DNA from: Phaeobacter gallaeciensis DSM 26640
GTDB lineage: Bacteria > Pseudomonadota > Alphaproteobacteria > Rhodobacterales > Rhodobacteraceae
DNA length: 64,000 nt
Reading direction: 5' to 3'
Assembly (NCBI RefSeq): GCF_000511385.1
Contig: NC_023138.1
Location: 62,001 to 126,000, forward strand
Each line of letters opens with the position of its first letter. Position 1 is the stretch's first letter. Shown piece after piece: positions 1 to 64,000 of this stretch. The position numbers and the translations under genes were made by a program. The notes under the pieces are model-generated. The model had not been told where the DNA came from. It was given only the letters and a program-made list of their open reading frames with translations, and searched no databases.

Positions 1-1
1 G

Positions 2-274
2 AGGGCTGCGCAGTATCTGCGCTTCGTCAGCTGGAGCTTTCTCGGATATGGCGTTTTGGTTACCGCCAACGCCGCGATGAATGCGCGTTCGAAAGCTGTG
101 TGGTCAATGGGTTTGAGCCTGATGCGGATCTTTGCGATATATGTGCCGCTGGCGTGGCTGGGTGTCTGGATATTTGGTTATGCGGGCATTCTTGGCGCTG
201 CGGTGATCGCCAATCTGGCGGCTGTTCCAGGCGCTTATTTCACCGGTCGCAGGACGGGATTAGTGGCGCGCTGA
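2..274 (+). CDS. MATE-type efflux transporter, C-terminal fragment
   Basis: Only the last 90 codons are present; the frame is open at the window edge. The fragment is hydrophobic, with about three membrane helices, and includes a segment reading RFVSWSFLGYGV followed by NAAMNARSK. This resembles the late helices of MATE multidrug/sodium antiporters, where small residues and N-A-x-N-A stretches are common. Such proteins sit in the inner membrane and export organic cations or metabolites in exchange for Na+ or H+. The assignment rests on the overall pattern of a short piece, so another polytopic exporter of the same superfamily is possible. It is convergent with the topoisomerase gene and ends 9 bases from it. 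Confidence 0.65.
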   Translation, partial: RAAQYLRFVSWSFLGYGVLVTANAAMNARSKAVWSMGLSLMRIFAIYVPLAWLGVWIFGYAGILGAAVIANLAAVPGAYFTGRRTGLVAR

Positions 275-283
275 GAGCGCCGC

Positions 284-1261
284 TCAGCTGGCATTCAGCA
301 AATCAATCAGTCTACTCTCACCCAAGCGTAGCCCGCTGATTTGCCGCTGCGACAAAGCGCTCAGCCGTGCTGCACGTTGAGGGTCTGGTAGCTCGGCCAA
401 TCCGATGATCTGCGGATGGATATAGCTGTTGCGGGCGATGGTTGGGGTGTTGTGTAGCCGCTCTGCAGCGGCTTCTGCCATCGCGGTGATGGTCAGGGTC
501 GGGGCATCGAGAGCGACGGTAAATGCGGCATGGCTGCCGTTCCAGGTGCGCAGGGTCTTGGCGGAGACCCCATCGCCGCAGAGTTTAGCCAAAACCTCCT
601 GCACCTGCTCTGAACGCACGGCGCGGGTATTGCCGTCGGCGTCGACCCAAGAGATCAGTTCGGGACCGGCCAGATCCTGTGAGCGTTCAAGAATGCGTTG
701 CAGCGCAGGGCCACGCAGGGATTTCTCCACGGTCTGGCCACCCTTCGCCGTATATCTCAGCTGTATCACCTGCCCCGAAAAGGCGACGTGACGCGGGCGC
801 AATGTGGTGGCGCCGTAGCTGCCGTTCTCCTCGGTGTAGCTGGGATTTCCAATTCTGAGCGAGCCGCGATCCAACAGGGCGAGTACGGCTGCGATCGCGG
901 TGTCTTCGTCTCCAACAGGGCCGGTCAACCTGTCGCTGATCCAGCGGCGCAACACGGGTAGGCGCCCCCCAAAGGTGCCCAGCTGGGCAAATTTCTGTTC
1001 GGCCCGGTGCGCCTGCCATTCAGCGTGATAGCGATATTGCTTCCGATCGCGGGCGTCGCGCCCGGTGGCCTGAAGGTGGCCATTGGTCAGTGGGCACAAC
1101 CAGACATCTTTATAGGCAGGCGGGACGCCCAAACCATTCAGTCGCGCTCGTTCCGTCGCATCGCCGATATGACTGCCATCGGGCATGTAATAGGAAAACC
1201 CGCGGCCTCGACGGCGGCGGGTAATACCGGGCTGATCATCCGTATAGTAGACCAGTTTCAT
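284..1261 (-). CDS. DNA topoisomerase IB (poxvirus/bacterial type)
   Basis: This 325-residue protein relaxes supercoiled DNA by nicking one strand through a 3'-phosphotyrosine link. The N-terminal part (residues 1-90) has the bacterial TopIB pattern, including GRDARDRKQYRYH at 67-79, which carries the conserved Arg and Lys. A central RIGNPSY element follows, and the active-site tyrosine is Tyr280 in NSYIHP. Length fits the compact bacterial/poxviral class. The usual DFRTW box reads LRTWNGSHA, a mild divergence. It stands alone between convergent and same-strand neighbours with no sign of an operon. Bacterial TopIB is an accessory enzyme, patchily distributed in alphaproteobacteria. Confidence 0.92.
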   Translation of the reverse strand: MKLVYYTDDQPGITRRRRGRGFSYYMPDGSHIGDATERARLNGLGVPPAYKDVWLCPLTNGHLQATGRDARDRKQYRYHAEWQAHRAEQKFAQLGTFGGRLPVLRRWISDRLTGPVGDEDTAIAAVLALLDRGSLRIGNPSYTEENGSYGATTLRPRHVAFSGQVIQLRYTAKGGQTVEKSLRGPALQRILERSQDLAGPELISWVDADGNTRAVRSEQVQEVLAKLCGDGVSAKTLRTWNGSHAAFTVALDAPTLTITAMAEAAAERLHNTPTIARNSYIHPQIIGLAELPDPQRAARLSALSQRQISGLRLGESRLIDLLNAS

Positions 1262-1303
1262 TACGTTGATCTCTGTCTCAACAACGATGGGCCATGGGGT
1301 TGC

Positions 1304-1327
1304 GGGCCGCCTGAGGTCAGGCGGCCC
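1304..1327 (-). terminator. Hairpin after the aldehyde dehydrogenase gene
   Basis: A perfect inverted repeat with an 11-bp GC-rich stem (GGGCCGCCTGA / TCAGGCGGCCC) and a 2-base centre lies 9 bases past the stop of the dehydrogenase gene. There is no T-run, so it is a strong 3'-end hairpin but not a textbook intrinsic terminator. Confidence 0.55.
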
Positions 1328-1335
1328 TCACATTG

Positions 1336-2715
1336 TCAGCTCATAACCATGACTGATTTGACGTTCACAAATTCTTTCATGCCAAAGCCGCCGTGTTCTC
1401 GACCATAGCCGGAATCCTTGACACCACCGAAGGGCATGTTGGGGATCGCGAGACCAAACCCGTTGATGAACACCATCCCGGTGTCGAAGTGATCACGGGC
1501 GAGGGCAAGTGCCTTCTCGGTGTCTTTGGTCATGATGCCGCCACCAAGGCCAAAGCGGCTGTCGTTGGCGATGCGCATGGCGTCATCTTCGTCCTGCGCG
1601 CGGATCAATGCGGCGACTGGGCCGAAGAGTTCATCGTCATAGGCGGGTTGGCCGGGGGTCACATTCTCAAGAACGGTCGCCGGGTAGAAGAAACCTTCGC
1701 CATCTGGCATCTCACCACCGCAAAGCAGTCTGGCACCACCTTCGAGACTGTCTTTCACCTGTTGATGAAGATCGTCGCGCAGATCCTTTCGTGCCATCGG
1801 CCCGATGTCTGCATCTTCCCCCATCGGGTCCCCGGGGGTGACACGCTTCATCGCCTCGACATAGGCGTCGCGGAACTGATCATAGATGGCGTCCACCACG
1901 ATGAAACGTTTGGCGGCAATGCAGGTTTCGCCATTGCTGTAGGTCCGGCCATTGACGCAGGTCTGGACGGCAGCCTCGATATCGGCATCCTCCAACACGA
2001 TGTAGGCATCGTTGGACCCCAGCTCCAGTACAGTTTTTTTCACTGCCTCTGCGGCCTTGGCACCGACCTTGCGGCCCGCGCCATCGCTGCCGGTCAGGGT
2101 GACACCGCGCACCAGATCGTGGCTGATCAAAGTATTCGATTGATCATGGGAGATCACCAGGGCCTGAAACAATCCCTTCGGAAGGCCCGCGGCCTCGTAG
2201 ATTTCCTGCAGCATCTGACCCGAACCGGTGACGTTGGAGGCATGTTTCAGCAGCACGCCGTTGCCAGCAATCAAGCTGGCAATCGAATAGCGGACAACTT
2301 GATAAGCGGGAAAATTCCACGGCTGGATGCCGTACACAACGCCGATGGGCGAATAGAAGATGTGCCCTTTCTCGCCACCCTCGATATCGCGTTCTTCCGG
2401 GGCGAAAGCATCCGGAGCTTCGGCCGCGCTGTAGTCACAGATTGCGGCGCAGAGATCGATCTCCTGATGGCTTTGCTTGAGCAGTTTGCCCATCTCCTTG
2501 GTCATCAGTTCTGCAAGCTCATCCTTGCGGTCGCGCAGGGCTGCGCCAATAGATTTGATGACTTTTGCGCGATCTTCCACCGGGGTCAGCCGCCAATCCA
2601 GAAATGCATTGTGGCAGCGTTGCACGGCGTCTTCCAGCGCCTCACCGCTGAGCACGTTATAGCTGTTGAGTGTTTTGCCAGTGGTTGGATTCACGGTTGT
2701 GACTGTATCGGACAT
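1336..2715 (-). CDS. NAD(P)-dependent succinate-semialdehyde-type dehydrogenase
   Basis: This 459-residue ALDH-superfamily enzyme resembles the Sad/YneI and GabD group, which oxidises succinate semialdehyde to succinate in GABA and related pathways. Visible features are PWNFP with the conserved Asn at 134, the general-base Glu231 in LELGSND and the nucleophile Cys265 in NGETCIAAKR. The C-terminal MPFGGVKDSGYGREHG motif is intact. Length is normal for the family. The glycine usually found after LELG is serine here. The start is preceded by an AAAGG ribosome site. No partner transaminase is nearby, so the exact aldehyde substrate is inferred from family resemblance only. Confidence 0.88.
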   Translation of the reverse strand: MSDTVTTVNPTTGKTLNSYNVLSGEALEDAVQRCHNAFLDWRLTPVEDRAKVIKSIGAALRDRKDELAELMTKEMGKLLKQSHQEIDLCAAICDYSAAEAPDAFAPEERDIEGGEKGHIFYSPIGVVYGIQPWNFPAYQVVRYSIASLIAGNGVLLKHASNVTGSGQMLQEIYEAAGLPKGLFQALVISHDQSNTLISHDLVRGVTLTGSDGAGRKVGAKAAEAVKKTVLELGSNDAYIVLEDADIEAAVQTCVNGRTYSNGETCIAAKRFIVVDAIYDQFRDAYVEAMKRVTPGDPMGEDADIGPMARKDLRDDLHQQVKDSLEGGARLLCGGEMPDGEGFFYPATVLENVTPGQPAYDDELFGPVAALIRAQDEDDAMRIANDSRFGLGGGIMTKDTEKALALARDHFDTGMVFINGFGLAIPNMPFGGVKDSGYGREHGGFGMKEFVNVKSVMVMS

Positions 2716-2887
2716 GATTGGCCTTTCGTTCTATCGGCAGAGAGGGATGCCTCTGACTGTCTCTTGCAGGCACAACGTAGCTTCCGTGATTGGGTTCCCG
2801 GCAATCGCGGGGACGTGAGGTCGTAGCCGTAAGTTGTGGGATGGCTCGGCCTGTTCATCGCAACTCGGATTGCCTTCCTCTCAATGA

Positions 2888-2902
2888 GAACGTATACAGA
2901 AC
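2888..2902 (+). promoter_or_regulatory. LexA (SOS) box, GAAC-N7-GAAC
   Basis: GAAC-GTATACA-GAAC is an exact match to the alphaproteobacterial LexA operator (GTTC-N7-GTTC on the other strand). It ends 2 bases before the ATG chosen for the radical SAM gene, so it would overlap the transcription start and imply a leaderless or very short leader mRNA. The direct match is seen; LexA binding is inferred. Confidence 0.75.
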
Positions 2903-2904
2903 AT

Positions 2905-4140
2905 ATGACTCGACAGACACTGGATCAAAAACTCGCCATCCTAAGTGATGCTGCCAAATATGACGCCTCCTGCGCGTCTTCTGCCTCAACGAAACGCGAC
3001 TCACGCGATGGGAAGGGGTTGGGCTCAAACGAGGGGACGGGGATCTGCCACGCCTATGCGCCGGATGGGCGCTGCATCAGCCTGTTGAAGATCCTGATGA
3101 CCAACTTTTGCATCTATGACTGCACATATTGTGTGAATCGGGTGTCCTCGAATGTGCCACGCGCTCGGTTTTCGGTGGATGAAGTGGTGAAGCTGACCAT
3201 CGAATTCTACCGACGCAATTATATCGAGGGTCTGTTCCTCTCCTCGGGGATCATCCGGTCGCCGGACGCAACGATGTCGGATATGGTACAGATTGCGCGT
3301 AAACTGCGGCAGGAAGAGAATTTTCGCGGTTATATCCATCTCAAGACGATTCCAGATGCAGCGCCGGAGCTGATTGCTGAGGCTGGTCTGTTGGCGGATC
3401 GCCTGTCGATCAACGTCGAGATGCCGAATGATGCAGCGGTGCGCGAACATGCGCCTGAGAAAGATCCCAGCCAAATCCGCAAGGCAATGGGCGATGTACG
3501 CCTGCGCAAGGAGGCCGCCAAGGACCGCAGCCACACAGGCCGTCGCCCGCCCCGGTTCGCCCCGGCAGGGCAGTCCACTCAGATGATTATCGGGGCGGAT
3601 GGCTCAAATGACGCGATGGTACTGGGCCAGTCGACCCGGCTCTATTCCAGCTATAAGCTGAAGCGGGTTTATTATTCTGCGTTCTCTCCAATTCCTGACA
3701 GTTCGGCCAAGTTGCCTCTGATATCCCCACCATTGCAGCGCGAGCATCGCTTGTATCAGGCGGATTGGTTACTGCGGTTTTATGACTTCCAGCTTGATGA
3801 GATCACCTCGGTGACGCCGGATGGCAATCTGGATCTGCATATAGATCCCAAACTGGCCTGGGCGCTGGCCCATCGCGAGATGTTCCCGTTGGATGTGAAC
3901 CGGGCCAGCCGGGAGATGCTGTTGCGCGTGCCAGGGTTTGGCGTGAAGACGGTGAACCGCATCCTGAGCACCCGGCGGCACCGGTCGCTGCGGTATGAAG
4001 ATCTTCTGCGCATCGGGGCCTCAATGAAAAAGGCACGGGCCTTTGTGGTGGCGGGTGGTTGGACACCGGGTCGGCTGACAGACAGTGTCGATTTGCGGGC
4101 GCGGTTTGCACCGCCACCAGAACAGCTGGCCCTGTTCTGA
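2905..4140 (+). CDS. Putative DNA modification/repair radical SAM protein
   Basis: This 411-residue protein belongs to the radical SAM family (TIGR03916 type) that almost always travels with a UDG-like gene and is presumed to act on damaged or modified DNA. The [4Fe-4S] motif is Cys69-x3-Cys73-x2-Cys76 (CIYDCTYC). Near the C-terminus a helix-hairpin-helix stretch (LDVNRASREMLLRVPGFG) suggests DNA binding. The ATG at 2905 is chosen because the conserved N-terminus (KLAILSDAAKYDASCASS) begins just after it; an in-frame ATG at 2884 is possible but would put the LexA box inside the gene. It overlaps the next gene by one base (TGATG), so the two are translationally coupled. The chemical reaction is unknown. 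Confidence 0.88.
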   Translation: MTRQTLDQKLAILSDAAKYDASCASSASTKRDSRDGKGLGSNEGTGICHAYAPDGRCISLLKILMTNFCIYDCTYCVNRVSSNVPRARFSVDEVVKLTIEFYRRNYIEGLFLSSGIIRSPDATMSDMVQIARKLRQEENFRGYIHLKTIPDAAPELIAEAGLLADRLSINVEMPNDAAVREHAPEKDPSQIRKAMGDVRLRKEAAKDRSHTGRRPPRFAPAGQSTQMIIGADGSNDAMVLGQSTRLYSSYKLKRVYYSAFSPIPDSSAKLPLISPPLQREHRLYQADWLLRFYDFQLDEITSVTPDGNLDLHIDPKLAWALAHREMFPLDVNRASREMLLRVPGFGVKTVNRILSTRRHRSLRYEDLLRIGASMKKARAFVVAGGWTPGRLTDSVDLRARFAPPPEQLALF

Positions 4141-5615
4141 TGTACCATGCTGAAATGCCTGTAATTGGGACGGCGGAGGCCTGGCGCTGCGCTGCGCGGG
4201 GGTTTCTGGCACAGGGTATTCCGCCTGAGGCAATCCTCTGGAACAATGACAGCATGGCGCCGGATCTGTTCGCATCACAGACCCGACCGCCGCCCAATGG
4301 CGATATCCACGTGCCGCGCGGCTTTGTCACCTTGGCGGATAAGGTGGTCTGGCACAGCGACCCGAGCCGGTTCTCCCGGCTCTATGGGTTTCTCTGGCGC
4401 CTGCGGGGGGAGCGTGGTCTGATGAGTGATCGCGGTGATTTGGATTTGGCCCGGCTGCGGCAGATGGAAAAAGCTGTGTCGCGCTGCCAACACAAGATGA
4501 AAGCCTTCGTCCGGTTTCGTGAATTGGGTGACGCAGATGCGCCGCGCCGGTCCTTCGCGGCGTGGTTTGAGCCGACACATCACACGGTGGAGCCAACAGC
4601 GACGTTTTTTGCCCGGCGTTTTGCCGATATGGACTGGCGCATACTGACGCCGGATGTTGCAGCGATATTTGAGGGTGGCGAGCTGCGGTTTGAGCCCGGC
4701 CATCCCCGGCCTGAACTGCCGCAGGATGCCAGCGAACAGCTCTGGGTTACCTATTTCCGCAATATCTTCAATCCGGCGCGGTTGAAGGTTCAGGCCATGC
4801 AATCGGAGATGCCCAAGAAATACTGGAAGAATATGCCGGAAGCCGCTGCCATTCCGGAGTTGATTGCCACAGCCCCGGCCCGGGCGCGCGCCATGGCGGA
4901 AGCCGCACCAACCTTGCCACCGTTACGCGCCGCGCGGGTGCAGGCCCGCTTGCCAGAGGCAAACCCCTATTGGCAGGGGCCGGCCGCTGAATTGCCCGCG
5001 GCAATCAACAGCTGCACTCGCTGTCCGTTATATGGCCCAGCCACGCAGGCTGTTCCCGGTGAAGGCCCAACAGATGCGGATCTGATGATTGTCGGCGAAC
5101 AACCCGGTGATCAGGAGGATCTGGTGGGGCGGCCATTTGTGGGACCTGCCGGGCAGCTGTTTGATCAATTGGCGGCTGAGATCGGGCTGTCGCGGGAGGC
5201 GGCCTATGTTACCAATGCGGTGAAACATTTCAAATTTATGCCTAGGGGCCGCAAGAGACTGCATCAACGGCCCAATGGATCGGAAATTCACCACTGTCAG
5301 GTTTGGCTCCGGGCTGAACTGGATCTGGTCCAACCAAAGCTGATCCTCGCGCTTGGCGCGACAGCGACGGAGGCGTTGCTGGGGACTGGCAAGGATATCC
5401 AGCAGCGGCGTGGCACGATTGAGCGCCGCGCTGACGGGACGCCGGTTTTGATTACCCTGCATCCGTCTTATTTGCTTCGGGTGCCCGACCCCCATCTGCG
5501 CGCGCATGCAACCGAGGATCTGCGGGCAGACCTGCGACTGGCGGCTGATTGGTTGGTTCACTACGAGACGTCGGGCAGGCCTCAATGTGGGGCGCCACTA
5601 GAAGCCTGCCCCTAG
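4140..5615 (+). CDS. UdgX-type uracil-DNA-binding protein fused to DUF4130-type domain
   Basis: This 491-residue protein has two parts. Residues 1-260 are the DUF4130 / TIGR03915-like domain found next to the radical SAM partner. Residues 285-480 are an Fe-S uracil-DNA glycosylase-like domain of the UdgX group. Visible motifs are CTRC at 292-295 (cluster ligands), GEQPGDQED at 319-327, KRLHQ at 372-376 and HPSYLLR at 441-447. The KR-hydrophobic-HQ insert, here with His375, is the mark of UdgX, whose histidine forms a covalent bond with DNA after uracil removal. The start is the ATG that overlaps the upstream stop. Together with the LexA box this looks like an SOS-induced repair pair. Confidence 0.9.
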   Translation: MYHAEMPVIGTAEAWRCAARGFLAQGIPPEAILWNNDSMAPDLFASQTRPPPNGDIHVPRGFVTLADKVVWHSDPSRFSRLYGFLWRLRGERGLMSDRGDLDLARLRQMEKAVSRCQHKMKAFVRFRELGDADAPRRSFAAWFEPTHHTVEPTATFFARRFADMDWRILTPDVAAIFEGGELRFEPGHPRPELPQDASEQLWVTYFRNIFNPARLKVQAMQSEMPKKYWKNMPEAAAIPELIATAPARARAMAEAAPTLPPLRAARVQARLPEANPYWQGPAAELPAAINSCTRCPLYGPATQAVPGEGPTDADLMIVGEQPGDQEDLVGRPFVGPAGQLFDQLAAEIGLSREAAYVTNAVKHFKFMPRGRKRLHQRPNGSEIHHCQVWLRAELDLVQPKLILALGATATEALLGTGKDIQQRRGTIERRADGTPVLITLHPSYLLRVPDPHLRAHATEDLRADLRLAADWLVHYETSGRPQCGAPLEACP

Positions 5616-5869
5616 TCCGTGCTTGTGGTGCTGGTCGAGCTTGAGGAGCCGAGGCCCGCGACCAGCGCCAGCCCCAGAAGACCAATTGCAGGTGCAATCA
5701 TCGGCGCGAATTGACCTGCAACCGGTTCAATGAACAAAAGACACGCGTCTTCTTCCGCGTTGCGGTCATCCTCGCAGTCCAGTTGGTCCTCTGCGGTCTT
5801 TGTAGTCTGCGCCAGACCGGAATCTGCCATCAGCAGGAGGGCAAAGGCGCAGCTCAGGATTGGTCGCAT
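5612..5869 (-). CDS. Small secreted protein, YjbE-like position and composition
   Basis: This 85-residue protein has a clear signal peptide (MRPILSCAFALLLMADSGLAQ), then an acidic stretch with two cysteines (CEDDRNAEEDAC), one hydrophobic helix and a Ser/Thr-rich tail (SSSSTSTTSTD). E. coli YjbE, from the yjbEFGH exopolysaccharide operon, is also a tiny exported protein ending in a Gly/Ser/Thr-rich tail. The gene is last in an operon containing YjbH and YjbF, so a YjbE-like role is plausible although direct similarity is weak. The ATG at 5869 is preceded by AGGA. An in-frame ATG at 5896 that overlaps the upstream stop is the alternative start. Confidence 0.6.
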   Translation of the reverse strand: MRPILSCAFALLLMADSGLAQTTKTAEDQLDCEDDRNAEEDACLLFIEPVAGQFAPMIAPAIGLLGLALVAGLGSSSSTSTTSTD

Positions 5870-5895
5870 GATATATCCTATCGCCGTTTGTCCCA

Positions 5896-7269
5896 TCAGT
5901 TCACCGCCGCTGCGACGGGTGTTGTGATCAGGGAAGGAGTGATTTGGCGCAGGGTACGGCCCCATTTGGTGACCGGGTTCTCGGCGACGAAGATCACATC
6001 ATCCGGTCGCAGCTGGAATTTGGTCGCGAGTGTCAGGTTGGCCGCACTGCTCGCATTCAGATGCCAGGCGGTCACCGCGCCGAATTCACGCGGGTCGCTG
6101 GAGGCGCGCAGCACATAGACTTGTGAAACATCACCGGTTTCGCGCGCGATCCCACCGCCCGCATCATAGAGCGCATCCGCCAGAGAGGCCTGGCGTTCGT
6201 AGGGCAGAGGATAGCGGGTCTGTTTATCGACCTCGCCGGTCAGATAGACATAGTCACGGTTGTTCGCGCCAAGAACTTCACGCGCCTCAAAGGTGCTGCG
6301 CTGTTCGGCATAGTCACTGCGGCGCAGGGAGATCGCAGTGTTCAGCTCGCTCAGTTCCTGTGCACGGGCAGCGAGAGTTGTCTGCTTCAGGCGTATCTGT
6401 TGTTCAAAGAAGCGCTCAGCGCGGTTGAGATTGAAATCCGTATCGACAAACACGGCATCGCCGGAGATGAGACGTGTGTTTTGCAGATCGGGGGCGGCAT
6501 AAAAATCTGTGAGCGGGATTTGATAGAGTTCACCGTCGCGATAAATCCTGACGGAACTGACGTCGATATCCGCTACGGACACGCTGCCCGCAGCGGCCAG
6601 CGCTTCGCTGAGGTAGAGCGGTGTCAGGGTGATCGGCAGAACACCGGGTTTTCCAACCGCTCCGCCGACAGAGACGCGACGCGAGTTGAACTCGGCGATT
6701 TCGAGGCTGAAAGTCGGGTCGAACTGGGCTTCTACCAGTTTCTGGAACAGCAATTCCTCCGCATCCTCAATCGTCAGCCCGGCAATGCGTACGCGCCCGA
6801 CATCGGGAATATTGACCGATCCGTCATCCTGTACGGTGTAGCCATTGCGGCTGTTCTGCGCCGCCAGCAGACCAGTCAGCTCTTCCAAGGTGTTGCGTGT
6901 CGTGGGCGTTGCCAGCATGACGACGTCACCAACCCCGATCTGATAGGGCATTTCGGGAGTCGCCGGAGGACGCTTTAGCGCAAGGCGCTGATTGCGAAGG
7001 CCCTCCTGAGTGGATGGCGCCTCTGGCAGTCGTCCCGCGCCGCGAACAGAAACACCCGCGCCGGTGCCGGCGGTGCGGGCGTAGGCTTCGGGCAGTGATT
7101 GCGGAGCATAGGCGGCCCGGTTGGCTTGCGTTACGGTTTCACCATTCAGCGGCACCACACGCACCTGTGTGCCATCCCCTGCGCCGGGGATGACATCAGA
7201 GCTGCGATAGACGGTTGAACATCCTGCCAGCGCAAGGGCGGCGCAGCAGATCATGGAAATCAGGCGCAA
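5896..7269 (-). CDS. Polysaccharide export lipoprotein (Wza/KpsD-like)
   Basis: This 457-residue outer-membrane export protein is of the polysaccharide biosynthesis/export family (Poly_export plus SLBB domains), which forms the channel for surface polysaccharide. A lipoprotein signal MRLISMICCAALALAGC is followed by the PYQIGVGDVV hallmark of the Poly_export domain, then SLBB-type repeats beginning near RRVSVGGAVGKPG and DYVYLTGEVDK. The TTG at 7269 is chosen because a strong GGAGG lies 7 bases upstream and it opens exactly at the signal peptide. An ATG at 7329 overlapping the yjbF stop (ATGA) would add 20 residues that spoil the signal. It sits inside a yjb-type operon. Confidence 0.87.
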   Translation of the reverse strand: MRLISMICCAALALAGCSTVYRSSDVIPGAGDGTQVRVVPLNGETVTQANRAAYAPQSLPEAYARTAGTGAGVSVRGAGRLPEAPSTQEGLRNQRLALKRPPATPEMPYQIGVGDVVMLATPTTRNTLEELTGLLAAQNSRNGYTVQDDGSVNIPDVGRVRIAGLTIEDAEELLFQKLVEAQFDPTFSLEIAEFNSRRVSVGGAVGKPGVLPITLTPLYLSEALAAAGSVSVADIDVSSVRIYRDGELYQIPLTDFYAAPDLQNTRLISGDAVFVDTDFNLNRAERFFEQQIRLKQTTLAARAQELSELNTAISLRRSDYAEQRSTFEAREVLGANNRDYVYLTGEVDKQTRYPLPYERQASLADALYDAGGGIARETGDVSQVYVLRASSDPREFGAVTAWHLNASSAANLTLATKFQLRPDDVIFVAENPVTKWGRTLRQITPSLITTPVAAAVN

Positions 7270-7325
7270 GGTCTTTCCTCCAGTCGGGGTGGGATGGCGC
7301 TGGCAAGGCGCGTTGAGGGTGCGGA

Positions 7326-7985
7326 TCATGGTGTCACCTGCAGCCGTGTTGTTATTGTACCAAGATAAGGTCCGGTCCACTGGCGGCTCTGGATGAGCCT
7401 GTTGTCAGTTGCTCGCAACCAATAGAGGTTCAGGAAATTCTGGTCCGGGTTGATGCAGCTCTCGGCGATCAGGCGGGTGGCGATTTCTTGGCCGGCAATG
7501 GTCAGCGTACGATTGCCGCGATCCCTGATGTCGCAGTGATAAGTCCGGGTCTCAGTCTCATCGTTGCCGGTCAGATAGCTGTGAAATCGCTCTGCCGACC
7601 CTTCTGCATGTGCAAAAATACGACGACGAGATTGCTCCAGGTCAACAGCCATCAAACCTGCGCCGAAACCACGGGTTGCGCGCAGCAGACCCTTGTCCGT
7701 CTGCAGGCTCGCCCCGTCGGAGGACAGCCATGTGACCAGCCCGGCGCGGCGGGTTTCCTGCAGCATGACACCGCCTCTTCCGGTCTTGAGAAAGCGGACC
7801 TGTATCTGCTCGGCACCGGCGTTGGCCAGCATGGCGGCGCGTGCGGTGGTCTGCTCAGAAAGACCTCTTGTCAGCTGCTCTGTCGTCAGGATCTCGCGTT
7901 CATCATTCGTGCAGGCCGCAACGCTCAGGCAGGCGAGGGCTGCGATGGCACTGGTGAACCGGTGGAGACGTCGCGCGATCATCAT
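7326..7985 (-). CDS. yjbF: YjbF-family lipoprotein
   Basis: This 219-residue protein has a lipobox-type signal ending in LACLSVAACTNDE, so it is an envelope lipoprotein. The rest matches the YjbF/GfcB pattern seen next to YjbH, including the segment AGLVTWLSSDGASLQTDKGLLRATRGFG (seen here as two shorter blocks) and a C-terminal NLYWLRATDNRLIQSRQW. YjbF proteins accompany YjbH in exopolysaccharide production; their exact job is unknown. The start ATG at 7985 overlaps the yjbH stop (ATGA), showing coupling. An ATG one codon later is equally possible. Confidence 0.85.
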   Translation of the reverse strand: MMIARRLHRFTSAIAALACLSVAACTNDEREILTTEQLTRGLSEQTTARAAMLANAGAEQIQVRFLKTGRGGVMLQETRRAGLVTWLSSDGASLQTDKGLLRATRGFGAGLMAVDLEQSRRRIFAHAEGSAERFHSYLTGNDETETRTYHCDIRDRGNRTLTIAGQEIATRLIAESCINPDQNFLNLYWLRATDNRLIQSRQWTGPYLGTITTRLQVTP

Positions 7986-10111
7986 CTGGCGTAGCGCCCC
8001 CATTGTGCCGCAAGCGCCCGCCCACGGCTGTCTCTTACCTTGTCATAGAGGCGTGTCTGTACGTTCAGGCGGGCACCGCCATCCCGCAGAACCGGGCGGA
8101 TGACCTGTGTGATGCTACGTCGGGAGGGTTTTCCGGTGAGCCAGGCAACCGGCACCTCAACACGAATGCCCTTGTCAAAGGACCCTTCGCCAAATTCTTC
8201 ATAAGATGCGTCTGTCAGTGTCGCAAACGCGCCGACCTTGAAGCCGTTGTTGAACTCCCGATCAACGGTAACCGTGGTGCCCCAGTCGCCGGCAAGATAC
8301 CGGCCCATATCGACCTGCACATGATAATCGCCGCGGGTTTTGTAATAGACGGAGGCATGGCCGGTCATGACGTCGTAGTCCCGGAACCCGAATTGAGCGT
8401 CAAAATCGCGCTGTCTGGCATAGTTCAGCTCCGCTCCAAGTGCGAGGCTGCTGCCAACCGGAAACCAGAGCAACTCCGCTGAGATACCGCCGAACATCTG
8501 CTCAAGGTAGCCTGCGGTGACGCGGGCAAACAGATCCTGACCGGGCCGCCAGCTATAGTCAGCGGTCAGATGGCTGAGGCGCAGGTCGGATTCTGATGCA
8601 TAGCGCGCCCAGTCCGAACGAACTCGGGGTAATACGGAGTTCGAGGGGCGCGCCGAGGTATCAAGGTTGCCAACCACTGGCTGACGCAGCTGACCGGCAA
8701 AGGTCCAGCCGGGCGCAGGCTGGTAGCTGGCTTTTAGCTCGGCGCCGATCTCATAGCGCAGCGGTTCGTCCGGATCGAAGAAGGAAAGTTGCGTATAGGG
8801 GCCAAAGCGATAGGTGAAGCGGGGAAAGGCAGCAATATCGTCATTAACAGTGATGGGTTCCGGAGCGTCTTCGATCTCAGTCCGGGCGAGGCTGCGCCAG
8901 GCTTCATCCAGATCGCCCTCGAGCTCGTACAGGTCGCTGCGCTGGCTTTTGATGCGGGTTGTGGGCAGCCCGTTCTCAGCGAGCGTCACCTCAAATTGCT
9001 GCAAATGGGGCGGCAGAGTATTGGCCATAACGCGGGTTGTGCGCCCAACCGCCTGTGCCGCCGCGCCGTAGCGCAAATTCTCCACAGTGATGCGCGCGCT
9101 GGAGCCTACGCGTTCAAAGCTGATCAACCGAAGGCCCTCCGCCTCCAGCTGGGATTTCAGCACATCTTTCAGGCGGGGAGGTTGTGGTCCATCAGGCCCG
9201 CCCTGGGCGAGGTTCCAACTCGCCATTGCCACCTGTTCGGCTGGTTTCAGCGCGGGTGCTGCTGCACCCTGACCACCGGGTGTTGCGGCGCGGCGCGGGT
9301 CAAACGCATAGCTCAGCTGCACGGCAAATGCAGAGCCATTCAGATATGACCCGCCCAGGGTCACACCATTGTCGAACCGATAGGATGCCCCGATATTGAA
9401 AGGGGAGCGAACATCGCTCAGCCCGCGCTGAGCCTCTGCGGAATAGGTGTCGGAGGAATATTCCGCCATCACAGACCAGCGCGGCGTCACATCCCAGCGC
9501 AGCCCACCGAAGAGAGCAGCGTCGCCCCGGAACCAATTGCCGAAATCCAGCTGGCCTGTGGTCGATATGCCACCGGCATTTGAATCTTCGCGGGTGTCAA
9601 ATCGCCCGTTCAGTGCGGTCAGCGGATTGCGCTGCCCGCCGCGTCCAGCCAGCCTCCCCCATCCGATCCCGCCGGTGACGGTGACATCGGGCGTCACGTG
9701 TTTTGTTGCGACAAGATATTCACTGGCATAGACGCCGGTGCCTCCGAAATCGCGCAGACCAAGGGCAATGGCAGGCCCGGCAGCGGTTTCCCGGCGCAGC
9801 TGAAAGTGAACATCAAAGCTGCGGTCATAGCGGCTGAGGCCCACCCGGGCATCAAAGTCCCGCAGAAAACTGTAGCGAAAGCTGCCGTAGACATTCGGCA
9901 ACATTTGAAACGTCAGGGTATTGCGGCTTGTGTTCTCGAAGTTCGAGGTGGTCAGCGCCAGCGTTCCGTCCGGAAGAACTTCCGCAGTTGGCATATCGAT
10001 CAACCCCGGGGTTCCATAGGTCGACAGAGTTTGGGCTGGTGCACGGACTGCACCCAGCGGGCCGCTGAGCATGCTCAGACAGCCAATCAGAAGAATTGCG
10101 TGTACCCGCAT
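7982..10111 (-). CDS. yjbH: YjbH-domain outer-membrane protein
   Basis: This 709-residue exported protein is of the YjbH family, predicted beta-barrel proteins needed for exopolysaccharide export. A signal peptide (MRVHAILLIGCLSMLSGPLGAVRA) is followed by the family opening LSTYGTPGLIDMPTAEVLPDGTL. Many alternating-hydrophobicity strands follow, with a Gly/aromatic-rich C-terminus. The ATG at 10111 is chosen for the signal peptide; upstream codons are in frame but not signal-like. It is first in the operon yjbH-yjbF-export lipoprotein-small protein. Divergent from the phosphatase gene; the shared 127-base gap contains a short CCACC-T6-GGTGG inverted repeat (10133-10148) of unknown function. 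Confidence 0.87.
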   Translation of the reverse strand: MRVHAILLIGCLSMLSGPLGAVRAPAQTLSTYGTPGLIDMPTAEVLPDGTLALTTSNFENTSRNTLTFQMLPNVYGSFRYSFLRDFDARVGLSRYDRSFDVHFQLRRETAAGPAIALGLRDFGGTGVYASEYLVATKHVTPDVTVTGGIGWGRLAGRGGQRNPLTALNGRFDTREDSNAGGISTTGQLDFGNWFRGDAALFGGLRWDVTPRWSVMAEYSSDTYSAEAQRGLSDVRSPFNIGASYRFDNGVTLGGSYLNGSAFAVQLSYAFDPRRAATPGGQGAAAPALKPAEQVAMASWNLAQGGPDGPQPPRLKDVLKSQLEAEGLRLISFERVGSSARITVENLRYGAAAQAVGRTTRVMANTLPPHLQQFEVTLAENGLPTTRIKSQRSDLYELEGDLDEAWRSLARTEIEDAPEPITVNDDIAAFPRFTYRFGPYTQLSFFDPDEPLRYEIGAELKASYQPAPGWTFAGQLRQPVVGNLDTSARPSNSVLPRVRSDWARYASESDLRLSHLTADYSWRPGQDLFARVTAGYLEQMFGGISAELLWFPVGSSLALGAELNYARQRDFDAQFGFRDYDVMTGHASVYYKTRGDYHVQVDMGRYLAGDWGTTVTVDREFNNGFKVGAFATLTDASYEEFGEGSFDKGIRVEVPVAWLTGKPSRRSITQVIRPVLRDGGARLNVQTRLYDKVRDSRGRALAAQWGRYAR

Positions 10112-10238
10112 TCCCACCCAGCCTCGTCGTGCCCACCTTTTTTGGTGGTGCTTCTTCACACTGCGCCCAACCCCGCCTAACACTAAACCCGCAGATTTGC
10201 CGGTTGAAACAGCGTCAGGCCCCCAGGGAGCAGCGATT

Positions 10239-10970
10239 ATGTTCAAAAAGTTAATTACCGGAGTTCAGGGAAAATCGCAAGAATTCGTGGCTCTCAACCC
10301 AGAGCTGCGCTTCTATGTGATCGGAGATATCCATGGCTGTGATGACCTGCTGGCCAAACTTCTGACGCGACTAGATCCTGAGCTGCCGGTGGTTTGTCTT
10401 GGCGACTATATCGACAGGGGAGAGCAGAGCGCGAAGGTTTTGCGACGGCTGATGGCACGGCCTGATATTACCGCCCTAATCGGCAATCATGAGGTGATGT
10501 TGCTTGATTTTCTCGCGGACCCGATCCCGAACGCGGAGATCTGGCTGCGCAATGGCGGATTGCAGACACTGGCGAGCTTTGGTGTGGGTGGGGTTTCGGA
10601 ACAATCCTCTGCAGCCGACCTCGAAAGCGCTGCACAAACGCTACGCGCGGTGATGGGTGCCGAGATGATTGCCTGGCTGGAGACCCTGCCGACCTGCTGC
10701 CAATCTGGCAATGTCTTCATGGCCCATGCCGGTGCCGATCCCGAGGCGCCGTTGACGGCTCAATTTCGGCAGGCGCTGGTGTGGGGCCGCCCTGATACAC
10801 GCCGGCTACGCCGTGAGGATGGTATCTGGGTCGTGCACGGCCACTGGATCGTGGAAGAACCGACAGTCGCCGAGGGGCGGATCGCATTGGATACCGGCGC
10901 ATTTGCCACCGGCTGTCTGACCGCGGCAGAGATCGATTGCGGGCAAGTCACGTTCATCTCGACTGGATAA
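10239..10970 (+). CDS. Serine/threonine-type metallophosphatase (PPP family)
   Basis: This 243-residue calcineurin-like phosphoesterase carries the full PPP signature. GDIHG, GDYIDRG and GNHE supply metal ligands and phosphate-binding residues, HAGADP follows, and a late VHGHW carries another ligand His. Length fits bacterial PrpA/ApaH-like phosphatases acting on phosphoproteins or dinucleotide polyphosphates. The start ATG at 10239 (MFKKLITG) is chosen over upstream in-frame codons because conservation begins shortly after. It is monocistronic and divergent from the exopolysaccharide operon. Substrate cannot be told from sequence. Confidence 0.85.
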   Translation: MFKKLITGVQGKSQEFVALNPELRFYVIGDIHGCDDLLAKLLTRLDPELPVVCLGDYIDRGEQSAKVLRRLMARPDITALIGNHEVMLLDFLADPIPNAEIWLRNGGLQTLASFGVGGVSEQSSAADLESAAQTLRAVMGAEMIAWLETLPTCCQSGNVFMAHAGADPEAPLTAQFRQALVWGRPDTRRLRREDGIWVVHGHWIVEEPTVAEGRIALDTGAFATGCLTAAEIDCGQVTFISTG

Positions 10971-11156
10971 TGGTCTGCGGGCTTCGTGGAACGGAAAGAC
11001 GGTTGGTGGGTTCCTCAACAAATTCGCTCGGAGAGAGGCGGCGTCGCTGACGACAGCAAAGAAGCAGAGTGATACACGTGACGGCGTTCAAAGCAAAGTT
11101 TCTGCACAGGTCGGAGGTATTGTTTTACTAGGTAACCACTCAGGGCAGGCGGATCA

Positions 11157-12206
11157 TTAGCCCGCTAACTTGCGCATGACCATTTCGATTGGGCCGTTTC
11201 TGGCAAAACGAGACCAGATCCACGCATATCCCGTCGCGCAGATGCAGAACATCAGGGCTGCCGAGACGGCAGTCTCAGGCGTCTGACCTTCCAACATGTT
11301 CATTTCTTCTAGAATACCCATTCCGATGAGAATATGCGCAATATAAAGCGTAAGGGTCTGGCGGCCCGCGGGGGCCAATGCCTGCACGACGCCGAGCCGT
11401 TGCAGCGTCGGCGTCAACAACAGGCATCCGCCGATCACTATGCAGGCGGAGGAGAGCCCGGCGATCATATAGAACGGCATTGGCGGGATTGGCATTGTTG
11501 TCGCCAAGTCTGCCAGTTCAGGATCAATCTGCTTTAGGCTTTGAACCGCGATTGCGCTGGTTGCTTCGGTCACCGTATAAATCACTGCGCCAACAAGGAT
11601 AAGACCGATTTGAACTCTTCGGTTCTGCAATGGCATCCGAGACAGCAGGATACCGGCAAGCAGAAATGCAAGCCAAGGTATAACAGGGTGCCATCCATTG
11701 AACAGAAGGTGGCGCAGAAATCCTCTGATCGTCCAGAGGTCCGCATAGGTATAAAGCTTCCAATCCCACCCGCTGTCATAGTTGAAGATCAATACCATCA
11801 CTGGAAACATAAGGATCAGCATCACCGTGAGAGATGCAAGCAGCCGCGTTGACGCCTTGAGCAGTAGTGCTGCGAATATGAAATAGACGGCATAGTAGTG
11901 CAGGATATCAGCGTCAAAGATCATCATGTTGATCATTCCGAGGCTCATCAGGAACGCAGCGCGCCGCACCGTCGTTGCGGCGATACCGTCTGTTGACCGG
12001 TTTGATGCAAGGCCAAGCCCGATCCCGGCCAGAACAACAAAACATGCAGCCGCACGCCCCTCAAGGGCAGTGCTTAAAACCGCCACAATACCTGTGCCAC
12101 CCTCAGCACCCATGGCGATCTTGAAATTCACAATGACCATTCCGACAAATGCGAAATAGCGTGCAAGGTCCAAGCCTTGCAGGCGGGTTGCGGGTGTGAG
12201 AGCCAT
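11157..12206 (-). CDS. DUF418-family (YeiB-like) membrane protein
   Basis: This 349-residue protein has about ten hydrophobic segments. It opens with RLQGLDLARYFAFVGMVIVNF, the typical first helix of the DUF418/YeiB group, and ends FARNGPIEMVMRKLAG, the typical DUF418 C-terminus. These inner-membrane proteins are distantly related to acyltransferase-like transporters and have no firm function. A strong promoter and a palindrome lie just upstream, so expression is probably repressed by a nearby-binding TetR-type factor, though no such regulator gene is in the window. It stands alone between two intergenic regions. Confidence 0.8.
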   Translation of the reverse strand: MALTPATRLQGLDLARYFAFVGMVIVNFKIAMGAEGGTGIVAVLSTALEGRAAACFVVLAGIGLGLASNRSTDGIAATTVRRAAFLMSLGMINMMIFDADILHYYAVYFIFAALLLKASTRLLASLTVMLILMFPVMVLIFNYDSGWDWKLYTYADLWTIRGFLRHLLFNGWHPVIPWLAFLLAGILLSRMPLQNRRVQIGLILVGAVIYTVTEATSAIAVQSLKQIDPELADLATTMPIPPMPFYMIAGLSSACIVIGGCLLLTPTLQRLGVVQALAPAGRQTLTLYIAHILIGMGILEEMNMLEGQTPETAVSAALMFCICATGYAWIWSRFARNGPIEMVMRKLAG

Positions 12207-12222
12207 ATCTATTCCAAATGAA

Positions 12223-12236
12223 TGAACGTATGTTCA
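12223..12236. promoter_or_regulatory. Palindromic operator at DUF418 promoter
   Basis: TGAAC-GTAT-GTTCA is a perfect 5-4-5 inverted repeat. It abuts the predicted -10 hexamer and covers the expected transcription start, the usual position for a TetR-type repressor site. The palindrome is seen; the binding factor is inferred. Confidence 0.6.
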
Positions 12237-12265
12237 CTATATGAGATATATACCTTCGGGTTCAA
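12236..12265 (-). promoter_or_regulatory. Sigma-70-type promoter of the DUF418 gene
   Basis: On the minus strand TTGAAC (-35) is followed by an 18-base spacer and TATAGT (-10). This places the start of transcription about 25 bases upstream of the ATG and inside the palindrome. Confidence 0.65.
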
Positions 12266-12401
12266 CCCAAATAGGTAGGGCGATCCCGATTTGCCCGGAC
12301 GGGGTACTGCTCGCTGACAACTTTTGAAAACGCTTAGTGACGGTAAAATGGGGGCTCGCTAGTGCAAGTGAGTGTGGGTGGTCGCCACTGACAATCGAAC
12401 C

Positions 12402-12431
12402 TTGACTGGAATTTTATCGACATCTTATCGT
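12402..12431 (+). promoter_or_regulatory. Possible promoter of the RTX gene
   Basis: TTGACT, an 18-base spacer and TATCGT lie about 90 bases before the RTX start codon. The -10 is weak, so this is only a candidate. Confidence 0.35.
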
Positions 12432-12519
12432 GTGAAGTATCGTTTACTCATGGTGAGTTTACGGTGAAGTTTCTGGTTTGGGTCGCGCTTTGTTGGCGAT
12501 AGTGGAGTGATTGGTAAAA

Positions 12520-13599
12520 ATGCCGAATGCAGTATTGAACGATATTTTGGAATTGGAAGAGTGGCTCGAATACATCGGGGGCGTGGTATCCTATAGTGGT
12601 AACACCGATTTGCTCGCAGCTTTCAATGCAAGCAATGTAACACAGCTGACCGTTGGGGAATTCCTCACCATCATCAACGCTGCCGAGCAGGCGATTTTGT
12701 CGATCAACTGGCAAGACCTTGTTGATCAGGTCGCCGATCTACTGGACACGCCATTCATTTCAGCACAGCTCACGGCGGCTGAAAAACAAACTATTCTAGA
12801 TTCACTTTCGATGATCGAACCCTCTGACATAACCGAAGGGTTTGATTTGCTCCGGGCCGAGTTTGCCGGGATTTCAACTGGAACGCTGGTCGTCGATGCC
12901 CTGAGTATCGCAGGCGAAGACACTCCGGTGGGTACCGACGGAGATGACGTATTGACGGGTACCGTCGGCAGCGATGACGTTCGTCTGGCGACCGGTAACG
13001 ACGCTTTCGCCGCCGGGCAGGGGGACCTCGGCGATGATACAGTGCGCGGAGGATCTGGAAATGACACCATTAACGGCGGTTCGGGTCAGGATGTCCTTTT
13101 CGGCGGTAGTGGTGAGGATGTCCTGCGTGGGGGATGGGGATCTGACCTGATGAAGGGCGGACGCCAGGCAGATGTTCTGATTGGTGCTCAAGGTCGTGAC
13201 ACTATCTATGGAGAAGGTGGCGCGGACCGCTTGGACGGTGGAGCAGGCAACGATCGACTGGTTGGCGGTTCGGGCCATGACACAATCCTGGGCGGAGCAG
13301 GGATCGACAGGTTGTTTGGCGGAAATGGCAACGACAGTTTGGTTGGTGGCGCGCAGGCGGATTATTTCATTTTCCGGGGTAATTTTGGCGACGACACCAT
13401 TCGTGGGTTCGCGTCGCGCAGTGATGCGGAGAAAATCGACTTGCGGGGCGTATCAGAAATTTCTGACCTCAGTGACTTGCAGGACAATCACCTGACACAA
13501 GACGGCAGCAACGCAATGATTGCGGATGGTCAGGGGAACACAATCACCTTGCTTGGTGTTGATGTGAATGATCTCGATGCGGGTGATTTCCTCTTCTGA
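12520..13599 (+). CDS. RTX calcium-binding protein (type I secreted)
   Basis: This 359-residue protein has no signal peptide. The N-terminal 130 residues are an unrecognised helical domain. Residues 140-280 carry about eleven nonapeptide repeats of the GGxGxDxhx type (for example GGSGNDTIN, GGAGNDRLV) that bind Ca2+ and form a beta-roll after secretion. The protein ends in hydrophobic DFLF, as many type I secretion substrates do. The ATG at 12520 is chosen over a TTG at 12511 because GGAG lies 12 bases before the ATG but only 3 before the TTG; both are imperfect. No HlyB/HlyD transporter is nearby. A paralogue lies at 54290-55213. Confidence 0.85.
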   Translation: MPNAVLNDILELEEWLEYIGGVVSYSGNTDLLAAFNASNVTQLTVGEFLTIINAAEQAILSINWQDLVDQVADLLDTPFISAQLTAAEKQTILDSLSMIEPSDITEGFDLLRAEFAGISTGTLVVDALSIAGEDTPVGTDGDDVLTGTVGSDDVRLATGNDAFAAGQGDLGDDTVRGGSGNDTINGGSGQDVLFGGSGEDVLRGGWGSDLMKGGRQADVLIGAQGRDTIYGEGGADRLDGGAGNDRLVGGSGHDTILGGAGIDRLFGGNGNDSLVGGAQADYFIFRGNFGDDTIRGFASRSDAEKIDLRGVSEISDLSDLQDNHLTQDGSNAMIADGQGNTITLLGVDVNDLDAGDFLF

Positions 13600-13611
13600 C
13601 CACGATTGGCT

Positions 13612-13640
13612 TTAGCGGTGCATATCTACTGCACCGCTAA
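13612..13640 (+). terminator. Hairpin terminator after the RTX gene
   Basis: TTAGCGGTGCA-TATCTAC-TGCACCGCTAA is a perfect 11-bp stem with a 7-base loop, 13 bases past the stop. No long T-run follows. It also faces the convergent transglycosylase gene and may serve both. Confidence 0.65.
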
Positions 13641-13695
13641 TATGGTCGTTCAGAGGCGCATAATTAAATCGCCGTCCGTCTCGCTCTCCGGATAC

Positions 13696-14844
13696 CTAGC
13701 CCAACTCGCCGAGCAGGGCCTGTGACGGAACCCCGGTGGCAGGCAGGCCACGGCTTTGCTGATAGGCACGGATGGCGTTCTCGCTGTTTGGTCCGATAAC
13801 GCCATCAGCACCGCCAGTGTCAAAGCCTTTCGCCGTCAACCGTTTCTGCAGCAGGATACGATCATCCTTGGTCAGCCCGTTTGCGTCTGGCGGAAAGCTG
13901 CTGCGCAGCGGGCCTGCGCCACCGATACGATCCGCGAGATGACCGACACCGATCGCATAGGCGTCGGAGTTATTATAGCGTTTGATAGCGCGGAAATTGC
14001 TCGTGACGGCAAACTTCGGACCACCTGCCTGGGGTTGGATGAGTGTTCCGCTGCCTGCTGCTGTTCCGCTCACCTCTTGACCCCAGCGCAGCCCGCGGGT
14101 CCAGCCGTTGCGGGCCAGATAGGCGGCGGTTGAGGCCAGCGCGTCACTGGGGTCTTCGGACCAGATGTCGCGACGGCCATCGCCGGTAAAATCAACGGCA
14201 AAGGCTTGATAGGATGTAGGGATGAACTGCGTATGCCCCATCGCGCCAGCCCAGCTGCCCGTCATGCGTGCGGCGGAAATGTCGCCATTTTGCAGAATTC
14301 TGAGGGCTGCGATAAGTTGTTTTTCAAAGAAGGCGCCGCGGCGGCCATCAAAAGCGAGGGTCGATGTGGCTGAGATGACCGGCACGTCACCGCGGCGTTC
14401 GCCGAAGAAACTCTCAAGACCCCAGATTGCAGTGATGATTTCGGCATCAACACCATAGGTCTGTTCAAGGGCGTTGAGTGTGTTGCGATGGCGGGCATAG
14501 GCCGCGCGCCCCTTGCTGACACGTTCGTCGGAGGCGGCGATAGAGAGATAGTCCTCAAGGCTGCGTTTGAACTCCGTCTGGTTCCGGTCGCGCTTGATCA
14601 CGCCTGGCAGGTATCCTGCGCCACGAAAGGCAGTATTCAGCGTGCTGTTGCTGATCCCGGCGGTGCTTGCGCGTTGGCGAAACCCGGCAACCCAAGCGTC
14701 ATAGGCCGCGTTGGGCACCGGGCGCAGATCGGCCGGTAGCCCGCCGACAGTGCGCGGCGCCGATGTGCTGGTTACCCCTCCGCTGCAGGCCCCGAGGCCA
14801 AGCGCCATCAGTCCGAATCCGAAGCTGCGTCGTGAAATGCTCAT
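13696..14844 (-). CDS. Lytic murein transglycosylase, MltB type, probable Tat lipoprotein
   Basis: This 382-residue enzyme cleaves the glycan strands of peptidoglycan. The N-terminus MSISRRSFGFGLMALGLGAC combines a twin-arginine motif with a lipobox, suggesting folded export followed by lipidation. The SLT_2 (MltB) domain carries the catalytic Glu in AIWGLESFFGE and the conserved SWAGAMGHTQFIPTSY and DFTGDGRRDIW blocks. A C-terminal peptidoglycan-binding domain (LQKRLTAKGFDTGGADGVIG, NAIRAYQQSRGLP) completes it. The ATG at 14844 is chosen because it opens the signal; an upstream in-frame ATG adds 9 residues. A second enzyme of the same family is at 24561-25805. Confidence 0.9.
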   Translation of the reverse strand: MSISRRSFGFGLMALGLGACSGGVTSTSAPRTVGGLPADLRPVPNAAYDAWVAGFRQRASTAGISNSTLNTAFRGAGYLPGVIKRDRNQTEFKRSLEDYLSIAASDERVSKGRAAYARHRNTLNALEQTYGVDAEIITAIWGLESFFGERRGDVPVISATSTLAFDGRRGAFFEKQLIAALRILQNGDISAARMTGSWAGAMGHTQFIPTSYQAFAVDFTGDGRRDIWSEDPSDALASTAAYLARNGWTRGLRWGQEVSGTAAGSGTLIQPQAGGPKFAVTSNFRAIKRYNNSDAYAIGVGHLADRIGGAGPLRSSFPPDANGLTKDDRILLQKRLTAKGFDTGGADGVIGPNSENAIRAYQQSRGLPATGVPSQALLGELG

Positions 14845-14954
14845 CTGCCTGCCTGCCGTTTGTTTTGTCACGACAATCCTATCGGATCACTGTGGTGCTG
14901 CAAGGCTTTGGCTGGCGATTATTCACGTTACATGATGGACCGGCGTTGGTTCGC

Positions 14955-15773
14955 CTATGCCGGTTCGCCGTTGGTGATGAGGCGATAGGTGCTCTGCTCA
15001 ACAGGGGTTAGCAGGTAGATTTCATCGGATGGCGTCATCAGCGCTGGCTGCATTATCAGCGGATCGACACCCATCTCCTGAAGATAGCTCATAACCTCAC
15101 CCTGACCGCGCTGAATCTGCTCTACGGCGACAAAGGCGGGCAGCACGGTATTCTGTCCGAAATAATGCTGATGTACGCCGATCATGGCGTCTGGATCCGC
15201 AATTCTAGTGACCCCGGCGGCCAAAATATAGGGGCACGCGGACAGGCAGATGTCACTGGCACTCATCACAGTGTTCATACTCTGTGCGCGCAGGGCGCGA
15301 CCAATGGTCAAAGCGTCAGAGACGGAGCCGCCCGGGCTATTGAGATAGACCTGTGATGGCAGGATCTCCAGCGACTCCAGATAGTCGTTAAAGCGCGTCG
15401 CGTCGCCTTCAGCGATCCGGCCGGTCAGGGTCAGTACGGTTTCACCCTGCCACTGAGCTGTGGCGAAGGTCAGCCTGTTGGGCATATTCTCAGTGCTTGG
15501 CAATGGTCGGCTGCCGGGGGCAGGCGGGCGATCTGGCAGCTGCGTGGGAGAGTATCGCCTGGTCTGATCGCCGGGACCAATCGGTGCTGTCAGCTCCGGT
15601 GCGGTTGAGGGCCAAGCCAGCCGAGGGATTAGCTTTGCAAGATCAGTTCCGAGCAAGACAGCCGCAAATCCGAGCTGTGCCGCAAAAACCCATCGTAATA
15701 CACGCCAGGTATCTGGCCTTTTGCGATGGCGCGCGAGGGCTATCGGCTGAGGTTCTTCGCGATCAGTCGGCAC
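14955..15773 (-). CDS. Membrane-anchored ClpP-like (COG3904) protein
   Basis: This 272-residue protein has one N-terminal membrane helix (residues about 23-45), a Pro-rich linker, and a ClpP/crotonase-fold domain. NSPGGSVSDALTIGRAL forms the oxyanion region, ICLSACPYI carries the likely nucleophile Ser178, and GVHQHYF holds candidate histidines 201 and 203. Such periplasmic ClpP-like proteins are predicted serine peptidases of unknown substrate. The GTG at 15773 lies inside the end of the upstream gene (11-base overlap), so the two are coupled and probably work together. No strong ribosome site is seen. Confidence 0.72.
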   Translation of the reverse strand: MPTDREEPQPIALARHRKRPDTWRVLRWVFAAQLGFAAVLLGTDLAKLIPRLAWPSTAPELTAPIGPGDQTRRYSPTQLPDRPPAPGSRPLPSTENMPNRLTFATAQWQGETVLTLTGRIAEGDATRFNDYLESLEILPSQVYLNSPGGSVSDALTIGRALRAQSMNTVMSASDICLSACPYILAAGVTRIADPDAMIGVHQHYFGQNTVLPAFVAVEQIQRGQGEVMSYLQEMGVDPLIMQPALMTPSDEIYLLTPVEQSTYRLITNGEPA

Positions 15774-17115
15774 GGCGTTTATCGTCCAGACTGGCGATAT
15801 CCGGAGGCTGACTGCCGGGTGCGGGTGGGGTTGCGGCGAAGGGGCCCGCGCGTTCCAGAGACGTGTCAATATCCCGGATGGCGGCTACGGCGGCGCGCAA
15901 CTCCGCCAGCGTCATTGTGTCCTCGGTGGCAGCCCCTTCGCGGCCGGCACGGATCGCCGCTTGTGTAATGGCGACAATCAACACCAGCACCGCCGGCAGG
16001 AGGTCAATCGCAATCGCGCCTGCCCAAGAAGGAACGAAATTGCCAGCATAAAGAATAACAGCATCCGCGGCAGAGACAGGAGTGTAGGTTGTATCATGTG
16101 GCGGGGTCATGCTCAGAACCGCGCTGGCCGCCGCGCCAAGCCCATCTGCCCGTTGCGCCAGAACACGCCTCACACTGTCGATAGTGGCCTGCTGTCCCTG
16201 TCGGGTGGCCGCATCCGAACCGTCCAGCTCTGGCGTGACAACACTGTCGGAAAGGTCACGCGCGGCCCTTTGGACCAGTGGGGCGACCGACAGTTGGCGC
16301 AGCTGTGTGATTACATTGGCAAGGCGCACAGCCTCTTCTGAAAAGAGGACCGACCGCTGGGCGACCGGACCTTGTTCGACTGTGAGCGCCCGCATGCGTG
16401 ACAGGATGGCGTTGCCCTCATCGAAGGCTGCCTCCACCAAGGGTTGCTGGCTGGTGATCTGCGTTTCCAGCGCCGCCAACTCATCCGATTTCTGGCGCAG
16501 CAATCGGAAAACCGCGCCCTGACCGGCGAAACCGGATAGTTGACCGGTTGCCTCCTGTTCGGAGAGATCAACAAAGGTCTGGCGCACCCTTGCTACGTCC
16601 CGAGCCAGGCTCTGACCGCTTTGGGTGATTTCATCCGCGCGTTCCAATGCCGTTTGGTAGTCTTGCACGGTCACGGCCAGATGTTGCTCAACAGCGGCGG
16701 CTCCCGCCAAGGCAGCGGCATTCAGCCAGGATGACATTGCGATGATTGCAACCGATCCTAGTGCCATCGATAGCACAAGACCGATACGCGCCGCGGCTGT
16801 CCGCACGGTCGGCACCAAGCGCATCATATAAGACCAGAATACAAAAATCCCTACGGATACGGCCACCGAATAGGCCAAGGCAGCAATCACCGAGAATGCG
16901 CCGGTGTCATCCAACAAAGACGAGACGCCAAGATAGGTGTAGATCCCCGAGGCCACGGCCAAGACGCCAAGCGCAGTACCTGTGATGCTATCAAGCCAGC
17001 TGAGGTGGTCCTCCAGATCGCGGGCGTTTTGCGCGGCGCGAGCTTCGCTCCGGCTCAACCCGGAGGCGGATCCGGTTGCACGATCTGAGTGCTGACCGCT
17101 GGGTTCGGTGGTCAT
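15763..17115 (-). CDS. Polytopic membrane protein with periplasmic coiled coil, unknown function
   Basis: I do not recognise this 450-residue protein. After a charged cytoplasmic N-terminus there are three membrane segments (about residues 44-125). A long hydrophilic, helix-rich stretch (130-330) with heptad-like patterning follows, then a fourth membrane segment (about 350-385, IAIDLLPAVLVLIVAITQAAI) and an acidic C-terminal tail. It is translationally coupled to the ClpP-like protein downstream, which suggests a two-component membrane protease or envelope-sensing unit. That role is inference from gene order only. Confidence 0.6.
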   Translation of the reverse strand: MTTEPSGQHSDRATGSASGLSRSEARAAQNARDLEDHLSWLDSITGTALGVLAVASGIYTYLGVSSLLDDTGAFSVIAALAYSVAVSVGIFVFWSYMMRLVPTVRTAAARIGLVLSMALGSVAIIAMSSWLNAAALAGAAAVEQHLAVTVQDYQTALERADEITQSGQSLARDVARVRQTFVDLSEQEATGQLSGFAGQGAVFRLLRQKSDELAALETQITSQQPLVEAAFDEGNAILSRMRALTVEQGPVAQRSVLFSEEAVRLANVITQLRQLSVAPLVQRAARDLSDSVVTPELDGSDAATRQGQQATIDSVRRVLAQRADGLGAAASAVLSMTPPHDTTYTPVSAADAVILYAGNFVPSWAGAIAIDLLPAVLVLIVAITQAAIRAGREGAATEDTMTLAELRAAVAAIRDIDTSLERAGPFAATPPAPGSQPPDIASLDDKRRAD

Positions 17116-17241
17116 GCGCGATGCTCCTTATTGCTTGTTCCAAGATATGATGCATAGGGGCAGATGCAATCGCTGCTATCTCAGTGCTGATGAATTGCCG
17201 CTCTATTTGCGTTGAACTTAATCATGGGCTGGGTCTGCGGG

Positions 17242-17739
17242 CTAATCCTCCCCGTCGGACGTATCCCCGCCGTTGTCGAGATCGGGTCTATGTTGCTGTG
17301 CCCAATCAACGATGGTGAGGATTAGAAATGCCAGCAGGGCGACCGAGGCGGCCTCGGCTATGAAACCGAAGCCGATAGCAATGCCAACTACACCGACAAC
17401 CCAGATGGCTGCACCGCTACCGACCCCGCGGAGTTTGCCCGTCTCGGTGGTCGACATGATCGCGCCGGCACCGAGAAATCCGATGCCGCCCACGATGCCT
17501 TGTATCGTCCTGGATGGATCAACCGCAGCGGTTCCCTCCTGCCCGGCAGCCGCAAGATTAAGAGTCAGCATCGTCAGCGCGCAACAGCCAAGGCAGATCA
17601 GCATATAGGCGCGTGCGCCCAATGGCTTCTTTTTGATTTCGCGGTCGAGACCGATCAACAGGCCCAAAGCAACGGCGAGACAGCAGCGTAGAAGAAAACT
17701 GTCATAGGCGATCATGGCGGCTGTCTGGGATGCGGACAT
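17242..17739 (-). CDS. MgtC/SapB-family membrane protein
   Basis: This 165-residue protein has about five hydrophobic segments and the MgtC signature: LLIGLDREIKKKPLGARAYML, then GIVGGIGFLGAGAIM and a GAAIWVVGVVGIAIG block. MgtC proteins modulate ATP synthase or ion homeostasis under Mg2+ limitation in several bacteria, but many small homologues are uncharacterised. The ATG at 17739 has AAGG 6-7 bases upstream, so it is preferred to the GTG-type start 5 codons earlier. Short length lacks the C-terminal soluble domain of Salmonella MgtC. Divergent from the stressosome operon. Confidence 0.85.
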   Translation of the reverse strand: MSASQTAAMIAYDSFLLRCCLAVALGLLIGLDREIKKKPLGARAYMLICLGCCALTMLTLNLAAAGQEGTAAVDPSRTIQGIVGGIGFLGAGAIMSTTETGKLRGVGSGAAIWVVGVVGIAIGFGFIAEAASVALLAFLILTIVDWAQQHRPDLDNGGDTSDGED

Positions 17740-17958
17740 CGTGGACCTTTCCAAGGGAGCTGCTGAAGTGCACGGCGAGTGTCGCGATACGGCTATTGTA
17801 GCCTATCCTTGCAAGAAAAAAGGAGAATTTCTACTGCGCAGTGTGAGATTTCAAAACTCTCTGTTTACAGCTGGGGCCGCAGAGCGCTATCAAATCGATC
17901 ATTCCATAGAGCACTCCGGCGCGCCTGACGCCGGATTTCCAGCCCAAATGAGGTCGAG

Positions 17959-18834
17959 ATGTCAGAAACCGCCACTGAAACTGTGCTCACGATTTTGCAA
18001 AGTGATTTTGAAGAGATTGTTGCGTCCTGGATTTCGACCCAAAGCGACGAAGGCGTGCAGCGGATTGACCTTTTCAGTCACAAAGAAGGGCGGGAGCAGA
18101 CTAGTGGCTTGTTGCGCGCGCTCATTTCTGGGATCGAAAAGGGTGCGACAGGCGATCGTTTTGATTTGTCCAGTGACGCTTGGGTGGATTTGCGCAGCGT
18201 GTTGGTCGACGTAACCAAAGAGCGCAGTTCACGTGGCGTTAGCCCCAGTGACATGGCTTCTTTCGTGTTGGCACTGAAGGCGCCGGTATTCTATCGCCTG
18301 AAAGACAAACTGGCAAAATACCCGACCAACCTTGTAGAGGAAATCTGGTTCTTCAGTCGGGTGATCGATGCATTTGCAGTTTATTGTGCAGAGGTATTTA
18401 TCGCCGAACGGGATCGCATTATCGAACAGCAGCGTGACCAGATGCAGGAACTGTCGACACCGGTTGTCGAACTGTGGGACAAAGTACTGACCCTGCCTCT
18501 GATCGGTACCATGGACTCAGCACGCGCGCAGGAGGTGATGGAAAACCTGCTGGAAACCATTCTGCGCCGTCAGGCAGAGGTGGTGATCGTAGATCTGACC
18601 GGTGTGCAGACCGTGGACACCCAGGTGGCCCAGCATATGCTGCGGATGGCTGCAGCTGTACGTCTGATGGGTGCGGAGTGCATTATCAGCGGTATCAGCC
18701 CGACCATCGCGCAAACAATGGTGCAATTGGGTGTGGACGTCGGCGAGGTAACAACCCGGTCCACCATCCGCAGTGGTCTGGCGGATGCGCTGAACCGTGT
18801 CGGATACGAAATCACCAAGAAGAAGGATCACTGA
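17959..18834 (+). CDS. rsbR: RsbR-type stressosome scaffold protein (RsbR_N + STAS)
   Basis: This 291-residue protein is the sensory shell of a stressosome. Residues 1-150 form a globin-like sensor domain, and the linker IIEQQRDQMQELSTPVVELWDKVLTLP is the conserved coiled connector (seen here at 154-180). Residues 180-285 are a STAS domain. Phosphoacceptor candidates equivalent to Thr171 and Thr205 of B. subtilis RsbRA are Thr221 (VDTQVA) and Thr253 (IAQT). A GAGG site precedes the ATG. First gene of a five-gene operon with rsbS, rsbT and two further ATP-binding proteins. No GGAAC-N-CGTT general-stress promoter is visible upstream. Confidence 0.9.
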   Translation: MSETATETVLTILQSDFEEIVASWISTQSDEGVQRIDLFSHKEGREQTSGLLRALISGIEKGATGDRFDLSSDAWVDLRSVLVDVTKERSSRGVSPSDMASFVLALKAPVFYRLKDKLAKYPTNLVEEIWFFSRVIDAFAVYCAEVFIAERDRIIEQQRDQMQELSTPVVELWDKVLTLPLIGTMDSARAQEVMENLLETILRRQAEVVIVDLTGVQTVDTQVAQHMLRMAAAVRLMGAECIISGISPTIAQTMVQLGVDVGEVTTRSTIRSGLADALNRVGYEITKKKDH

Positions 18835-18835
18835 C

Positions 18836-19198
18836 ATGTCCAGCGCATCGGCCATTTACTTTGTCGAAGGCGTTCTGTTGGTGGCGATCCAGGAAGATAT
18901 TTCCGATACCGATATTCTGGATTTGCAGGAGGCCCTCTCCGAACGTGTGGTGGACGAAGCGGCCCGGGCGGTGGTTATGGACATCAGCGCATTGGAGATT
19001 GTCGATACATTCGTGGGCCGGATTCTGGCGCAGCTGGCGAGCGTGTCAAAACTGTTAGATGCCCAGACTTATGTGGTTGGCATGCGTCCTGCGGTGGCAA
19101 TGACACTGGTGGAATTGGGTATGGATTTGCCCGAGAGCAAAACGGCGCTCAGCCTGACGCATGCGTTGCGCGATCTGCGCGGTGAACGTCAGGGATGA
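18836..19198 (+). CDS. rsbS: RsbS-type STAS protein of the stressosome
   Basis: This 120-residue single-domain STAS protein forms the stressosome core with RsbR and captures RsbT. The helix normally carrying the phosphoserine (Ser59 in B. subtilis) reads EIVDTFVGRIL here, so the acceptor would be Thr58, a conservative change. The GMRPAVAMTLVELG block is typical of RsbS. It starts one base after the rsbR stop and overlaps rsbT by 4 bases (ATGA), so the three are translated together. Confidence 0.9.
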   Translation: MSSASAIYFVEGVLLVAIQEDISDTDILDLQEALSERVVDEAARAVVMDISALEIVDTFVGRILAQLASVSKLLDAQTYVVGMRPAVAMTLVELGMDLPESKTALSLTHALRDLRGERQG

Positions 19199-19602
19199 TA
19201 CCCACGGATGGTGTTCTGATCGGTGTTTACGCACTGATCAGGGATCGCGATGTTATTCAGGTGCGCAGGATTGCGGGTCGTGAAATGGATCAGCGGGGTG
19301 CGCGTACCGTGCAAAAAACCCGGTTTGTCACTGCGGTCAGTGAAATTGCAAGAAATGTGGTGATGCATGGTGGCGGAGGCGAAGCGCGTATCTATATCCA
19401 CAATGAACCGTCCGCGATCAGCGTGGTCTGTGTCGACAACGGGCCCGGAATTGCGGATCTGGACGCTGCGTTCAGCGATGGTTTCAGCACTGCGGGCAGC
19501 ATGGGGCGCGGCCTGGGCGGTGCGAAACGGCTGAGCGATGCGCTGGATGTCGAGACCGAAGAAGGCAAAGGAACACGCGTGATAATGATGGCCCGGATAT
19601 GA
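19195..19602 (+). CDS. rsbT: RsbT-type serine/threonine kinase (switch protein)
   Basis: This 135-residue GHKL-fold kinase has the N box (AVSEIARNVVMHG), G1 box (VDNGPGI) and G2 region (GRGLGGAKRLSDALDV). RsbT phosphorylates RsbR and RsbS under stress, leaves the stressosome and activates a downstream partner. Start overlaps rsbS and the end overlaps the next gene by 4 bases. In Bacillus the target is the phosphatase RsbU; no RsbU is encoded here, so the target is probably one of the two following proteins. Confidence 0.9.
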   Translation: MIPTDGVLIGVYALIRDRDVIQVRRIAGREMDQRGARTVQKTRFVTAVSEIARNVVMHGGGGEARIYIHNEPSAISVVCVDNGPGIADLDAAFSDGFSTAGSMGRGLGGAKRLSDALDVETEEGKGTRVIMMARI

Positions 19603-20612
19603 CCCATTGGTTGCCTCTTTCAGACCCCAGTGACGTTTCGGTCTGTCGCCGCAACGCGCGCCAGCTGGCGCAGGTGGCTGGGTTTTCACAGGCCCGGACC
19701 GAAGAGATTGCCATCGTTGTCAGCGAGGCGGCCACCAATGTCTTGCGATATGCCAAACGGGGCCGCTGCCTGTTACAGCGAATGCCGGGCATCGGCGGTC
19801 CGCGTTTGGCGGTGATCGTCGTGGATCAGGGGCCCGGGATCGACGCGCTCGACAAAATGATGAGGGACGGGAGCAGTAGCGAAGGCTCAGCGGGGCTGGG
19901 CCTGGGTGCGATGCAACGGTTGTCGGATCGCTTCGATATCTATTCGAACCGTGATGAAGGCACGGTTGTGGCGTGTGAATTCCAGCAGCGCCCATACCGG
20001 CCAGCCGCAATGGATGTCGCGGGTCTTGTGGTGACTCACCCTGGAGAAATCCGCTGCGGCGACGCTTGGGATATGACATGTGTGACTCCAAACGCTGCCC
20101 CTGATGGCAGATTGGACCTGATCCTTTGTGATGGGTTGGGGCATGGTCATCGGGCGGCGGATGCCGCTGAACGGGTTCTGCAGGCCTTTGGGCAAAAGCC
20201 GGGTCGCACTCCTGCTGCGGCCTTGGCGGATATATCGGTTGATATCGCTGATACCCGTGGTGCTGTTGCGGCCTGTGTCGCGGTGGCTGCGGACGGGCGA
20301 CGCCTGTCCTATGCCTCCGTTGGCAATATTGCGACGATCCGCGCGCGGCTGGGTGAGACAAAGAGATTTGCGACCCGCGATGGCCATCTTGGAGGAGCCG
20401 CACTTTCTCCGTTTTCGGACGAGGTCAATCTGCAGCCCGGTGATACCGTTATTCTGCATAGTGATGGTCTGCTGACTTTACGGAACCTCCACGAAAAACC
20501 TGCTCTGCTGATGCGTTCTGCGTTATTGATTGCTGGAAAGCTCATGGCCGAAAACTTCAGAGGTCGTGACGACGCCAGTCTTGCAGTTATTAAAATCGCT
20601 AAAGAGATCTAA
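19599..20612 (+). CDS. HATPase-PP2C fusion (RsbT/W-like domain + RsbX-like phosphatase)
   Basis: This 337-residue protein combines an N-terminal GHKL ATP-binding domain (residues 1-125; EEIAIVVSEAATNVLRYA N box, VDQGPGIDAL, GLGLGAMQRLSDRF) with a C-terminal SpoIIE/PP2C-like phosphatase (about 140-335). The metal-binding DGLGHG motif and HSDGL are visible in the latter. RsbX in Bacillus resets the stressosome by dephosphorylating RsbR and RsbS, and the C-terminal half is RsbX-like. The fused second kinase-like domain means one chain could hold both opposing activities. Overlaps rsbT by 4 bases. Confidence 0.85.
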   Translation: MTHWLPLSDPSDVSVCRRNARQLAQVAGFSQARTEEIAIVVSEAATNVLRYAKRGRCLLQRMPGIGGPRLAVIVVDQGPGIDALDKMMRDGSSSEGSAGLGLGAMQRLSDRFDIYSNRDEGTVVACEFQQRPYRPAAMDVAGLVVTHPGEIRCGDAWDMTCVTPNAAPDGRLDLILCDGLGHGHRAADAAERVLQAFGQKPGRTPAAALADISVDIADTRGAVAACVAVAADGRRLSYASVGNIATIRARLGETKRFATRDGHLGGAALSPFSDEVNLQPGDTVILHSDGLLTLRNLHEKPALLMRSALLIAGKLMAENFRGRDDASLAVIKIAKEI

Positions 20613-20616
20613 ACCC

Positions 20617-21777
20617 GTGCCGACCGCCCTGATCACTTTGAAAATCGATACGGAACAGGATGTTCTGAGGCTGCGCTTTATCGCGATGGCGATCACCAAG
20701 GCCTTGCAGTTCGGGACATTTGCGCAGACGCGGGCGGTGACGGCACTGCTTGAGGCGGCTCGAAATGCCCAACAACATGCCAGTGTTGGACGGGTTCGGC
20801 TGAGTTTGCAGGAACACGGCGACAAGGTGGCCATGCGGGCCATGATCACGGATCAGGGACCAGGTATTGACGGGCTCGACGACATTCTGCGGGGCCGAGG
20901 GGGCGGAGTGGCGCCTGGTTCGGGGCTGGGACTGGGGTTGCGCGGGCTGTCACGCCTTTCTGATCATCACGCGATACGCAGCGGGCCAGAGGGCACGGAG
21001 ATTGAACTTCTGTTCCTGAGCCCGGTGAAAAGCGACGAGATGGTCACCTCTACGCAAGCTGCGACTGATGCTATCAGTAAGATCCGCGACGCTGATCCTG
21101 TTGCGGAACTTGCGGAACAGAACCGGGTGTTGCTTGAGGCGTTGACGGAACGGGATCTCCTGATGAAGGAGGTCCATCATAGAACCGGTAACAATCTCGC
21201 GCTGATCGGTGCGCTGATCAGGATGAGTCGCAGAGGGGCCGAGGCACCGGAAACCGTCTCGGTGCTGTCGGATCTGGAGGCGCGGGTTCAATCGGTGATC
21301 CGCGTGCATGAACAATTGCAGCGTTCTGCCCGGGTTGACCATTTGCAGGCGCTGCCCTTTTTGCAGGAGGTTGCGGCAAGTGCCGAGGGGGCGTTCAACT
21401 CCGAAAACCTCCAAGTGGCGGTATCGGTGCGCGGCGATGACATGACGATCCCAAGTTCGATGGCGATTGATCTGGGTCTTCTGACAGGTGAGCTGCTGAC
21501 CAATGCGTATAAGCATGCCTTTGTCGGGCGTGAGCAAGGAAGTATTCTGGTTGAGCTGACCGAACAGGATGACGCGTTGCGGCTGGTGATCGCAGATGAC
21601 GGGCGCGGCCTGTCCGAGGGCGATGCCAGACCTGAGCGCTCCGGTTCTCTTGGCTGGCGTATGATCCGCAGCATGGTCGGCAAATATGCCGGCACAACCG
21701 AGGTGGATGGCTCCGATGGTATGCGGGTGCAGTTCACCCTGCCACTCGCCGACGAACAGGCCGATAGATCAGCCTGA
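20617..21777 (+). CDS. Hybrid HATPase-HisKA_2-HATPase sensor kinase, stressosome output candidate
   Basis: This 386-residue protein begins with an RsbW-like ATP-binding domain (residues 1-130; LLEAARNAQQHA, TDQGPGID). A HisKA_2 domain follows with EVHHRTGNN, phosphoacceptor His188, then a second HATPase domain (about 280-380; ELLTNAYKHAF, ADDGRGL). HisKA_2/HWE kinases feed the alphaproteobacterial PhyR-NepR-EcfG general stress response. This suggests the stressosome signals to that pathway, although no response regulator lies here. GTG at 20617, 4 bases after the previous stop, is the only sensible start; its ribosome site is weak. Ends overlapping the convergent M20 gene by 9 bases. Confidence 0.83.
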   Translation: MPTALITLKIDTEQDVLRLRFIAMAITKALQFGTFAQTRAVTALLEAARNAQQHASVGRVRLSLQEHGDKVAMRAMITDQGPGIDGLDDILRGRGGGVAPGSGLGLGLRGLSRLSDHHAIRSGPEGTEIELLFLSPVKSDEMVTSTQAATDAISKIRDADPVAELAEQNRVLLEALTERDLLMKEVHHRTGNNLALIGALIRMSRRGAEAPETVSVLSDLEARVQSVIRVHEQLQRSARVDHLQALPFLQEVAASAEGAFNSENLQVAVSVRGDDMTIPSSMAIDLGLLTGELLTNAYKHAFVGREQGSILVELTEQDDALRLVIADDGRGLSEGDARPERSGSLGWRMIRSMVGKYAGTTEVDGSDGMRVQFTLPLADEQADRSA

Positions 21778-22896
21778 TCGGGCCAAGGCGCACCAGTACG
21801 CAATGCCGTGGTCGATGGCATCGTCATTGAAATCATACCCTGGATTGTGCAGCGGCATGGCATGGGCACCGTCAGTGCCATTGCCCATCAAGACAAATGC
21901 GCCCGGGCGGTGCTGTAGGAAGGCCGCAAAGTCCTCTGAAAACCCCACACGCCCGTAATGCGCATCAATGTTGCCAGCGGATCCTGCTGCTGCAACGGCC
22001 AATGTGGTTGCACCCGCGTCATTCACCAATGGCTGGAATGATGTTGAATAGGACACCTCGCAGCGGGCACCTTGTGCGGCACAGATGCCATCGGCGATGT
22101 CGCGCATACGCTGCTCGATCGTGTGGGAGACATGGGCGTCAAATCCCCGACAGTCTCCGGAAATCAATACGTTGCTAGCCAGAATATTGCGAGCACCATC
22201 GGTTTCGAAATCCGTGATTGAAACAACGCAATGATCCTGTGCTGACACCGAGCGCGATGTGATTGTCTGTAGTTGGGTGACGATTGCAGCGCCTGTTACG
22301 ATTGGGTCGATTGCTTTCTCTGGCATGGACGCGTGGCCGCCCCGCCCAGTGATCCGGATCTCGAAATTATCCTCAAAGGCACAGAAAGCACCGGTCTCAG
22401 TCGCGAAGTGACCAAGCGGCATCCCCGGCATGTTGTGAAGGCCATAGATCCGGGTGATATCAAAGCGATCAAACAGACCATCCGCAATCATCGCCGCAGC
22501 GCCCGTGCCGTTTTCCTCATCCGGTTGAAAGAGGAAATGGACGGTTTGATTGAAATCTGGATCCTGCGCCAGACGGAGGGCAGCACCCAGAAGCATGGTG
22601 CTGTGCCCGTCGTGACCGCAGCCATGAAACCGGCCGGGATGGCGGGAGCGGTAGGGTAGGTTGGTGGCTTCCTCAATCGGCAGCGCGTCCATATCGGCGC
22701 GCAACGCGACGCCGGCGGCAGACTGGCCCCGGGTCAAGGTGGCCACGAGACCCGTGCCACCAATTCCGCGGGTCACAGTCAGCCCAGCCTGTTCCAGCTC
22801 TTTAGCAATGGCATCTGAGGTACGCGCGAGGTCAAAACCTGTTTCCGGATGCGCGTGTAAATCACGCCGAAAGGTGACGAGATCTAGCTCAGGCAT
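21769..22896 (-). CDS. M20 family amidohydrolase (aminoacylase/hippurate-hydrolase type)
   Basis: This 375-residue metallohydrolase removes acyl groups from amino acids or similar amides. Metal ligands are visible in HGCGHDGHS, in QPDEENGTG and in GLHNMP, with the late catalytic/ligand His in LHNPGYDFND. The ATG at 22896 lies 8 bases inside the end of the upstream PLP-enzyme gene, so the pair is coupled. In E. coli the diaminopropionate lyase gene ygeX is likewise next to an M20-type gene, ygeY, which supports a joint role in using an acylated or uncommon amino acid. The true substrate is unknown. Confidence 0.87.
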   Translation of the reverse strand: MPELDLVTFRRDLHAHPETGFDLARTSDAIAKELEQAGLTVTRGIGGTGLVATLTRGQSAAGVALRADMDALPIEEATNLPYRSRHPGRFHGCGHDGHSTMLLGAALRLAQDPDFNQTVHFLFQPDEENGTGAAAMIADGLFDRFDITRIYGLHNMPGMPLGHFATETGAFCAFEDNFEIRITGRGGHASMPEKAIDPIVTGAAIVTQLQTITSRSVSAQDHCVVSITDFETDGARNILASNVLISGDCRGFDAHVSHTIEQRMRDIADGICAAQGARCEVSYSTSFQPLVNDAGATTLAVAAAGSAGNIDAHYGRVGFSEDFAAFLQHRPGAFVLMGNGTDGAHAMPLHNPGYDFNDDAIDHGIAYWCALARSG

Positions 22897-23914
22897 CGTC
22901 AACGCCCCCTTCTGAGAGGATCACAAGTGGCCGCATGTCAGGAGATGTGCCCGCTTCCAGATCCTGAACCAGAGCCGTCAACCCGGCGGCGCCGGATGGG
23001 GTGCTAGCAATCCCGAGCGTGGCGGAGACCTCGACCCCTCTGAGCGCCGCTGTATCAGAGATGGTCACGTATCGGTCGGCTGCCTTGGATAATATTTCGT
23101 AGGCGAGCAGTGAGGGTGTCTTGCAATCCAGACGCCCCATATTGGAGACTGGTCCTTCTACCGTCACCATTTTACCTGCGTGTGCACTATGCTGAAGGCA
23201 AGGCGCCGCGTCGGGTTCAACCACGATGATTTCGGGCTGAACCGCCCAGTTGGCACGGATAATATAGGCCATCGCACCAGCCAATCCGCCGACACCGGCC
23301 TGCAGATAAACATGGGTCGGCCATTGGCCCGAGCTTGCGAAACTGTCGCGCATTTCCTGCGCGATCACCGTGTAGCCTTCCATCACCAGTCGGGGGGGCT
23401 CTGTGTAGCCGGGCCAGGACCCATCGGCGAGGTGAACTGCACCGCTTCCTTCTGTGTCTTTGATGGCTGCTGCGATGCTGTCCTCATAGGTGGCACCGGA
23501 GCGGATGACCTCGGAACCTTTGGCGCGCAGCCGCTGGACGAAGTCCTCAGGGACGGTATCGGCGAGATGGATCCTGCAAGCCGCTCCAAAAAGCCGCGCT
23601 CCGGCGGCAACGGCCATGCCATGGTTCCCTGCACTCGCACAGACGAAGGTCACATGTGACGCCGCCTCCCGCCCGGCGTCGCTGGCCAGGTCGTTTTCGG
23701 TCAGCCCGGTTTCACGCATCAGCAATTCGGCGACGGCGTAGACACCCCCCATCGCTTTGAAGGCGCCAAGACCCATCCGATCGGTTTCATCCTTGATCCA
23801 GACCTGCTTGCCGGCCACCTCATGCAGGGCCAGCGGTGAGGGGCGATATGCCGGGCAGGCCTGCAGCATCTGCTGTGGTTTGGCGGGGTCGAGCGTGACA
23901 TTGATCTTGTTCAT
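22889..23914 (-). CDS. PLP-dependent lyase, diaminopropionate ammonia-lyase-like
   Basis: This 341-residue fold-type II PLP enzyme is of the threonine synthase/diaminopropionate ammonia-lyase group. The PLP lysine is in GLGAFKAMGG, the phosphate-binding loop is near QAGVGGLAGA, and ADGSWPGYTE matches the second aspartate motif of E. coli/Salmonella diaminopropionate lyase. The motif TDGNHG, whose Asp is assigned to the D-isomer in that enzyme, reads SAGNHG here. It may therefore be L-specific or act on another beta-substituted amino acid. It is shorter than the roughly 400-residue E. coli enzyme. First gene of a pair with the M20 hydrolase and divergent from an Lrp-type regulator. Confidence 0.75.
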   Translation of the reverse strand: MNKINVTLDPAKPQQMLQACPAYRPSPLALHEVAGKQVWIKDETDRMGLGAFKAMGGVYAVAELLMRETGLTENDLASDAGREAASHVTFVCASAGNHGMAVAAGARLFGAACRIHLADTVPEDFVQRLRAKGSEVIRSGATYEDSIAAAIKDTEGSGAVHLADGSWPGYTEPPRLVMEGYTVIAQEMRDSFASSGQWPTHVYLQAGVGGLAGAMAYIIRANWAVQPEIIVVEPDAAPCLQHSAHAGKMVTVEGPVSNMGRLDCKTPSLLAYEILSKAADRYVTISDTAALRGVEVSATLGIASTPSGAAGLTALVQDLEAGTSPDMRPLVILSEGGVDDA

Positions 23915-23974
23915 TCCGACAGTTTAGACAAGAGTATTGCTATGTTCTGATCAATGTCAGACCATATACGAAAA

Positions 23975-23987
23975 AATATTGCATATT
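23975..23987. promoter_or_regulatory. Possible Lrp-type operator
   Basis: AATAT-TGC-ATATT, a perfect 5-3-5 palindrome in an AT-rich stretch, lies 11 bases before the start of the Lrp gene. It sits in the divergent promoter region with the PLP lyase. Autoregulation and control of the neighbour are inferred. Confidence 0.4.
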
Positions 23988-23998
23988 GGTGAGGTTCT

Positions 23999-24472
23999 GT
24001 GGGCGAAAGACTCGATAAGGCGGATGTGACGCTTCTGACCCTCCTGCAACGCAACACGCGGCTTGGGCTTGAGGCGATGGCGGCTCAGGCAGGGCTGTCT
24101 GCGGCCTCCGTCCAGCGGCGCCTGAAATCGCTGCGCCAGCGCAGGGTGATCACGGATGAAATAGCATTGGTCGACCCGGCCAAGGTGGGTATGCCAATGA
24201 CATTTGTGGTAATGGTGGAACTGGAACGGGAGCGGTTGGACCAGATTGACGCCTTCACTCGCCGCGCAGGATCCGAACCGATGGTCCAGCAGTGTTACTA
24301 TCTGACGGGCGAGGCGGATTTCTGTCTTATCTGCACCGCATCGGACATGGAGGCCTTTGAAGAGTTGACCAAGCGGTTGTTTTTCGAGGACTCAAACGTG
24401 CGACGTTTCCGAACTTCCGTGGTGATGGGGCGCAAGAAAGTCAGCCTTGAAATTCCGGTCTCCGCCGGATGA
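23999..24472 (+). CDS. Lrp/AsnC family transcriptional regulator
   Basis: This 157-residue protein has an N-terminal winged helix-turn-helix (LDKADVTLLTLLQRNTRLG, then SAASVQRRLKSLR, residues 5-50) and a C-terminal RAM/AsnC effector domain (about 65-145). Lrp-type regulators sense amino acids and often control adjacent catabolic genes, so the divergent PLP lyase and M20 genes are the probable targets. The start is GTG at 23999, with GAGG 4-5 bases upstream. Confidence 0.9.
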   Translation: MGERLDKADVTLLTLLQRNTRLGLEAMAAQAGLSAASVQRRLKSLRQRRVITDEIALVDPAKVGMPMTFVVMVELERERLDQIDAFTRRAGSEPMVQQCYYLTGEADFCLICTASDMEAFEELTKRLFFEDSNVRRFRTSVVMGRKKVSLEIPVSAG

Positions 24473-24560
24473 AATCAGGTGAGCAGGACGGTGCCGAGTT
24501 GCCGCGCCGCCGATATGATGCGGGCCGCCTCCCAATTATCAACCGGATGGAGTGTCTGAG

Positions 24561-25805
24561 ATGTTGTTTCGTTTGCTATCGCTGCTGCTGATCCTATCTG
24601 CGTTGCCATATGGTCCTGCGCGGGCGGTGGATCGTGCACAGGTTGAGAGGCAGTTTCAGCAGTGGTTGGCACAGGATATTTGGCCCGAGGCGCGGGCGGC
24701 CGGGGTCCAGCGCCTGACATTTGATGCGGCCTTTTCCAGAGTGAGTTTGAACTGGGATTTGCCGGACCTGGTGCCGCCCGGCAGCAAAGTGACTTCGCCC
24801 CGCCGCCAACGCCAGGCGGAATTTGGCGCTCCAGGACGATATTTCAACCGCGGTTCTGTTGATGGCGCAACCTCCATGGGGCGCCGAATGGCGAAGCGGC
24901 ACGCGACCGCCCTGCAGCAAACCGAACGCAGGACTGGCGTGCCGGGGCGGATCATTCTGGCGATCTGGGGCCGCGAAAGCGGCTATGGTCAGGCAAAGAT
25001 CCCCCACAATGTCTTTGAAGTTTTGGGCACTAAGGGGTTTATGAGCCGCCGCGCAGACTATTTTCGCCAGGAATTGATTGCCGCATTGCAGATCGCTCAG
25101 GCCGGACATGCACCTGAACAGGCAATGCGGAGCAGTTGGGCGGGCGCGCTTGGGCAGCCACAGTTCATGCCGTCCAGTTTCCTCAAGTTTGCCGAAGATG
25201 GCGATGGCGATGGGCGCGCCGATATTTGGCGCTCAGAAGCGGATACAATCGCCTCAATCGGGGGGTATTTGGCGCGTCACGGCTGGGACAAGACTCGCGA
25301 CTGGGGGTTTGAGGTTTCTGTGCCCGCGTCGGTATCCTGTTCTCTGGAAGGCCCTGATCAAGGACAGAGTATTCGCGTGTGGGAGAAGCTAGGCATTCGC
25401 CGCGCTTCAGGCCGACCCTTTCCCGTGCATGAACGCGATGGGGTGGCCTATCTGATGATGCCTGCGGGTCGCAACGGGCCGGCATTTCTTGTGACACCGA
25501 ATTTCTATGTGCTGAAAGAGTACAACAAGAGCGATCTTTATGCGTTGTTTGTCGGGCATGTTGGGGATCGCATCCAGTTTGGCGTGCAGGATTTCCGGGG
25601 TGCCTGGGGTCGGGTGGACAGCATGCTGCGGTCTGATGTGGCGACCATGCAGCGCGGTCTGGAACGGCGCGGCCACGATGTTGGCGGCGCAGATGGGCTC
25701 GCGGGGTTCAAAACGCGGCGTTCGATCGGCCGCTGGCAGGAGGCAACCGGACGGCGGGCGACCTGCTTCCCAAGTGCTGCACTGCAGGCTGACCTGTCCA
25801 GATAA
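24561..25805 (+). CDS. Lytic murein transglycosylase, MltB type
   Basis: This 414-residue periplasmic peptidoglycan-cleaving enzyme begins with a Sec signal (MLFRLLSLLLILSALPYGPARA) and has no lipobox. The SLT_2 domain carries the catalytic Glu in AIWGRESGYGQ, the SSWAGALGQPQFMPSSF block and DGDGDGRADIW. A C-terminal peptidoglycan-binding domain (MQRGLERRGHDVGGADGLAG) follows. The ATG at 24561 with GGAG 8 bases upstream is preferred to a GTG at 24552. It is a paralogue of the enzyme at 13696-14844, differing in export route. Confidence 0.9.
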   Translation: MLFRLLSLLLILSALPYGPARAVDRAQVERQFQQWLAQDIWPEARAAGVQRLTFDAAFSRVSLNWDLPDLVPPGSKVTSPRRQRQAEFGAPGRYFNRGSVDGATSMGRRMAKRHATALQQTERRTGVPGRIILAIWGRESGYGQAKIPHNVFEVLGTKGFMSRRADYFRQELIAALQIAQAGHAPEQAMRSSWAGALGQPQFMPSSFLKFAEDGDGDGRADIWRSEADTIASIGGYLARHGWDKTRDWGFEVSVPASVSCSLEGPDQGQSIRVWEKLGIRRASGRPFPVHERDGVAYLMMPAGRNGPAFLVTPNFYVLKEYNKSDLYALFVGHVGDRIQFGVQDFRGAWGRVDSMLRSDVATMQRGLERRGHDVGGADGLAGFKTRRSIGRWQEATGRRATCFPSAALQADLSR

Positions 25806-25810
25806 GCCGA

Positions 25811-26920
25811 TTACTTGACCACTGCGCCTACCGGTTCAGCGCTGATTTGCAGACGGTCCAGCTTTGGTTCGGCGCGATCATCCAGCCACTGATAAAAGTC
25901 GGCAACCATCTCCGGTAACCCGTTGCGGGGCGGTGCAAGGCTGTCCCGTCTGGTGAAATCAAACGCTGTGGCCGCTGCGGGGATTGTCCCCTCGGGGACA
26001 GCGGTGGGCAAGGCGCCTTTGGGTGTGAATTTGGATAATTCATTATAAATATCAGACCACTGCCAGCTTTTTGCGACGGCAAAGTAGCGACCTTCCGCTT
26101 CAGGTTTTTGCAGAGCCGCCAGACATAGCTTGGCTAGATCCGCCGGATGGATCAGTGACATTGACCCATTGGGCATATTGCGATGCCAGGGACGCCCCTT
26201 GACTGCCATGTCACGAAGATGGTCCAACACATGACCCTGATCATGGCAAGGCAGTAGCCCGGGGCCAAGGATCATACCCGAGAGCAAAATAACCAGACGC
26301 AAGTCACGGTCCTGTGCCAGACGTGTCGCGGCAATCTCCATTGCGGTTTTCTGAGCCGCGATGAATTTCCCATGTTCAATCTGGTGCTCAAGGTCAGAAT
26401 GGTGCTGTAGTTCGTCCTTGATCGCAGGGGGCGGGTTTGGGTCTGCTGAGGCGGTGCTCGACAGGAGCACGATATCGCGAACTTCGTTGCGATCCGCCGC
26501 TGTGATTAGGTTTCGGCAGGCTGTTTTTGCAGGGGTTACGCAATGCGCCATCCCGGCACACGGATCCAGATCGTTTGCAGGGGTCCCGTCCGGGCCGCTC
26601 CGAATGGATGGCAGGCAGGCAATGACCAAGGCATCGCTATCCGTCAACGCGTCGGTGAAGCTCTCGGGCTGGGCGGTGTCTGCGGATACCAGGCGGAGCC
26701 TGTCGCGGGCGCCGGGCAAGGCCATGAGAGGAAGAGTCTTTGCACTGTCTGTCGCGTCTCGCAATGTGCCGGTGACATGCCATCCCAACGCAAGGGCAGC
26801 GCGCGCAATATGGGCGCCTGCAAGCCCTGACACACCCGCCACGCAGATCTGCCGAGCCATGTGTTCAGTACCGCCTAGAACCGTCTGTCCCAGGTTTTGC
26901 GCCGAGATAGCATCGGTCAT
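25811..26920 (-). CDS. NAD(P)-binding Rossmann-fold protein (atypical SDR)
   Basis: This 369-residue protein has the dinucleotide-binding motif GVSGLAGAHIARAALALG near residue 30 and an SDR-like VLLSSTAS segment (strand and catalytic Ser region). The YxxxK motif is replaced by FIAAQKTAME. The best description is an atypical extended SDR of the NmrA/epimerase-like group. The ATG at 26920 has AGAGGAA 8 bases upstream. It is divergent from paaZ2, and the shared region contains two palindromes, so it could be under the same control as the TDA genes. Substrate unknown. Confidence 0.7.
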   Translation of the reverse strand: MTDAISAQNLGQTVLGGTEHMARQICVAGVSGLAGAHIARAALALGWHVTGTLRDATDSAKTLPLMALPGARDRLRLVSADTAQPESFTDALTDSDALVIACLPSIRSGPDGTPANDLDPCAGMAHCVTPAKTACRNLITAADRNEVRDIVLLSSTASADPNPPPAIKDELQHHSDLEHQIEHGKFIAAQKTAMEIAATRLAQDRDLRLVILLSGMILGPGLLPCHDQGHVLDHLRDMAVKGRPWHRNMPNGSMSLIHPADLAKLCLAALQKPEAEGRYFAVAKSWQWSDIYNELSKFTPKGALPTAVPEGTIPAAATAFDFTRRDSLAPPRNGLPEMVADFYQWLDDRAEPKLDRLQISAEPVGAVVK

Positions 26921-27045
26921 GGCATTGTTCCTCTTTTCAGAGCGGTGCATTCAACCTGGAGGGGCCAACACGCAGAGCGCCTTCCATCCGTAGGCAAGCT
27001 CGCAGCGACAGGTCAAAATTGCACATCGAAAATCGTGAGGTAGGG

Positions 27046-27063
27046 CATCAGAAAAGTCTGATG
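27046..27063. promoter_or_regulatory. TCAGA-type palindrome 1, upstream of paaZ2
   Basis: CATCAGA-AAAG-TCTGATG is a perfect 7-4-7 inverted repeat. It shares the half-site TCAGA/TCTGA with the next palindrome and with the one at 34717. Confidence 0.55.
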
Positions 27064-27079
27064 GTCAAAGCATCCGTCA

Positions 27080-27098
27080 GCCTCAGAAATCCTGAGGC
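27080..27098. promoter_or_regulatory. TCAGA-type palindrome 2, upstream of paaZ2
   Basis: GCCTCAG-AAATC-CTGAGGC is a perfect 7-5-7 inverted repeat. Its 17-bp core matches 15 of 17 bases of the palindrome at 34717-34735. The core contains a T-N11-A pattern, as LysR-type regulators prefer, so TdaA is one candidate ligand (inference). Confidence 0.6.
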
Positions 27099-27253
27099 GC
27101 AGATTTCAAAGTTTCGATTGGATGTAACGCGCGCTTTGGATGAACCCTAGCGGCTGAATGATCGGGCCTTTCTGGCGAGTTGAGCCGCTGGACCAGGTCC
27201 CGGTTATCAGGACACCGCATCATCCGGCGATTGAACAGCAAGAGGGCTTTGAA

Positions 27254-29386
27254 GTGACTGATCATGTAAAACGACCCCGTTTCCTTCAAAGCCTGATTGC
27301 AGAGCGATGGGATCACTGTGGCGCGCAGACGCAGAATTTTGCTGATGCGGCAACCGATCAACCGAATGCTGTGCTTGCCTATGACTGCGATGACGGGACT
27401 CAGGCCGTTGATTTCGCTCGAGCGGTTGGAGGGCCTGCATTGCGGGCATTGGGATTTCAGGATCGCGCGCAGCAACTGCGGGCTGTTGCACGTGTTCTGA
27501 AGGACAACCGCTCTGCACTCTATCGCGAAAGCCTGACCATCGGTGCGACACGGCACGACTGTGCGCTGGATGTTGATGGCGGTATTGCGCGCCTATCGGC
27601 CTTGGCCGGGCAGGCATTGAAGTCACTGCCCAATGCGCCGGTCCTGCACCTTGGGGATGGTATCGGACCGGGCAGCACCACCGGCCGCCAGCAAATCCTC
27701 GCCCCGCTGTCTGGTGTTGCGCTACATATGACAGCGCTGGATAATCCGGTTTCGGGGCTTCTGGAGCAAATCGTGCCGGCACTCATCGCTGGTGTACCGT
27801 GTATTGTGTGTCCCGACCCGGTCACTGCCTGTGTGAGCGAGCGCCTGGTGAAGCTGATCCACGACAGCCAGATCCTGCCCACCGGGGCCTTGCAATTGGT
27901 ATACAGCCCGCCGCTGGAGATTCTGGACAGCCTGTCCGCAGGAGACGCAATCAGCTTTGCGGGATCCCGCAGTACGGCCCAAAAACTACGGCAGCACCCC
28001 GCGGTGGCTGCTGGTCTGGTGCGGTTGCAATCCTGTGAAACAGGTCTGTCTGCAGCCATCCTCGGCAGCGATGTGGCCCCCGGCAGTCAAGAATATCGGT
28101 TTTTCCTGCAGGAAATCCGCAGTGAATTGATCTTGCGGGCCGGTCAGCGGCGTCACGCAGTGCGCCGTATTCTTCTGCCGCGCCACCGTGAGGCCGAGGT
28201 CCTCAGGGATCTGGCGGCAACCCTGGCGGATACTATCGTCGGATTGCCGGATGATGCGGCCACCCAGATGGGGGCGTTGGTCTCACGCGGGCATCTTGAG
28301 ACGGTGCAGAAGGCACTGGATGAATTGCGTCATGGGGCAGAATTCGTATCCGAACCGATTACAACACCGGTTGAGACAGGCGGGGCTTTTCTGTCGCCGG
28401 TGCTGTTGCACTGCGCCCAGCCTGCGAACACGCCTGATGTTCACCATACCTTTGTTCAGGGACCCGTCGCGACGGCTATGGCCTACGACAGCCTATGTGA
28501 CGCCATCGCGCTTGCCAATCTGGCGCCCTGCTCGCGCTACTCAAACGTCTTCACCAACGATAGTCCGCTGGCACAGGAGGCTGCGGCCTGCCTGACATCG
28601 GCGGAAGGTCAGATCCGAATTTGCGGAAGTGATATGGCGCGTCAGGCCTTGGAGATGTCACCGGATCCATCAGTGCCGCGGCTGTTCGCAGCGACGCATC
28701 ACGCACAGGTCTGCGGTGCAGAGGATATTCGCCACGCTGTCGCCGCCTATATGATGCGGACTGAGATACACGCGTCACCACAGCTGCTGACCGCGCTCAC
28801 AGGCCGATGGGTCGAGGGAGCACAGACCAGGCATAACGGACACCCGTTCCGTAAATCTCTGGAAACATTGCGTATCGGAGATCAGCTCATCACTGAAACG
28901 CGACAGATTACCGAACAGGATGTCGAGCAATTTGCCCATTTTACGGGGGATGTTTTCTATGCCCATATGGACCGGGAAGCCGCGCGCACGCACCCGTTTT
29001 TTGACGACCGTGTCGCGCATGGGCAATTGGTGGTTTCTTTTGCGAACGGGCTGCTGGTTGACCCTGCGCCAGGTCCGGTTCTGGCCAATATAGGCTCGGA
29101 CAATCTGCGGTTTCACGCGCCGGTGTATTTCGGCGATTGCCTGCATGTGCGTGTGACCTGCAAGGAAATCACACCGCGCGCCTCTGCCCCCTTTGGGGAT
29201 GTGCGTTGGGACTGTTGCGTTCTGAATGCCTGCGGTGCGGTGGTCGCGCGGTTCGATCTGCTGACACTGGTGATGAAGAGTTGGCCGCCGGTTTCGCAGG
29301 ACAACGTGAGTGACCATAAAGTCGCTCAGCGTACGGGAGCCGCACCTCACAGGGCACAGGACCCGCTTCAGCAACCGGCTGAATAA
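27254..29386 (+). CDS. paaZ2: PaaZ2: hydratase with degenerate aldehyde dehydrogenase domain (TDA biosynthesis)
   Basis: This 710-residue PaaZ-type fusion has an ALDH domain (about 1-520) and a MaoC hydratase domain (about 560-690). The hydratase keeps GDVFYAH and RVAHG with the catalytic Asp and His that open the oxepin-CoA ring. The ALDH site is broken: AGQRRHAVRR at 296-305 puts Arg300 where PaaZ has its nucleophile Cys (AGQKCTAIRR), INAFNFP reads MTALDNP, and VKPAT reads VCPDP. Loss of aldehyde oxidation lets the ring-opened aldehyde cyclise to the seven-membered TDA precursor, as described for Phaeobacter PaaZ2. Start is GTG at 27254 with AGAGGG upstream; an ATG at 27158 is less likely. 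Confidence 0.88.
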   Translation: MTDHVKRPRFLQSLIAERWDHCGAQTQNFADAATDQPNAVLAYDCDDGTQAVDFARAVGGPALRALGFQDRAQQLRAVARVLKDNRSALYRESLTIGATRHDCALDVDGGIARLSALAGQALKSLPNAPVLHLGDGIGPGSTTGRQQILAPLSGVALHMTALDNPVSGLLEQIVPALIAGVPCIVCPDPVTACVSERLVKLIHDSQILPTGALQLVYSPPLEILDSLSAGDAISFAGSRSTAQKLRQHPAVAAGLVRLQSCETGLSAAILGSDVAPGSQEYRFFLQEIRSELILRAGQRRHAVRRILLPRHREAEVLRDLAATLADTIVGLPDDAATQMGALVSRGHLETVQKALDELRHGAEFVSEPITTPVETGGAFLSPVLLHCAQPANTPDVHHTFVQGPVATAMAYDSLCDAIALANLAPCSRYSNVFTNDSPLAQEAAACLTSAEGQIRICGSDMARQALEMSPDPSVPRLFAATHHAQVCGAEDIRHAVAAYMMRTEIHASPQLLTALTGRWVEGAQTRHNGHPFRKSLETLRIGDQLITETRQITEQDVEQFAHFTGDVFYAHMDREAARTHPFFDDRVAHGQLVVSFANGLLVDPAPGPVLANIGSDNLRFHAPVYFGDCLHVRVTCKEITPRASAPFGDVRWDCCVLNACGAVVARFDLLTLVMKSWPPVSQDNVSDHKVAQRTGAAPHRAQDPLQQPAE

Positions 29387-29420
29387 TATATATTAACCAA
29401 CTGATAACAGGACATTTTCA

Positions 29421-30002
29421 ATGACTGACACTGCGACTGGCCCTGCTGCGCGCCCGCGTATCCTGATTGGCGTTACGGGTTCCCTGGATGCCACCATGCT
29501 GCCGCTATACCTGCGGGAGATCAAGAACGAGATCGACTGTGAACTCACCGCGCTGTTTACGCCTACTGCGACGAAATTCGTGAATATGGACGCGGTTGCG
29601 TTGTTTCTGGATCGGGTGATCAGCGGTGATAATCCCAAGGATTGGCCCACCGATAAACCGGGTCGCATTGTTGCGGATCACGATATCCTTGCCATCCTGC
29701 CTACCACCGCGAACACGCTGTCTGCGATAGCACATGGATCCTCGCAAAACCGCCTGACCACAGTAATTCTGGCGGCGACCTTCCCAGTGTTGCTGTTCCC
29801 TGTCATGGGCGGCCCGATGTGGGAAAAGCCGGCGGTGCGTCGCAACGTCTCCCAGCTGCGCGAAGACGGCTATGAGGTGTTTGAACCGGTTTGGCGGGAG
29901 AACTATGATCCGCTGCTGAAGATTCAGCACGGACATCACTCGCTGCCCGATCCGGAGCAGGTTGTGCAGATCCTGCAAAATCGGCTGCCCACAGCCCGCT
30001 GA
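29421..30002 (+). CDS. tdaF: TdaF: HFCD-family flavoprotein (PPC decarboxylase-like)
   Basis: This 193-residue homo-oligomeric flavin-containing cysteine decarboxylase family protein resembles phosphopantothenoylcysteine decarboxylase. Features are ILIGVTGSLDA (FMN-binding start), LPTTANTLSAIAHG (PASANT-like motif) and PVMGGPMWEKP (PxMNxxMW-like). TdaF is required for TDA in Phaeobacter and is thought to act in the sulfur chemistry or late decarboxylation; the step is not settled. AGGA 9 bases before the ATG. It lies 34 bases after paaZ2 on the same strand and is followed by a strong bidirectional hairpin. Confidence 0.88.
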   Translation: MTDTATGPAARPRILIGVTGSLDATMLPLYLREIKNEIDCELTALFTPTATKFVNMDAVALFLDRVISGDNPKDWPTDKPGRIVADHDILAILPTTANTLSAIAHGSSQNRLTTVILAATFPVLLFPVMGGPMWEKPAVRRNVSQLREDGYEVFEPVWRENYDPLLKIQHGHHSLPDPEQVVQILQNRLPTAR

Positions 30003-30025
30003 TGTCGGCCAATAAGGATTTGAAA

Positions 30026-30057
30026 CAATCCGGCGCAGATGCAGCTGCGCCGGATTG
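30026..30057. terminator. Bidirectional hairpin terminator after tdaF
   Basis: CAATCCGGCGCAG-ATGCAG-CTGCGCCGGATTG is a perfect 13-bp stem with a 6-base loop between the convergent ends of tdaF and the small exported protein gene. Confidence 0.75.
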
Positions 30058-30064
30058 CTGCGTA

Positions 30065-30505
30065 TTAGAGCGCATTAATCGTGACCGTAGCTGCAAATAT
30101 CCCGCCCTCTTGACGCCCAAGAACCCGGTGATCCTGTGTGCGAAGGGACACCGTAACCTGATGTTGCCCGGTTGGTAGATGTCTGAGTACGATATCCGGT
30201 TGATAGGCAGTAGCGAGTTTTTTGTTGCCAAGATGAACATGGGCATGCCCCCGAGCCAAGTCGGTGGCATTGCTGACGCAAAGGTCAGTGAACGTAAAAT
30301 TCTCGACCTCGATCCGCAGGCGCCAACCGTCTTCCGCGTTGTAGATGCTGCTGACCTGAAGGTCCGGCTGCGGATGGTGAGCGGGAAGCGTGACAAACAG
30401 TTGAGCGGGCAGGGCCTCCAGCTGTTTGATCTGCGGCAGGCAGGCACAGATGACGATGAGCGGGGTCGCGGCAAGCATGCTGATGTAGAACACTCTTCGC
30501 AGCAT
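30065..30505 (-). CDS. Small exported protein, unknown function
   Basis: This 146-residue protein has an N-terminal membrane/signal segment (MLRRVFYISMLAATPLIVICAC) that could be a lipoprotein signal. A beta-rich domain follows with DGWRLRIEVENFTFTDLCVSN (read in two parts) and GHAHVHLGNKKLATAY. The domain resembles periplasmic copper-chaperone-like or fibronectin-like folds, with His-rich HAHVHLG as a possible metal site, but I cannot name a family. Starts 4 bases after the membrane protein gene, so it is last in a three-gene unit with the haloperoxidase-like gene. Confidence 0.6.
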   Translation of the reverse strand: MLRRVFYISMLAATPLIVICACLPQIKQLEALPAQLFVTLPAHHPQPDLQVSSIYNAEDGWRLRIEVENFTFTDLCVSNATDLARGHAHVHLGNKKLATAYQPDIVLRHLPTGQHQVTVSLRTQDHRVLGRQEGGIFAATVTINAL

Positions 30506-30509
30506 TGCG

Positions 30510-31571
30510 CTAGATCCCTCGGGCTTCGGCGAGGGTGACTTGCCGCCGCTGAAACAGATCAATAGGGGCGCCACCATGCAGCAGGAAGAATAGAAAAATT
30601 CCATATAGATTGCCGTGCAGCAAAGGCGTTTCCTGCAGACTGATTGCGAAAAAGCTGAAAGCACCGAGCAGGAATAGAGAGATAGGCCGTATCAATTGTC
30701 CAAGAGCCAGAAGAATGCCCGCCATCAGCTCAACGGCCATCATGATTAGTGCAACAACCGATAGCGGCAGGCCGAAGAACCACATGTTCCCGTGCTCCAG
30801 AATAGCGATCAGCAGGGTTGGTTGCAGGAATTTCACCAATACTGCAATTGCTGCAAAGGTTCCGCCCATGGTCACTTGAACAAGGCTCCAGACCAACGTG
30901 GGGGCGTTGGGTAAAAGCGGTGGGAGGCTCGGCGGCAACAGGCGATCAAGGCTGAGCGCGCCACTGCCAACATGCAGGAGGAGAAACGCGGGCGCGGCAA
31001 AATGGAAGCCGTAGTAGGCGATGAAGTCGACGGAGAAGAGGCAGCTACCAAACCCAACAAGACCGAGGATGACAAGAGCGGCCAGCCGTGTGCCAAGGCC
31101 CAATACCAGCAACACAGAGGTGATCAGTGCCGGCAACGCCAGCCACTCCCAGCCTGAGATAAGCGTTAGCTGCATATCTGGGACAAATAGTGTCGGTGTG
31201 CTCCATGTTTCAGTGCCATGCCGGGGCAGCCCGCCCAGAGCATTCATGCCTACGGTCGTCCCCAGACCAAGACGCAGGCACAACGGGCCCCAATCACGAC
31301 TGTGATGACTCAAACGCCTGAAAAGCCGGTCTTCCGTTGGGCGCAAAAGTTGCCCCGCGAGTACGGCTGCGAAAACGGTGAGCGTTGCGAAGAGGGCGAA
31401 GACAAGCAATAGGCTCGGGCTGCGAAACAACTCGGGCACGCTTTGCAGTGACAGGGTTTGAACCTCTTGGGGCGTCAGCAGCCATGGTTCGTGTGCTGCC
31501 ACAGCTCCGCTGATCAGGATCAGGCCGATGCTCAGACCGAGAACTATGCGGGCAGAGACAGGCTGCGTCAT
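30510..31571 (-). CDS. Polytopic membrane protein, DoxX-like
   Basis: This 353-residue protein has an N-terminal signal-like helix and about nine further membrane segments, with the DoxX-like pattern of four-helix repeats (RLAALVILGLVGFGSCLF, VVALIMMAVELMAGILLALG). DoxX-type proteins are poorly understood and are often linked to oxidative or sulfur chemistry. A lumenal His-rich start (AHEPWLLTPQEV) is notable. It is placed between the haloperoxidase-like protein and the small exported protein, suggesting an envelope redox or transport complex. Function not known. Confidence 0.6.
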   Translation of the reverse strand: MTQPVSARIVLGLSIGLILISGAVAAHEPWLLTPQEVQTLSLQSVPELFRSPSLLLVFALFATLTVFAAVLAGQLLRPTEDRLFRRLSHHSRDWGPLCLRLGLGTTVGMNALGGLPRHGTETWSTPTLFVPDMQLTLISGWEWLALPALITSVLLVLGLGTRLAALVILGLVGFGSCLFSVDFIAYYGFHFAAPAFLLLHVGSGALSLDRLLPPSLPPLLPNAPTLVWSLVQVTMGGTFAAIAVLVKFLQPTLLIAILEHGNMWFFGLPLSVVALIMMAVELMAGILLALGQLIRPISLFLLGAFSFFAISLQETPLLHGNLYGIFLFFLLHGGAPIDLFQRRQVTLAEARGI

Positions 31572-31660
31572 AGTCTGGCTCCTTGGCTGGTGGTGGGCAT
31601 ATTCGCAGCAAGCCCCGCAACAGGTGAACCTGCTGCGGGGACCATCTTACCCTGGCGGTG

Positions 31661-32986
31661 TTATTGCGAAAGTTTGGAAGTCAGAACACCCGCGCACTCG
31701 GTTGCTGCCGCACTGTCTTTGCCCGGACCGGCGTTTGTCGGGGTCAGAAATTCAGCGCTGATGTGGCTGCCGATCTGATAGCCGAGCATGTCGCCGACCG
31801 TGTTTGACCGGCGGTAGTGGACGCCGCCGATCACACGCGATTCCGCCTCCTCTTCAGCGAATTGCGCGAAGGTCTGATAGCTGCGGCTATAGCCGCCTTT
31901 TCCCTCAAAGCTGAAGGTGAACTCATCTGCACCAAAGACAGTTTCCATGACCTGCTGAGCGGCGCTGCCACTGGTGCAGTGCTGGCAGGGGTATTCCGGA
32001 TGCATGGGGGCAGCCACCAAGGGGGTCCAGCCGTCCATTGCGTCCAGTGTCGGGTGGTCATACCCGTTGCCCAGAGCGGCAATCGCAGTTTCTGGCCGCC
32101 AGAACTGGTAGGTGTATTTGGCGTTGAACCCGGCGACCAGTGCGTCGGTCAGAGCGATATTCAACAGTGCGAGTGTCCTGGCTTCTTCAACCAGTGGAAG
32201 TGCACAGGCCCGGCTGCTGTCGCGTGCGATCTGGTTCCACGCTCCGGACCCGGACCCGGCATGAAGTTTTGCGATGGCGATCAGTTCAGGATTGCTCTGC
32301 GATACAGCGCCGCCGAGATTGGCGACCTCCGCCAGATCACGCTGAAACTGAAAACTGTCGAGCTGTGGTGGCGGTGGAACGTCGAACTGCTTGGCCGAGG
32401 TCAGAGCAAAAGGTTGCATGTTGCGGATTTTAGGGGCAACCATCGGCCGCTCAGAGGTGGGCTGGTAGACGCCGTTTTCTGCCTGACCAGGGGTGAAATC
32501 GCTTGCAAAATCAGCGCCATCCGCCGCCCGCTTTTCGAGCACCGCCTCTGCGGCAAGGGCGCCGAGCTGGACACCTGCCTCCCGGGCCTCATCATCTGTG
32601 ATTTCGCTTAGGATTGCCTCGGCAGCTGTAGTCAGCTCCGCCTCCCGCTCAGGCATAAGGGCCTGCATGACAACCACGGCCGCCTGCGTTACCGCAGCAC
32701 GCCGATCGGCATCTGGTTGCTGGGGACCATCGTATGCATAGGCATGATAGTTGCCCTCAACGGCATTTGCTGCGTCAAACATCGCGGCATGCAGCAATGC
32801 TAGCGTGCGCTGGCGTTGCGCGCCGGGCCATTTTTCCTCAACAACAAATCGCATTGCGGTTTCCTGCCAATCAGCTGCTAATTCGGCCTGAGCTGATCCG
32901 CTGGCGGTGAAAAAGAGCGCGGTGGCCAGCCCGGTGAGACAGGTGTGCGAGAGCAGCTGGCGGCGCCATGGGGTCAGGGTTAACAT
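31661..32986 (-). CDS. Vanadium-dependent haloperoxidase-like / PAP2 family protein
   Basis: This 441-residue exported protein (signal peptide to about residue 35, ending SGSAQA) is of the vanadium haloperoxidase/PAP2 superfamily. Oxyanion-binding residues fall in QFWRPETAI (295-302), PEYPCQHCTSG (330-340, His336) and RVIGGVHYRRSN (384-394, with His390). The usual SGH of the second motif reads CQH, and HxxxD-type spacing differs, so activity may be halogenation, phosphatase or neither. It heads a three-gene unit with two membrane/exported proteins inside the TDA locus. A role in TDA modification or protection is speculative. Confidence 0.78.
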   Translation of the reverse strand: MLTLTPWRRQLLSHTCLTGLATALFFTASGSAQAELAADWQETAMRFVVEEKWPGAQRQRTLALLHAAMFDAANAVEGNYHAYAYDGPQQPDADRRAAVTQAAVVVMQALMPEREAELTTAAEAILSEITDDEAREAGVQLGALAAEAVLEKRAADGADFASDFTPGQAENGVYQPTSERPMVAPKIRNMQPFALTSAKQFDVPPPPQLDSFQFQRDLAEVANLGGAVSQSNPELIAIAKLHAGSGSGAWNQIARDSSRACALPLVEEARTLALLNIALTDALVAGFNAKYTYQFWRPETAIAALGNGYDHPTLDAMDGWTPLVAAPMHPEYPCQHCTSGSAAQQVMETVFGADEFTFSFEGKGGYSRSYQTFAQFAEEEAESRVIGGVHYRRSNTVGDMLGYQIGSHISAEFLTPTNAGPGKDSAAATECAGVLTSKLSQ

Positions 32987-33059
32987 CGGAGTACCTCGTC
33001 CGTGAAAAGTGCAGCTACAGGTAGAAACGCTTTGACCGTTCGCACAAATCGAAAGTCCC

Positions 33060-33095
33060 GAAGGCGCCCCTCAGTATTTCTTCTGGGGCGCCTTC
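33060..33095 (-). terminator. Hairpin after the SLC13-type permease gene
   Basis: GAAGGCGCCCC and GGGGCGCCTTC form a perfect 11-bp stem around a 14-base loop, 22 bases past the permease stop. No T-run is seen on the minus strand. Confidence 0.6.
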
Positions 33096-33116
33096 ACCGT
33101 GGCAAGATCAACGGAA

Positions 33117-34574
33117 TTAGAGCATTCCAAGGATATGCCACCACAGCAGATCCAGCGGCGCCAACAGCAGAAGGCTGATGAGGAAGAGGCTGAGACATAG
33201 CCGGATTACCGCCCCCGCCGGCAGGTTTCCGGCCTGAATGGCTGCGATCAGTGGAGGCGCCTGGAACGGAAGGAAGACATTGGAAAAGGCTACAACCTGC
33301 GTCATCAGGACTGTTTCGAGCGGCAGACCAGTAGCGTCGGATAATTCGCCCGCAAGTGGGGTCATCACAGCGGGTACACCGGGTAGGTTTGTTATCATCG
33401 CCACCAGCGTTGACAGGCCAATCAGGATTGATGTGTTCCACACCGGCCAATCCCTAGCGAAGGCGACGGTTCCGGTAATGGCCCCGACTACAGCTTCGCC
33501 AAGTCCTGCGGAGGATATGACGGCGCCGAGGCCCATGATGCCTGCGACAAACAACAAGGCTCCGTAGCTGAGATCAGTGTTGATGCAGCCTTTGCGCGTG
33601 AGATCTGCTCCTGGCAGCAAGCAGATTAATGCAGCTGCCATACCCACCCATGCGGGGGACACCATATGGATCTGGTCGGTTAGCCACAGCACCAGGCACA
33701 ACGCCAACACGATGCTCAACACCCATTCCTGACGGCTAAACGGCGGGGCAGCGGGGGCGACCTTGACACTATGCGGTGGGATGCGGTCTGGAAACATCAC
33801 CATGGCCAACCCGACTAGGACTGCGGATTTCACAACGCCAAGCACTGGAAAATGCAGCAGAAGATAGTCAAAGTAGGAGATATTGATCCCGTAGATGGTT
33901 TCCGACATCCCAACGAGGATCATATTCGGGGCATTCGCCGGCAGAATGGTGAAGGCCGGGGCAAAGGTGCCAAAGGTGGCAACTGCCAGCATCCCTGTCC
34001 GACCGTTTGAGGTAGCGCCGAAACCGACACGCTCCGCCAGTGCAGAGATCACCGGAAGCAGGATCATGATCCGCCCGATGGACGATGGCATCACAAAGGC
34101 CAAAGCCACCGAAAAGACGACGATGCCGGTCAGCAGGCCACCGTAGCTGCGTAGCGGCAGCAACGCGAGAATACCGGCAGCCCGTTTGTCGAGAGTGGTG
34201 TGCTTGATTGCGGCCCCGAGGACCAAGCCACTGAACAAAAGCCAAAACGTCGATGAGTGAAACCCAGAGAAGATGGTTTCAGGCGCTGCGACGCCGAATA
34301 TCACGGCGACCAGAAAAAAGGCCAAAGCAGTCCAATACTCGGGCACAAGACCGGTAGCCCAAAGACCAATCGCACCAATCGAAAGCGCGGCAACAATCAC
34401 CAGATCAGGGGACAGGTACATTGAGGTCGCGAGAGCCGACAGTCCGGCGCAGATTAGGATCAGAACCACTGTCCAAAGGGGGCGACCGTTTCGAAGCAGT
34501 TGTGACAGGGGTCGACCAGCGCCGGTCAATTGGTGTGAAGGGGGTGGCGGGGCTGAGTTACTTTGATCGGTCAT
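33117..34574 (-). CDS. SLC13/DASS-type anion permease
   Basis: This 485-residue protein has a hydrophilic Pro-rich N-terminus and about twelve membrane segments. FSGFHSSTFWLLFSGLVLG and the second-half PAVMTPLAGELSDATG, FLPFQAPPLIA are typical of the SLC13/CitMHS permeases, which import sulfate, dicarboxylates or organic anions with Na+. Substrate is not evident; within a cluster that needs sulfur, a sulfur-containing or carboxylate anion is an attractive guess. Its upstream region is shared divergently with trmO and contains several palindromes. Confidence 0.8.
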   Translation of the reverse strand: MTDQSNSAPPPPSHQLTGAGRPLSQLLRNGRPLWTVVLILICAGLSALATSMYLSPDLVIVAALSIGAIGLWATGLVPEYWTALAFFLVAVIFGVAAPETIFSGFHSSTFWLLFSGLVLGAAIKHTTLDKRAAGILALLPLRSYGGLLTGIVVFSVALAFVMPSSIGRIMILLPVISALAERVGFGATSNGRTGMLAVATFGTFAPAFTILPANAPNMILVGMSETIYGINISYFDYLLLHFPVLGVVKSAVLVGLAMVMFPDRIPPHSVKVAPAAPPFSRQEWVLSIVLALCLVLWLTDQIHMVSPAWVGMAAALICLLPGADLTRKGCINTDLSYGALLFVAGIMGLGAVISSAGLGEAVVGAITGTVAFARDWPVWNTSILIGLSTLVAMITNLPGVPAVMTPLAGELSDATGLPLETVLMTQVVAFSNVFLPFQAPPLIAAIQAGNLPAGAVIRLCLSLFLISLLLLAPLDLLWWHILGML

Positions 34575-34716
34575 GTGTCTGAAGGTCCTCTGATCATGGG
34601 TCAGGTCCCGATATGCCGCCCGTTAGGGGGCTGAAGCCAATCGATTTATCAGAGACGGGGTCTCATAAATTCCAAACCCTCTGCTGGCCCCAGGGTTTCA
34701 ACTTTACAGGCCCCAG

Positions 34717-34735
34717 ACCTCAGAATTTCTGAGGT
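34717..34735. promoter_or_regulatory. TCAGA-type palindrome 3 between permease and trmO
   Basis: ACCTCAGAA-T-TTCTGAGGT is a perfect 9-1-9 inverted repeat. Its 17-bp core matches 15 of 17 positions of the site at 27080 and also contains T-N11-A. Confidence 0.6.
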
Positions 34736-34814
34736 GTAGGCTCCATATTTCCGATTTTACGATGGCTGGCCTGCGCAATATCAGGAGGCAACCGTTCGAC
34801 GGTGGCCCGCCCAA

Positions 34815-34830
34815 ACCTGTTTTGACAGGT
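34815..34830. promoter_or_regulatory. Palindrome upstream of trmO
   Basis: ACCTGT-TTTG-ACAGGT is a perfect 6-4-6 inverted repeat about 40 bases before the trmO ATG. It is in operator position for the trmO-ABC importer unit. The regulator is unknown. Confidence 0.5.
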
Positions 34831-34871
34831 AAGCCAGCCCTTTCCCTCCCACATACCGTTTGCGAGATACC

Positions 34872-35330
34872 ATGACTGATACGATGCAACTTCTGACAGT
34901 GCCCTCCGAGGCGTTTGAGATCAGGCCAATTGGTGTAATCCGCACCGGGTTTGAAGAGGTCAGAGATTGCCCGATGTCTGGACGTCGCAATCCAACCACC
35001 AGCCGGATTGAGTTGGGCCCTGAATACCACGATGCGCTACAGAATATCGAATTGGCCTCCCATCTTTGGGTGCTCTATTGGCTGCATAAATCCGACCGCA
35101 CTGCGCGAGTACGGCAGGCGCGGGAAGGTCAGATTGCACGCGGGGTTTTCGCCAGCCGGGCGCCAAACCGTCCCAACCCCATTGGTCTGAGTGCGGTTCA
35201 GTTGCTGGACCACTCCGATGGGGTCCTGACGATCAGCGGGCTGGATTGCATTGACGGCACCCCGGTTGTGGACCTGAAACCCGTCGTCCCACAGGAAGAT
35301 GCCCGCCTGGATGCCACCATCGGTTGGTAG
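34872..35330 (+). CDS. TrmO/TsaA-type tRNA (m6t6A37) methyltransferase
   Basis: This 152-residue SAM-dependent enzyme is of the TrmO (YaeB/TsaA) family, which methylates t6A37 in tRNA-Thr(GGU). Hallmarks are IRPIGVIRTGFE at the start and GVFASRAPNRPNPIGLS in the middle, with DGTPVVDLKP later. It is shorter than E. coli TrmO (about 235 residues) and lacks the C-terminal domain. Stand-alone short TrmO-domain proteins also occur with metal or metallophore transport genes; here it lies 42 bases upstream of an ABC importer on the same strand. A role other than tRNA methylation is therefore possible. Confidence 0.85.
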   Translation: MTDTMQLLTVPSEAFEIRPIGVIRTGFEEVRDCPMSGRRNPTTSRIELGPEYHDALQNIELASHLWVLYWLHKSDRTARVRQAREGQIARGVFASRAPNRPNPIGLSAVQLLDHSDGVLTISGLDCIDGTPVVDLKPVVPQEDARLDATIGW

Positions 35331-35372
35331 CCCGGCCAATCACAGTGCTCCAGTCACGAAGAGAGTAGGCTC

Positions 35373-36974
35373 ATGTCGTTCGTTTACCGGTTTATTCAAC
35401 CTCGTTTCCTTGCCCATGCTGCGGCTGTCGGACTGGCGCTTGGCGCTGCGCAGTATTCGGGTTTGGGCGCTGATACGCTTATGGCGGCAGAACCGGATCG
35501 TCAGAGGCAGTTGGTGATCACTGACAGCAAGGGCGACCGTGGCATGCTCGCGCCTTATGTCCATCGCAAAAACGGGATCGCCTATCTTTATACCAGTTAC
35601 ATCTTTGATACGCTTGTCAGCCAGGACGCCGATGGCAATCCGGCACCGGGACTGGCTCGGACTTGGACGCGGTCTCAGGATGGCTTGAGTTACGATTTGG
35701 AACTGCAACCGGATGCGAAATGGCATGACGGAACGCCAGTCACCGCAGATGATGTCGCCTTTACTCTGGGCTATATGGCTGAGCATCCTTATGTTTTCGG
35801 GTCCGTCAAATCGCTCGCCGGGGTTGAGGTCGAGGGCGCCCATGATTTGCGCATCCATACCAAACGCGCAGAATATGGCTTGGTCGAGGGTTTGTTTTCC
35901 GCAATTCCTATCCTGCCCCGGCATATCTACGAGGGTGTGGAAGATCCTTTTCGATTTGCCACGCCTGACGCCGCAATTGGCAGCGGTCCCTATCGATTGG
36001 CCGCCTACGACAAGGCGCAGGGACGCTATCGGTTGGAGGCAACCGAAGATCACCCTCTTGGGCAGCCACGGTTCGCGCAGATCTGGATTGTTAAGATGGG
36101 GCCCGATGCCGCCCTTCAGGCGATGAGCGCAGGTGAGGTGGATGTGATTTCATACCTGCCCCCGGATCGCCTTCCTGAGGCTTTGAGCGCTGGCTTTGCT
36201 GTTGAAACCTCGCCAAGCGACCATGTATTGCGGCTGGGGTTCAATCATCGTGGGCAGTTTCAGACGAAGGAATTGCGCCAAGCCATTGCCTATGCCGTTG
36301 ATCGTTCTGCGCTCTTGGCGATTGCATTTCCCGGGGTCGCTGAGCTTGCTGAGACCGGTTATTTTCAGCCTGGGTCCAAATGGCAAAGTGAGGACGTAAC
36401 AGAGGGTTATGCCTATGATCCTGCTCGGGCGCGCGACCTGCTCTTGGCTGCAGGGTGGACGCAGAGCAGCGCCGGCCGTTGGCAAACGCAGGACGGGGAG
36501 ATCCGCCTGCGGCTCCTTACGGATGGCCGTGAGGTGAAGCCCGCCAGAGTGATCGCTGAACAGTTGGAAGCGTTCGGATTCGCGGTTGATCTTCGGGTCA
36601 TGGAGGTCGCCTCTCTGCGCAGTATGGTGGCTGACGGAGACTATGATCTGACGTTGTACTCTTCCAGCACGTTGGGCGATCCGGGCAATATCCGCCGCCG
36701 AGTCTTCGGACGCGGCTGGAACAGCGACCGTTTCCCTGCGGACCCTAAGATGGCGGGCCTGATCAAGGCGCAGGCTGTTGCTCAGAGCCAGGACGAACGC
36801 CAAGAGATCCTGGCCAAATTTCAGCAGCTTTATGCAGAGAACCTTCCGTCTTACATGTTGGTCAACCCGCTGATGGCAACTGTATTTAATGACAAACTGT
36901 CAGCCCCATTTATGCCGGGCGGCGTGGCCATTGGCATTCCGTCAGCGCTTCACAAATCCATATTCCTGGAGTGA
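35373..36974 (+). CDS. ABC importer substrate-binding protein (peptide/nickel, SBP_bac_5)
   Basis: This 533-residue exported solute-binding protein is of the oligopeptide/nickel class. After an N-terminal signal (about 40 residues with AHAAAVGLALGAAQ), the domain shows YIFDTLVSQDADGNPAPGLA, WHDGTPVTADDVAFTLGYM and the later FNHRGQFQTKELRQAIAYAVDR, the classic SBP_bac_5 blocks. It captures a peptide, metal chelate or similar ligand for the two permeases and the double ATPase that follow directly. The missing lipobox fits a periplasmic protein. In this cluster a metallophore-type ligand is a possibility. Confidence 0.87.
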   Translation: MSFVYRFIQPRFLAHAAAVGLALGAAQYSGLGADTLMAAEPDRQRQLVITDSKGDRGMLAPYVHRKNGIAYLYTSYIFDTLVSQDADGNPAPGLARTWTRSQDGLSYDLELQPDAKWHDGTPVTADDVAFTLGYMAEHPYVFGSVKSLAGVEVEGAHDLRIHTKRAEYGLVEGLFSAIPILPRHIYEGVEDPFRFATPDAAIGSGPYRLAAYDKAQGRYRLEATEDHPLGQPRFAQIWIVKMGPDAALQAMSAGEVDVISYLPPDRLPEALSAGFAVETSPSDHVLRLGFNHRGQFQTKELRQAIAYAVDRSALLAIAFPGVAELAETGYFQPGSKWQSEDVTEGYAYDPARARDLLLAAGWTQSSAGRWQTQDGEIRLRLLTDGREVKPARVIAEQLEAFGFAVDLRVMEVASLRSMVADGDYDLTLYSSSTLGDPGNIRRRVFGRGWNSDRFPADPKMAGLIKAQAVAQSQDERQEILAKFQQLYAENLPSYMLVNPLMATVFNDKLSAPFMPGGVAIGIPSALHKSIFLE

Positions 36975-36978
36975 TCTG

Positions 36979-38022
36979 GTGGACAATGCCTCCCCCTCGC
37001 TGCTGGACCACCCGGTGCCGACGGAGATCACAGGAGCAGGATCGCTAGCTGTTGAAAGGTTTTCGCGCCTCCTCGGCGGGTTCGTTCTGCGGCTATTGAT
37101 CTTCTGCTTTGTCATTGTGCTATGCGCGGTGCTTTCGCGGATGATGCCGGGCGACACGCTGGAGGTCATGCTGTCGACGGATTTCGCGCGGGGTCTTGGA
37201 ACCGGTGAGGTGCAGCAATTGCAGGAAACGATGGGACTGGGCGGCGGGATTGCCTCTCAGGTCTGGGAGTACTGGGGCAAGCTGTTCTCTGGTGATCTGG
37301 GTTATTCAATTCCCCATGCGGCCCCGGTTCTGCAGCTGTTATTGACCGCTTTGCCCTGGACAGGACTGTTAATTTTAGGCGCGATGCCGGTCTTTCTCAT
37401 TGGTGGCGCTTTGGCTGGGATTGAGGCCGGGCAGCAGCCCGGTGGAACTGTGGATCGTTGGGTCACGCCTGTTGTGACCATTCTGGCAAGCCTGCCGCCA
37501 TTCACCGGGGCGGTCTTGCTGCTTCTTGTGTTTGGCATTCTGTGGCCCATTCTGCCGACTGGTGGGGCGGAGCCACTTTTCCCCTCGACGGAGTACTTTG
37601 GGCGGGCAATGGGCGTTCTGCGTCACGCGATCCTTCCGATGCTCGCGTTGGCGCTGCATGAGTTGGCGCGGTTTTATTTTCTAGCGCGGGCTGAAACACT
37701 CAATTTAACCCAACGTGATTTCATCGTGAATGCGCGGGCACGCGGGATCTCGCCTTGGCGTCTTCGATGGGCTTATATCGGACGCAGCCTGATACCCGCT
37801 TGCCTGTCACGGCTAAGCGACACATTGACCGGGTTGGTGAGCGCCGTGTTTTTTGTGGAGATCGTTTTTTCCTATCCGGGCACTGGGTATCTGATCTACA
37901 GCGCCATCCTGGATCGGGACTATGACCTGTTGCAGGGGGCAGTCGTATTTATGGCCGGCGTTGTCCTGCTCATGAACTGGTTGATTGATGGCCTGTCTGC
38001 GCATCTTGCGAGGCGTGGTTAG
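36979..38022 (+). CDS. ABC importer permease (DppB/NikB type)
   Basis: This 347-residue inner-membrane subunit has a first helix near residue 35 (GGFVLRLLIFCFVIVLCAVLS in part) and the EAA-type loop NARARGISPWRLRWAYIGRSLIPA. The C-terminus is EIVFSYPGTGYLIYSAILDRDYDLLQGA, as in DppB/NikB. The start GTG at 36979, 4 bases after the binding-protein stop, with CTGGAG upstream, is chosen. The N-terminal 30 residues are unusually hydrophilic for the family. Confidence 0.87.
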   Translation: MDNASPSLLDHPVPTEITGAGSLAVERFSRLLGGFVLRLLIFCFVIVLCAVLSRMMPGDTLEVMLSTDFARGLGTGEVQQLQETMGLGGGIASQVWEYWGKLFSGDLGYSIPHAAPVLQLLLTALPWTGLLILGAMPVFLIGGALAGIEAGQQPGGTVDRWVTPVVTILASLPPFTGAVLLLLVFGILWPILPTGGAEPLFPSTEYFGRAMGVLRHAILPMLALALHELARFYFLARAETLNLTQRDFIVNARARGISPWRLRWAYIGRSLIPACLSRLSDTLTGLVSAVFFVEIVFSYPGTGYLIYSAILDRDYDLLQGAVVFMAGVVLLMNWLIDGLSAHLARRG

Positions 38023-38832
38023 ATGCTGCTGACATCGCGACGGAGGCCGCTTCTCGCGGCAGTCATCCTGCTGTGCCTTGGCATCTGGCTAGCTGGGGCA
38101 GGTGGGTTGCTCGAATATCGTATCAGCAAAGAGGTGCTGGCGCCGCCAGGGCTGGGGCATTGGCTGGGCACAAATGAGATCGGGCAGGACGTGTTGACGG
38201 GGCTGATCCTTGCCACGCCGACCACGCTAACGCTGGCCTTAGCAACAGCGCTGGTGACGGTGAGCCTTGCCGTGGGTGCTGCAAGCCTTGTGGTGTTCGG
38301 CGGCTCGTTTTTATCGGCGCTTGTATTGCGGTGTGTGGATATATTGCAGGTGGTTCCGACCATGCTGCTTCTCCTGCTTATTGCGGCATTGGTGAGCCCT
38401 GGCTTCATGGCCTTGTTTCTTCTGTTGGTACTAACAGGTTGGAGCGACGACGTGCGGGTGGCCGCGGCGGTTCTGCGGCGAGAAGCTCTGCGCGAAAATG
38501 TTCAATATGCCCGCGTGATGGGGGCAGGGTGGGTCTATTGCTGGCGCTGGCATCTTTTTGCAGCGCTGCGCCCACTTTTGGGTGCCCTAATGGTGCAAAA
38601 CATCAGACAGGCCGCGTTGAAGTCCGCGGGTCTGGCGTTTTTGGGCCTGACGGACCCGCGGCTATTAACCTGGGGGAGCATGATGCAATCTGCAATGGAT
38701 CAGCTCTATACCGATGCTTGGATCTGGCTCCTGTTGCCGCCGGCGGCGCTTTTGTCGCTGCTGTTACATGCGACACTGACACAGGGTGACCGGCGCTTGC
38801 GCTCTGCCGCGGTTTTAGGACCTGCATTTTGA
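38023..38832 (+). CDS. ABC importer permease (DppC/NikC type)
   Basis: This 269-residue second permease is shorter than typical DppC. It has GHWLGTNEIGQDVLTGLI (the conserved FGTDxxGRDVxSR-like stretch) and the coupling loop YARVMGAGWVYCWRWHLF, then AALKSAGLAFLGLTDP. The ATG follows the previous stop directly. It pairs with the upstream permease to form the channel. Confidence 0.87.
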   Translation: MLLTSRRRPLLAAVILLCLGIWLAGAGGLLEYRISKEVLAPPGLGHWLGTNEIGQDVLTGLILATPTTLTLALATALVTVSLAVGAASLVVFGGSFLSALVLRCVDILQVVPTMLLLLLIAALVSPGFMALFLLLVLTGWSDDVRVAAAVLRREALRENVQYARVMGAGWVYCWRWHLFAALRPLLGALMVQNIRQAALKSAGLAFLGLTDPRLLTWGSMMQSAMDQLYTDAWIWLLLPPAALLSLLLHATLTQGDRRLRSAAVLGPAF

Positions 38833-40325
38833 TCCGGGTCGATAAACTCTGTCTCTGGCATGGGCCCCGCGTGATCTTCCGGAATGTCTCCTTTGAGGTA
38901 CCCAAAGGGCAGACATTGGCACTGCTCGGGGCCTCCGGCAGCGGTAAAACCTCGCTGGCGCGGCTGTTGCTCGGTGTGCTGCCAGGCCGTCATGTGGATA
39001 TGGTTGATCAAAACGGGGACGGGTTCAGCTGGTCAGGGAGGGCTGAGGTGCTGGGGGTTGATATGCTACGTGCGCCGCGTGCAGATCAGCGCAAACTGCG
39101 GCGAACGGGTTTAAGCCTGATCGTGCAGGCCCTGTCGGACGCGTTAAACCCGCATCAGACCGTTCTGCAACATGTGGTGGAGCTGCTGCCAAACAGCCGC
39201 CGACGGACCTCCCTGGCTTTGTTATTGTGCAAGCGGTTCAACATTCCAGAGCGCATCCTGCACAGATATCCCGCGACCCTTAGCGGTGGCGAAATCCAGC
39301 GGGTTCTGACAGCGTTGGCATTGGCACGTGATCCGCAGGTCCTGATCCTTGACGAACCTACTGCTGCGCTGGATCACAGCAATCGAACACTGGCAGTTGC
39401 AGCTCTTAGCGCGGGGCAGGCGCAGCGCAGCCAATTGCTGATCACTCATGATCTTGATCTGGCGGGCCAGATGGCAGATCGCATGGTGATCCTGCATGAT
39501 AGACAGCTGGTGGAGCGCGGCGCTGCAGTCGAGATGCTGATGCAACCCGACAGGCGTGCTATGGTCTGCCGCCCGTGCACGACGGCGCCACGGGGCATCG
39601 CCCCGTTGGTTCCAAGGCCAGAACCGCTACCGACGAGCCCGCCGGGGCTGGTGGTTCAGAATCTATCTTACCGACAGGCCGGAACGCAGGTGTTGCGTGA
39701 CATTTCAATTGCAGTCCGGCCGGGACGGTGTCTGGCGGTCTTTGGCCAAAGCGGTGGCGGCAAGTCTACGCTGGCCCGCTTGCTCTGCGGATATGAGCCT
39801 TTGCAGAAGGGTCGTATCTTGTGGCGGCCCCGCAATGATGCTCAGCCTCGGATATGCCACCCACAGGAGTTGGCTTTGGTCGCGCAGCATCCTCATCGGG
39901 CAATGGCGCGACATATGAGTGTGGGGGATGTTCTACACGATGCCCAGCGACTGTTTCGTCGCCTAGGCCGCGCGGGTCGCGATATCGATATTGCAGGGCT
40001 GATGGGGAGAGTCGGCCTGCCGCATTCCAGCGCCTTTTTATCACAGCGCGCAGCGGATCTGTCCGGAGGCGAAGCGCAGCGCCTGATCATTGCACGTGCT
40101 TTGCTATCGCGGCCGCTCTGCATGATTGCGGATGAACCGACGGCATCACTGGACAGCGATACCCGAGATACCATTCTCAACCTATTTAGACGTCTTATGG
40201 CACAGGAGCAGTTGGCTTTGATCGTATTTACTCATGACCCGAAGGTTGCAGTCGCCCTAGGTCATGATATCCGTTTTCTATCGAAGGGGCAGCTGCGCCT
40301 TAGTCCTTCCGACGTTGCAGCTTAG
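38829..40325 (+). CDS. ABC importer ATPase, two NBDs fused (DppD-DppF type)
   Basis: This 498-residue protein carries two nucleotide-binding domains in one chain. NBD1 has Walker A GASGSGKTS and signature LSGGEIQR with ILDEPTAALD. NBD2 has GQSGGGKST, LSGGEAQR and IADEPTASLD. Both look intact. A single fused ATPase is common in glutathione or nickel-peptide systems (GsiA-like). Start TTG at 38829 overlaps the permease stop by 4 bases with AGGA upstream. Its stop overlaps the convergent tdaR3-like gene by 4 bases. Confidence 0.88.
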   Translation: MIRVDKLCLWHGPRVIFRNVSFEVPKGQTLALLGASGSGKTSLARLLLGVLPGRHVDMVDQNGDGFSWSGRAEVLGVDMLRAPRADQRKLRRTGLSLIVQALSDALNPHQTVLQHVVELLPNSRRRTSLALLLCKRFNIPERILHRYPATLSGGEIQRVLTALALARDPQVLILDEPTAALDHSNRTLAVAALSAGQAQRSQLLITHDLDLAGQMADRMVILHDRQLVERGAAVEMLMQPDRRAMVCRPCTTAPRGIAPLVPRPEPLPTSPPGLVVQNLSYRQAGTQVLRDISIAVRPGRCLAVFGQSGGGKSTLARLLCGYEPLQKGRILWRPRNDAQPRICHPQELALVAQHPHRAMARHMSVGDVLHDAQRLFRRLGRAGRDIDIAGLMGRVGLPHSSAFLSQRAADLSGGEAQRLIIARALLSRPLCMIADEPTASLDSDTRDTILNLFRRLMAQEQLALIVFTHDPKVAVALGHDIRFLSKGQLRLSPSDVAA

Positions 40326-40879
40326 CGGTGACTGGAGGCACCCTGTGCCGCCTGCAGCGCGCGCACTTCTGCTGAAAGCCAGTCGAGGTTGTCATCCGCA
40401 ATTCCAAGATTGCGCAAATGATCGGCCGTATTCCACAGATAATCGCAGTTGGGGCCGCGTTCACCGGCTGCATGGGCGATGATCTCCGCCTGTCGTGGCA
40501 GGCTGTGGTTATCATATTGCTCGTGATCCCGATTGACGACATAGGTGAGTGCCTCAACCATTCGACCGTCCGCGAGGGCAAGCGGCGTCGTGATTTCACG
40601 GTACGCGGGATTGAACAGCTCGCGCGCGCGCAGGTCTTTCAGGACCTCTGGTTCCTGACCGGATGGCACCGCCAGGGCGACGCCGTTACAGACCGCGTCT
40701 TCTGCGGCGTCCAATGCAAGCACCAAGCCGGGCTGTGCAAAGGTGCCGCGATAGCGCAGAGAGTTCAGACAGAACCGGCGCTGATAGCCGCTGAGTTGGG
40801 CGGGTAGCTGCTCTGCTGGTTCAAATCCGGGATCCCAGATCAATGATCCATAAGCAAAAACCCAAAGTGTGTCGGACAT
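40322..40879 (-). CDS. tdaR3: Gamma-glutamylcyclotransferase (ChaC-like), TdaR3 candidate
   Basis: This 185-residue ChaC-like enzyme cleaves gamma-glutamyl peptides such as glutathione to 5-oxoproline. The YGSLIW motif (FAYGSLIWDPGF) and RYRGTFAQPGLVLALD are visible. In Phaeobacter TDA producers a gamma-glutamylcyclotransferase, TdaR3, gives resistance to TDA, an antibiotic acting as a proton antiporter, through the gamma-glutamyl cycle. Position at the end of the tdaE side matches. An intrinsic terminator separates it from the preceding gene, so it may be transcribed by readthrough or its own start. Assignment as tdaR3 is from family and context. Confidence 0.82.
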   Translation of the reverse strand: MSDTLWVFAYGSLIWDPGFEPAEQLPAQLSGYQRRFCLNSLRYRGTFAQPGLVLALDAAEDAVCNGVALAVPSGQEPEVLKDLRARELFNPAYREITTPLALADGRMVEALTYVVNRDHEQYDNHSLPRQAEIIAHAAGERGPNCDYLWNTADHLRNLGIADDNLDWLSAEVRALQAAQGASSHR

Positions 40880-40919
40880 AATGCAGTTCCTTGATGCAAC
40901 TGGGATGCACCCCCGTCTG

Positions 40920-40957
40920 AAAAAAGGCGGAAGAGGTCAGGGGTCCCCTCTCCCGCC
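40920..40957 (-). terminator. Intrinsic terminator between the TdaR2-like and TdaR3 genes
   Basis: On the minus strand an imperfect hairpin (GGCGG and AGAGG arms with one mismatch) is followed directly by six T residues, a full rho-independent signature. It lies 8 bases past the upstream stop and 41 bases before the tdaR3 start. Confidence 0.75.
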
Positions 40958-40964
40958 AGGCAGA

Positions 40965-41651
40965 TCAGTCTGTCAGTTGGCGATAGGAGGTCACCAGACT
41001 GCTGTAAGGGGGCACAAAGACTGAACGCGTTTCGTCGCCGATCTGGACCGTTTCCTTGACGTCGAAATGCAGATGGATCGGCAGTTCCGAGATCCAGGAA
41101 TTTGACACTTTGCCAAGGCGATCCCCTTTGGACACCTTGTCCAGTGGGGCAACGGCGAGATCGTCCATATTCATGTGAACGTAGCGGTAGAGCGTGCCGG
41201 AGGGCGTTTGTAAGGTCAGGGCAAAGCGGCCTACATGCGCGATCACACCGTCTTCTACTGCAACTGCCCAATGTGTGTCTGTTTGGCAGGTGGCCGGGCG
41301 AATATCTTGTCCCTGATGGCCGCCGGATGCACAGACCGGCAGGTCTGAACGGCGCAGCTCGCAGAAATTGTCGCGCCACGGATAGCTGTAGTTAACGGTA
41401 TCACACTGGCTTCCGCCATTCCCCTTAAACCCACCAGGCGCATAGACGTGGGAGTTTGCATAGGCCGGTCCACTTTCCAGAGGGAAGCGCATGTCGGGGT
41501 AGAGGACAGCCCCGATCGAAAGGCCAATACCGGTGTCTTTGATCAGGTCGCCGGGCGCCTTGAATCGATCATCTGCAATTGCGGGCGTGACGGCGATCAG
41601 TGCGGAGAGGGCGAGAGCGCCGCAGGCAAGGGTCGTAGAGCTTTTCTTCAT
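40965..41651 (-). CDS. Exported M23-type metallopeptidase, probable TdaR2
   Basis: This 228-residue exported protein (signal to about residue 26, ending TPAIADD) has an M23/LytM-like domain. Zn-binding candidates are GHQGQD, YVHMNM and HLHFDV, matching the HxxxD...HxH pattern of LytM peptidases that cut peptidoglycan cross-links. It lies between the secreted protein and the gamma-glutamylcyclotransferase, and by position corresponds to the TDA-resistance gene tdaR2. I have not confirmed that by comparison. Overlaps the upstream gene by 4 bases (ATGA). Confidence 0.75.
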   Translation of the reverse strand: MKKSSTTLACGALALSALIAVTPAIADDRFKAPGDLIKDTGIGLSIGAVLYPDMRFPLESGPAYANSHVYAPGGFKGNGGSQCDTVNYSYPWRDNFCELRRSDLPVCASGGHQGQDIRPATCQTDTHWAVAVEDGVIAHVGRFALTLQTPSGTLYRYVHMNMDDLAVAPLDKVSKGDRLGKVSNSWISELPIHLHFDVKETVQIGDETRSVFVPPYSSLVTSYRQLTD

Positions 41652-42223
41652 TGTCCCGCTCCCTTCACAACGGTGAGGGACCCGGCCAGTTCGGCAAGGT
41701 AGTCTGGTTTGATACAGCGCACATCCTCGGTCGGCGCATCACAGGTGATCCGCAGGGTGTAGGTCCCTCCAAAGCGGCTGAGCATATGGTCAGCTCCGTC
41801 GCCAGTGGACTCGTAGGACCGGGATTCGTGTTTGAAGGACAGTCCGGGCACGTCCACAAGGTGTGTTCGGCTCCCCATGACACTGACCTGCGCTCCCTCC
41901 AGCTGGTAGTAGGCAGCGTAGGCATTACCCTGCCCACGAAACGCTGGAAGACCGGCAGCAGTATTGGCCCCGAGGATCATGACAGCCATTGCCATATCAT
42001 CAAATCCATCAGGCTCGGTGGCAAGAAACGCAGCCGTGAGGGTTCGATCGTCTGCACTTGCCGCGTCAATTGCAGACGTGGCGGCGGTCCAGTCAATGCT
42101 GCTCACAGCACGTGTCACGTCGGAAGGTTTATCTACCGCAAGGGCAGGGAGTGCCATCAGCGTCAGCGCCGCAGCTGTGGCCGCGACCGCTCCGGCAGCT
42201 TTGGCACAAAGGGATGAGGTCAT
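41648..42223 (-). CDS. Exported protein of unknown fold, probable TdaR1
   Basis: This 191-residue protein has a strong signal peptide (ATAAALTLMALPALAVD) and a mature domain with two or three cysteines near its C-terminus (RITCDAPTEDVRCIKP), probably a disulfide. I recognise no domain. By position it corresponds to tdaR1 of the Phaeobacter resistance set. It starts 39 bases after the end of tdaE and is coupled to the next gene, so the three resistance-type genes follow the biosynthetic operon. Confidence 0.62.
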   Translation of the reverse strand: MTSSLCAKAAGAVAATAAALTLMALPALAVDKPSDVTRAVSSIDWTAATSAIDAASADDRTLTAAFLATEPDGFDDMAMAVMILGANTAAGLPAFRGQGNAYAAYYQLEGAQVSVMGSRTHLVDVPGLSFKHESRSYESTGDGADHMLSRFGGTYTLRITCDAPTEDVRCIKPDYLAELAGSLTVVKGAGQ

Positions 42224-42262
42224 CGTCTCTCTCCAGTCATTATTTATTCAAGTTTGCCCGCT

Positions 42263-43456
42263 CTAGGCGGGTTCCAGCGTTTTGGGTGTCGCGGGATTTG
42301 CGGCTTTCGTGGCCTTGGCGTGCAACCTGGTCATCTGGCCGAAAATGTTGCGACGGTGCATTTCCTCAGTGCCGCCCACGCTGCAAAACGCCAGAGCATC
42401 CCGTAGAAAGGTGGTAATTTGTCCCTCGTGGTAGCCTTTGCTGCCGTAGAGCTTCATCAGCTCCATCGCGCCCTCAACGATGGTTTCGGCACCGACGAGT
42501 TTGGAAATCGAACAGGTCATCGCGGCTTCCGGAGCACCACTGAGCAGTTGATGCAGGGCGCCGTAGGATACCCACTTTGCGCTTTCGGTGCCGATGCGAA
42601 TATCGGTCAGCTTCTTCTGGATGTACTGATGCTCAATGATCGGGACATCAAACGTTGTCCGTTTCTTTGAGAAATCGAATGCCTCAGTAAGCATAGGTTC
42701 AATAAGCCAAGCCGCCACCAGACCATAGTACAGGCGTCCCATGGAGACGATGTTCACAAGGTTACGAAGGCCGGCTCCGGGTTCGCCCAGAAGGTGACCA
42801 TAGTGGAGCGGTACATCATCAAATCGCATTTGGCCGGTCGGTAGGTCCAGATTACCCAGCTTGCGATCCTGCGCACCGATCGTCAGTCCGGGGCTATCGG
42901 CATCCAGTAATACGAGCGAAATGCCTTCGCGGCCGTGGTCACTCAGCTTGCAGACAACAAGAATGAAGCTGGCGACCGGGGCATGCGCGATATTGTATTT
43001 TGCGCCGCTCAAGCGGAAGGTCTCATTGGGGCCTGGGGTTAACAGCGACGATGTTGCCCGCACATCGGTGCCGGTGTCAGGATCCGCAATTGCAGTTGCA
43101 CTCAGCTCCCCATTTAGGATCCGGCCCAAATATTCGCGCTTCTGGCTGTCGCTGCCGTAGAGGTCCAATGCGCGCACCATTCCAGCCTGCGCGATCACCG
43201 ACAGCAACATCCCAGGGGTGCGCAAGGTGGCCGCAAGGCCTTCCAGCGCAGCAGTAAAACCCCACCAATCCCGACCGTCCCCGCCAAACTCGCGCGGCAC
43301 GATCATCCGCCACAAACCAGCGGCGGTCAGCCGATCCCAGGTACGTTGATCAAAAGCGCGCCGCCCCAGATGCAGCTCATCCGGGTCGGCCATTTTCCCA
43401 ATCGCCGCAAAGGCGGTGCGAGTTTGCTGCTGCTCGGCTGTCCAGTTCAATTGCAT
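42263..43456 (-). CDS. tdaE: TdaE: acyl-CoA dehydrogenase-like flavoprotein (TDA biosynthesis)
   Basis: This 397-residue protein is of the acyl-CoA dehydrogenase fold. The N-terminal helical domain, the FAD/substrate block ATAIADPDTGTDVRA and the C-terminal stretch LYGSKGYHEGQ are visible; the latter carries the position of the usual catalytic Glu. In Phaeobacter, TdaE is a flavoprotein dioxygenase that oxidises the seven-membered ring, splits off CoA oxidatively and epoxidises the ring on the way to TDA. GAGG precedes the ATG. Follows tdaD by 23 bases. Confidence 0.9.
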   Translation of the reverse strand: MQLNWTAEQQQTRTAFAAIGKMADPDELHLGRRAFDQRTWDRLTAAGLWRMIVPREFGGDGRDWWGFTAALEGLAATLRTPGMLLSVIAQAGMVRALDLYGSDSQKREYLGRILNGELSATAIADPDTGTDVRATSSLLTPGPNETFRLSGAKYNIAHAPVASFILVVCKLSDHGREGISLVLLDADSPGLTIGAQDRKLGNLDLPTGQMRFDDVPLHYGHLLGEPGAGLRNLVNIVSMGRLYYGLVAAWLIEPMLTEAFDFSKKRTTFDVPIIEHQYIQKKLTDIRIGTESAKWVSYGALHQLLSGAPEAAMTCSISKLVGAETIVEGAMELMKLYGSKGYHEGQITTFLRDALAFCSVGGTEEMHRRNIFGQMTRLHAKATKAANPATPKTLEPA

Positions 43457-43479
43457 GTCTTCGTCCTCACAAACAGGGA

Positions 43480-43896
43480 TCAGGCAGTTTCCTGAAAAGT
43501 CGCAACGCTTTCCTTGAAGGCATCCGGCACCGGATAGGTCGCCTGTTTGTCGTAGTCGAACATCACATGGACAGATTTGGCATTGGCCACGACGCGCCGA
43601 TCGTCGTCGTCGATATGCATCACATGCTCCATCTCGAAGCTCTTACCGCCGAAGCTGATCACCCGGCTGCAAACAACGAGGTTGTCACCATAGAGCGCCT
43701 GAGAGACGTAATCGCAGGAGGTTTTGACCATGATATGCGGCAGCTTCTCGGACTTTGGCAGCTCCAGAAGGTCATGCATGTATTCCAGATAGGCCGACTG
43801 CATGTAGTCGTAGTAAACTGGGCTGCTGACATGCCCCATAGAATCTGTGTCGCGGTAACGGATTTCGACGGGGGTTTCGAAGGCTTTGTTGGACAT
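43480..43896 (-). CDS. tdaD: TdaD: 4-hydroxybenzoyl-CoA thioesterase-family protein
   Basis: This 138-residue hot-dog-fold protein shows the 4HBT family opening ETPVEIRYRDTDSMGHVSSPVYYDYMQSA (the Asp in RDTDSMGH is the expected catalytic/nucleophilic position). The ATG at 43896 has AGGAGG 7 bases upstream, deciding the start over upstream in-frame codons. In the TDA pathway it is required, and is thought to hydrolyse a CoA ester or shape the intermediate pool. Confidence 0.9.
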   Translation of the reverse strand: MSNKAFETPVEIRYRDTDSMGHVSSPVYYDYMQSAYLEYMHDLLELPKSEKLPHIMVKTSCDYVSQALYGDNLVVCSRVISFGGKSFEMEHVMHIDDDDRRVVANAKSVHVMFDYDKQATYPVPDAFKESVATFQETA

Positions 43897-43933
43897 GATG
43901 TCCCTCCTGTTGGTGTAGATTGTCGGGGCAGGA

Positions 43934-44536
43934 TCAGGCGTGCTGGGTGCAGTCCTGGCAGGCGTGTTTTTCCAGCGGACCATGGATGGTAAATCCCATA
44001 GGAACGGGACCAAATTTGCGCAGAATTGGCAGCCCGAATTTCTCGGCCGCGCAGAGCGTGGTGATACAGCCGTCGGCGTGACCCTCGGCGCAGTCCCGCG
44101 CGGCGATGACATTGCTGGAGACAAAGCGTCGCTCAACCGTGATCGGGAGCAGCTTTTCAGGTGCCGGATGGGTCGCGCAGATCTTGGGCTCTGCCCCAGT
44201 GCGGGAGGCGAGGACCATATTGTCGGTGTTCATGATAAACACATCCAACAGCTTCATCTTCTGGATATGGGCGTAGATGATTGAGTGCAGATGTGGATAA
44301 GCCACCACGCCAACCAAAACCGCTCCATCCTGGCAGGCGACACTGTCTGCGGCCTGTTCCATCGTTCGGTGCAGTTTTACCGAAGCACCCTGACACCGGC
44401 GCAATGCCCAGGATAGGGCTGCACGCTCACAATTTGTACCGGCTGGGCCCAGCGTATGAACCTGTTTCACCCAGCCGAATGTTTGGGGGTGCGGAATATA
44501 CTCGGCGTCGGCGTTATTTTCAATTTGAAGATCCAT
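43934..44536 (-). CDS. tdaC: TdaC: prephenate dehydratase-like domain protein
   Basis: This 200-residue protein resembles the catalytic domain of prephenate dehydratase (HTLGPAGTNCERAALSWA near residue 27), without the ACT regulatory domain. Several cysteines occur at the end (HACQDCTQHA). TdaC is needed for TDA in Phaeobacter, and its promoter is the known target of the LysR regulator TdaA. The ATG at 44536 is preferred; an adjacent GTG is one codon earlier. The ribosome site is weak. Heads tdaC-tdaD-tdaE and is preceded by a long, AT-rich leader. Confidence 0.88.
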   Translation of the reverse strand: MDLQIENNADAEYIPHPQTFGWVKQVHTLGPAGTNCERAALSWALRRCQGASVKLHRTMEQAADSVACQDGAVLVGVVAYPHLHSIIYAHIQKMKLLDVFIMNTDNMVLASRTGAEPKICATHPAPEKLLPITVERRFVSSNVIAARDCAEGHADGCITTLCAAEKFGLPILRKFGPVPMGFTIHGPLEKHACQDCTQHA

Positions 44537-44571
44537 CACTCGTCTTTTCCGCTAAATGGTATTGATGGGAG

Positions 44572-44585
44572 GGTATTTTTATACC
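44572..44585 (-). promoter_or_regulatory. Palindrome / possible -10 in the tdaC leader
   Basis: GGTAT-TTTT-ATACC is a 5-4-5 inverted repeat about 36 bases before the tdaC ATG. On the minus strand it contains TATAAA, a possible -10 without a good -35, as expected for an activator-dependent promoter. Confidence 0.35.
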
Positions 44586-44918
44586 TTATTAATTTACCAG
44601 AATTTCATTCGGGTATTCAGATGAGGGTAAGTTTTCATAATTATTGCGGTGGGTTCTTCTTTAAGTTTGAGCTAGCCCTGGGTCACCGTTTCAACGAATC
44701 TGATTTCTTGGTTCTATCGAAACGGTAAAGGCTTCTCGGAACAATTCGAAAAACCTGATGTTGTTCCTCAGCTATGATGATGAATGGGTGATCAGTTCGA
44801 AAATAACTTGAAAAAGCGAAAATTCTCAGTATCGCTCGCGTGTGATATCCAGCTGCTGCTCGATAAATAGGCGAAATGCCGCTCACATAATCAGATCGTC
44901 AGCTTGGAGACAAAAGAT

Positions 44919-44951
44919 AGCCTGCTTCACTCTCGGGAGGCGAAACAGGCT
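44919..44951 (-). terminator. Hairpin downstream of tdaB
   Basis: AGCCTG and CAGGCT form a 6-bp outer stem with extra AAG/CTT-type pairs around a 15-21 base interior; a short T-run follows on the minus strand. It would separate tdaAB transcription from tdaC. Confidence 0.45.
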
Positions 44952-45058
44952 TTGGTCAGTTGGGTATATCTTATAGCTGCCGTCACGGATCTTGAGGTCC
45001 GCGACGACAATACGCCAGAATAATAAGAGGGTAGAAACCACGAAGGCCACTGTCAGCG

Positions 45059-45751
45059 TCAGTTTGGCTGGCCTGGATTCCGACCAACGCCATCGTAAAG
45101 GTCAAGGCAGCGATCAAACCAGTTTGAAACGATACAATCTTTTTCAAACAGAGTGTTAGGTGAGCATACGTTACACCATTGAAGGGTCCCGAAAAGGGTG
45201 AAATCTGCATAGGCAGGCGTCGTCCCCGACAGCCAATCTTGGGTCGCCAGCAGATCGCGTACCGGGGAAAGTTTTTCCGGCAGCAGCGCGCGTTCGGCCT
45301 CACCACCTTCGGCCATAGCCTCAAGTGGCATACCAAACCGGCGTTCGCGTGCAGATCGGAAATAGACCTGGTCAGCCGGTGACATCAGATTATGCATATC
45401 CATGACAGCGATGGTTGCGAGGCTGGGGTGGAGGACGGTCTTACAGTAGCTTTCCACGAAACGAGTCAACGCTACCGCTCCCCTGCCATCAAACAGGGCG
45501 GGGGCATCAGTATAGGTTTCATCGAGATATCGGGCAATGTCGAAACTCTCTCCCAAAACCGTATTGCCATCACGCAGCACAGGAACGCTGCTAAAGCTCC
45601 CATCCTCAATACTTGAGATATCTGCAAAGGAGACCGGGATGAGGTCGTAATCTAGCCTCTTATGATTAAGAGCCATAATGATTTTCCATACATGTGGTGA
45701 GTAGTGACGTTTTCCGTCTTGGCCACATAGGCTGTATAGTTTGCGGTTCAT
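45059..45751 (-). CDS. tdaB: TdaB: glutathione S-transferase-like protein
   Basis: This 230-residue GST-superfamily protein has an N-terminal thioredoxin-like domain (KLYSLCGQDGKRHYSPHVWKI; Ser18 region) and an alpha-helical C-terminal domain. The SVPVLRDG motif (cis-Pro before the sheet) and ESFDIARYLDE are typical. TdaB is required for TDA and is related to beta-etherases; it is proposed to bring glutathione- or cysteine-derived sulfur into the tropone ring. GGAG lies 7 bases before the ATG, and a 7-5-7 palindrome lies just upstream. Same strand as tdaA, 214 bases apart. Confidence 0.88.
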   Translation of the reverse strand: MNRKLYSLCGQDGKRHYSPHVWKIIMALNHKRLDYDLIPVSFADISSIEDGSFSSVPVLRDGNTVLGESFDIARYLDETYTDAPALFDGRGAVALTRFVESYCKTVLHPSLATIAVMDMHNLMSPADQVYFRSARERRFGMPLEAMAEGGEAERALLPEKLSPVRDLLATQDWLSGTTPAYADFTLFGTLQWCNVCSPNTLFEKDCIVSNWFDRCLDLYDGVGRNPGQPN

Positions 45752-45768
45752 CTGTGCGCTCCATGTTG

Positions 45769-45787
45769 AAATTACAGGGGGTAATTT
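45769..45787. promoter_or_regulatory. Palindrome upstream of tdaB
   Basis: AAATTAC-AGGGG-GTAATTT is a perfect 7-5-7 inverted repeat with a T-N11-A core, 17 bases from the tdaB start codon. It fits a LysR-type or repressor binding site but is unlike the TCAGA palindromes. Confidence 0.5.
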
Positions 45788-45965
45788 TGGTTTGGAAACT
45801 GGGAATCAATTCTCAGTAATTGTCGGAACTTTATCCACACAAATGAAATCAGCAATATATTTATTATAATACTCCGAGATCGGCAAAAAGAGCGATATTG
45901 GGGCGCTGGCAAGGGTGAATAGCACCGCTTGGCTGGCAGTCTGCGAGTGTGATTGCGGCGTGATG

Positions 45966-46856
45966 TTAAGCAGAGATAGCCATCTGTTCGGTATTCAGCA
46001 GCTCGCGTACGGCGCTGATAATTGGGTCTTTTGCACGGGACGCCAAATGGGCGAACAGGACCCGTGTGGATTTGCGCACCTCAAGAAGCAGGGTAATATC
46101 GCCGCTCACCGGTTCGGTCCCCGCTGAACTGACGTGAACCAGCCCGATCCCGGCACCGCTTGCGATCAGGGTCCGAGTGATTGTTTCGTCGTCAACATTG
46201 ATGATGCGAGCGGGTTGGATGCCGTTTTCCTTAAACAGGCGCTCTGCGATGCGACCGCAGCATGAACTATACGTTGGATAGATCCAAGGCAGGGCTTCGA
46301 GGCGAGCCCAGTCAAGTTCTGTGCGTTCTGATACCAGATCCGGGGCCGCAGCAAGATAGACGCTGAAGTGAGAGATTTCGAGCGTTTCAAGATCTGTGTG
46401 AGCCTCATCTGGATCAATGAAAAAGCCGGCATCCAGTCGCCCGTTGCGAATATCGTCCAGCACGCTGGAGGATGTGCCATGTTGCAAAGCGACTTCCAGA
46501 TCCGGGAAGTTCTTCGACAGATCTGCGAGCAGGCGGCTCACCTCAGTTGATCCCAGGTTGCGCCCGGCGCCGACCCGTAGCTGACCGGCCAAACGACCAC
46601 GCAGGCGAGAAGCTTCTTCCAAAAACTTCTGGTGATTGTCGAGCAACTGCCGCGCTTCGACCAAGAGCCGCTGACCATCCGTGGTGACGCTCATTCCACG
46701 TGGTGTGCGCTGGAACAATGACAGGCCAAGCGTGTCTTCCATTGTTTTGATATGGGCGCTGACGGCAGGTTGACTGCGAAACAGAAGTTCTGACGCGCGC
46801 GTAATACTTCCCTCCCTTGCCACGGTGACAAAGGTCTTGAGTTGACTGATATCCAT
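45966..46856 (-). CDS. tdaA: TdaA: LysR-family regulator of TDA biosynthesis
   Basis: This 296-residue LysR protein has an N-terminal winged HTH (residues 1-60; LKTFVTVAREGSITRASELL, SQPAVSAHIKTMED) and a periplasmic-binding-type effector domain. It matches the position and type of TdaA, the activator of TDA genes including tdaC in Phaeobacter/Ruegeria. Two adjacent cysteines (YSSCCGR, about residue 200) lie in the effector domain and could be redox-sensitive. It is transcribed toward tdaB. Confidence 0.85.
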   Translation of the reverse strand: MDISQLKTFVTVAREGSITRASELLFRSQPAVSAHIKTMEDTLGLSLFQRTPRGMSVTTDGQRLLVEARQLLDNHQKFLEEASRLRGRLAGQLRVGAGRNLGSTEVSRLLADLSKNFPDLEVALQHGTSSSVLDDIRNGRLDAGFFIDPDEAHTDLETLEISHFSVYLAAAPDLVSERTELDWARLEALPWIYPTYSSCCGRIAERLFKENGIQPARIINVDDETITRTLIASGAGIGLVHVSSAGTEPVSGDITLLLEVRKSTRVLFAHLASRAKDPIISAVRELLNTEQMAISA

Positions 46857-47124
46857 GGTTACCCCTTCAGATACTATAGGGCGCCAAAGACAACAGCACC
46901 GCTATACAAAGGCACGCCGCCACCCCTGGTCAGCGCACTCAGCACCTCTTTTATGCGCCTTTTGCGTGAAGTCAAAACATAAACACTCGCAAAGCGGTAG
47001 TTTGGCTGTATTCCGCCTGCGCTCAATTTTAACTGGATTGAACTGGGCGCGCTCACCAGCGGACTGATGAAATATAGGTCGCATCATGGCGATCAGAGAT
47101 AACGACAGAGTAACGCTTCGAAAA

Positions 47125-48048
47125 TCAGGTGATCGACATCGCGCTATCGCTCATGCGCCGCCACAGGCTATTCAGCGTGGGTTTGCTATTCTCCGTCTCA
47201 CGATAAAGGCGGACCGATAGGGGAGTCACAAACGCTTCTTCACCGGCAACCGCCAGACGACCCTCGGTGAGTTCGGCTTGGCAGAGTTTGCGAGGTAGCC
47301 ATCCTAACCCGAAACCTTCAAGGATCATTGCCTTAACCGAGTTGGCCAGAGAATTCTGGTTCACCACCAGCAGGTTTGGCGGCGAAATTTGCTGCCGCAG
47401 AGTATGGTCAAGAACCGATCTCAGAGCCGATGCACTGCCATATGACAGCAGGGGTATCTGCCGCTTGGGATCCCGGCGCAGATCAAACAGCGGGTTGCCG
47501 TCGGCATCGGTTTTTGAAACCGGGATGAATTCGTCCTCTGACAGCGTAAGATAGTCGCATTTGCTGACCTCCAGCGGTGACAGGAAATCCATGGCTGGAT
47601 GCCAATAGGTCAGGATGACGTCACAATACCGCTGCTGCAGTGCCGTCACAAACTGATCTGCTGCCCAGCTGGTCGAGTTGAGATCAACATCCAGCCCGCC
47701 AGCCTCCATCAGAGGTTCGATGTGGTCACGGAAGTGTGTCATATAAAGCGACTGTGACGACGCAAACCGAATAACGTTTTCACCCGCAGCATCAATTGTC
47801 TGGCAGCGTTCCAGTGTTTCCGAGTACGTGCGCAGGATAATTTTGGCCTGCGACAGGAACACATCCCCAGCCGGTGTCAAAGACAGTGGGAAAGTTTGCC
47901 TGTTGATCAACTTCACGCCAACCTCATCCTCCAGGGCACGAATGCGCCTGGAGAATGCAGGTTGGCTGACATTGCGGTCTTCCGCTGCGCGCGAAAAGTT
48001 CTTGTGCGTTGTCAGCGCTTCAAAATCTCTGAGCCAGATAATATCCAA
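47125..48048 (-). CDS. LysR regulator, HypT-like
   Basis: This 307-residue LysR protein opens WLRDFEALTTHKNFSRAAEDRNVSQPAFSRRIRALEDEVG (seen in two halves), the typical start of the HypT/YjiE group. HypT in E. coli responds to hypochlorite and oxidative stress by methionine oxidation. Here it lies 50 bases downstream of a dpp-type importer on the same strand, so it is probably cotranscribed or regulates that operon. Assignment to HypT is by N-terminal resemblance only. Confidence 0.8.
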   Translation of the reverse strand: MDIIWLRDFEALTTHKNFSRAAEDRNVSQPAFSRRIRALEDEVGVKLINRQTFPLSLTPAGDVFLSQAKIILRTYSETLERCQTIDAAGENVIRFASSQSLYMTHFRDHIEPLMEAGGLDVDLNSTSWAADQFVTALQQRYCDVILTYWHPAMDFLSPLEVSKCDYLTLSEDEFIPVSKTDADGNPLFDLRRDPKRQIPLLSYGSASALRSVLDHTLRQQISPPNLLVVNQNSLANSVKAMILEGFGLGWLPRKLCQAELTEGRLAVAGEEAFVTPLSVRLYRETENSKPTLNSLWRRMSDSAMSIT

Positions 48049-48098
48049 CTTGCCTAGGTCCGTTCTGGGGTCATCCAGTGGGCCGGGGGTTCCGGTGT

Positions 48099-49133
48099 TT
48101 AGCTGTCTAGCCTATTTTCTTCGACTGCGTGGCAGGCAACGGTGCTGCCGTCTGCCTGACGCAGCGGCCGTGGCCGCGACTCGCGACATCTAGCATTCGC
48201 AAATGCGCAGCGCGTTTGGAAGGGGCAACCTTGAGGCAAGTTGATCGGCGTCGGGATCTCACCTTGCAGACGGATGTGGCTTTGCCCCTGATCTTTCAAC
48301 TGCGGGACCGCCGACAACAAAGCCTTGGTGTAAGGGTGTTTCGGGTTTTCAAACAGGGTCCGGGTATCGGCCAGCTCGCATAATGTCCCGAGATACAGCA
48401 CCGCAACGCGGGTGCCGAAATGTTCCACAACACTCAGATCATGGGTGATGAAGAAATAGGTCAAACCGCGCTGGTCTTTCGCCTCCAGCATCAGGTTCAG
48501 AACCTGCGCCTGAATCGAGACGTCCAACGCTGAGATAGGTTCATCTGCGATGATAAACTCAGGGTCCACCGTCAGCGCGCGCGCGATGGCGATCCGCTGG
48601 CGCTGCCCGCCAGAGAACTCATGCGGATAGCGGCTGGACCAGCTGGGATCCACCCCTACAGACCGCATCACTTCTGAGACCTTGTCGCGAACTTCGCCGC
48701 GCGACAGAGAGGGGTTGTGGTGGCGAACCGGCTCTTCCAGCGCTTGCTGAATCGTCATGCGCGGATTGAGAGAAGCATAAGGGTTCTGAAAGATCATCTG
48801 CATCTTCTTGCGCAGAGGCATCATCTCCCCGCGTGAGCAATCATCAATCCGTTCACCATCATAGTGGATCTCGCCGCCGCTCGGTGTCAGCAGCCCGGCT
48901 ACCAGACGAGCGACGGTAGATTTGCCGCAGCCCGATTCACCGACAATACACAGAGCTTCTCCCCGATCAGCACTAAGCGAGACATTGTTCACCGCATGAA
49001 CAGCGCGTTTTTCCCGGGTGATGCGACCGCCGCGCAGCTTGATGGTTTCCAGAAACCCCTTGTCCAGCTCAAAGCGTTTTTCAAGGTTCTTCAGTTCAAG
49101 CAATGGTTTACTGTCTTGTGTTTGGGTGGTCAT
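48099..49133 (-). CDS. Dipeptide ABC importer ATPase, DppF type
   Basis: This 344-residue ATPase has Walker A GESGCGKST, signature FSGGQRQR and ADEPISALD. The C-terminal oligopeptide/dipeptide (oligo_HPY) motif QGCPFQTRCAFANARCRE carries the conserved cysteines of the peptide-importer group. Overlaps the DppD-type gene by 4 bases. Energises the permeases upstream. Confidence 0.9.
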   Translation of the reverse strand: MTTQTQDSKPLLELKNLEKRFELDKGFLETIKLRGGRITREKRAVHAVNNVSLSADRGEALCIVGESGCGKSTVARLVAGLLTPSGGEIHYDGERIDDCSRGEMMPLRKKMQMIFQNPYASLNPRMTIQQALEEPVRHHNPSLSRGEVRDKVSEVMRSVGVDPSWSSRYPHEFSGGQRQRIAIARALTVDPEFIIADEPISALDVSIQAQVLNLMLEAKDQRGLTYFFITHDLSVVEHFGTRVAVLYLGTLCELADTRTLFENPKHPYTKALLSAVPQLKDQGQSHIRLQGEIPTPINLPQGCPFQTRCAFANARCRESRPRPLRQADGSTVACHAVEENRLDS

Positions 49134-50122
49134 ACGCTTGCCTCCTCAAGGCTGGCATTCTGCAGGCGGGAGACTTCGTGACAGGCGACCTCGACCTGAC
49201 GGTAGCTGACCGTTTCCGGCAAGACCTTGCGGCAATGGTCGACCGCATATTCGCAACGCGGGCTGAACGGGCAACCCGGTGGGATAGATGCCAGACCGGG
49301 CATATTGCCGGGGATCTGCTTTAGTCGCTGACCCGGCAGCGTCTGTTGCGGCAGCGCATTGATCAGGCCCTGCGTATAGGGGTGCTGCGGATCGTTGATG
49401 ATTTCACGGGTGGGGCCCGCTTCGATCAGTCGGCCGGCATACATCACCAGGGTCCGTTCGGTCATCTGGCTAACCACACCAAGGTCATGTGTAATCAGGA
49501 TCAGACCGACCTTGTTGGACTGACACAGTTCCAGCAGCAACTCCATGATATCCGCCTGAATGGTCACATCCAGCGCCGTAGTTGGCTCATCTGCAATGAT
49601 CAGTTCGGGATCAAGCAGCAGCGCCATCGCAATGATAATCCGCTGGCGCATGCCACCGGACAGTTCATGCGGATACTGGTTTAGGCGTTCCTCAGGGGAT
49701 GGGATATAAACTTCGCGCAGCTTCAGGATCGCGATCTGCTCGGCCTCTGCTTTGCTTAGCGAACGGTGTGCTTTAAGCGTCTCGACCATCTGCTGGCCGA
49801 TAGTCAAAACCGGATTCAGCGTGACCATCGGGTCCTGAAAGATCATCGCCATGCGATTGCCGCGGATCTTGCGCATTTCGGCGTCGGACAGTTTGACGAT
49901 ATCCTTATCGCCAAAGAGGATCTGACCGCTGTCGATGAAACCCGGGCGGCTGAGAAGATTCATCAGCGAAAACCCGGTGATGGATTTGCCGGCGCCGGAT
50001 TCACCGACGATGCCCAGGCGTTCACCTTTGCCAAGATCGAAGGAAATCTGGTTCAACGCGGTGACGGTGTGATCACGCATCGCGAATTTGACCGTCAGGT
50101 CGCGAACGGAAAGCAACGACAT
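49130..50122 (-). CDS. Dipeptide ABC importer ATPase, DppD type
   Basis: This 330-residue ATPase has Walker A GESGAGKS, signature LSGGMRQR and [11 protein letters not shown]-terminal [13 protein letters not shown] motif of the oligo_HPY type follows. It starts 5 bases after the DppC-type permease gene and overlaps DppF, so a single operon is certain. Confidence 0.9.
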
Positions 50123-50127
50123 CGCTC

Positions 50128-51075
50128 TTATCCTTTGTAGAGTTTCGGGTTCAGCACGTCGCGCATCCAGTCACCCAGTAGGTTGATGACGAGGACGAGA
50201 ACAACCAGAACCACGCCGGGGATGGCGGTGATCCACCAACTACCGGAGAAAATATAGTCAAAACCGGAGGAAATCAGTGACCCCAGCGAGGGCTGGCTCG
50301 GCGGCATCCCGAGACCCAGAAAGCTGAGCGAGGCCTCGGAAATGATCGCATTCGCCACCTGTACGGTGGAGATCACAAAGATCGGGGACAGTGAGTTGGG
50401 CAGGATATGACGGACCATGATCCGCATCGGGCCAAAACCGAGCACACGCGCACTGTCGATGTATTCTTTCTTCTTCTCGGCCAGAACCGTGGCACGTACA
50501 GTGCGGGCATATTGCGGCCATTCGGCGACGCCGATCACCGCAATAAGAAAATAAATCGCATATTGATTGAAGGTCTCGCTACCGAACATCGCCTGCGTCA
50601 CCGCAAGAAAGATGATGGCCACCATCAGTGTTGAGAACGACAGCTGGATATCGGCAAAGCGCATCAGCAGGCTGTCGAGCCGTCCGCCGACATAGCCGGC
50701 CACCAAACCAATGGAGATCCCAAGGAAAGCCTGCAAAGCAACGGCGCAAAGACCAATCAACAGCGACAAACGTGTCCCATAGAGGATGGTGGACCACAGA
50801 TCGCGTCCCTGATCATCGGTGCCGAACACAAACTGAGAATCCGACCCGTCAATCCAAACCGGTGGGTATTCGCTGTTCATGATATCGATCTGGGCCGGAT
50901 CATAGGGGTCAAACGGAGCCAGCACCGGTGCCAGAACCGAGGCGATGGTAATAACCAAGAAGACCGCGAAGGAGACCATCGCCACCGGGTTGCGTCGAAA
51001 GCTGTAGCCCATGTTGGAGTTCCAGAGTCGGCTGAACCGCGATGGTGTGCCTTGGTTTGTGCTAAGGCTGCTCAT
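50128..51075 (-). CDS. Dipeptide ABC importer permease, DppC type
   Basis: This 315-residue permease has the FGTDDQGRDLWSTILYGTRLSL periplasmic/membrane block (in parts) and the coupling loop YIDSARVLGFGPMRIMVRHILPN. It ends with a membrane helix and VLNPKLY, typical of DppC. Overlaps DppB by 4 bases (ATGA). Confidence 0.9.
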   Translation of the reverse strand: MSSLSTNQGTPSRFSRLWNSNMGYSFRRNPVAMVSFAVFLVITIASVLAPVLAPFDPYDPAQIDIMNSEYPPVWIDGSDSQFVFGTDDQGRDLWSTILYGTRLSLLIGLCAVALQAFLGISIGLVAGYVGGRLDSLLMRFADIQLSFSTLMVAIIFLAVTQAMFGSETFNQYAIYFLIAVIGVAEWPQYARTVRATVLAEKKKEYIDSARVLGFGPMRIMVRHILPNSLSPIFVISTVQVANAIISEASLSFLGLGMPPSQPSLGSLISSGFDYIFSGSWWITAIPGVVLVVLVLVINLLGDWMRDVLNPKLYKG

Positions 51076-52052
51076 GCGCCCATCCTCGCGATATTAACAG
51101 TTGGATTGACGAGCCCGTAGATCAGGTCGACGATGGTATTGGTGACCACAAAGATGAACCCCACGATGATGAGATATGCCACGATCAGCGGGGTATCGAC
51201 GCGGTTCACCGCCTCCAGGAACATGAACCCCATGCCGGGCCACTGGAAAACGGTCTCCGTCAGGATGGTGTAGGCCACCATGGTTCCGATCTGCACACCG
51301 CCAACAGTGATCACCGGCAGCAACGTGTTCTTAAGTGCGTGGATGAAGTAGATGCGATAGGGGCGAATACCTTTGGCGCGGGCATATTTCACGTATTCGC
51401 TTTGCAGAACTTCCATCATCTCAGCCCGGATCAGGCGCACGAACAGGGGCAGCATGATCGAGGCCAGCGCGACGGAGGGCAGTAGGATATGCACCCAACC
51501 ATCAGCGGTGGCAAAATTTGTGTCCCAGTAACCGAAGACATGCACGACATCGCCACGCCCATAAGAGGGGAACCAGCCAAGTTCGACCGAGAAAACAAAG
51601 ATCATCAGGATCGCTGTCAGGAACACCGGAACAGAAATCCCGACAATCGAGATGCCCATGATCAGGCGGCTGAGGATCGTATTGGGTTTGATCGCAGTGT
51701 AGACGCCGAGGGGCACGGATAGGCCAACAATGATCAGCGTTGCGCCCATGACCAGCTCAAGCGTTGCCGGAAGCTTTTTCAGGATCACATCCAGTGCTGG
51801 TTCCTTGAAGAAGTAGCTGGTGCCGAGGTCGCCCTGTAGGGCATTGCCGAGAAAGCGGACATATTGGGTCACGAAGCTGTCGTTTAGACCCAGTTCGTCG
51901 CGCAGTTGCTGACGAACCTCTTCGGAGACGGACTGACCGACCAGTTCCCGTAGGGGATCACCGAGGTTGTCCTGAATGGCAAAGCCGATCAGCGAGATGG
52001 CAAACATCACCGCGATGGCCTGGAACACGCGTTTCACGAGGTAGGCGAGCAT
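51072..52052 (-). CDS. Dipeptide ABC importer permease, DppB type
   Basis: This 326-residue permease has an N-terminal helix (LVKRVFQAIAVMFAISLIGF), a long periplasmic loop, YVKYARAKGIRPYRIYFIHAL as the coupling loop and a C-terminal MGFMFLEAVNRVDTPLIVAY. The first permease after the binding protein gene, 151 bases downstream of it with a hairpin between. Confidence 0.9.
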   Translation of the reverse strand: MLAYLVKRVFQAIAVMFAISLIGFAIQDNLGDPLRELVGQSVSEEVRQQLRDELGLNDSFVTQYVRFLGNALQGDLGTSYFFKEPALDVILKKLPATLELVMGATLIIVGLSVPLGVYTAIKPNTILSRLIMGISIVGISVPVFLTAILMIFVFSVELGWFPSYGRGDVVHVFGYWDTNFATADGWVHILLPSVALASIMLPLFVRLIRAEMMEVLQSEYVKYARAKGIRPYRIYFIHALKNTLLPVITVGGVQIGTMVAYTILTETVFQWPGMGFMFLEAVNRVDTPLIVAYLIIVGFIFVVTNTIVDLIYGLVNPTVNIARMGA

Positions 52053-52168
52053 GTTTGAGTTACCTTGTATCAGTCACTTGTTGATGGGCACAACGCCATT
52101 GACGCCCGGCGGGCGGCAGGGGCATGCCCATAAAGAAGTGGTGAAAATCTGGGGAATAATTCAAAAGA

Positions 52169-52193
52169 GCCGGGGCAGCTCTGCCGCCCCGGC
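52169..52193 (-). terminator. Hairpin between binding-protein and permease genes
   Basis: GCCGGGGC-N9-GCCCCGGC forms an 8-bp GC stem 10 bases after the binding-protein stop, followed by TCTTTT on the minus strand. It is a likely attenuator or mRNA-stabilising hairpin giving more binding protein than permease. Confidence 0.6.
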
Positions 52194-52203
52194 CAGTAAG
52201 CTA

Positions 52204-53760
52204 TCAGTCGACTTTCAGATCGCCGAAGTAGGGGAAGTTCAGAGCGTTCACGATTTTTTCAGCGTGGACACCGTCGCGCGCACCCCAGGCCAGATTCTGC
52301 CAGTGCAGCGGAATGAAGGCGGCGTCTTCATAAAGGATGCCTTCCAGCTTGCGCAGCAACTCACCGCGTTTGGTCTGGTCGGTTGTCGCATTGGCTTCCG
52401 CCATCAGCGCGTCCGCTTCCGGGTTACAGTAGTTGCCGGAGTTGTACTGACCGTTGCCGGTGGTTTCATCCGGGCAATGGGTCAGGAACTGGTGGAAGTT
52501 CGCTGAGTCTTCAGTATCCGCGTGCCAGCCGATCATCATCATATCTGCTGCGCGTTCGTCGAATGTCGGCCAATATTGCGCCTTAGGCATGGTCTGCAGA
52601 TCAACCTTGATGTTGATTTTTGCCAGCATCGAAGCCACGGCCTGAGCGATTTTGTCATCGTTCACATAGCGGTTGTTCGGCGCCATCATGGTGACCGAGA
52701 AGCCATCCGCATAACCTGCTTCCGCCATCAGAGCTTTGGCTTTCTCAACGTCAAAGCGCGGTGTCAGGCTCTCATCATAACCAAGGTACCCAGCCGGGCT
52801 GGCCTGTGCACCCACGGTGCCGAAACCACGCATGATGCGGTCCACGATGCCTGCGTTGTTCACAGCATAATCGATCGCCTTGCGAACGCGTGCATCTTTG
52901 AACGCTTCAACGCGGTTCTGGTTCAGTTGGAACGTGATGATACGTGTGCCAGGCTCGGTGATCAGCGTGGTACCATCATGCTCCTCAACCCGCTTCAGGT
53001 CGGTCGGCGGAACGGGGGCGATAAAATCGACATCGCCTGCCAGCAATGCGGCGACGCGCGTCGGGTCTTCCTTGATCGGAGTGAGGATGATCTTGTCGAC
53101 ATTGCCCTCAGAAGCGGTGTCCCAATAACCATCAAAGCGGTCAAAGATAACCTTCACGCCCTGCTCACGCTCGGTGACAGTGAAGGGGCCGGTGCCGGAA
53201 AGATTCCGCGAGGCGAAGCTGTCGCCGTGCTTAACCAGCTCAGCCTTGTCTTTACCGCCCTCGGTGGTGCCAGAGTAAAACTGGCTGTCCATCGGGAAGA
53301 TATACGTCGCAGTGTGCAGGATCAGCGGGTAGGGCTCGGATGTTTTCAGATCGAACGTCAGCTCATCCACCACTTCGACGTCGGTGAAAGGTGCAAAGAT
53401 GCCTTTGAAGTCCGGGCTGGCCTTCAGACGGTCAAAGGTCCAGTCGACATCCGCCGACGTCAGTGCATTTCCGCTATGGAAGGTTACACCGTCACGCAGT
53501 TTGAACCGCATCGTGGTCTCGTCGATTTGCTCCCAGCTTTCGGCCAGCCGCGGTGCGAACTGCAAGTCTTTGGTCCAGCGCACCAGCGGATCAAAAACCA
53601 TATGCGAAAGCTGCAGCGTGCCACCCGACAACTGCTCATGCGGGTCCAGCGAAACCGGATCGGCATCATAGGCGACCTTGATGGTCACTTCCGCCATTGC
53701 CGCTGTGCTCAGGGTCGCCGTCAGTGTTGCAACCGCGAGCCTGCTCGCAAAATGTTTCAT
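52204..53760 (-). CDS. ABC importer substrate-binding protein (dipeptide type)
   Basis: This 518-residue exported protein (signal ending STAAMAEV) shows the SBP_bac_5 blocks LDPHEQLSGGTLQLSHMVFDPL, FKLRDGVTFHSGNALTSADVDWTFDR and KDARVRKAIDYAVN. It binds dipeptides, oligopeptides or related ligands for the adjacent dppBCDF-like genes. No lipobox, so it is periplasmic. It is the first gene of the operon. Confidence 0.9.
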   Translation of the reverse strand: MKHFASRLAVATLTATLSTAAMAEVTIKVAYDADPVSLDPHEQLSGGTLQLSHMVFDPLVRWTKDLQFAPRLAESWEQIDETTMRFKLRDGVTFHSGNALTSADVDWTFDRLKASPDFKGIFAPFTDVEVVDELTFDLKTSEPYPLILHTATYIFPMDSQFYSGTTEGGKDKAELVKHGDSFASRNLSGTGPFTVTEREQGVKVIFDRFDGYWDTASEGNVDKIILTPIKEDPTRVAALLAGDVDFIAPVPPTDLKRVEEHDGTTLITEPGTRIITFQLNQNRVEAFKDARVRKAIDYAVNNAGIVDRIMRGFGTVGAQASPAGYLGYDESLTPRFDVEKAKALMAEAGYADGFSVTMMAPNNRYVNDDKIAQAVASMLAKINIKVDLQTMPKAQYWPTFDERAADMMMIGWHADTEDSANFHQFLTHCPDETTGNGQYNSGNYCNPEADALMAEANATTDQTKRGELLRKLEGILYEDAAFIPLHWQNLAWGARDGVHAEKIVNALNFPYFGDLKVD

Positions 53761-54289
53761 TATTCGTCCTCCCGTTACGGTATCGTTATTTCATCGGTAT
53801 CTTAGGGCTGGCGAACAATCCAATGCCGATTGCAATACGGCTATGCAAAATGTGTATAGCTTAAATTTCTTATATTTTACAGCATCTTGTCGACATGATG
53901 GCGCTATCAGCGGCGATCCGACATTCTATTTGAAACATGAGGCAGCTCCTATTCGGGAGCACAGAATCAGCGTCAATGGCAGAACCGGGGTTGACGCATT
54001 GTGCAAAAACTTGCCCACAACAGACAAATATCTGCGCCGTTTTCAGCCTAGAGCCATGTGATGCCAAAATAGTCGTAACACCTAGAATCAGAGTGTAATA
54101 AAGCCGGTCGGCACTCAAGCCTCGTCATTGATCAAGAAACAGTCGATCGTATTGAGGGGCTTTGTGCGCGATGTACGCCCATTAATGCCTCATTAACCAT
54201 GACTCCCGGCCAAAAGTTTGCGTGCGGTTTGGAAAAGCCCTATCGCTTTTTAATTAAATCGTTCCATCTAACGCGAAAGAGAGCCCTCA
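53761..54289. other. Divergent intergenic region between dpp operon and RTX gene
   Basis: This 529-base stretch has no convincing gene and is AT-rich near 53850-53900. It holds a CtrA-type site at 54182-54197 before the RTX gene; the promoter for the importer is not obvious. Confidence 0.5.
54182..54197 (+). promoter_or_regulatory. CtrA-type binding site TTAA-N7-TTAAC
   Basis: TTAA-TGCCTCA-TTAAC matches the alphaproteobacterial CtrA consensus exactly. It lies about 92 bases before the RTX start codon, a suitable distance for the -35 region. Binding is inferred. Confidence 0.6.
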
Positions 54290-55213
54290 ATGGCAAATGT
54301 ATTCGTTGCGTCGTTTCCAGGCGTGTCCTCGCTGAGCAACTACTTGGCTTTTGACGGGTTTGAGACCTCACGTGCATCGTTCGGAACCATCGTCTCACCG
54401 ACTGAGCTTGAGCAGACCGGCGAAGATGGATCAATTCTGCGTCTAGGCGGTGATTTCTCTAGCGATGATCAGGCCGACTGGCAGATTTTCTCGATGGATC
54501 ATTCGCTTAATGGCGCCCCGATCGTCTCTATTTCTGATATCTCGATGAGCTTTGACCGTTTCGTTTCGCTGCGGGCTGAAGACGTTGCACGTGAGATTCT
54601 GTCCGGCGATGATCAAATCACCGCACTGTTGAATGACAATGTGACGGCAATCCGGACCTATGCTGGCGGAGATCGTGTTTCGCTTGGCGCTGGCGATGAT
54701 ACCGTAGCGGCTGGGGCTGGCAATGATTTCCTGACCGGCGGGTTAGGCGCTGATGTTCTTCGCGGGGGTTGGGGAGCTGACACATTGCACGGAAACGGTG
54801 GCGACGATTTACTACGCGGCGGAGTCGGCCGTGATGTCATCTTCGGCGGCGTGGGAGCCGATTTTCTTGGAGGCGGCCGAGGCAATGATCGTTTGATCGG
54901 TGGGTCAGGTGGTGACACAATTCGAGGCGGCGCCGGTGTTGATCGCCTGTACGGTGGAACCGGGGATGACGTCATGACCGGAGGGGACGGGGCCGATATC
55001 TTTGTGTTCAACGAGGGCGACCACACAGATCGCATAACCGACTTCGAGGTTGGCGTTGACCGCATCAAACTGGGTCGCGGGGCGGAGAGCATGGATGATG
55101 TAGATTTCGCCCAAGTGGGCGACGATGCTGCAATCTATTTTGCCAATGTGACCATTCTGGTCGAGGATACGGCGTTTTCCGAACTGCAAAGCGCAGACCA
55201 CTTTCTGTTCTGA
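54290..55213 (+). CDS. RTX calcium-binding protein, second copy (type I secreted)
   Basis: This 307-residue protein has no signal peptide. After an unknown N-terminal domain (1-120), residues 125-245 contain about ten GGxGxDxhx repeats (GGWGADTLH, GGRGNDRLI, GGAGVDRLY), then DRITDFEVGVDRIKL and a C-terminal DHFLF resembling the end of its paralogue at 12520-13599. The two share the GGWGxD repeat and overall layout but differ in their N-terminal domains. A CtrA box in the promoter hints at cell-cycle or motility-linked expression. Confidence 0.83.
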   Translation: MANVFVASFPGVSSLSNYLAFDGFETSRASFGTIVSPTELEQTGEDGSILRLGGDFSSDDQADWQIFSMDHSLNGAPIVSISDISMSFDRFVSLRAEDVAREILSGDDQITALLNDNVTAIRTYAGGDRVSLGAGDDTVAAGAGNDFLTGGLGADVLRGGWGADTLHGNGGDDLLRGGVGRDVIFGGVGADFLGGGRGNDRLIGGSGGDTIRGGAGVDRLYGGTGDDVMTGGDGADIFVFNEGDHTDRITDFEVGVDRIKLGRGAESMDDVDFAQVGDDAAIYFANVTILVEDTAFSELQSADHFLF

Positions 55214-55295
55214 TATTGCAGTAATCGGGCCGGAGCTTCCGCCAATCTGGCATCAGTCCTCAGGTCTGCTGTTCGCTTGGTCCCCTGGCGGTAAC

Positions 55296-55310
55296 AACTC
55301 GAGCCGAGTT
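55296..55310. promoter_or_regulatory. Palindrome upstream of DUF995 gene
   Basis: AACTCG-AGC-CGAGTT is a perfect 6-3-6 inverted repeat 24 bases before the start codon. It could be an operator or an mRNA hairpin. Confidence 0.35.
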
Positions 55311-55334
55311 CAGGCTCACCGAAAGAGGTAAAAA

Positions 55335-55820
55335 ATGATAACTGTTAAGTGTAAACTCGTTGCCGCAGCCCTTTCTTGCGTCCTGCCTATGGCAGTAGCT
55401 GCGGATCCGTTGCCGCGTAGCGCGAAAATCGCAAGCCCACAGAAAATCGCCAAGATCTACTCTGGCAAGACTGAGCTTTGGACCAACAATTGTGGTGGCG
55501 GTATCTATTTCGGGCCAGGCGGTCAGGCCCGGGCTTGGTGCGCTGACCAAAGTGACAACCTGGGCGCCGGCACTTGGAGCGTCGATGCCAATGGTCAAAT
55601 GTGCCAGGATCTTGTCTGGTATTACCCGAGCGGACGCCGTGCCGGTGCCAGCGCAAGCGACAAATCCTGCATCAGCCATGTCGTCGATGCCTGGGGTGTT
55701 ATGTGGCGCAGCTGGCCAAATGATCCAGAATGGTGGCCGATGGGGAAAGATACAGGCTTGGTGCGTGGATATAAATTCCAGACACAGGTTCGGCAGACGC
55801 GTTCGAAACTAGGCTTCTGA
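55335..55820 (+). CDS. DUF995-like exported protein
   Basis: This 161-residue protein has a signal peptide (VAAALSCVLPMAVAAD) and a mature domain with IAKIYSGKTELW and GGGIYFGPGGQARAW near the start, then GAGTWSVDANGQMCQDLVWYYPSG. This is the DUF995 pattern of small secreted proteins in Rhodobacterales and Rhizobiales. Four to five cysteines suggest disulfides. Function unknown. AGAGG precedes the ATG. Confidence 0.7.
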   Translation: MITVKCKLVAAALSCVLPMAVAADPLPRSAKIASPQKIAKIYSGKTELWTNNCGGGIYFGPGGQARAWCADQSDNLGAGTWSVDANGQMCQDLVWYYPSGRRAGASASDKSCISHVVDAWGVMWRSWPNDPEWWPMGKDTGLVRGYKFQTQVRQTRSKLGF

Positions 55821-55846
55821 CGGCGCACGGAAACAAACCAATTCGA

Positions 55847-55872
55847 GGGTCGGGTAAAAATCTGCCCGTCCC
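55847..55872 (+). terminator. Hairpin after the DUF995 gene
   Basis: GGGTCGGG and CCCGTCCC pair with one T-T mismatch around a 10-base loop, 26 bases past the stop, followed by a T-rich stretch. Confidence 0.5.
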
Positions 55873-55884
55873 TTCGCTTTTGGC

Positions 55885-55913
55885 TTGCACCGGCGCACCG
55901 CTGCGCATAAACC
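55885..55913 (+). promoter_or_regulatory. Possible promoter of tRNA-Arg
   Basis: TTGCAC, a 17-base spacer and TAAACC lie 10 bases before the tRNA. The spacing is ideal, the -10 moderate. Confidence 0.5.
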
Positions 55914-55923
55914 CCGCCACAGT

Positions 55924-56000
55924 GGACCGATAGCTCAGCTGGATAGAGTACTTGACTACGAATCAAGGGGTCGGGGGTTCGAATCCTCCTCGGTCCGCCA
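55924..56000 (+). tRNA. tRNA-Arg (anticodon ACG)
   Basis: A 77-base tRNA with acceptor stem GGACCGA/TCGGTCC, D-arm AGCTCAGCTGGATAGAGT, anticodon loop CTACGAA with anticodon ACG, T-arm GGGGGTTCGAATCCTCC and encoded 3' CCA. ACG reads CGN arginine codons after deamination. It marks the boundary between ordinary genes and the accessory DNA to the right. Confidence 0.95.
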
Positions 56001-56540
56001 CTACCTCCCTGTTGTAGGACGACACATAGTTTTGCCATTTGGCACCCATCGTCTTTCCACTGGTGATAGCCCCATCATTTTTCGTTGTTTCGCTTTGTGC
56101 CAGCCGGTGAAGGCTTGCACCGGAATCCGATTAGATCGAGGTGGTTGGGTATGGTCTCATTTTTACAACCTCGGGTCTGGTCACATAAGATACGGGCGTG
56201 TAACGATGATCTGCCGAAATTTTCTGACTGAACCTGGCTGGTTGAATTTCGTCACAACTAGCGAAATTTTCTCGATCACTACTTAGTGGCTGTTCGCCAT
56301 TCGTGTCTCATTAAGAACATTGGATGGCGGATTTGCGCAGATAGCGGGCTTTGCAAAGTCGGCGGATCTGGTGCCATGACGAGCGATCAATGCCGCAGCC
56401 GCACGAGGAAAAGCTGACCTTTGCCACGCGTGCAGAAACCAACCATCATCGAATGGAAGGGGTGCGGACAGAGTGAGCTTTCGCTGCAACTGCATCAATG
56501 ACGGCTTTGTGGATTTCACACCGCTCTGGAAAACGAGATA
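56001..56540. other. Non-coding stretch after tRNA-Arg
   Basis: I see no gene in these 540 bases. The right part (56342-56480) is one copy of a degenerate repeat also found at 57839-57985. No duplicate of the tRNA 3' end was found nearby. Confidence 0.5.
56342..56480. repeat. Degenerate intergenic repeat, copy A
   Basis: It shares with copy B (57839-57985), in the same order, CTTTGCAAAGTCG, GACCTTTGCC-CACGTGCAG-like bases, AACCATCATCGAA and a following CTTTCG. The copies flank the unknown 328-residue gene in the same orientation. It resembles decayed intergenic repeats common in Roseobacter genomes. Confidence 0.55.
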
Positions 56541-57527
56541 TTGGGAGAGTTGCTGTTTGCTGTGCCACCAGCCATACAGTCAGGATACAAGCCTTATCCG
56601 AGACTGACCATGGGCAATGACCAACAAAACTGGCGCAACGACGTCGCCCATTTCCTTGCAGGAACTCTGCCCAAGGCTACGGATCGGCCTGGTTGGAATG
56701 ACATGGCGTCTACGGCCTACCAAATCGGATGCATGGCCTTGGTAAAGCTTGGTTTTGCAGATGCAGCAGATTGGGGGGCAGTACCTAAAGACGATCCTGA
56801 ACTTCCTGCGACTATGCCGCGATGGGATGATATCTGCATTTCTGTCCTTTGGCTTGCGAACCAACAAAACAAGCTTTCATTCCGCCTACCAGACGGAAGC
56901 CTCCCCCCAACTCGTATAGGAAACGGTTTTGTGATCGCTATGAAAGATCCACCGCCACCTCCGACCCCAAATATTATAGCTCGTTTTGGATTGGGCTGCG
57001 CACTCTGCAATGATGACGTTTTGCCGTTGCTTCAGCAACTTGGCCTTGTCTCAAACGGCGGCTGGACGCAACAGGCGGAATTCATTCTGTGGAGAACTTC
57101 GCCGAAAAATTGGTCCTTAGAGTTCCTGCGCGACGAGCGGTTTTTGGATGCGGTTCAAAAAGCTACAGTTACCATTCCAGATGAAATAACGGCAGAAATT
57201 TCGGAGTTAACTGAGATCAGCGAAGAGCACATCGACGAGCTAATAGCTTGGCATGAGGAAAAGCTCGCTGAAGGGCGAGAAAAGTACGGGCCGAAGGCGC
57301 GACTTGGTGAAGTTCCAACAAGAGAGCGAGCTAAACGCTCTCTCGAATTCTCGCGCAGAAACGCAATAGATTGGGTGTTCTTTCGCCGCTGGAGAATCGT
57401 CGATGGTTGGCTTTCTACGAAAGAGTCTGAAGCGGCTCTGGACATCTTTCATGACAGGCTGGCGATTTCGATGCGCAGATCAGTTGTTAAACGTTTGCAC
57501 CCCTCGAAACCTCAGTTTTTTGAATGA
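56541..57527 (+). CDS. Hypothetical protein, unknown family
   Basis: This 328-residue protein matches no family I know. It is soluble, Trp-rich (WRNDVAHF, RPGWNDMAS, WSLEFLRDERF), with a Pro-rich loop (KDPPPPPTPN) and a charged helix-rich C-terminal half (EISEEHIDELIAWHEEKLAEG). Codon use is more A/T-rich than that of the flanking chromosome genes, pointing to acquisition by transfer. The start is uncertain: TTG at 56541 with GGGAG inside it, or ATG at 56610. It lies between two degenerate repeats in an accessory region and could be a cargo gene. Confidence 0.55.
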   Translation: MGELLFAVPPAIQSGYKPYPRLTMGNDQQNWRNDVAHFLAGTLPKATDRPGWNDMASTAYQIGCMALVKLGFADAADWGAVPKDDPELPATMPRWDDICISVLWLANQQNKLSFRLPDGSLPPTRIGNGFVIAMKDPPPPPTPNIIARFGLGCALCNDDVLPLLQQLGLVSNGGWTQQAEFILWRTSPKNWSLEFLRDERFLDAVQKATVTIPDEITAEISELTEISEEHIDELIAWHEEKLAEGREKYGPKARLGEVPTRERAKRSLEFSRRNAIDWVFFRRWRIVDGWLSTKESEAALDIFHDRLAISMRRSVVKRLHPSKPQFFE

Positions 57528-58223
57528 ACCCGAGTATCGCATCGAAGGCTCGATCCATATATTTTCCTTGATTTGAGGCATTCATGCGTAGCGCAGCATT
57601 CGGCGCTCTGGGCTCTGAGCTGACCTGCGGCGGTGCGGCAGGCGGTCTGCAGCAAGATCACCAAGCCGTCCAGGTATCCGAAGACAACAGGCAGCCCAAA
57701 GCGGACGTTTGCACGATGTGCGGCGACGCCCTCGCTGCAAGAGTAAAGGATCCAGCCAGATTTCCCGAGAGTAGACCTCCAGGGCGGCAAAGTTGACCGG
57801 GACGATGCTGCGCCCCGCTCAAAGGTCGGAGGGGCGCAGAAAGCGACCTTTGCAAAGTCGCGGGGCTGGCAGTCGGGCGGCGATCCCATGCTGCATGAGC
57901 GATGGCAGGAACAGACCTTTGCCGCACGTGCAGCCGCTAACCATCATCGAACGAACGGGATGCAGGACGAAACGGACTTTCGATTTTTTGCATTTGCTAG
58001 CGCAGCATACCGCTGTGCTCGCAGCGAGGTTTTTCCAAAAATAGCTGTTCGATAGGGCAGACTTTGCCAAAAACCAGATCACCGATACCTCTACCACCGG
58101 GTCAAACTGATCTGATAGCATATTACTATTCTTCCCCTTCTTGTTGCCAGATATGTGTGGGAGCTTAGAGTGTGACCTGCAAGAGTCGGAGACCGTTCTC
58201 GCGGATCCGGAGGAGTACGAGTA
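57528..58223. other. Intergenic stretch with degenerate repeat remnants
   Basis: These 696 bases contain no supported gene. Copy B of the degenerate repeat lies at 57839-57985, and short echoes of it (TAGCGCAGCAT near 57591 and 57999) suggest further decayed copies. A GGAGGA ribosome site precedes the Hint gene. Confidence 0.5.
57839..57985. repeat. Degenerate intergenic repeat, copy B
   Basis: Related to copy A at 56342-56480 in the same orientation, with CTTTGCAAAGTCG and AACCATCATCGAA conserved and several indels between. No coding potential is convincing. Confidence 0.55.
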
Positions 58224-59243
58224 ATGCCTACATACAGTCTACTAGCCTATGGTGGCACCGGTTTGGGGTATGGTAGAAACCCCGGTTACAGTTTTGTGGC
58301 TGATGCAAGCACTACGGCCTCGGTCGTCGCTCAGGACGACGATGCCATCCTTAATGACTGGACGACCGGTAACTACAATGGCACGCCAACGCCCGGGATT
58401 GTCAACGGTGACACGACGTCGACGGTCATCTCCTCCGACATCCCTTGGCTAACAGCAGGTGAAATGATCACCAGTGGGGTCTGGTACGAATTGTCATATA
58501 CCGATCCCGTTTCTGGTGCGACCGAAAGCGTTGAAGCGTTTTTAATATGGGATGACACCAACAACTTTTGGGGTGGATACGCCAACAGCTATGTCTTCAC
58601 AACGGCTCCCTTTATCGACGGAGTCACTTATTCTGTAACAGCAGTAAATAACAATGCTGGCGTTCCCTGGGATGTATTGATTTGTTTTGCCAGGGGCACG
58701 CACATCCAGACACCTTCAGGAGAGAAGGCCGTCGAGGATCTCTGCGTGGGTGACGACGTTGTGACACTGGACAGCGGCATTCAAAAAATCCGTTGGATTG
58801 GGCACCGCAAAGTAGCTGCCATCGGTAAGCATGCTCCCATCGAATTTCGAGCGGGCGCTTTAGGAAACACGCGCAATCTGTGTGTCTCACCCAATCATCG
58901 TATGATGGTCACAAGCGCTCACGCCGAACTTATGTTTGGCAGTTCTGAGGTGCTGATAGCGGCAAAGCATCTTGTAAACGATTGCAGTATCCGGGCAAAA
59001 CCAGGCGGTGAGGTTGAGTATTACCATCTACTGTTTGATCGGCACCAAGTGATTTATGCGGAAGGCGTGCCTTCCGAGAGTTTTTATCCAGGCGATCAAT
59101 CGCTCGACAGTTTCTCTGAAGAAACGCGAGAAGAGATTCTGGAGCTGTTTCCAGAACTTCGGCACAACATGAGTGCTATTTCCGTGGCCCGGCCTTCTTT
59201 GAAATCCTATGAAGGCCGCCTATTGCAGAGATATGTCCGTTAG
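58224..59243 (+). CDS. Secreted Hint-domain (Hedgehog/intein-type) protein
   Basis: This 339-residue protein has an N-terminal region of about 150 residues with no recognised domain. A Hint_2 domain (about 153-310) follows, beginning CFARGTHIQTPSGEKAVEDLCVGDDVVTLDSG (seen in two parts). It also contains SPNHRMMV, where the His-containing block matches the Hint splicing-like motif. Such proteins are abundant in Rhodobacteraceae and may self-process; their role is unknown. The start ATG is preceded by GGAGGA. Confidence 0.8.
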   Translation: MPTYSLLAYGGTGLGYGRNPGYSFVADASTTASVVAQDDDAILNDWTTGNYNGTPTPGIVNGDTTSTVISSDIPWLTAGEMITSGVWYELSYTDPVSGATESVEAFLIWDDTNNFWGGYANSYVFTTAPFIDGVTYSVTAVNNNAGVPWDVLICFARGTHIQTPSGEKAVEDLCVGDDVVTLDSGIQKIRWIGHRKVAAIGKHAPIEFRAGALGNTRNLCVSPNHRMMVTSAHAELMFGSSEVLIAAKHLVNDCSIRAKPGGEVEYYHLLFDRHQVIYAEGVPSESFYPGDQSLDSFSEETREEILELFPELRHNMSAISVARPSLKSYEGRLLQRYVR

Positions 59244-59649
59244 CTTCGGTGGACAGGCATTGTTGTTCCAAGATTGATGCGCCTTGTTCAGACAGCCCGA
59301 AAGATCGCCAGCTTCCGTCTCAGATTATGCGCTGCCGACATGCAGCATCGCGGCGGCCGCAGGGTTGCAGCGATACTGCACGTGGTCACCGCCGCCAGAT
59401 GACGACAGCTAGCCCAATGTATGTACCGGCTGCTGTTCGCAACTGAGAATTTAGCGTGGCTTGCGGTAGTCGCTCATTTGTATTCGGCCTGTTTATCGGC
59501 TCGCGGGCGGTGGCCATTGTGGGTTACGCACGCACCTTGATCTCATTACTAACCAGATCGGTGACAACCATTTGGGCTCTCAGATTCTGGGGGCGTAGTT
59601 TCTCCGTTCCATGCTGTTCTCCTTCGCGAACTCCGTTGGGTCTTGGCCG
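59244..59649. other. Intergenic stretch before the IS remnant
   Basis: No supported gene in these 406 bases. Composition and scattered GCAGC/CGCAGG echoes suggest more decayed repeat material. Confidence 0.4.
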
Positions 59650-60218
59650 CTAGATCGCGGCTAAAGCCTCGTCTCTCTCAACCTCGTACGTCGACCCGTA
59701 GCGCAGAACGCTCCAGACGGTGCGGACGAGTTTGTTGGCCAAGGCAACCGCAGCTTTATTGTGCGGCATGCGAGCGACAACGCCCCGAAGCCATTGGCCT
59801 AATCCCAAGCTGTCCCAACGATGTGAACGCATTAGAATGACATTGGCGGCCTGCACCAGCAGCATCCTTAGATAGCTGTTGCCGCGTTTGCTGATCCGAC
59901 CAAAGATAGTCCTTTCGCGGTACTGAACTGTGGCGGCACCAGCCCCACCCAAGCTGTAAAGTCCCGACCTCGATCAAACACTTCGCCCTTGCCAATGGCG
60001 GCAACGATGGCCGTCGAGATAAGCGGGCCGACCCCGGGAATGGTCATAATGTTGGCGCTGTCTTTCTCTGTTCGACTGATCTCTTCGATTCCTGATGAGA
60101 TCGCCTTGATCCGCGCATCATCGCTGATCTGGAAAATGCCTCTGACTTGGTTCGGCCGCCACCTGGTAAAGAGATGTCGGCATTTCGGGTGAGTTTTTAC
60201 GTGAACAAAGTCGGCCAT
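59650..60218 (-). pseudogene. IS110-family transposase remnant, frameshifted
   Basis: Two overlapping frames on the minus strand encode pieces of the C-terminal Transposase_20 domain of IS110-type transposases. One carries IMTIPGVGPLISTAIVAAIG and FTAWVGLVPPQFSTAKG; the other carries IFGRISKRGNSYLRMLLVQAA and KLVRTVWSVLRYG. A frameshift near 59935 separates them, and the N-terminal DEDD catalytic half is missing. No terminal repeats were identified, as expected for this family. Confidence 0.8.
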
Positions 60219-60407
60219 GAGGGGCAGGAGTGTATTGAAGCGGCTTAAGGGTGATTATCCTCCAGCTAACTCGAAGTTTCGCCTTCAAGGTAGCTGCTTC
60301 GGATCGGACAGTTGATCCGGGTTGCACCGTCGTTTGCATAAACGGGCTTCCCCTGTGCTAGCAGCATAGCAAGGTGTGGATTGTCCTAAACTTCAGTTAC
60401 CTGAACC

Positions 60408-63400
60408 TCACCAATCCATGCGCTCATAGGTTTCTGTGCCGATCTGCGTAATCTCCGGCACATCCTGAACGACAACGGGTTCGGCCAATATATCTTCTTG
60501 CTGCGTATCAGTCACCTCACCGCCTGCATCATCGGCTTCTGGCAAAGCATCCCACGCGACCTCTCCGGCGCTCGCCACTCCGCCGGGTGCGATCACCTCC
60601 TCATCCTGAGAAACAGGTTCGGGTGCAGCGGCTGCGTCTCCAACTGGTATCGCGAAGTCGCTGCTGGAGGTCACAGGTGCGCCATTAAAGGCCGTATCGC
60701 TTACAACAATTTCTCCTTTGATTTCACCCTCGTAGCCTGGCGGCGGAGAAACCTCGAGCGCGTCTATGTTCCATCCCGAAAGATCCACAGGCCCGCCATC
60801 GGTCACAAGAGCATTGTCACCACTGGTCAAGATCGTATCGCGGGGCAGGCCTTCAATTCCCACAGTTGCGCTGTCACTCGCGCTTTCCAGGCCGATGCCC
60901 ACATCCAATGTGCCGTTTACATCAACGGCAATGTCCTGATCCGCCTGTACCGTTTCACGGCCGTCCGAATCTGGGCCTTCCCATTCGAGCTTCAGACCCG
61001 CACGCCCGTAATTCTCGAAATACCGCACTTCAATGTCGTGGGTGCCTGGTTCCAGTTCGATCCGGCCGGAATCTTCCCGGTACCTGTGAGCGCCATCGTC
61101 TTTGACGACCTCCTGCCCGTTGGCATAGACCACCACACCATCGTCAGCAGAGGTGAAAAACGTATAGGATCCGCCTTCCTCAACCGTAACCTGCCCCTGG
61201 ATCCGGGCTGCAAACGTGTCTTCGGAGCCACCTTCCCAGAAGGATTCACGGCTGTTCTTGTAATCGATTTCGGCCTGATGCTCCTGATGGGTGGGATCCG
61301 CGTCCCAGTTCACGTCATCAAGTTTGCCGATCCGCTGGTCCAGGTCCAGGTAGTCGGCACGGAACCCTGTCACCAACTCTGCAGTTGGCTCTGTTATCTG
61401 CGCTTCGTTGACGTTGATTGTAATCGGCTGGCTGATGTCTGTGCTGCCTGCCGAAGCACTGCTGTCGATCATGGTGAGCGTGGCATCGACTTGGCCTGCG
61501 TAATCATAGGGCGGCGTGATTGTCAGCATTTCCGTATCAAATCCGGTGATGTCGGCGTTGCCGCCATCCTCCACCACAAGCGTCTTGCCGGCGGCCTCCA
61601 CTACCGTGCCTGCTGGCAGTCCCTCCAGCGCCAAGTTCGTAGTCTCGCTTAGCTCAACTTCCGGATGGGCGACGTTCATTGCAATCGGCATACCGGATAC
61701 AGTTTGCGCTTCGGACATATCTGGTGCTGTCACCAGCTCAGGCACGTCCATGCCCGGCCCTTCCCATTCAAGCTTCAGACCCGCATGTCCGTAATTCTCG
61801 AAGTACCGCACTTCAATATGGTGGGTGCCAGGATCCAGCTGCACTTCGCCGGATTTGGTCTGATAGGCATGTAGCCCATCATTTTCGACGACCGGCTGGC
61901 CGTTCACCATTAACTGAGCGCCATCGTCACCGCCAAGGTCGAACCGGTATGTACCCCCTTCGTCCACTTGCACGGCACCGCTGATTTCTACACCAAAGGT
62001 GTCTTCAGAACCGCCCTCCCAGAAGGAGTCCCTGCCGTTCTCATAGTTGATCTCGGTGACTAACTCCTGATGCGTTGGCTCCGCGTCCCAATCGATATCC
62101 TCCAGCGAACTAAGCCTCTGTTCCATATCGAAGTACCGCGCATGAAACCCAGTCGAAACAGTCAGATCGGCGGTATCAGCCACTCCAACGGTAAAGGTTT
62201 CAGAGGCGCTGAGCCCGCCAGAGTCCGTCACCGTGACAGACACGTCGATTTCGCTGGCTTCTTCAAAGTCAAGAGCTTCGGTTTCTTTCAAGCGCAAGAA
62301 GCCATTGGCAACTTCAAAACGGTTGTCCGAAACCTCGAACATGTGACTGTCATCGCCATCCGGATCTTCGAAATTCACCCGATTAATGATGGCGCCGCGG
62401 ATATTTTCGGCGACAACGTTCTGCGCGGAAGTCAACGTGATGTTATCGACCAGTGCACCATAGCCGTCATTCTGATCGGCAGCCTCTCGCAGTTCCAGCT
62501 TGTCTTCGCCGGTCCCGATCACCTGCATCTCAAAAGTTGTCCATTCCTTGCTATCGGGATCCAATTCACCAACGAGATTATCGTTCCAATATACTTCGAC
62601 AGTATCGGTGCCATTTGTAAGGCGTTCGCGTAAATCGACTCCCATATCATAGACTTGCCCTTCGCTCGTCTGGATGGTCTGACTTATGCTATCGACACCG
62701 CGGCCGGAGTCCATTTCCAGGTGCTGCTCACCTTCAGAGGCATCTATCCGACCTAAATTGTCCCAGACCTCGATACTGGTGTCAGTATCCCAGCTGCCGG
62801 TATCGTCCTCTTTGAAGGCCCGCCACCGACCGGTTTCCAGGCTAAAATCTTCAAAGCTTCCATTTTGAGCAAGGTTTTTACTCTCACCTCCCAGAGATAA
62901 TCCACTTGGTGCCTCGTTCTTGTCGCTCACCTCGATGGTGAACCCTTCGGTATGCGCTGCACCAAAGCTGTCGGTAGCGGTGACCTGCACCGAAATTTCC
63001 GCTTCCGTCTCATGGTCCAGCGCAACACCGTCCTTCAGCTTGAGCTGGCCGTCTACAACTTCGAAGCGGTCATCGGAGACCGCATAGCTGTGGCTGTCAC
63101 CCGCATCCTGATCCTCGGCGGAGAGGCTGCCAACAACGGCACCATCCGCGTTCTCGGAGACAGAACCGCCCGTCAGATCCACGCCGCTCACCGCATCATT
63201 GCCGTCGCTCACCTCGATAGTGAACCCTTCGGTATGCGCTGCGCCAAAACTGTCGGTAGCGGTGACCTGCACCGAAATCTCAGCTTCCGTCTCATGGTCC
63301 AGCGTAACACCGTCCTTCAGCTTGAGCTGGCCGTCTACAACTTCGAAGCGGTCATCGGAGACCGCATAGCTGTGGCTGTCACCCGTATCCTGGTCCTCGG

Positions 63401-64000
63401 CGGAGAGGCTGCCGACAACGGCACCATCCGCGTTCTCGGAGACAGAACCGCCCGCCAGATCCACGCCGCTCACCGCATCATTGCCGTCGCTCACCTCGAT
63501 GGTGAACCCTTCGGTATGCGCTGCACCAAAGCTGTCGGTAGCGGTGACCTGCACCGAAATCTCAGCTTCCGTCTCATGGTCCAGCGTAACACCGTCCTTC
63601 AGCTTGAGCTGGCCGTCTACAACTTCGAAGCGGTCATCGGAGACCGCATAGCTGTGGCTGTCACCCGTATCCTGGTCCTCGGCGGAGAGGCTGCCGACAA
63701 CGGCACCATCCGCGTTCTCGGAGACAGAACCGCCCGCCAGATCCACGCCGCTCACCGCATCATTGCCGTCGCTCACCTCGATGGTGAACCCTTCGGTATG
63801 CGCTGCACCAAAGCTGTCGGTAGCGGTGACCTGCACCGAAATCTCAGCTTCCGTTTCATGGTCCAGCGTAACACCGTCCTTCAGCTTGAGCTGGCCGTCT
63901 ACAACTTCGAAGCGGTCATCGGAGACCGCATAGCTGTGGCTGTCACCCGTATCCTGGTCCTCGGCGGAGAGGCTGCCAACAACGGCACCATCCGCGCTCT
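60408..64000 (-). CDS. Giant cadherin/PA14-repeat adhesin, C-terminal part
   Basis: At least 1,196 codons are present, open at the window edge, so the start lies outside. From the visible N-terminal side come tandem cadherin-like domains (VSDGNDAVSG, SENADGAVVGSL, DDRFEVVDGQLKLKDGV), then a carbohydrate-binding-like segment. Two PA14 domains follow (GFHARYFDMEQRL, FRADYLDLDQRIG; each with GLKLEWEGP), and a Pro/acidic tail ending ETYERMDW. Such large repeat proteins act in surface attachment or biofilm. No C-terminal RTX or anchor motif is obvious, so the secretion route is unclear. Confidence 0.85.
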   Translation of the reverse strand, partial: SADGAVVGSLSAEDQDTGDSHSYAVSDDRFEVVDGQLKLKDGVTLDHETEAEISVQVTATDSFGAAHTEGFTIEVSDGNDAVSGVDLAGGSVSENADGAVVGSLSAEDQDTGDSHSYAVSDDRFEVVDGQLKLKDGVTLDHETEAEISVQVTATDSFGAAHTEGFTIEVSDGNDAVSGVDLAGGSVSENADGAVVGSLSAEDQDTGDSHSYAVSDDRFEVVDGQLKLKDGVTLDHETEAEISVQVTATDSFGAAHTEGFTIEVSDGNDAVSGVDLTGGSVSENADGAVVGSLSAEDQDAGDSHSYAVSDDRFEVVDGQLKLKDGVALDHETEAEISVQVTATDSFGAAHTEGFTIEVSDKNEAPSGLSLGGESKNLAQNGSFEDFSLETGRWRAFKEDDTGSWDTDTSIEVWDNLGRIDASEGEQHLEMDSGRGVDSISQTIQTSEGQVYDMGVDLRERLTNGTDTVEVYWNDNLVGELDPDSKEWTTFEMQVIGTGEDKLELREAADQNDGYGALVDNITLTSAQNVVAENIRGAIINRVNFEDPDGDDSHMFEVSDNRFEVANGFLRLKETEALDFEEASEIDVSVTVTDSGGLSASETFTVGVADTADLTVSTGFHARYFDMEQRLSSLEDIDWDAEPTHQELVTEINYENGRDSFWEGGSEDTFGVEISGAVQVDEGGTYRFDLGGDDGAQLMVNGQPVVENDGLHAYQTKSGEVQLDPGTHHIEVRYFENYGHAGLKLEWEGPGMDVPELVTAPDMSEAQTVSGMPIAMNVAHPEVELSETTNLALEGLPAGTVVEAAGKTLVVEDGGNADITGFDTEMLTITPPYDYAGQVDATLTMIDSSASAGSTDISQPITINVNEAQITEPTAELVTGFRADYLDLDQRIGKLDDVNWDADPTHQEHQAEIDYKNSRESFWEGGSEDTFAARIQGQVTVEEGGSYTFFTSADDGVVVYANGQEVVKDDGAHRYREDSGRIELEPGTHDIEVRYFENYGRAGLKLEWEGPDSDGRETVQADQDIAVDVNGTLDVGIGLESASDSATVGIEGLPRDTILTSGDNALVTDGGPVDLSGWNIDALEVSPPPGYEGEIKGEIVVSDTAFNGAPVTSSSDFAIPVGDAAAAPEPVSQDEEVIAPGGVASAGEVAWDALPEADDAGGEVTDTQQEDILAEPVVVQDVPEITQIGTETYERMDW
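62927..64000 (-). repeat. Nearly identical 282-bp tandem repeats in the adhesin
   Basis: Equivalent positions recur at 62980, 63262, 63544 and 63826, a step of 282 bp (94 residues). At least three full and one partial copy are seen, differing at only a few bases (for example GACACGGG versus GACGCGGG type changes). The array continues past the window. Confidence 0.85.

Follow-up and report, generated by a model that had tools for sequence, protein, structure and literature searches.

Candidate transport and envelope genes between the two arms of a Phaeobacter TDA locus

Within the window analysed here, a 64,000-nucleotide stretch of DNA, positions 27254..46856 were assigned by a plasmid-record search to the locus for tropodithietic acid (TDA), a marine antibiotic, on a plasmid of Phaeobacter gallaeciensis. 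The plus-strand arm comprises paaZ2 and tdaF, the minus-strand arm tdaA, tdaB, tdaC, tdaD and tdaE; with tdaA–F, paaZ2 and tdaR1–R3 all present, the segment is by gene content a TDA biosynthetic locus. The sequence-only reading had described a TDA locus in two arms with further genes between them, and this is borne out, each gene that it named lying at the position given. Its account of the arms also holds, with the correction that tdaR1–R3, too, fall in the interval separating tdaE from the ABC unit. The gap from TdaF to R3 spans ~10.3 kb and is occupied by two small genes, a VHPO-like gene, an SLC13 permease gene, and TrmO followed by an Opp/Nik-type ABC unit of four genes. In window positions, the features are:

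27081..27097, plus strand: 17-bp dyad CCTCAGAAATCCTGAGG, upstream of paaZ2
27113..27121, plus strand: WTCGATTKG promoter element, upstream of paaZ2
27254..29386, plus strand: paaZ2, PaaZ-like (TIGR02278, 589 bits against a cut-off of 563, scored on a longer frame from 27158; GTG start as annotated in DSM 17395)
29421..30002, plus strand: tdaF, flavoprotein (PF02441)
30065..30505, minus strand: small protein, homologue of PGA1_262p00820 (no Pfam family over cut-off)
30510..31571, minus strand: membrane protein, homologue of PGA1_262p00830 (no Pfam family)
31661..32986, minus strand: VHPO-like protein (vanadate-ligand positions kept; signal-peptide-like N-terminus by eye)
33045..33053, minus strand: WTCGATTKG promoter element, 67 bases upstream of the VHPO-like gene
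33117..34574, minus strand: SLC13 (DASS) permease (PF00939, Na_sulph_symp, 87.4 bits against a cut-off of 27)
34637..34645, minus strand: WTCGATTKG promoter element, 71 bases upstream of SLC13
34718..34734, no strand: 17-bp dyad CCTCAGAATTTCTGAGG, between SLC13 and trmO
34884..35330, plus strand: TrmO/TsaA-family protein, head of the ABC unit (TIGR00104, 130.7 bits against 93.25; start by comparison with DSM 17395)
35373..36974, plus strand: solute-binding protein, SBP_bac_5 (PF00496, 214 bits)
36979..38022, plus strand: ABC permease 1 (PF00528, 96 bits; start by comparison with DSM 17395)
38023..38832, plus strand: ABC permease 2 (PF00528, 24.1 bits, just under the cut-off of 26.4)
38829..40325, plus strand: fused double ABC ATPase, NikD-NikE-like (two PF00005 stretches)
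40322..40879, minus strand: tdaR3, ChaC-type gamma-glutamylcyclotransferase (PF04752, 134.5 bits)
40965..41651, minus strand: tdaR2, M23 peptidase (PF01551, 32.2 bits against 28.7; signal-peptide-like N-terminus by eye)
41648..42223, minus strand: tdaR1, no family assigned (no Pfam match; signal-peptide-like N-terminus by eye)
42263..43456, minus strand: tdaE, acyl-CoA dehydrogenase family (98% identical to DSM 17395 TdaE, WP_014881725.1)
43480..43896, minus strand: tdaD, thioesterase-like (PF13279; start by comparison with DSM 17395)
43937..44539, minus strand: tdaC (97.5% identical to DSM 17395 TdaC)
45059..45751, minus strand: tdaB, GST/beta-etherase-like (Pfam GST families; NF042997, 152 bits, under the cut-off of 440)
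45966..46856, minus strand: tdaA, LysR-type regulator (PF00126, PF03466)

The core genes conform to the TDA type. PaaZ2 has Arg at the ALDH catalytic cysteine position (AGQRRHAV, read in the sequence), the Cys-to-Arg replacement described for TDA (PMC7497051), and the DSM 17395 TdaE that matches ours is the protein assayed in PMC8283759. Identities to the TDA loci of Tritonibacter, Epibacterium and Janthinobacterium are 66–72% for tdaF, 56–62% for tdaR2 and 42–48% for tdaR1. Earlier publications already show the split layout: Table 2 of PMC4278212 has 12 tag numbers between tdaF and tdaE for DSM 17395 (11 for Pseudovibrio FO-BEG1), and PMC13311259 cites two in-between genes from MIBiG BGC0000932, giving PGA1_262p00820 as DUF4399 and PGA1_262p00830 as DoxX family. 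Gene order is identical in the annotations of P. inhibens DSM 17395 and P. porticola, and the matching plasmid records, 57 in all, are from Phaeobacter, 53 of them covering at least 80% of the 20 kb at one place.

What is new here is that conservation of the in-between genes with TDA loci is put to the test. The sequence-only reading had made any TDA role (supplying sulfur, handling the toxic product or recovering metal-TDA complexes) conditional on it, and across four genera the outcome differs by gene. SLC13 is conserved throughout; so is the importer by presence, standing ~27 kb off on paaZ2's contig in T. mobilis (G780). All three alphaproteobacterial genera have the VHPO-like gene along with TDA, and a search of the Janthinobacterium genome ROICE36 returned none; TrmO heads the importer in the same three, with no match beside the Janthinobacterium importer. 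The two small genes fail the comparison, being found in Phaeobacter only: the DUF4399-type gene has no tblastn match in the Tritonibacter, Epibacterium or Janthinobacterium stretches, for the DoxX homologue tblastn returned 57 plasmid records, every one from Phaeobacter, and in Tritonibacter and Epibacterium a DUF2938 gene occupies their site beside the VHPO-like gene.

Conservation is most complete for the SLC13 permease. In a tree, seven TDA-linked rows fall on one side of a branch and 12 other SLC13 rows on the other (support 100/100), with both Janthinobacterium rows inside the TDA-linked clade, which thus draws on Phaeobacter, Tritonibacter, Epibacterium and betaproteobacterial Janthinobacterium, four genera of two bacterial classes. 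Its neighbours are TDA genes in Phaeobacter, Tritonibacter and Epibacterium alike, and also in Janthinobacterium G786, where 0.2 kb separates it from tdaA. Within Phaeobacter it was found in 3/3 TdaE-positive and 0/2 TdaE-negative genomes searched, and it is present in both Tritonibacter/Epibacterium genomes and in the Janthinobacterium genome. By clade and neighbourhood, the SLC13 permease is a predicted TDA gene.

These data bear on whether the in-between genes merely share a plasmid segment with TDA and are kept by linkage, with no part in it. The whole 20 kb is little changed among Phaeobacter plasmids, which together with the Phaeobacter-only small genes and the detached T. mobilis importer is what linkage would leave behind. 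However, Janthinobacterium carries SLC13 and importer beside its TDA genes in a different gene order, and the SLC13 clade, the absence from the two TdaE-negative Phaeobacter genomes and a promoter element held in common (below) likewise argue against hitchhiking, which we consider improbable.

The promoter element, WTCGATTKG, is common to SLC13, the VHPO-like gene and paaZ2-tdaF in three genera. It stands at -71 before SLC13 and at -67 or -68 before the VHPO-like gene in 5/5 taxa each, counts to be read with the fact that it was derived from these very promoters, Epibacterium being viewed last, though close to Tritonibacter. For paaZ2 its position is -67 in Tritonibacter and Epibacterium; three Phaeobacter have it at -122 to -141, counted from the annotated start. 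None was seen before Janthinobacterium SLC13. The 17-bp dyad has two sites in 244 kb of plasmid (up to 3 mismatches), both in this locus, and is kept in P. porticola despite drifted flanks; no TCAG-N5-CTGA core precedes SLC13 in Tritonibacter or Epibacterium. Neither element nor dyad occurs in the scanned 300 bases before tdaB or tdaC, a scan in which the Epibacterium tdaC start used was wrong.

The ABC unit resembles Opp/Nik importers in make-up: SBP_bac_5, permease 1 and the two ATPase domains clear their cut-offs, and permease 2 falls narrowly short. The unit stays under the cut-off of each NCBIfam importer model listed, including Opp2C for permease 2 (101 bits against 300). Every TDA-positive genome checked has the importer, which in three genera of the four lies next to TDA genes. 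The presence pattern of its binding protein matches that of SLC13 across TdaE-positive and TdaE-negative genomes, and 0/196 other genera sampled from the family hold it (E 1e-70). Among 40 Janthinobacterium genomes it occurs in two, each time with the paaZ2 of a TDA locus ~3 kb away, and across 72,556 plasmid records (E 1e-40) the binding protein is confined to Phaeobacter (57), Tritonibacter (3), Martelella (2) and Paenibacillus (1). Phaeobacter and Tritonibacter binding proteins are 42% identical, against 72% for TdaE, and the Martelella protein is equally close (42–46%), on a plasmid without a TDA gene. This divergence, with so close a Martelella relative, points to possible recruitment of the importer on more than one occasion, or to a wider purpose.

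Its cargo could be sulfur. Cysteine, cystine, glutathione fragments or sulfur-rich peptides would pass to PatB/TdaB, with SLC13 importing sulfate or another anion. Among solved structures the binding protein comes closest to Lmo0135 (5isu_A, 109 bits), which we take to be the cysteine-transport protein CtaP, and the SLC13/DASS family includes sulfate carriers; a ChaC-type R3 here, and a patB-like gene and a glutamine amidotransferase in the Janthinobacterium TDA loci, also fit. However, NikA (4oer_A) scores almost equally at 99 bits, and sulfate is not scarce in sea water. Two SNT motifs mark sodium-coupled SLC13/DASS members, and the permease lacks both (PSSIGR and TNLPGVP instead), as do all 12 non-TDA rows. 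Sulfur supply is a possibility that we hold tentatively. Somewhat more doubtful is that the importer recovers iron-TDA or similar complexes by metallophore-type uptake. In its binding protein, permeases and ATPase the unit looks like a Nik/opine-metallophore importer, iron represses tdaCDE and is bound by TDA, and transport of the iron-TDA complex is named as future work (PMC13421778); but the class also contains peptide importers, nickel and zinc had no significant effect on tdaCDE (PMC13421778), and the Pfam matches between the arms include no TonB-dependent receptor. Lmo0135 and NikA, together the nearest solved relatives, do not discriminate between sulfur and metal.

The VHPO-like protein keeps five positions in alignment, K290, R297, H336, R384 and H390, whose vanadate-ligand roles we take from the Curvularia enzyme. 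It matches 4cit at E 3e-19, with Pfam DUF6851, VCPO_2nd and PAP2 each under cut-off; for the helical-bundle fold of the class, a single-sequence structure model came out at low confidence (mean pLDDT 37.5) and was left unused. In 394 genomes, the two holding TdaE gave 937 and 914 bits, the next best 129. Where haloperoxidases have PSGHS, all five TDA-linked copies aligned have PCQHC, which appears in 0/33 other homologues compared; [SA]-G-H-[SA] stands at the catalytic His motif in 28/28 other rows of the family sample, and the motif is free of Cys in 5/5 plasmid homologues. An ordinary haloperoxidase, making extracellular hypohalous acid for defence or signal quenching beside TDA yet independently of it, would keep the five positions, and the alphaproteobacterial TDA genera, the only ones in which the TDA-linked form was found, are marine. 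The PCQHC motif, and a promoter shared with paaZ2 and SLC13, speak against this, and we think it rather unlikely.

Two transport systems that recur beside the cluster of a distantly related bacterium, and a promoter signal that two of the genes have in common with the cluster, make the in-between genes look like parts of the TDA system. The stretch between the arms is probably not filler, and on balance we favour the view that its genes form a transport and envelope component of that system which has so far gone unrecognised. That SLC13 and importer serve TDA is very likely, and the same is likely of the VHPO-like gene; the particular roles that follow, for all three, are each tentative at best. 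SLC13 may move a pathway organic anion across the inner membrane, either exporting TDA or its reduced dithiol or importing a precursor. The VHPO-like protein would act in the periplasm, in thiol, sulfur or halide chemistry around TDA in alphaproteobacterial producers, and TDA synthesis itself would not depend on it. What the importer takes up, to produce TDA or to recover it, may be a metal complex or else a peptide or amino acid that contains sulfur. A far more speculative version, to which we give little credence, has SLC13 exporting reduced TDA (the dithiol, multiply charged) and the PCQHC protein, a vanadium-site protein made into a thiol oxidase by the two cysteines flanking its catalytic His, closing the dithiete ring in the periplasm of alphaproteobacterial producers. 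Were it so, the toxic product would be finished outside the cytoplasm.

To our knowledge there is no named TDA exporter. Iron-TDA carriage, sulfur insertion and producer tolerance are open or disputed (PMC7497051, PMC13421778, PMC5421792), and the comparison yields named candidate genes in a model strain where gene removal is routine; the common promoter signal predicts their co-expression. Both Janthinobacterium TDA loci examined (ROICE36 and G786) have tdaR1 and tdaR2, whereas the stretches examined there gave no ChaC-type tdaR3. This is relevant to the proton-sink model of TDA resistance, itself disputed by PMC5421792.

Among known systems, the closest is the TDA cluster of P. inhibens DSM 17395 (MIBiG BGC0000932), alike in gene set and order over 20 kb at 89% DNA identity. 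Published descriptions, in the portions available to us, count tdaA–F, paaZ2 and tdaR1–R3 as the system and leave SLC13, the ABC unit and the VHPO-like gene undiscussed. The TDA locus of Janthinobacterium sp. PLB04, which we know from the paper, comprises tdaA, B, D, E, F, paaZ2 and a patB-like gene (PMC13163973). ROICE36 and G786 carry this gene set; both also have tdaR1 and tdaR2, with the ABC importer close to the locus, and in G786 SLC13 adjoins tdaA. None of these additions is described in the PLB04 account as available to us. The VHPO-like protein resembles vanadium-dependent haloperoxidases (4cit, 1idq) in sequence match and in its K-x6-RP, H and R-x5-H positions, and departs from them in Cys-Gln-His-Cys for Ser/Ala-Gly-His-Ser/Ala. 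The importer shares domain make-up and nearest solved relatives with Nik/Opp/Cnt ABC importers and Lmo0135, and differs from those importers in its fused double ATPase, the TrmO gene in front and its linkage to TDA.

The window is part of a 255-kb contig (C2) in an eight-contig genome. Across its 20-kb tropodithietic acid (TDA) stretch it matches four P. gallaeciensis plasmids at 100.0% identity, which makes it the TDA plasmid of Phaeobacter gallaeciensis or a nearly identical counterpart; the genus name Phaeobacter used here rests on this match. All TDA genes named in the sequence-only reading are present as open frames where that reading placed them: paaZ2 and tdaF on the plus strand, and tdaA to tdaE with tdaR1 to tdaR3 (R1-R3) on the minus strand. 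P. inhibens DSM 17395 and P. porticola are annotated with the same layout. Table 2 of PMC4278212 has 12 tag numbers separating tdaF (00810) from tdaE (00940) in DSM 17395 and 11 separating the same genes (PSE_2247, PSE_2259) in Pseudovibrio FO-BEG1, and PMC13311259 draws PGA1_262p00820 and 00830 from MIBiG entry BGC0000932. The split layout is already visible in these sources and is therefore no news in itself; the question addressed here is whether the genes between the arms are conserved with TDA loci. They comprise two small genes (DUF4399-like and DoxX-like), a vanadium-dependent haloperoxidase (VHPO)-like gene, an SLC13 permease, and trmO with a four-gene Opp/Nik-type ABC importer. In DSM 17395 the VHPO-like gene is PGA1_RS18545, SLC13 is PGA1_RS18550 and the TrmO-ABC genes are PGA1_RS18555-18575. 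Beyond tdaA, at 47125-53760, the window also carries a gene for a LysR regulator together with all components of a dipeptide-type ABC importer, likewise annotated in P. inhibens and P. porticola, with no counterpart beside tdaA in Tritonibacter mobilis.

The sequence-only reading had suggested that the intervening genes, if conserved with TDA loci, may supply sulfur, handle the toxic product or recover metal-TDA complexes. Its observation on the locus holds, and across four genera the conservation applies to the SLC13 permease and the importer, in part to the VHPO and TrmO, and not to the two small genes. Among 72,556 plasmid records, searched with E limits of 1e-40 to 1e-3 depending on the protein, TdaE, SLC13, VHPO, the importer's solute-binding protein and the DoxX-like protein each match 57 Phaeobacter records; the first four each match three Tritonibacter records, and the DoxX-like protein matches none from that genus. 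Other plasmid relatives, among the matches listed, reach at most ~43% identity for SLC13, 37% for VHPO and 43% (Martelella) for the binding protein.

TdaE was detected at E 1e-60 in five of seven genomes of the window's genus; the binding protein and SLC13 were found in all three TdaE-positive genomes G394, G395 and G397 and in neither of the TdaE-negative G396 and G398, and both are present in two further TdaE-positive genomes (G000, G075). Within 198 family genomes, sampled at approximately one per genus, the binding protein was detected at E 1e-70 in two, both of the window's genus (seven first-look candidates scored per genome), and SLC13 at E 1e-70 in 11 (up to eight candidates), nine of which lie outside that genus and are only 38-44% identical. 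VHPO was matched in 34/394 genomes at E 1e-15 (four candidates scored in most of the survey), with the pair from the window's genus scoring 937 and 914 bits and the best other 129. That pair also provided the only TdaE matches at E 1e-60 (2/394), and TdaE was confined to the window's genus in the class-level genome sample (four candidates in the TdaE surveys). Because so few candidates were scored per genome, distant relatives may escape these surveys. A scan of genome contigs with two short TdaE peptide patterns returned three loci, none from Pseudovibrio; this was no census, as it missed the Janthinobacterium genome G786. For Pseudovibrio, a literature search on six gene numbers led back only to Table 2 of PMC4278212; among 20 genomes sampled for one of its order, 16S was identified in five, and the two of these compared with plasmid records both came closest to Skermanella. 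No TdaE relative was found among 64 pattern matches in viral contigs.

The gene order shared by T. mobilis (L006, L010) and Epibacterium sp. Ofav1-8 (L009) is tdaA-B-C-D-E-R1-R2-R3-SLC13-VHPO-DUF2938, followed on the opposite strand by tdaF and paaZ2. Identities to the window proteins are 64-65% for SLC13, 58-59% for VHPO and 69-72% for TdaE. The importer is absent from the tdaA-to-paaZ2 stretch of these loci. In Epibacterium, ~1.3 kb and a single epimerase-like gene separate paaZ2 from the end of a LysR-TrmO-SBP-permease-permease-ATPase unit (SBP, the solute-binding protein). T. mobilis has this unit on its TDA plasmid or contig, ~27 kb from paaZ2 in genome G780. The Tritonibacter locus had raised the possibility that TrmO-ABC is an insertion peculiar to Phaeobacter, which is ruled out by the presence of the importer in all four genera. 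The gene divergent from paaZ2 in the window (25811-26950), in T. mobilis (L006 29578-30594) and in Epibacterium (L075 12920-14011) encodes an NAD(P)-binding epimerase-like protein and may be a further conserved neighbor in these three genera.

In the fourth genus, Janthinobacterium, strain ROICE36 (L011) has a TDA locus made up of paaZ2, tdaD, R1, R2, an amidotransferase, a patB-like gene, tdaF, tdaB, tdaE and tdaA, with the importer ~3 kb past paaZ2 on the same 74,137-base contig; its SLC13 (56-58% identity) lies near the end of a different contig from the TDA locus. In G786, assigned to the genus of ROICE36 by the search tool's grouping, all of these genes share one 6.3-Mb contig in the order SLC13, ~0.2 kb, tdaA, tdaE, tdaB, tdaF, patB-like, amidotransferase, R2, R1, tdaD, paaZ2, ~3.3 kb, importer. 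At E 1e-70 the binding protein was detected in two of 40 genomes of the genus, namely these two, to which the comparison with TdaE is restricted. Both loci contain tdaR1 and tdaR2 (window 40965-42223; 42-44% and 59-62% identity to the window, respectively), which by eye have signal-peptide-like N-termini, with the M23-like HxxxD and HxH of tdaR2 kept. A ChaC-type tdaR3 was not found in the TDA stretches examined (L011; L092 of G786), the search in G786 covering 60 kb around the locus. In both genomes the interval from paaZ2 to the importer contains a tetrapyrrole-methylase-family gene (L074 4867-5628 in ROICE36; L092 of G786).

In a tree of seven TDA-linked and 12 other SLC13 sequences, a branch supported at 100/100 (100% of 200 bootstrap trees) sets the TDA-linked rows apart from the rest, and the Janthinobacterium rows sit beside the alphaproteobacterial TDA rows; flagged long branches, L094 and L096 among them, are possibly misplaced. 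This pattern agrees with PMC13163973, which reports that the TDA proteins of Janthinobacterium and those of alphaproteobacteria split into two groups. The sequence data point to SLC13 having moved together with the TDA genes by transfer. Its motifs indicated no substrate, a sequence search at E 0.001 returned no solved relative, and a literature search found no text combining tropodithietic acid, permease and tdaE.

The history of the importer appears less clean than that of SLC13. The Phaeobacter and Tritonibacter binding proteins share 42% identity, that of Martelella is 42-46% identical to either, and that of Janthinobacterium 35-39%; recurrent recruitment of one importer type and fast change could each produce these values. 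Among solved structures, the binding protein comes closest to Lmo0135 (109 bits), which we take to be CtaP, tied to cysteine uptake, and to NikA (99 bits). This pairing leaves sulfur supply and metal recovery undivided, and the two candidate roles appear about equally likely.

The VHPO-like protein has, by eye, a signal-peptide-like start, and in alignment keeps K290, R297, H336, R384 and H390, presumably the vanadate-ligand positions. The TDA-linked proteins of Phaeobacter, Tritonibacter and Epibacterium carry C-Q-H-C, whereas 28 of 28 other homologs from the family sample carry [SA]-G-H-[SA] (34 genomes matched VHPO, 32 of them outside the window's genus, of which 28 had the locus compared and four were left out). 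Five plasmid homologs from other groups have no Cys at the C-Q-H-C positions. C261 and C431, too, do not vary across a four-row alignment of the TDA-linked proteins. A structure model built from the VHPO-like sequence alone was of low quality (mean pLDDT 37.5). Given C-Q-H-C and the kept cysteines, this enzyme may not be a normal haloperoxidase. A requirement for VHPO in making TDA is rejected, since a search of the ROICE36 genome gave no match while a related Janthinobacterium strain makes TDA, according to PMC13163973. Among the papers searched, tropodithietic acid and haloperoxidase are co-mentioned only in a quorum-sensing review. Separately, Nostoc sp. MS1 plasmid pNSMS102 (L048) encodes a VHPO-like domain inside an NRPS/PKS region, with cysE and genes for a ferric-reductase-like protein and a glutathione S-transferase nearby.

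In the core pathway, as outlined in PMC7497051 and PMC8283759, PaaZ2 supplies the shunt product, TdaE performs both CoA-ester cleavage and epoxidation, and production and addition of the sulfur precursor are tentatively ascribed to PatB and TdaB. Alongside these steps, SLC13 would act as an anion permease under a promoter resembling that of paaZ2, the VHPO-like protein as a periplasmic redox-type enzyme of alphaproteobacterial producers, and the ABC unit as an importer of the peptide/metal class. Such functions would fit a gap left by PMC13421778, a study on iron, which leaves both transport and uptake of the iron complex to later work.

The promoter resemblance rests on two motifs. The nine-base WTCGATTKG, on the coding strand, occurs 71 bases upstream of SLC13 and 67-68 bases upstream of VHPO in 5/5 taxa each, and upstream of paaZ2 at 67 bases in Tritonibacter and Epibacterium and, for three Phaeobacter, at 122-141 bases relative to the annotated start. 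Three of its four copies in 41 kb around the T. mobilis locus are in the SLC13, VHPO and paaZ2 promoters. The window holds nine copies against 3.06 expected, figures that are descriptive, as are those below, the motifs having been discovered in these same promoters; Epibacterium was examined last and is close kin of Tritonibacter. In the taxa scanned, no copy was seen within 300 bases ahead of tdaA, tdaB, tdaC or R3, the Epibacterium tdaC interval being measured from a position that is no start codon. The second motif, the 17-bp dyad CCTCAGAANTTCTGAGG, has two copies (at most three mismatches) in 244 of the contig's 255 kb, one before paaZ2 (27081) and one between SLC13 and trmO (34718), with 0.26 expected per 64 kb in shuffled windows. 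Both are kept in P. porticola with changed flanks; a further dyad that precedes paaZ2 in the window is not conserved there. Looser dyads with the TCAG-N5-CTGA core precede paaZ2 of Tritonibacter and Epibacterium, and none precedes SLC13 in either. We infer that TdaA may bind the dyad, the core of which fits the T-N11-A pattern of LysR-type sites and bears a loose resemblance to the predicted tdaC-promoter site cited in PMC6224355.
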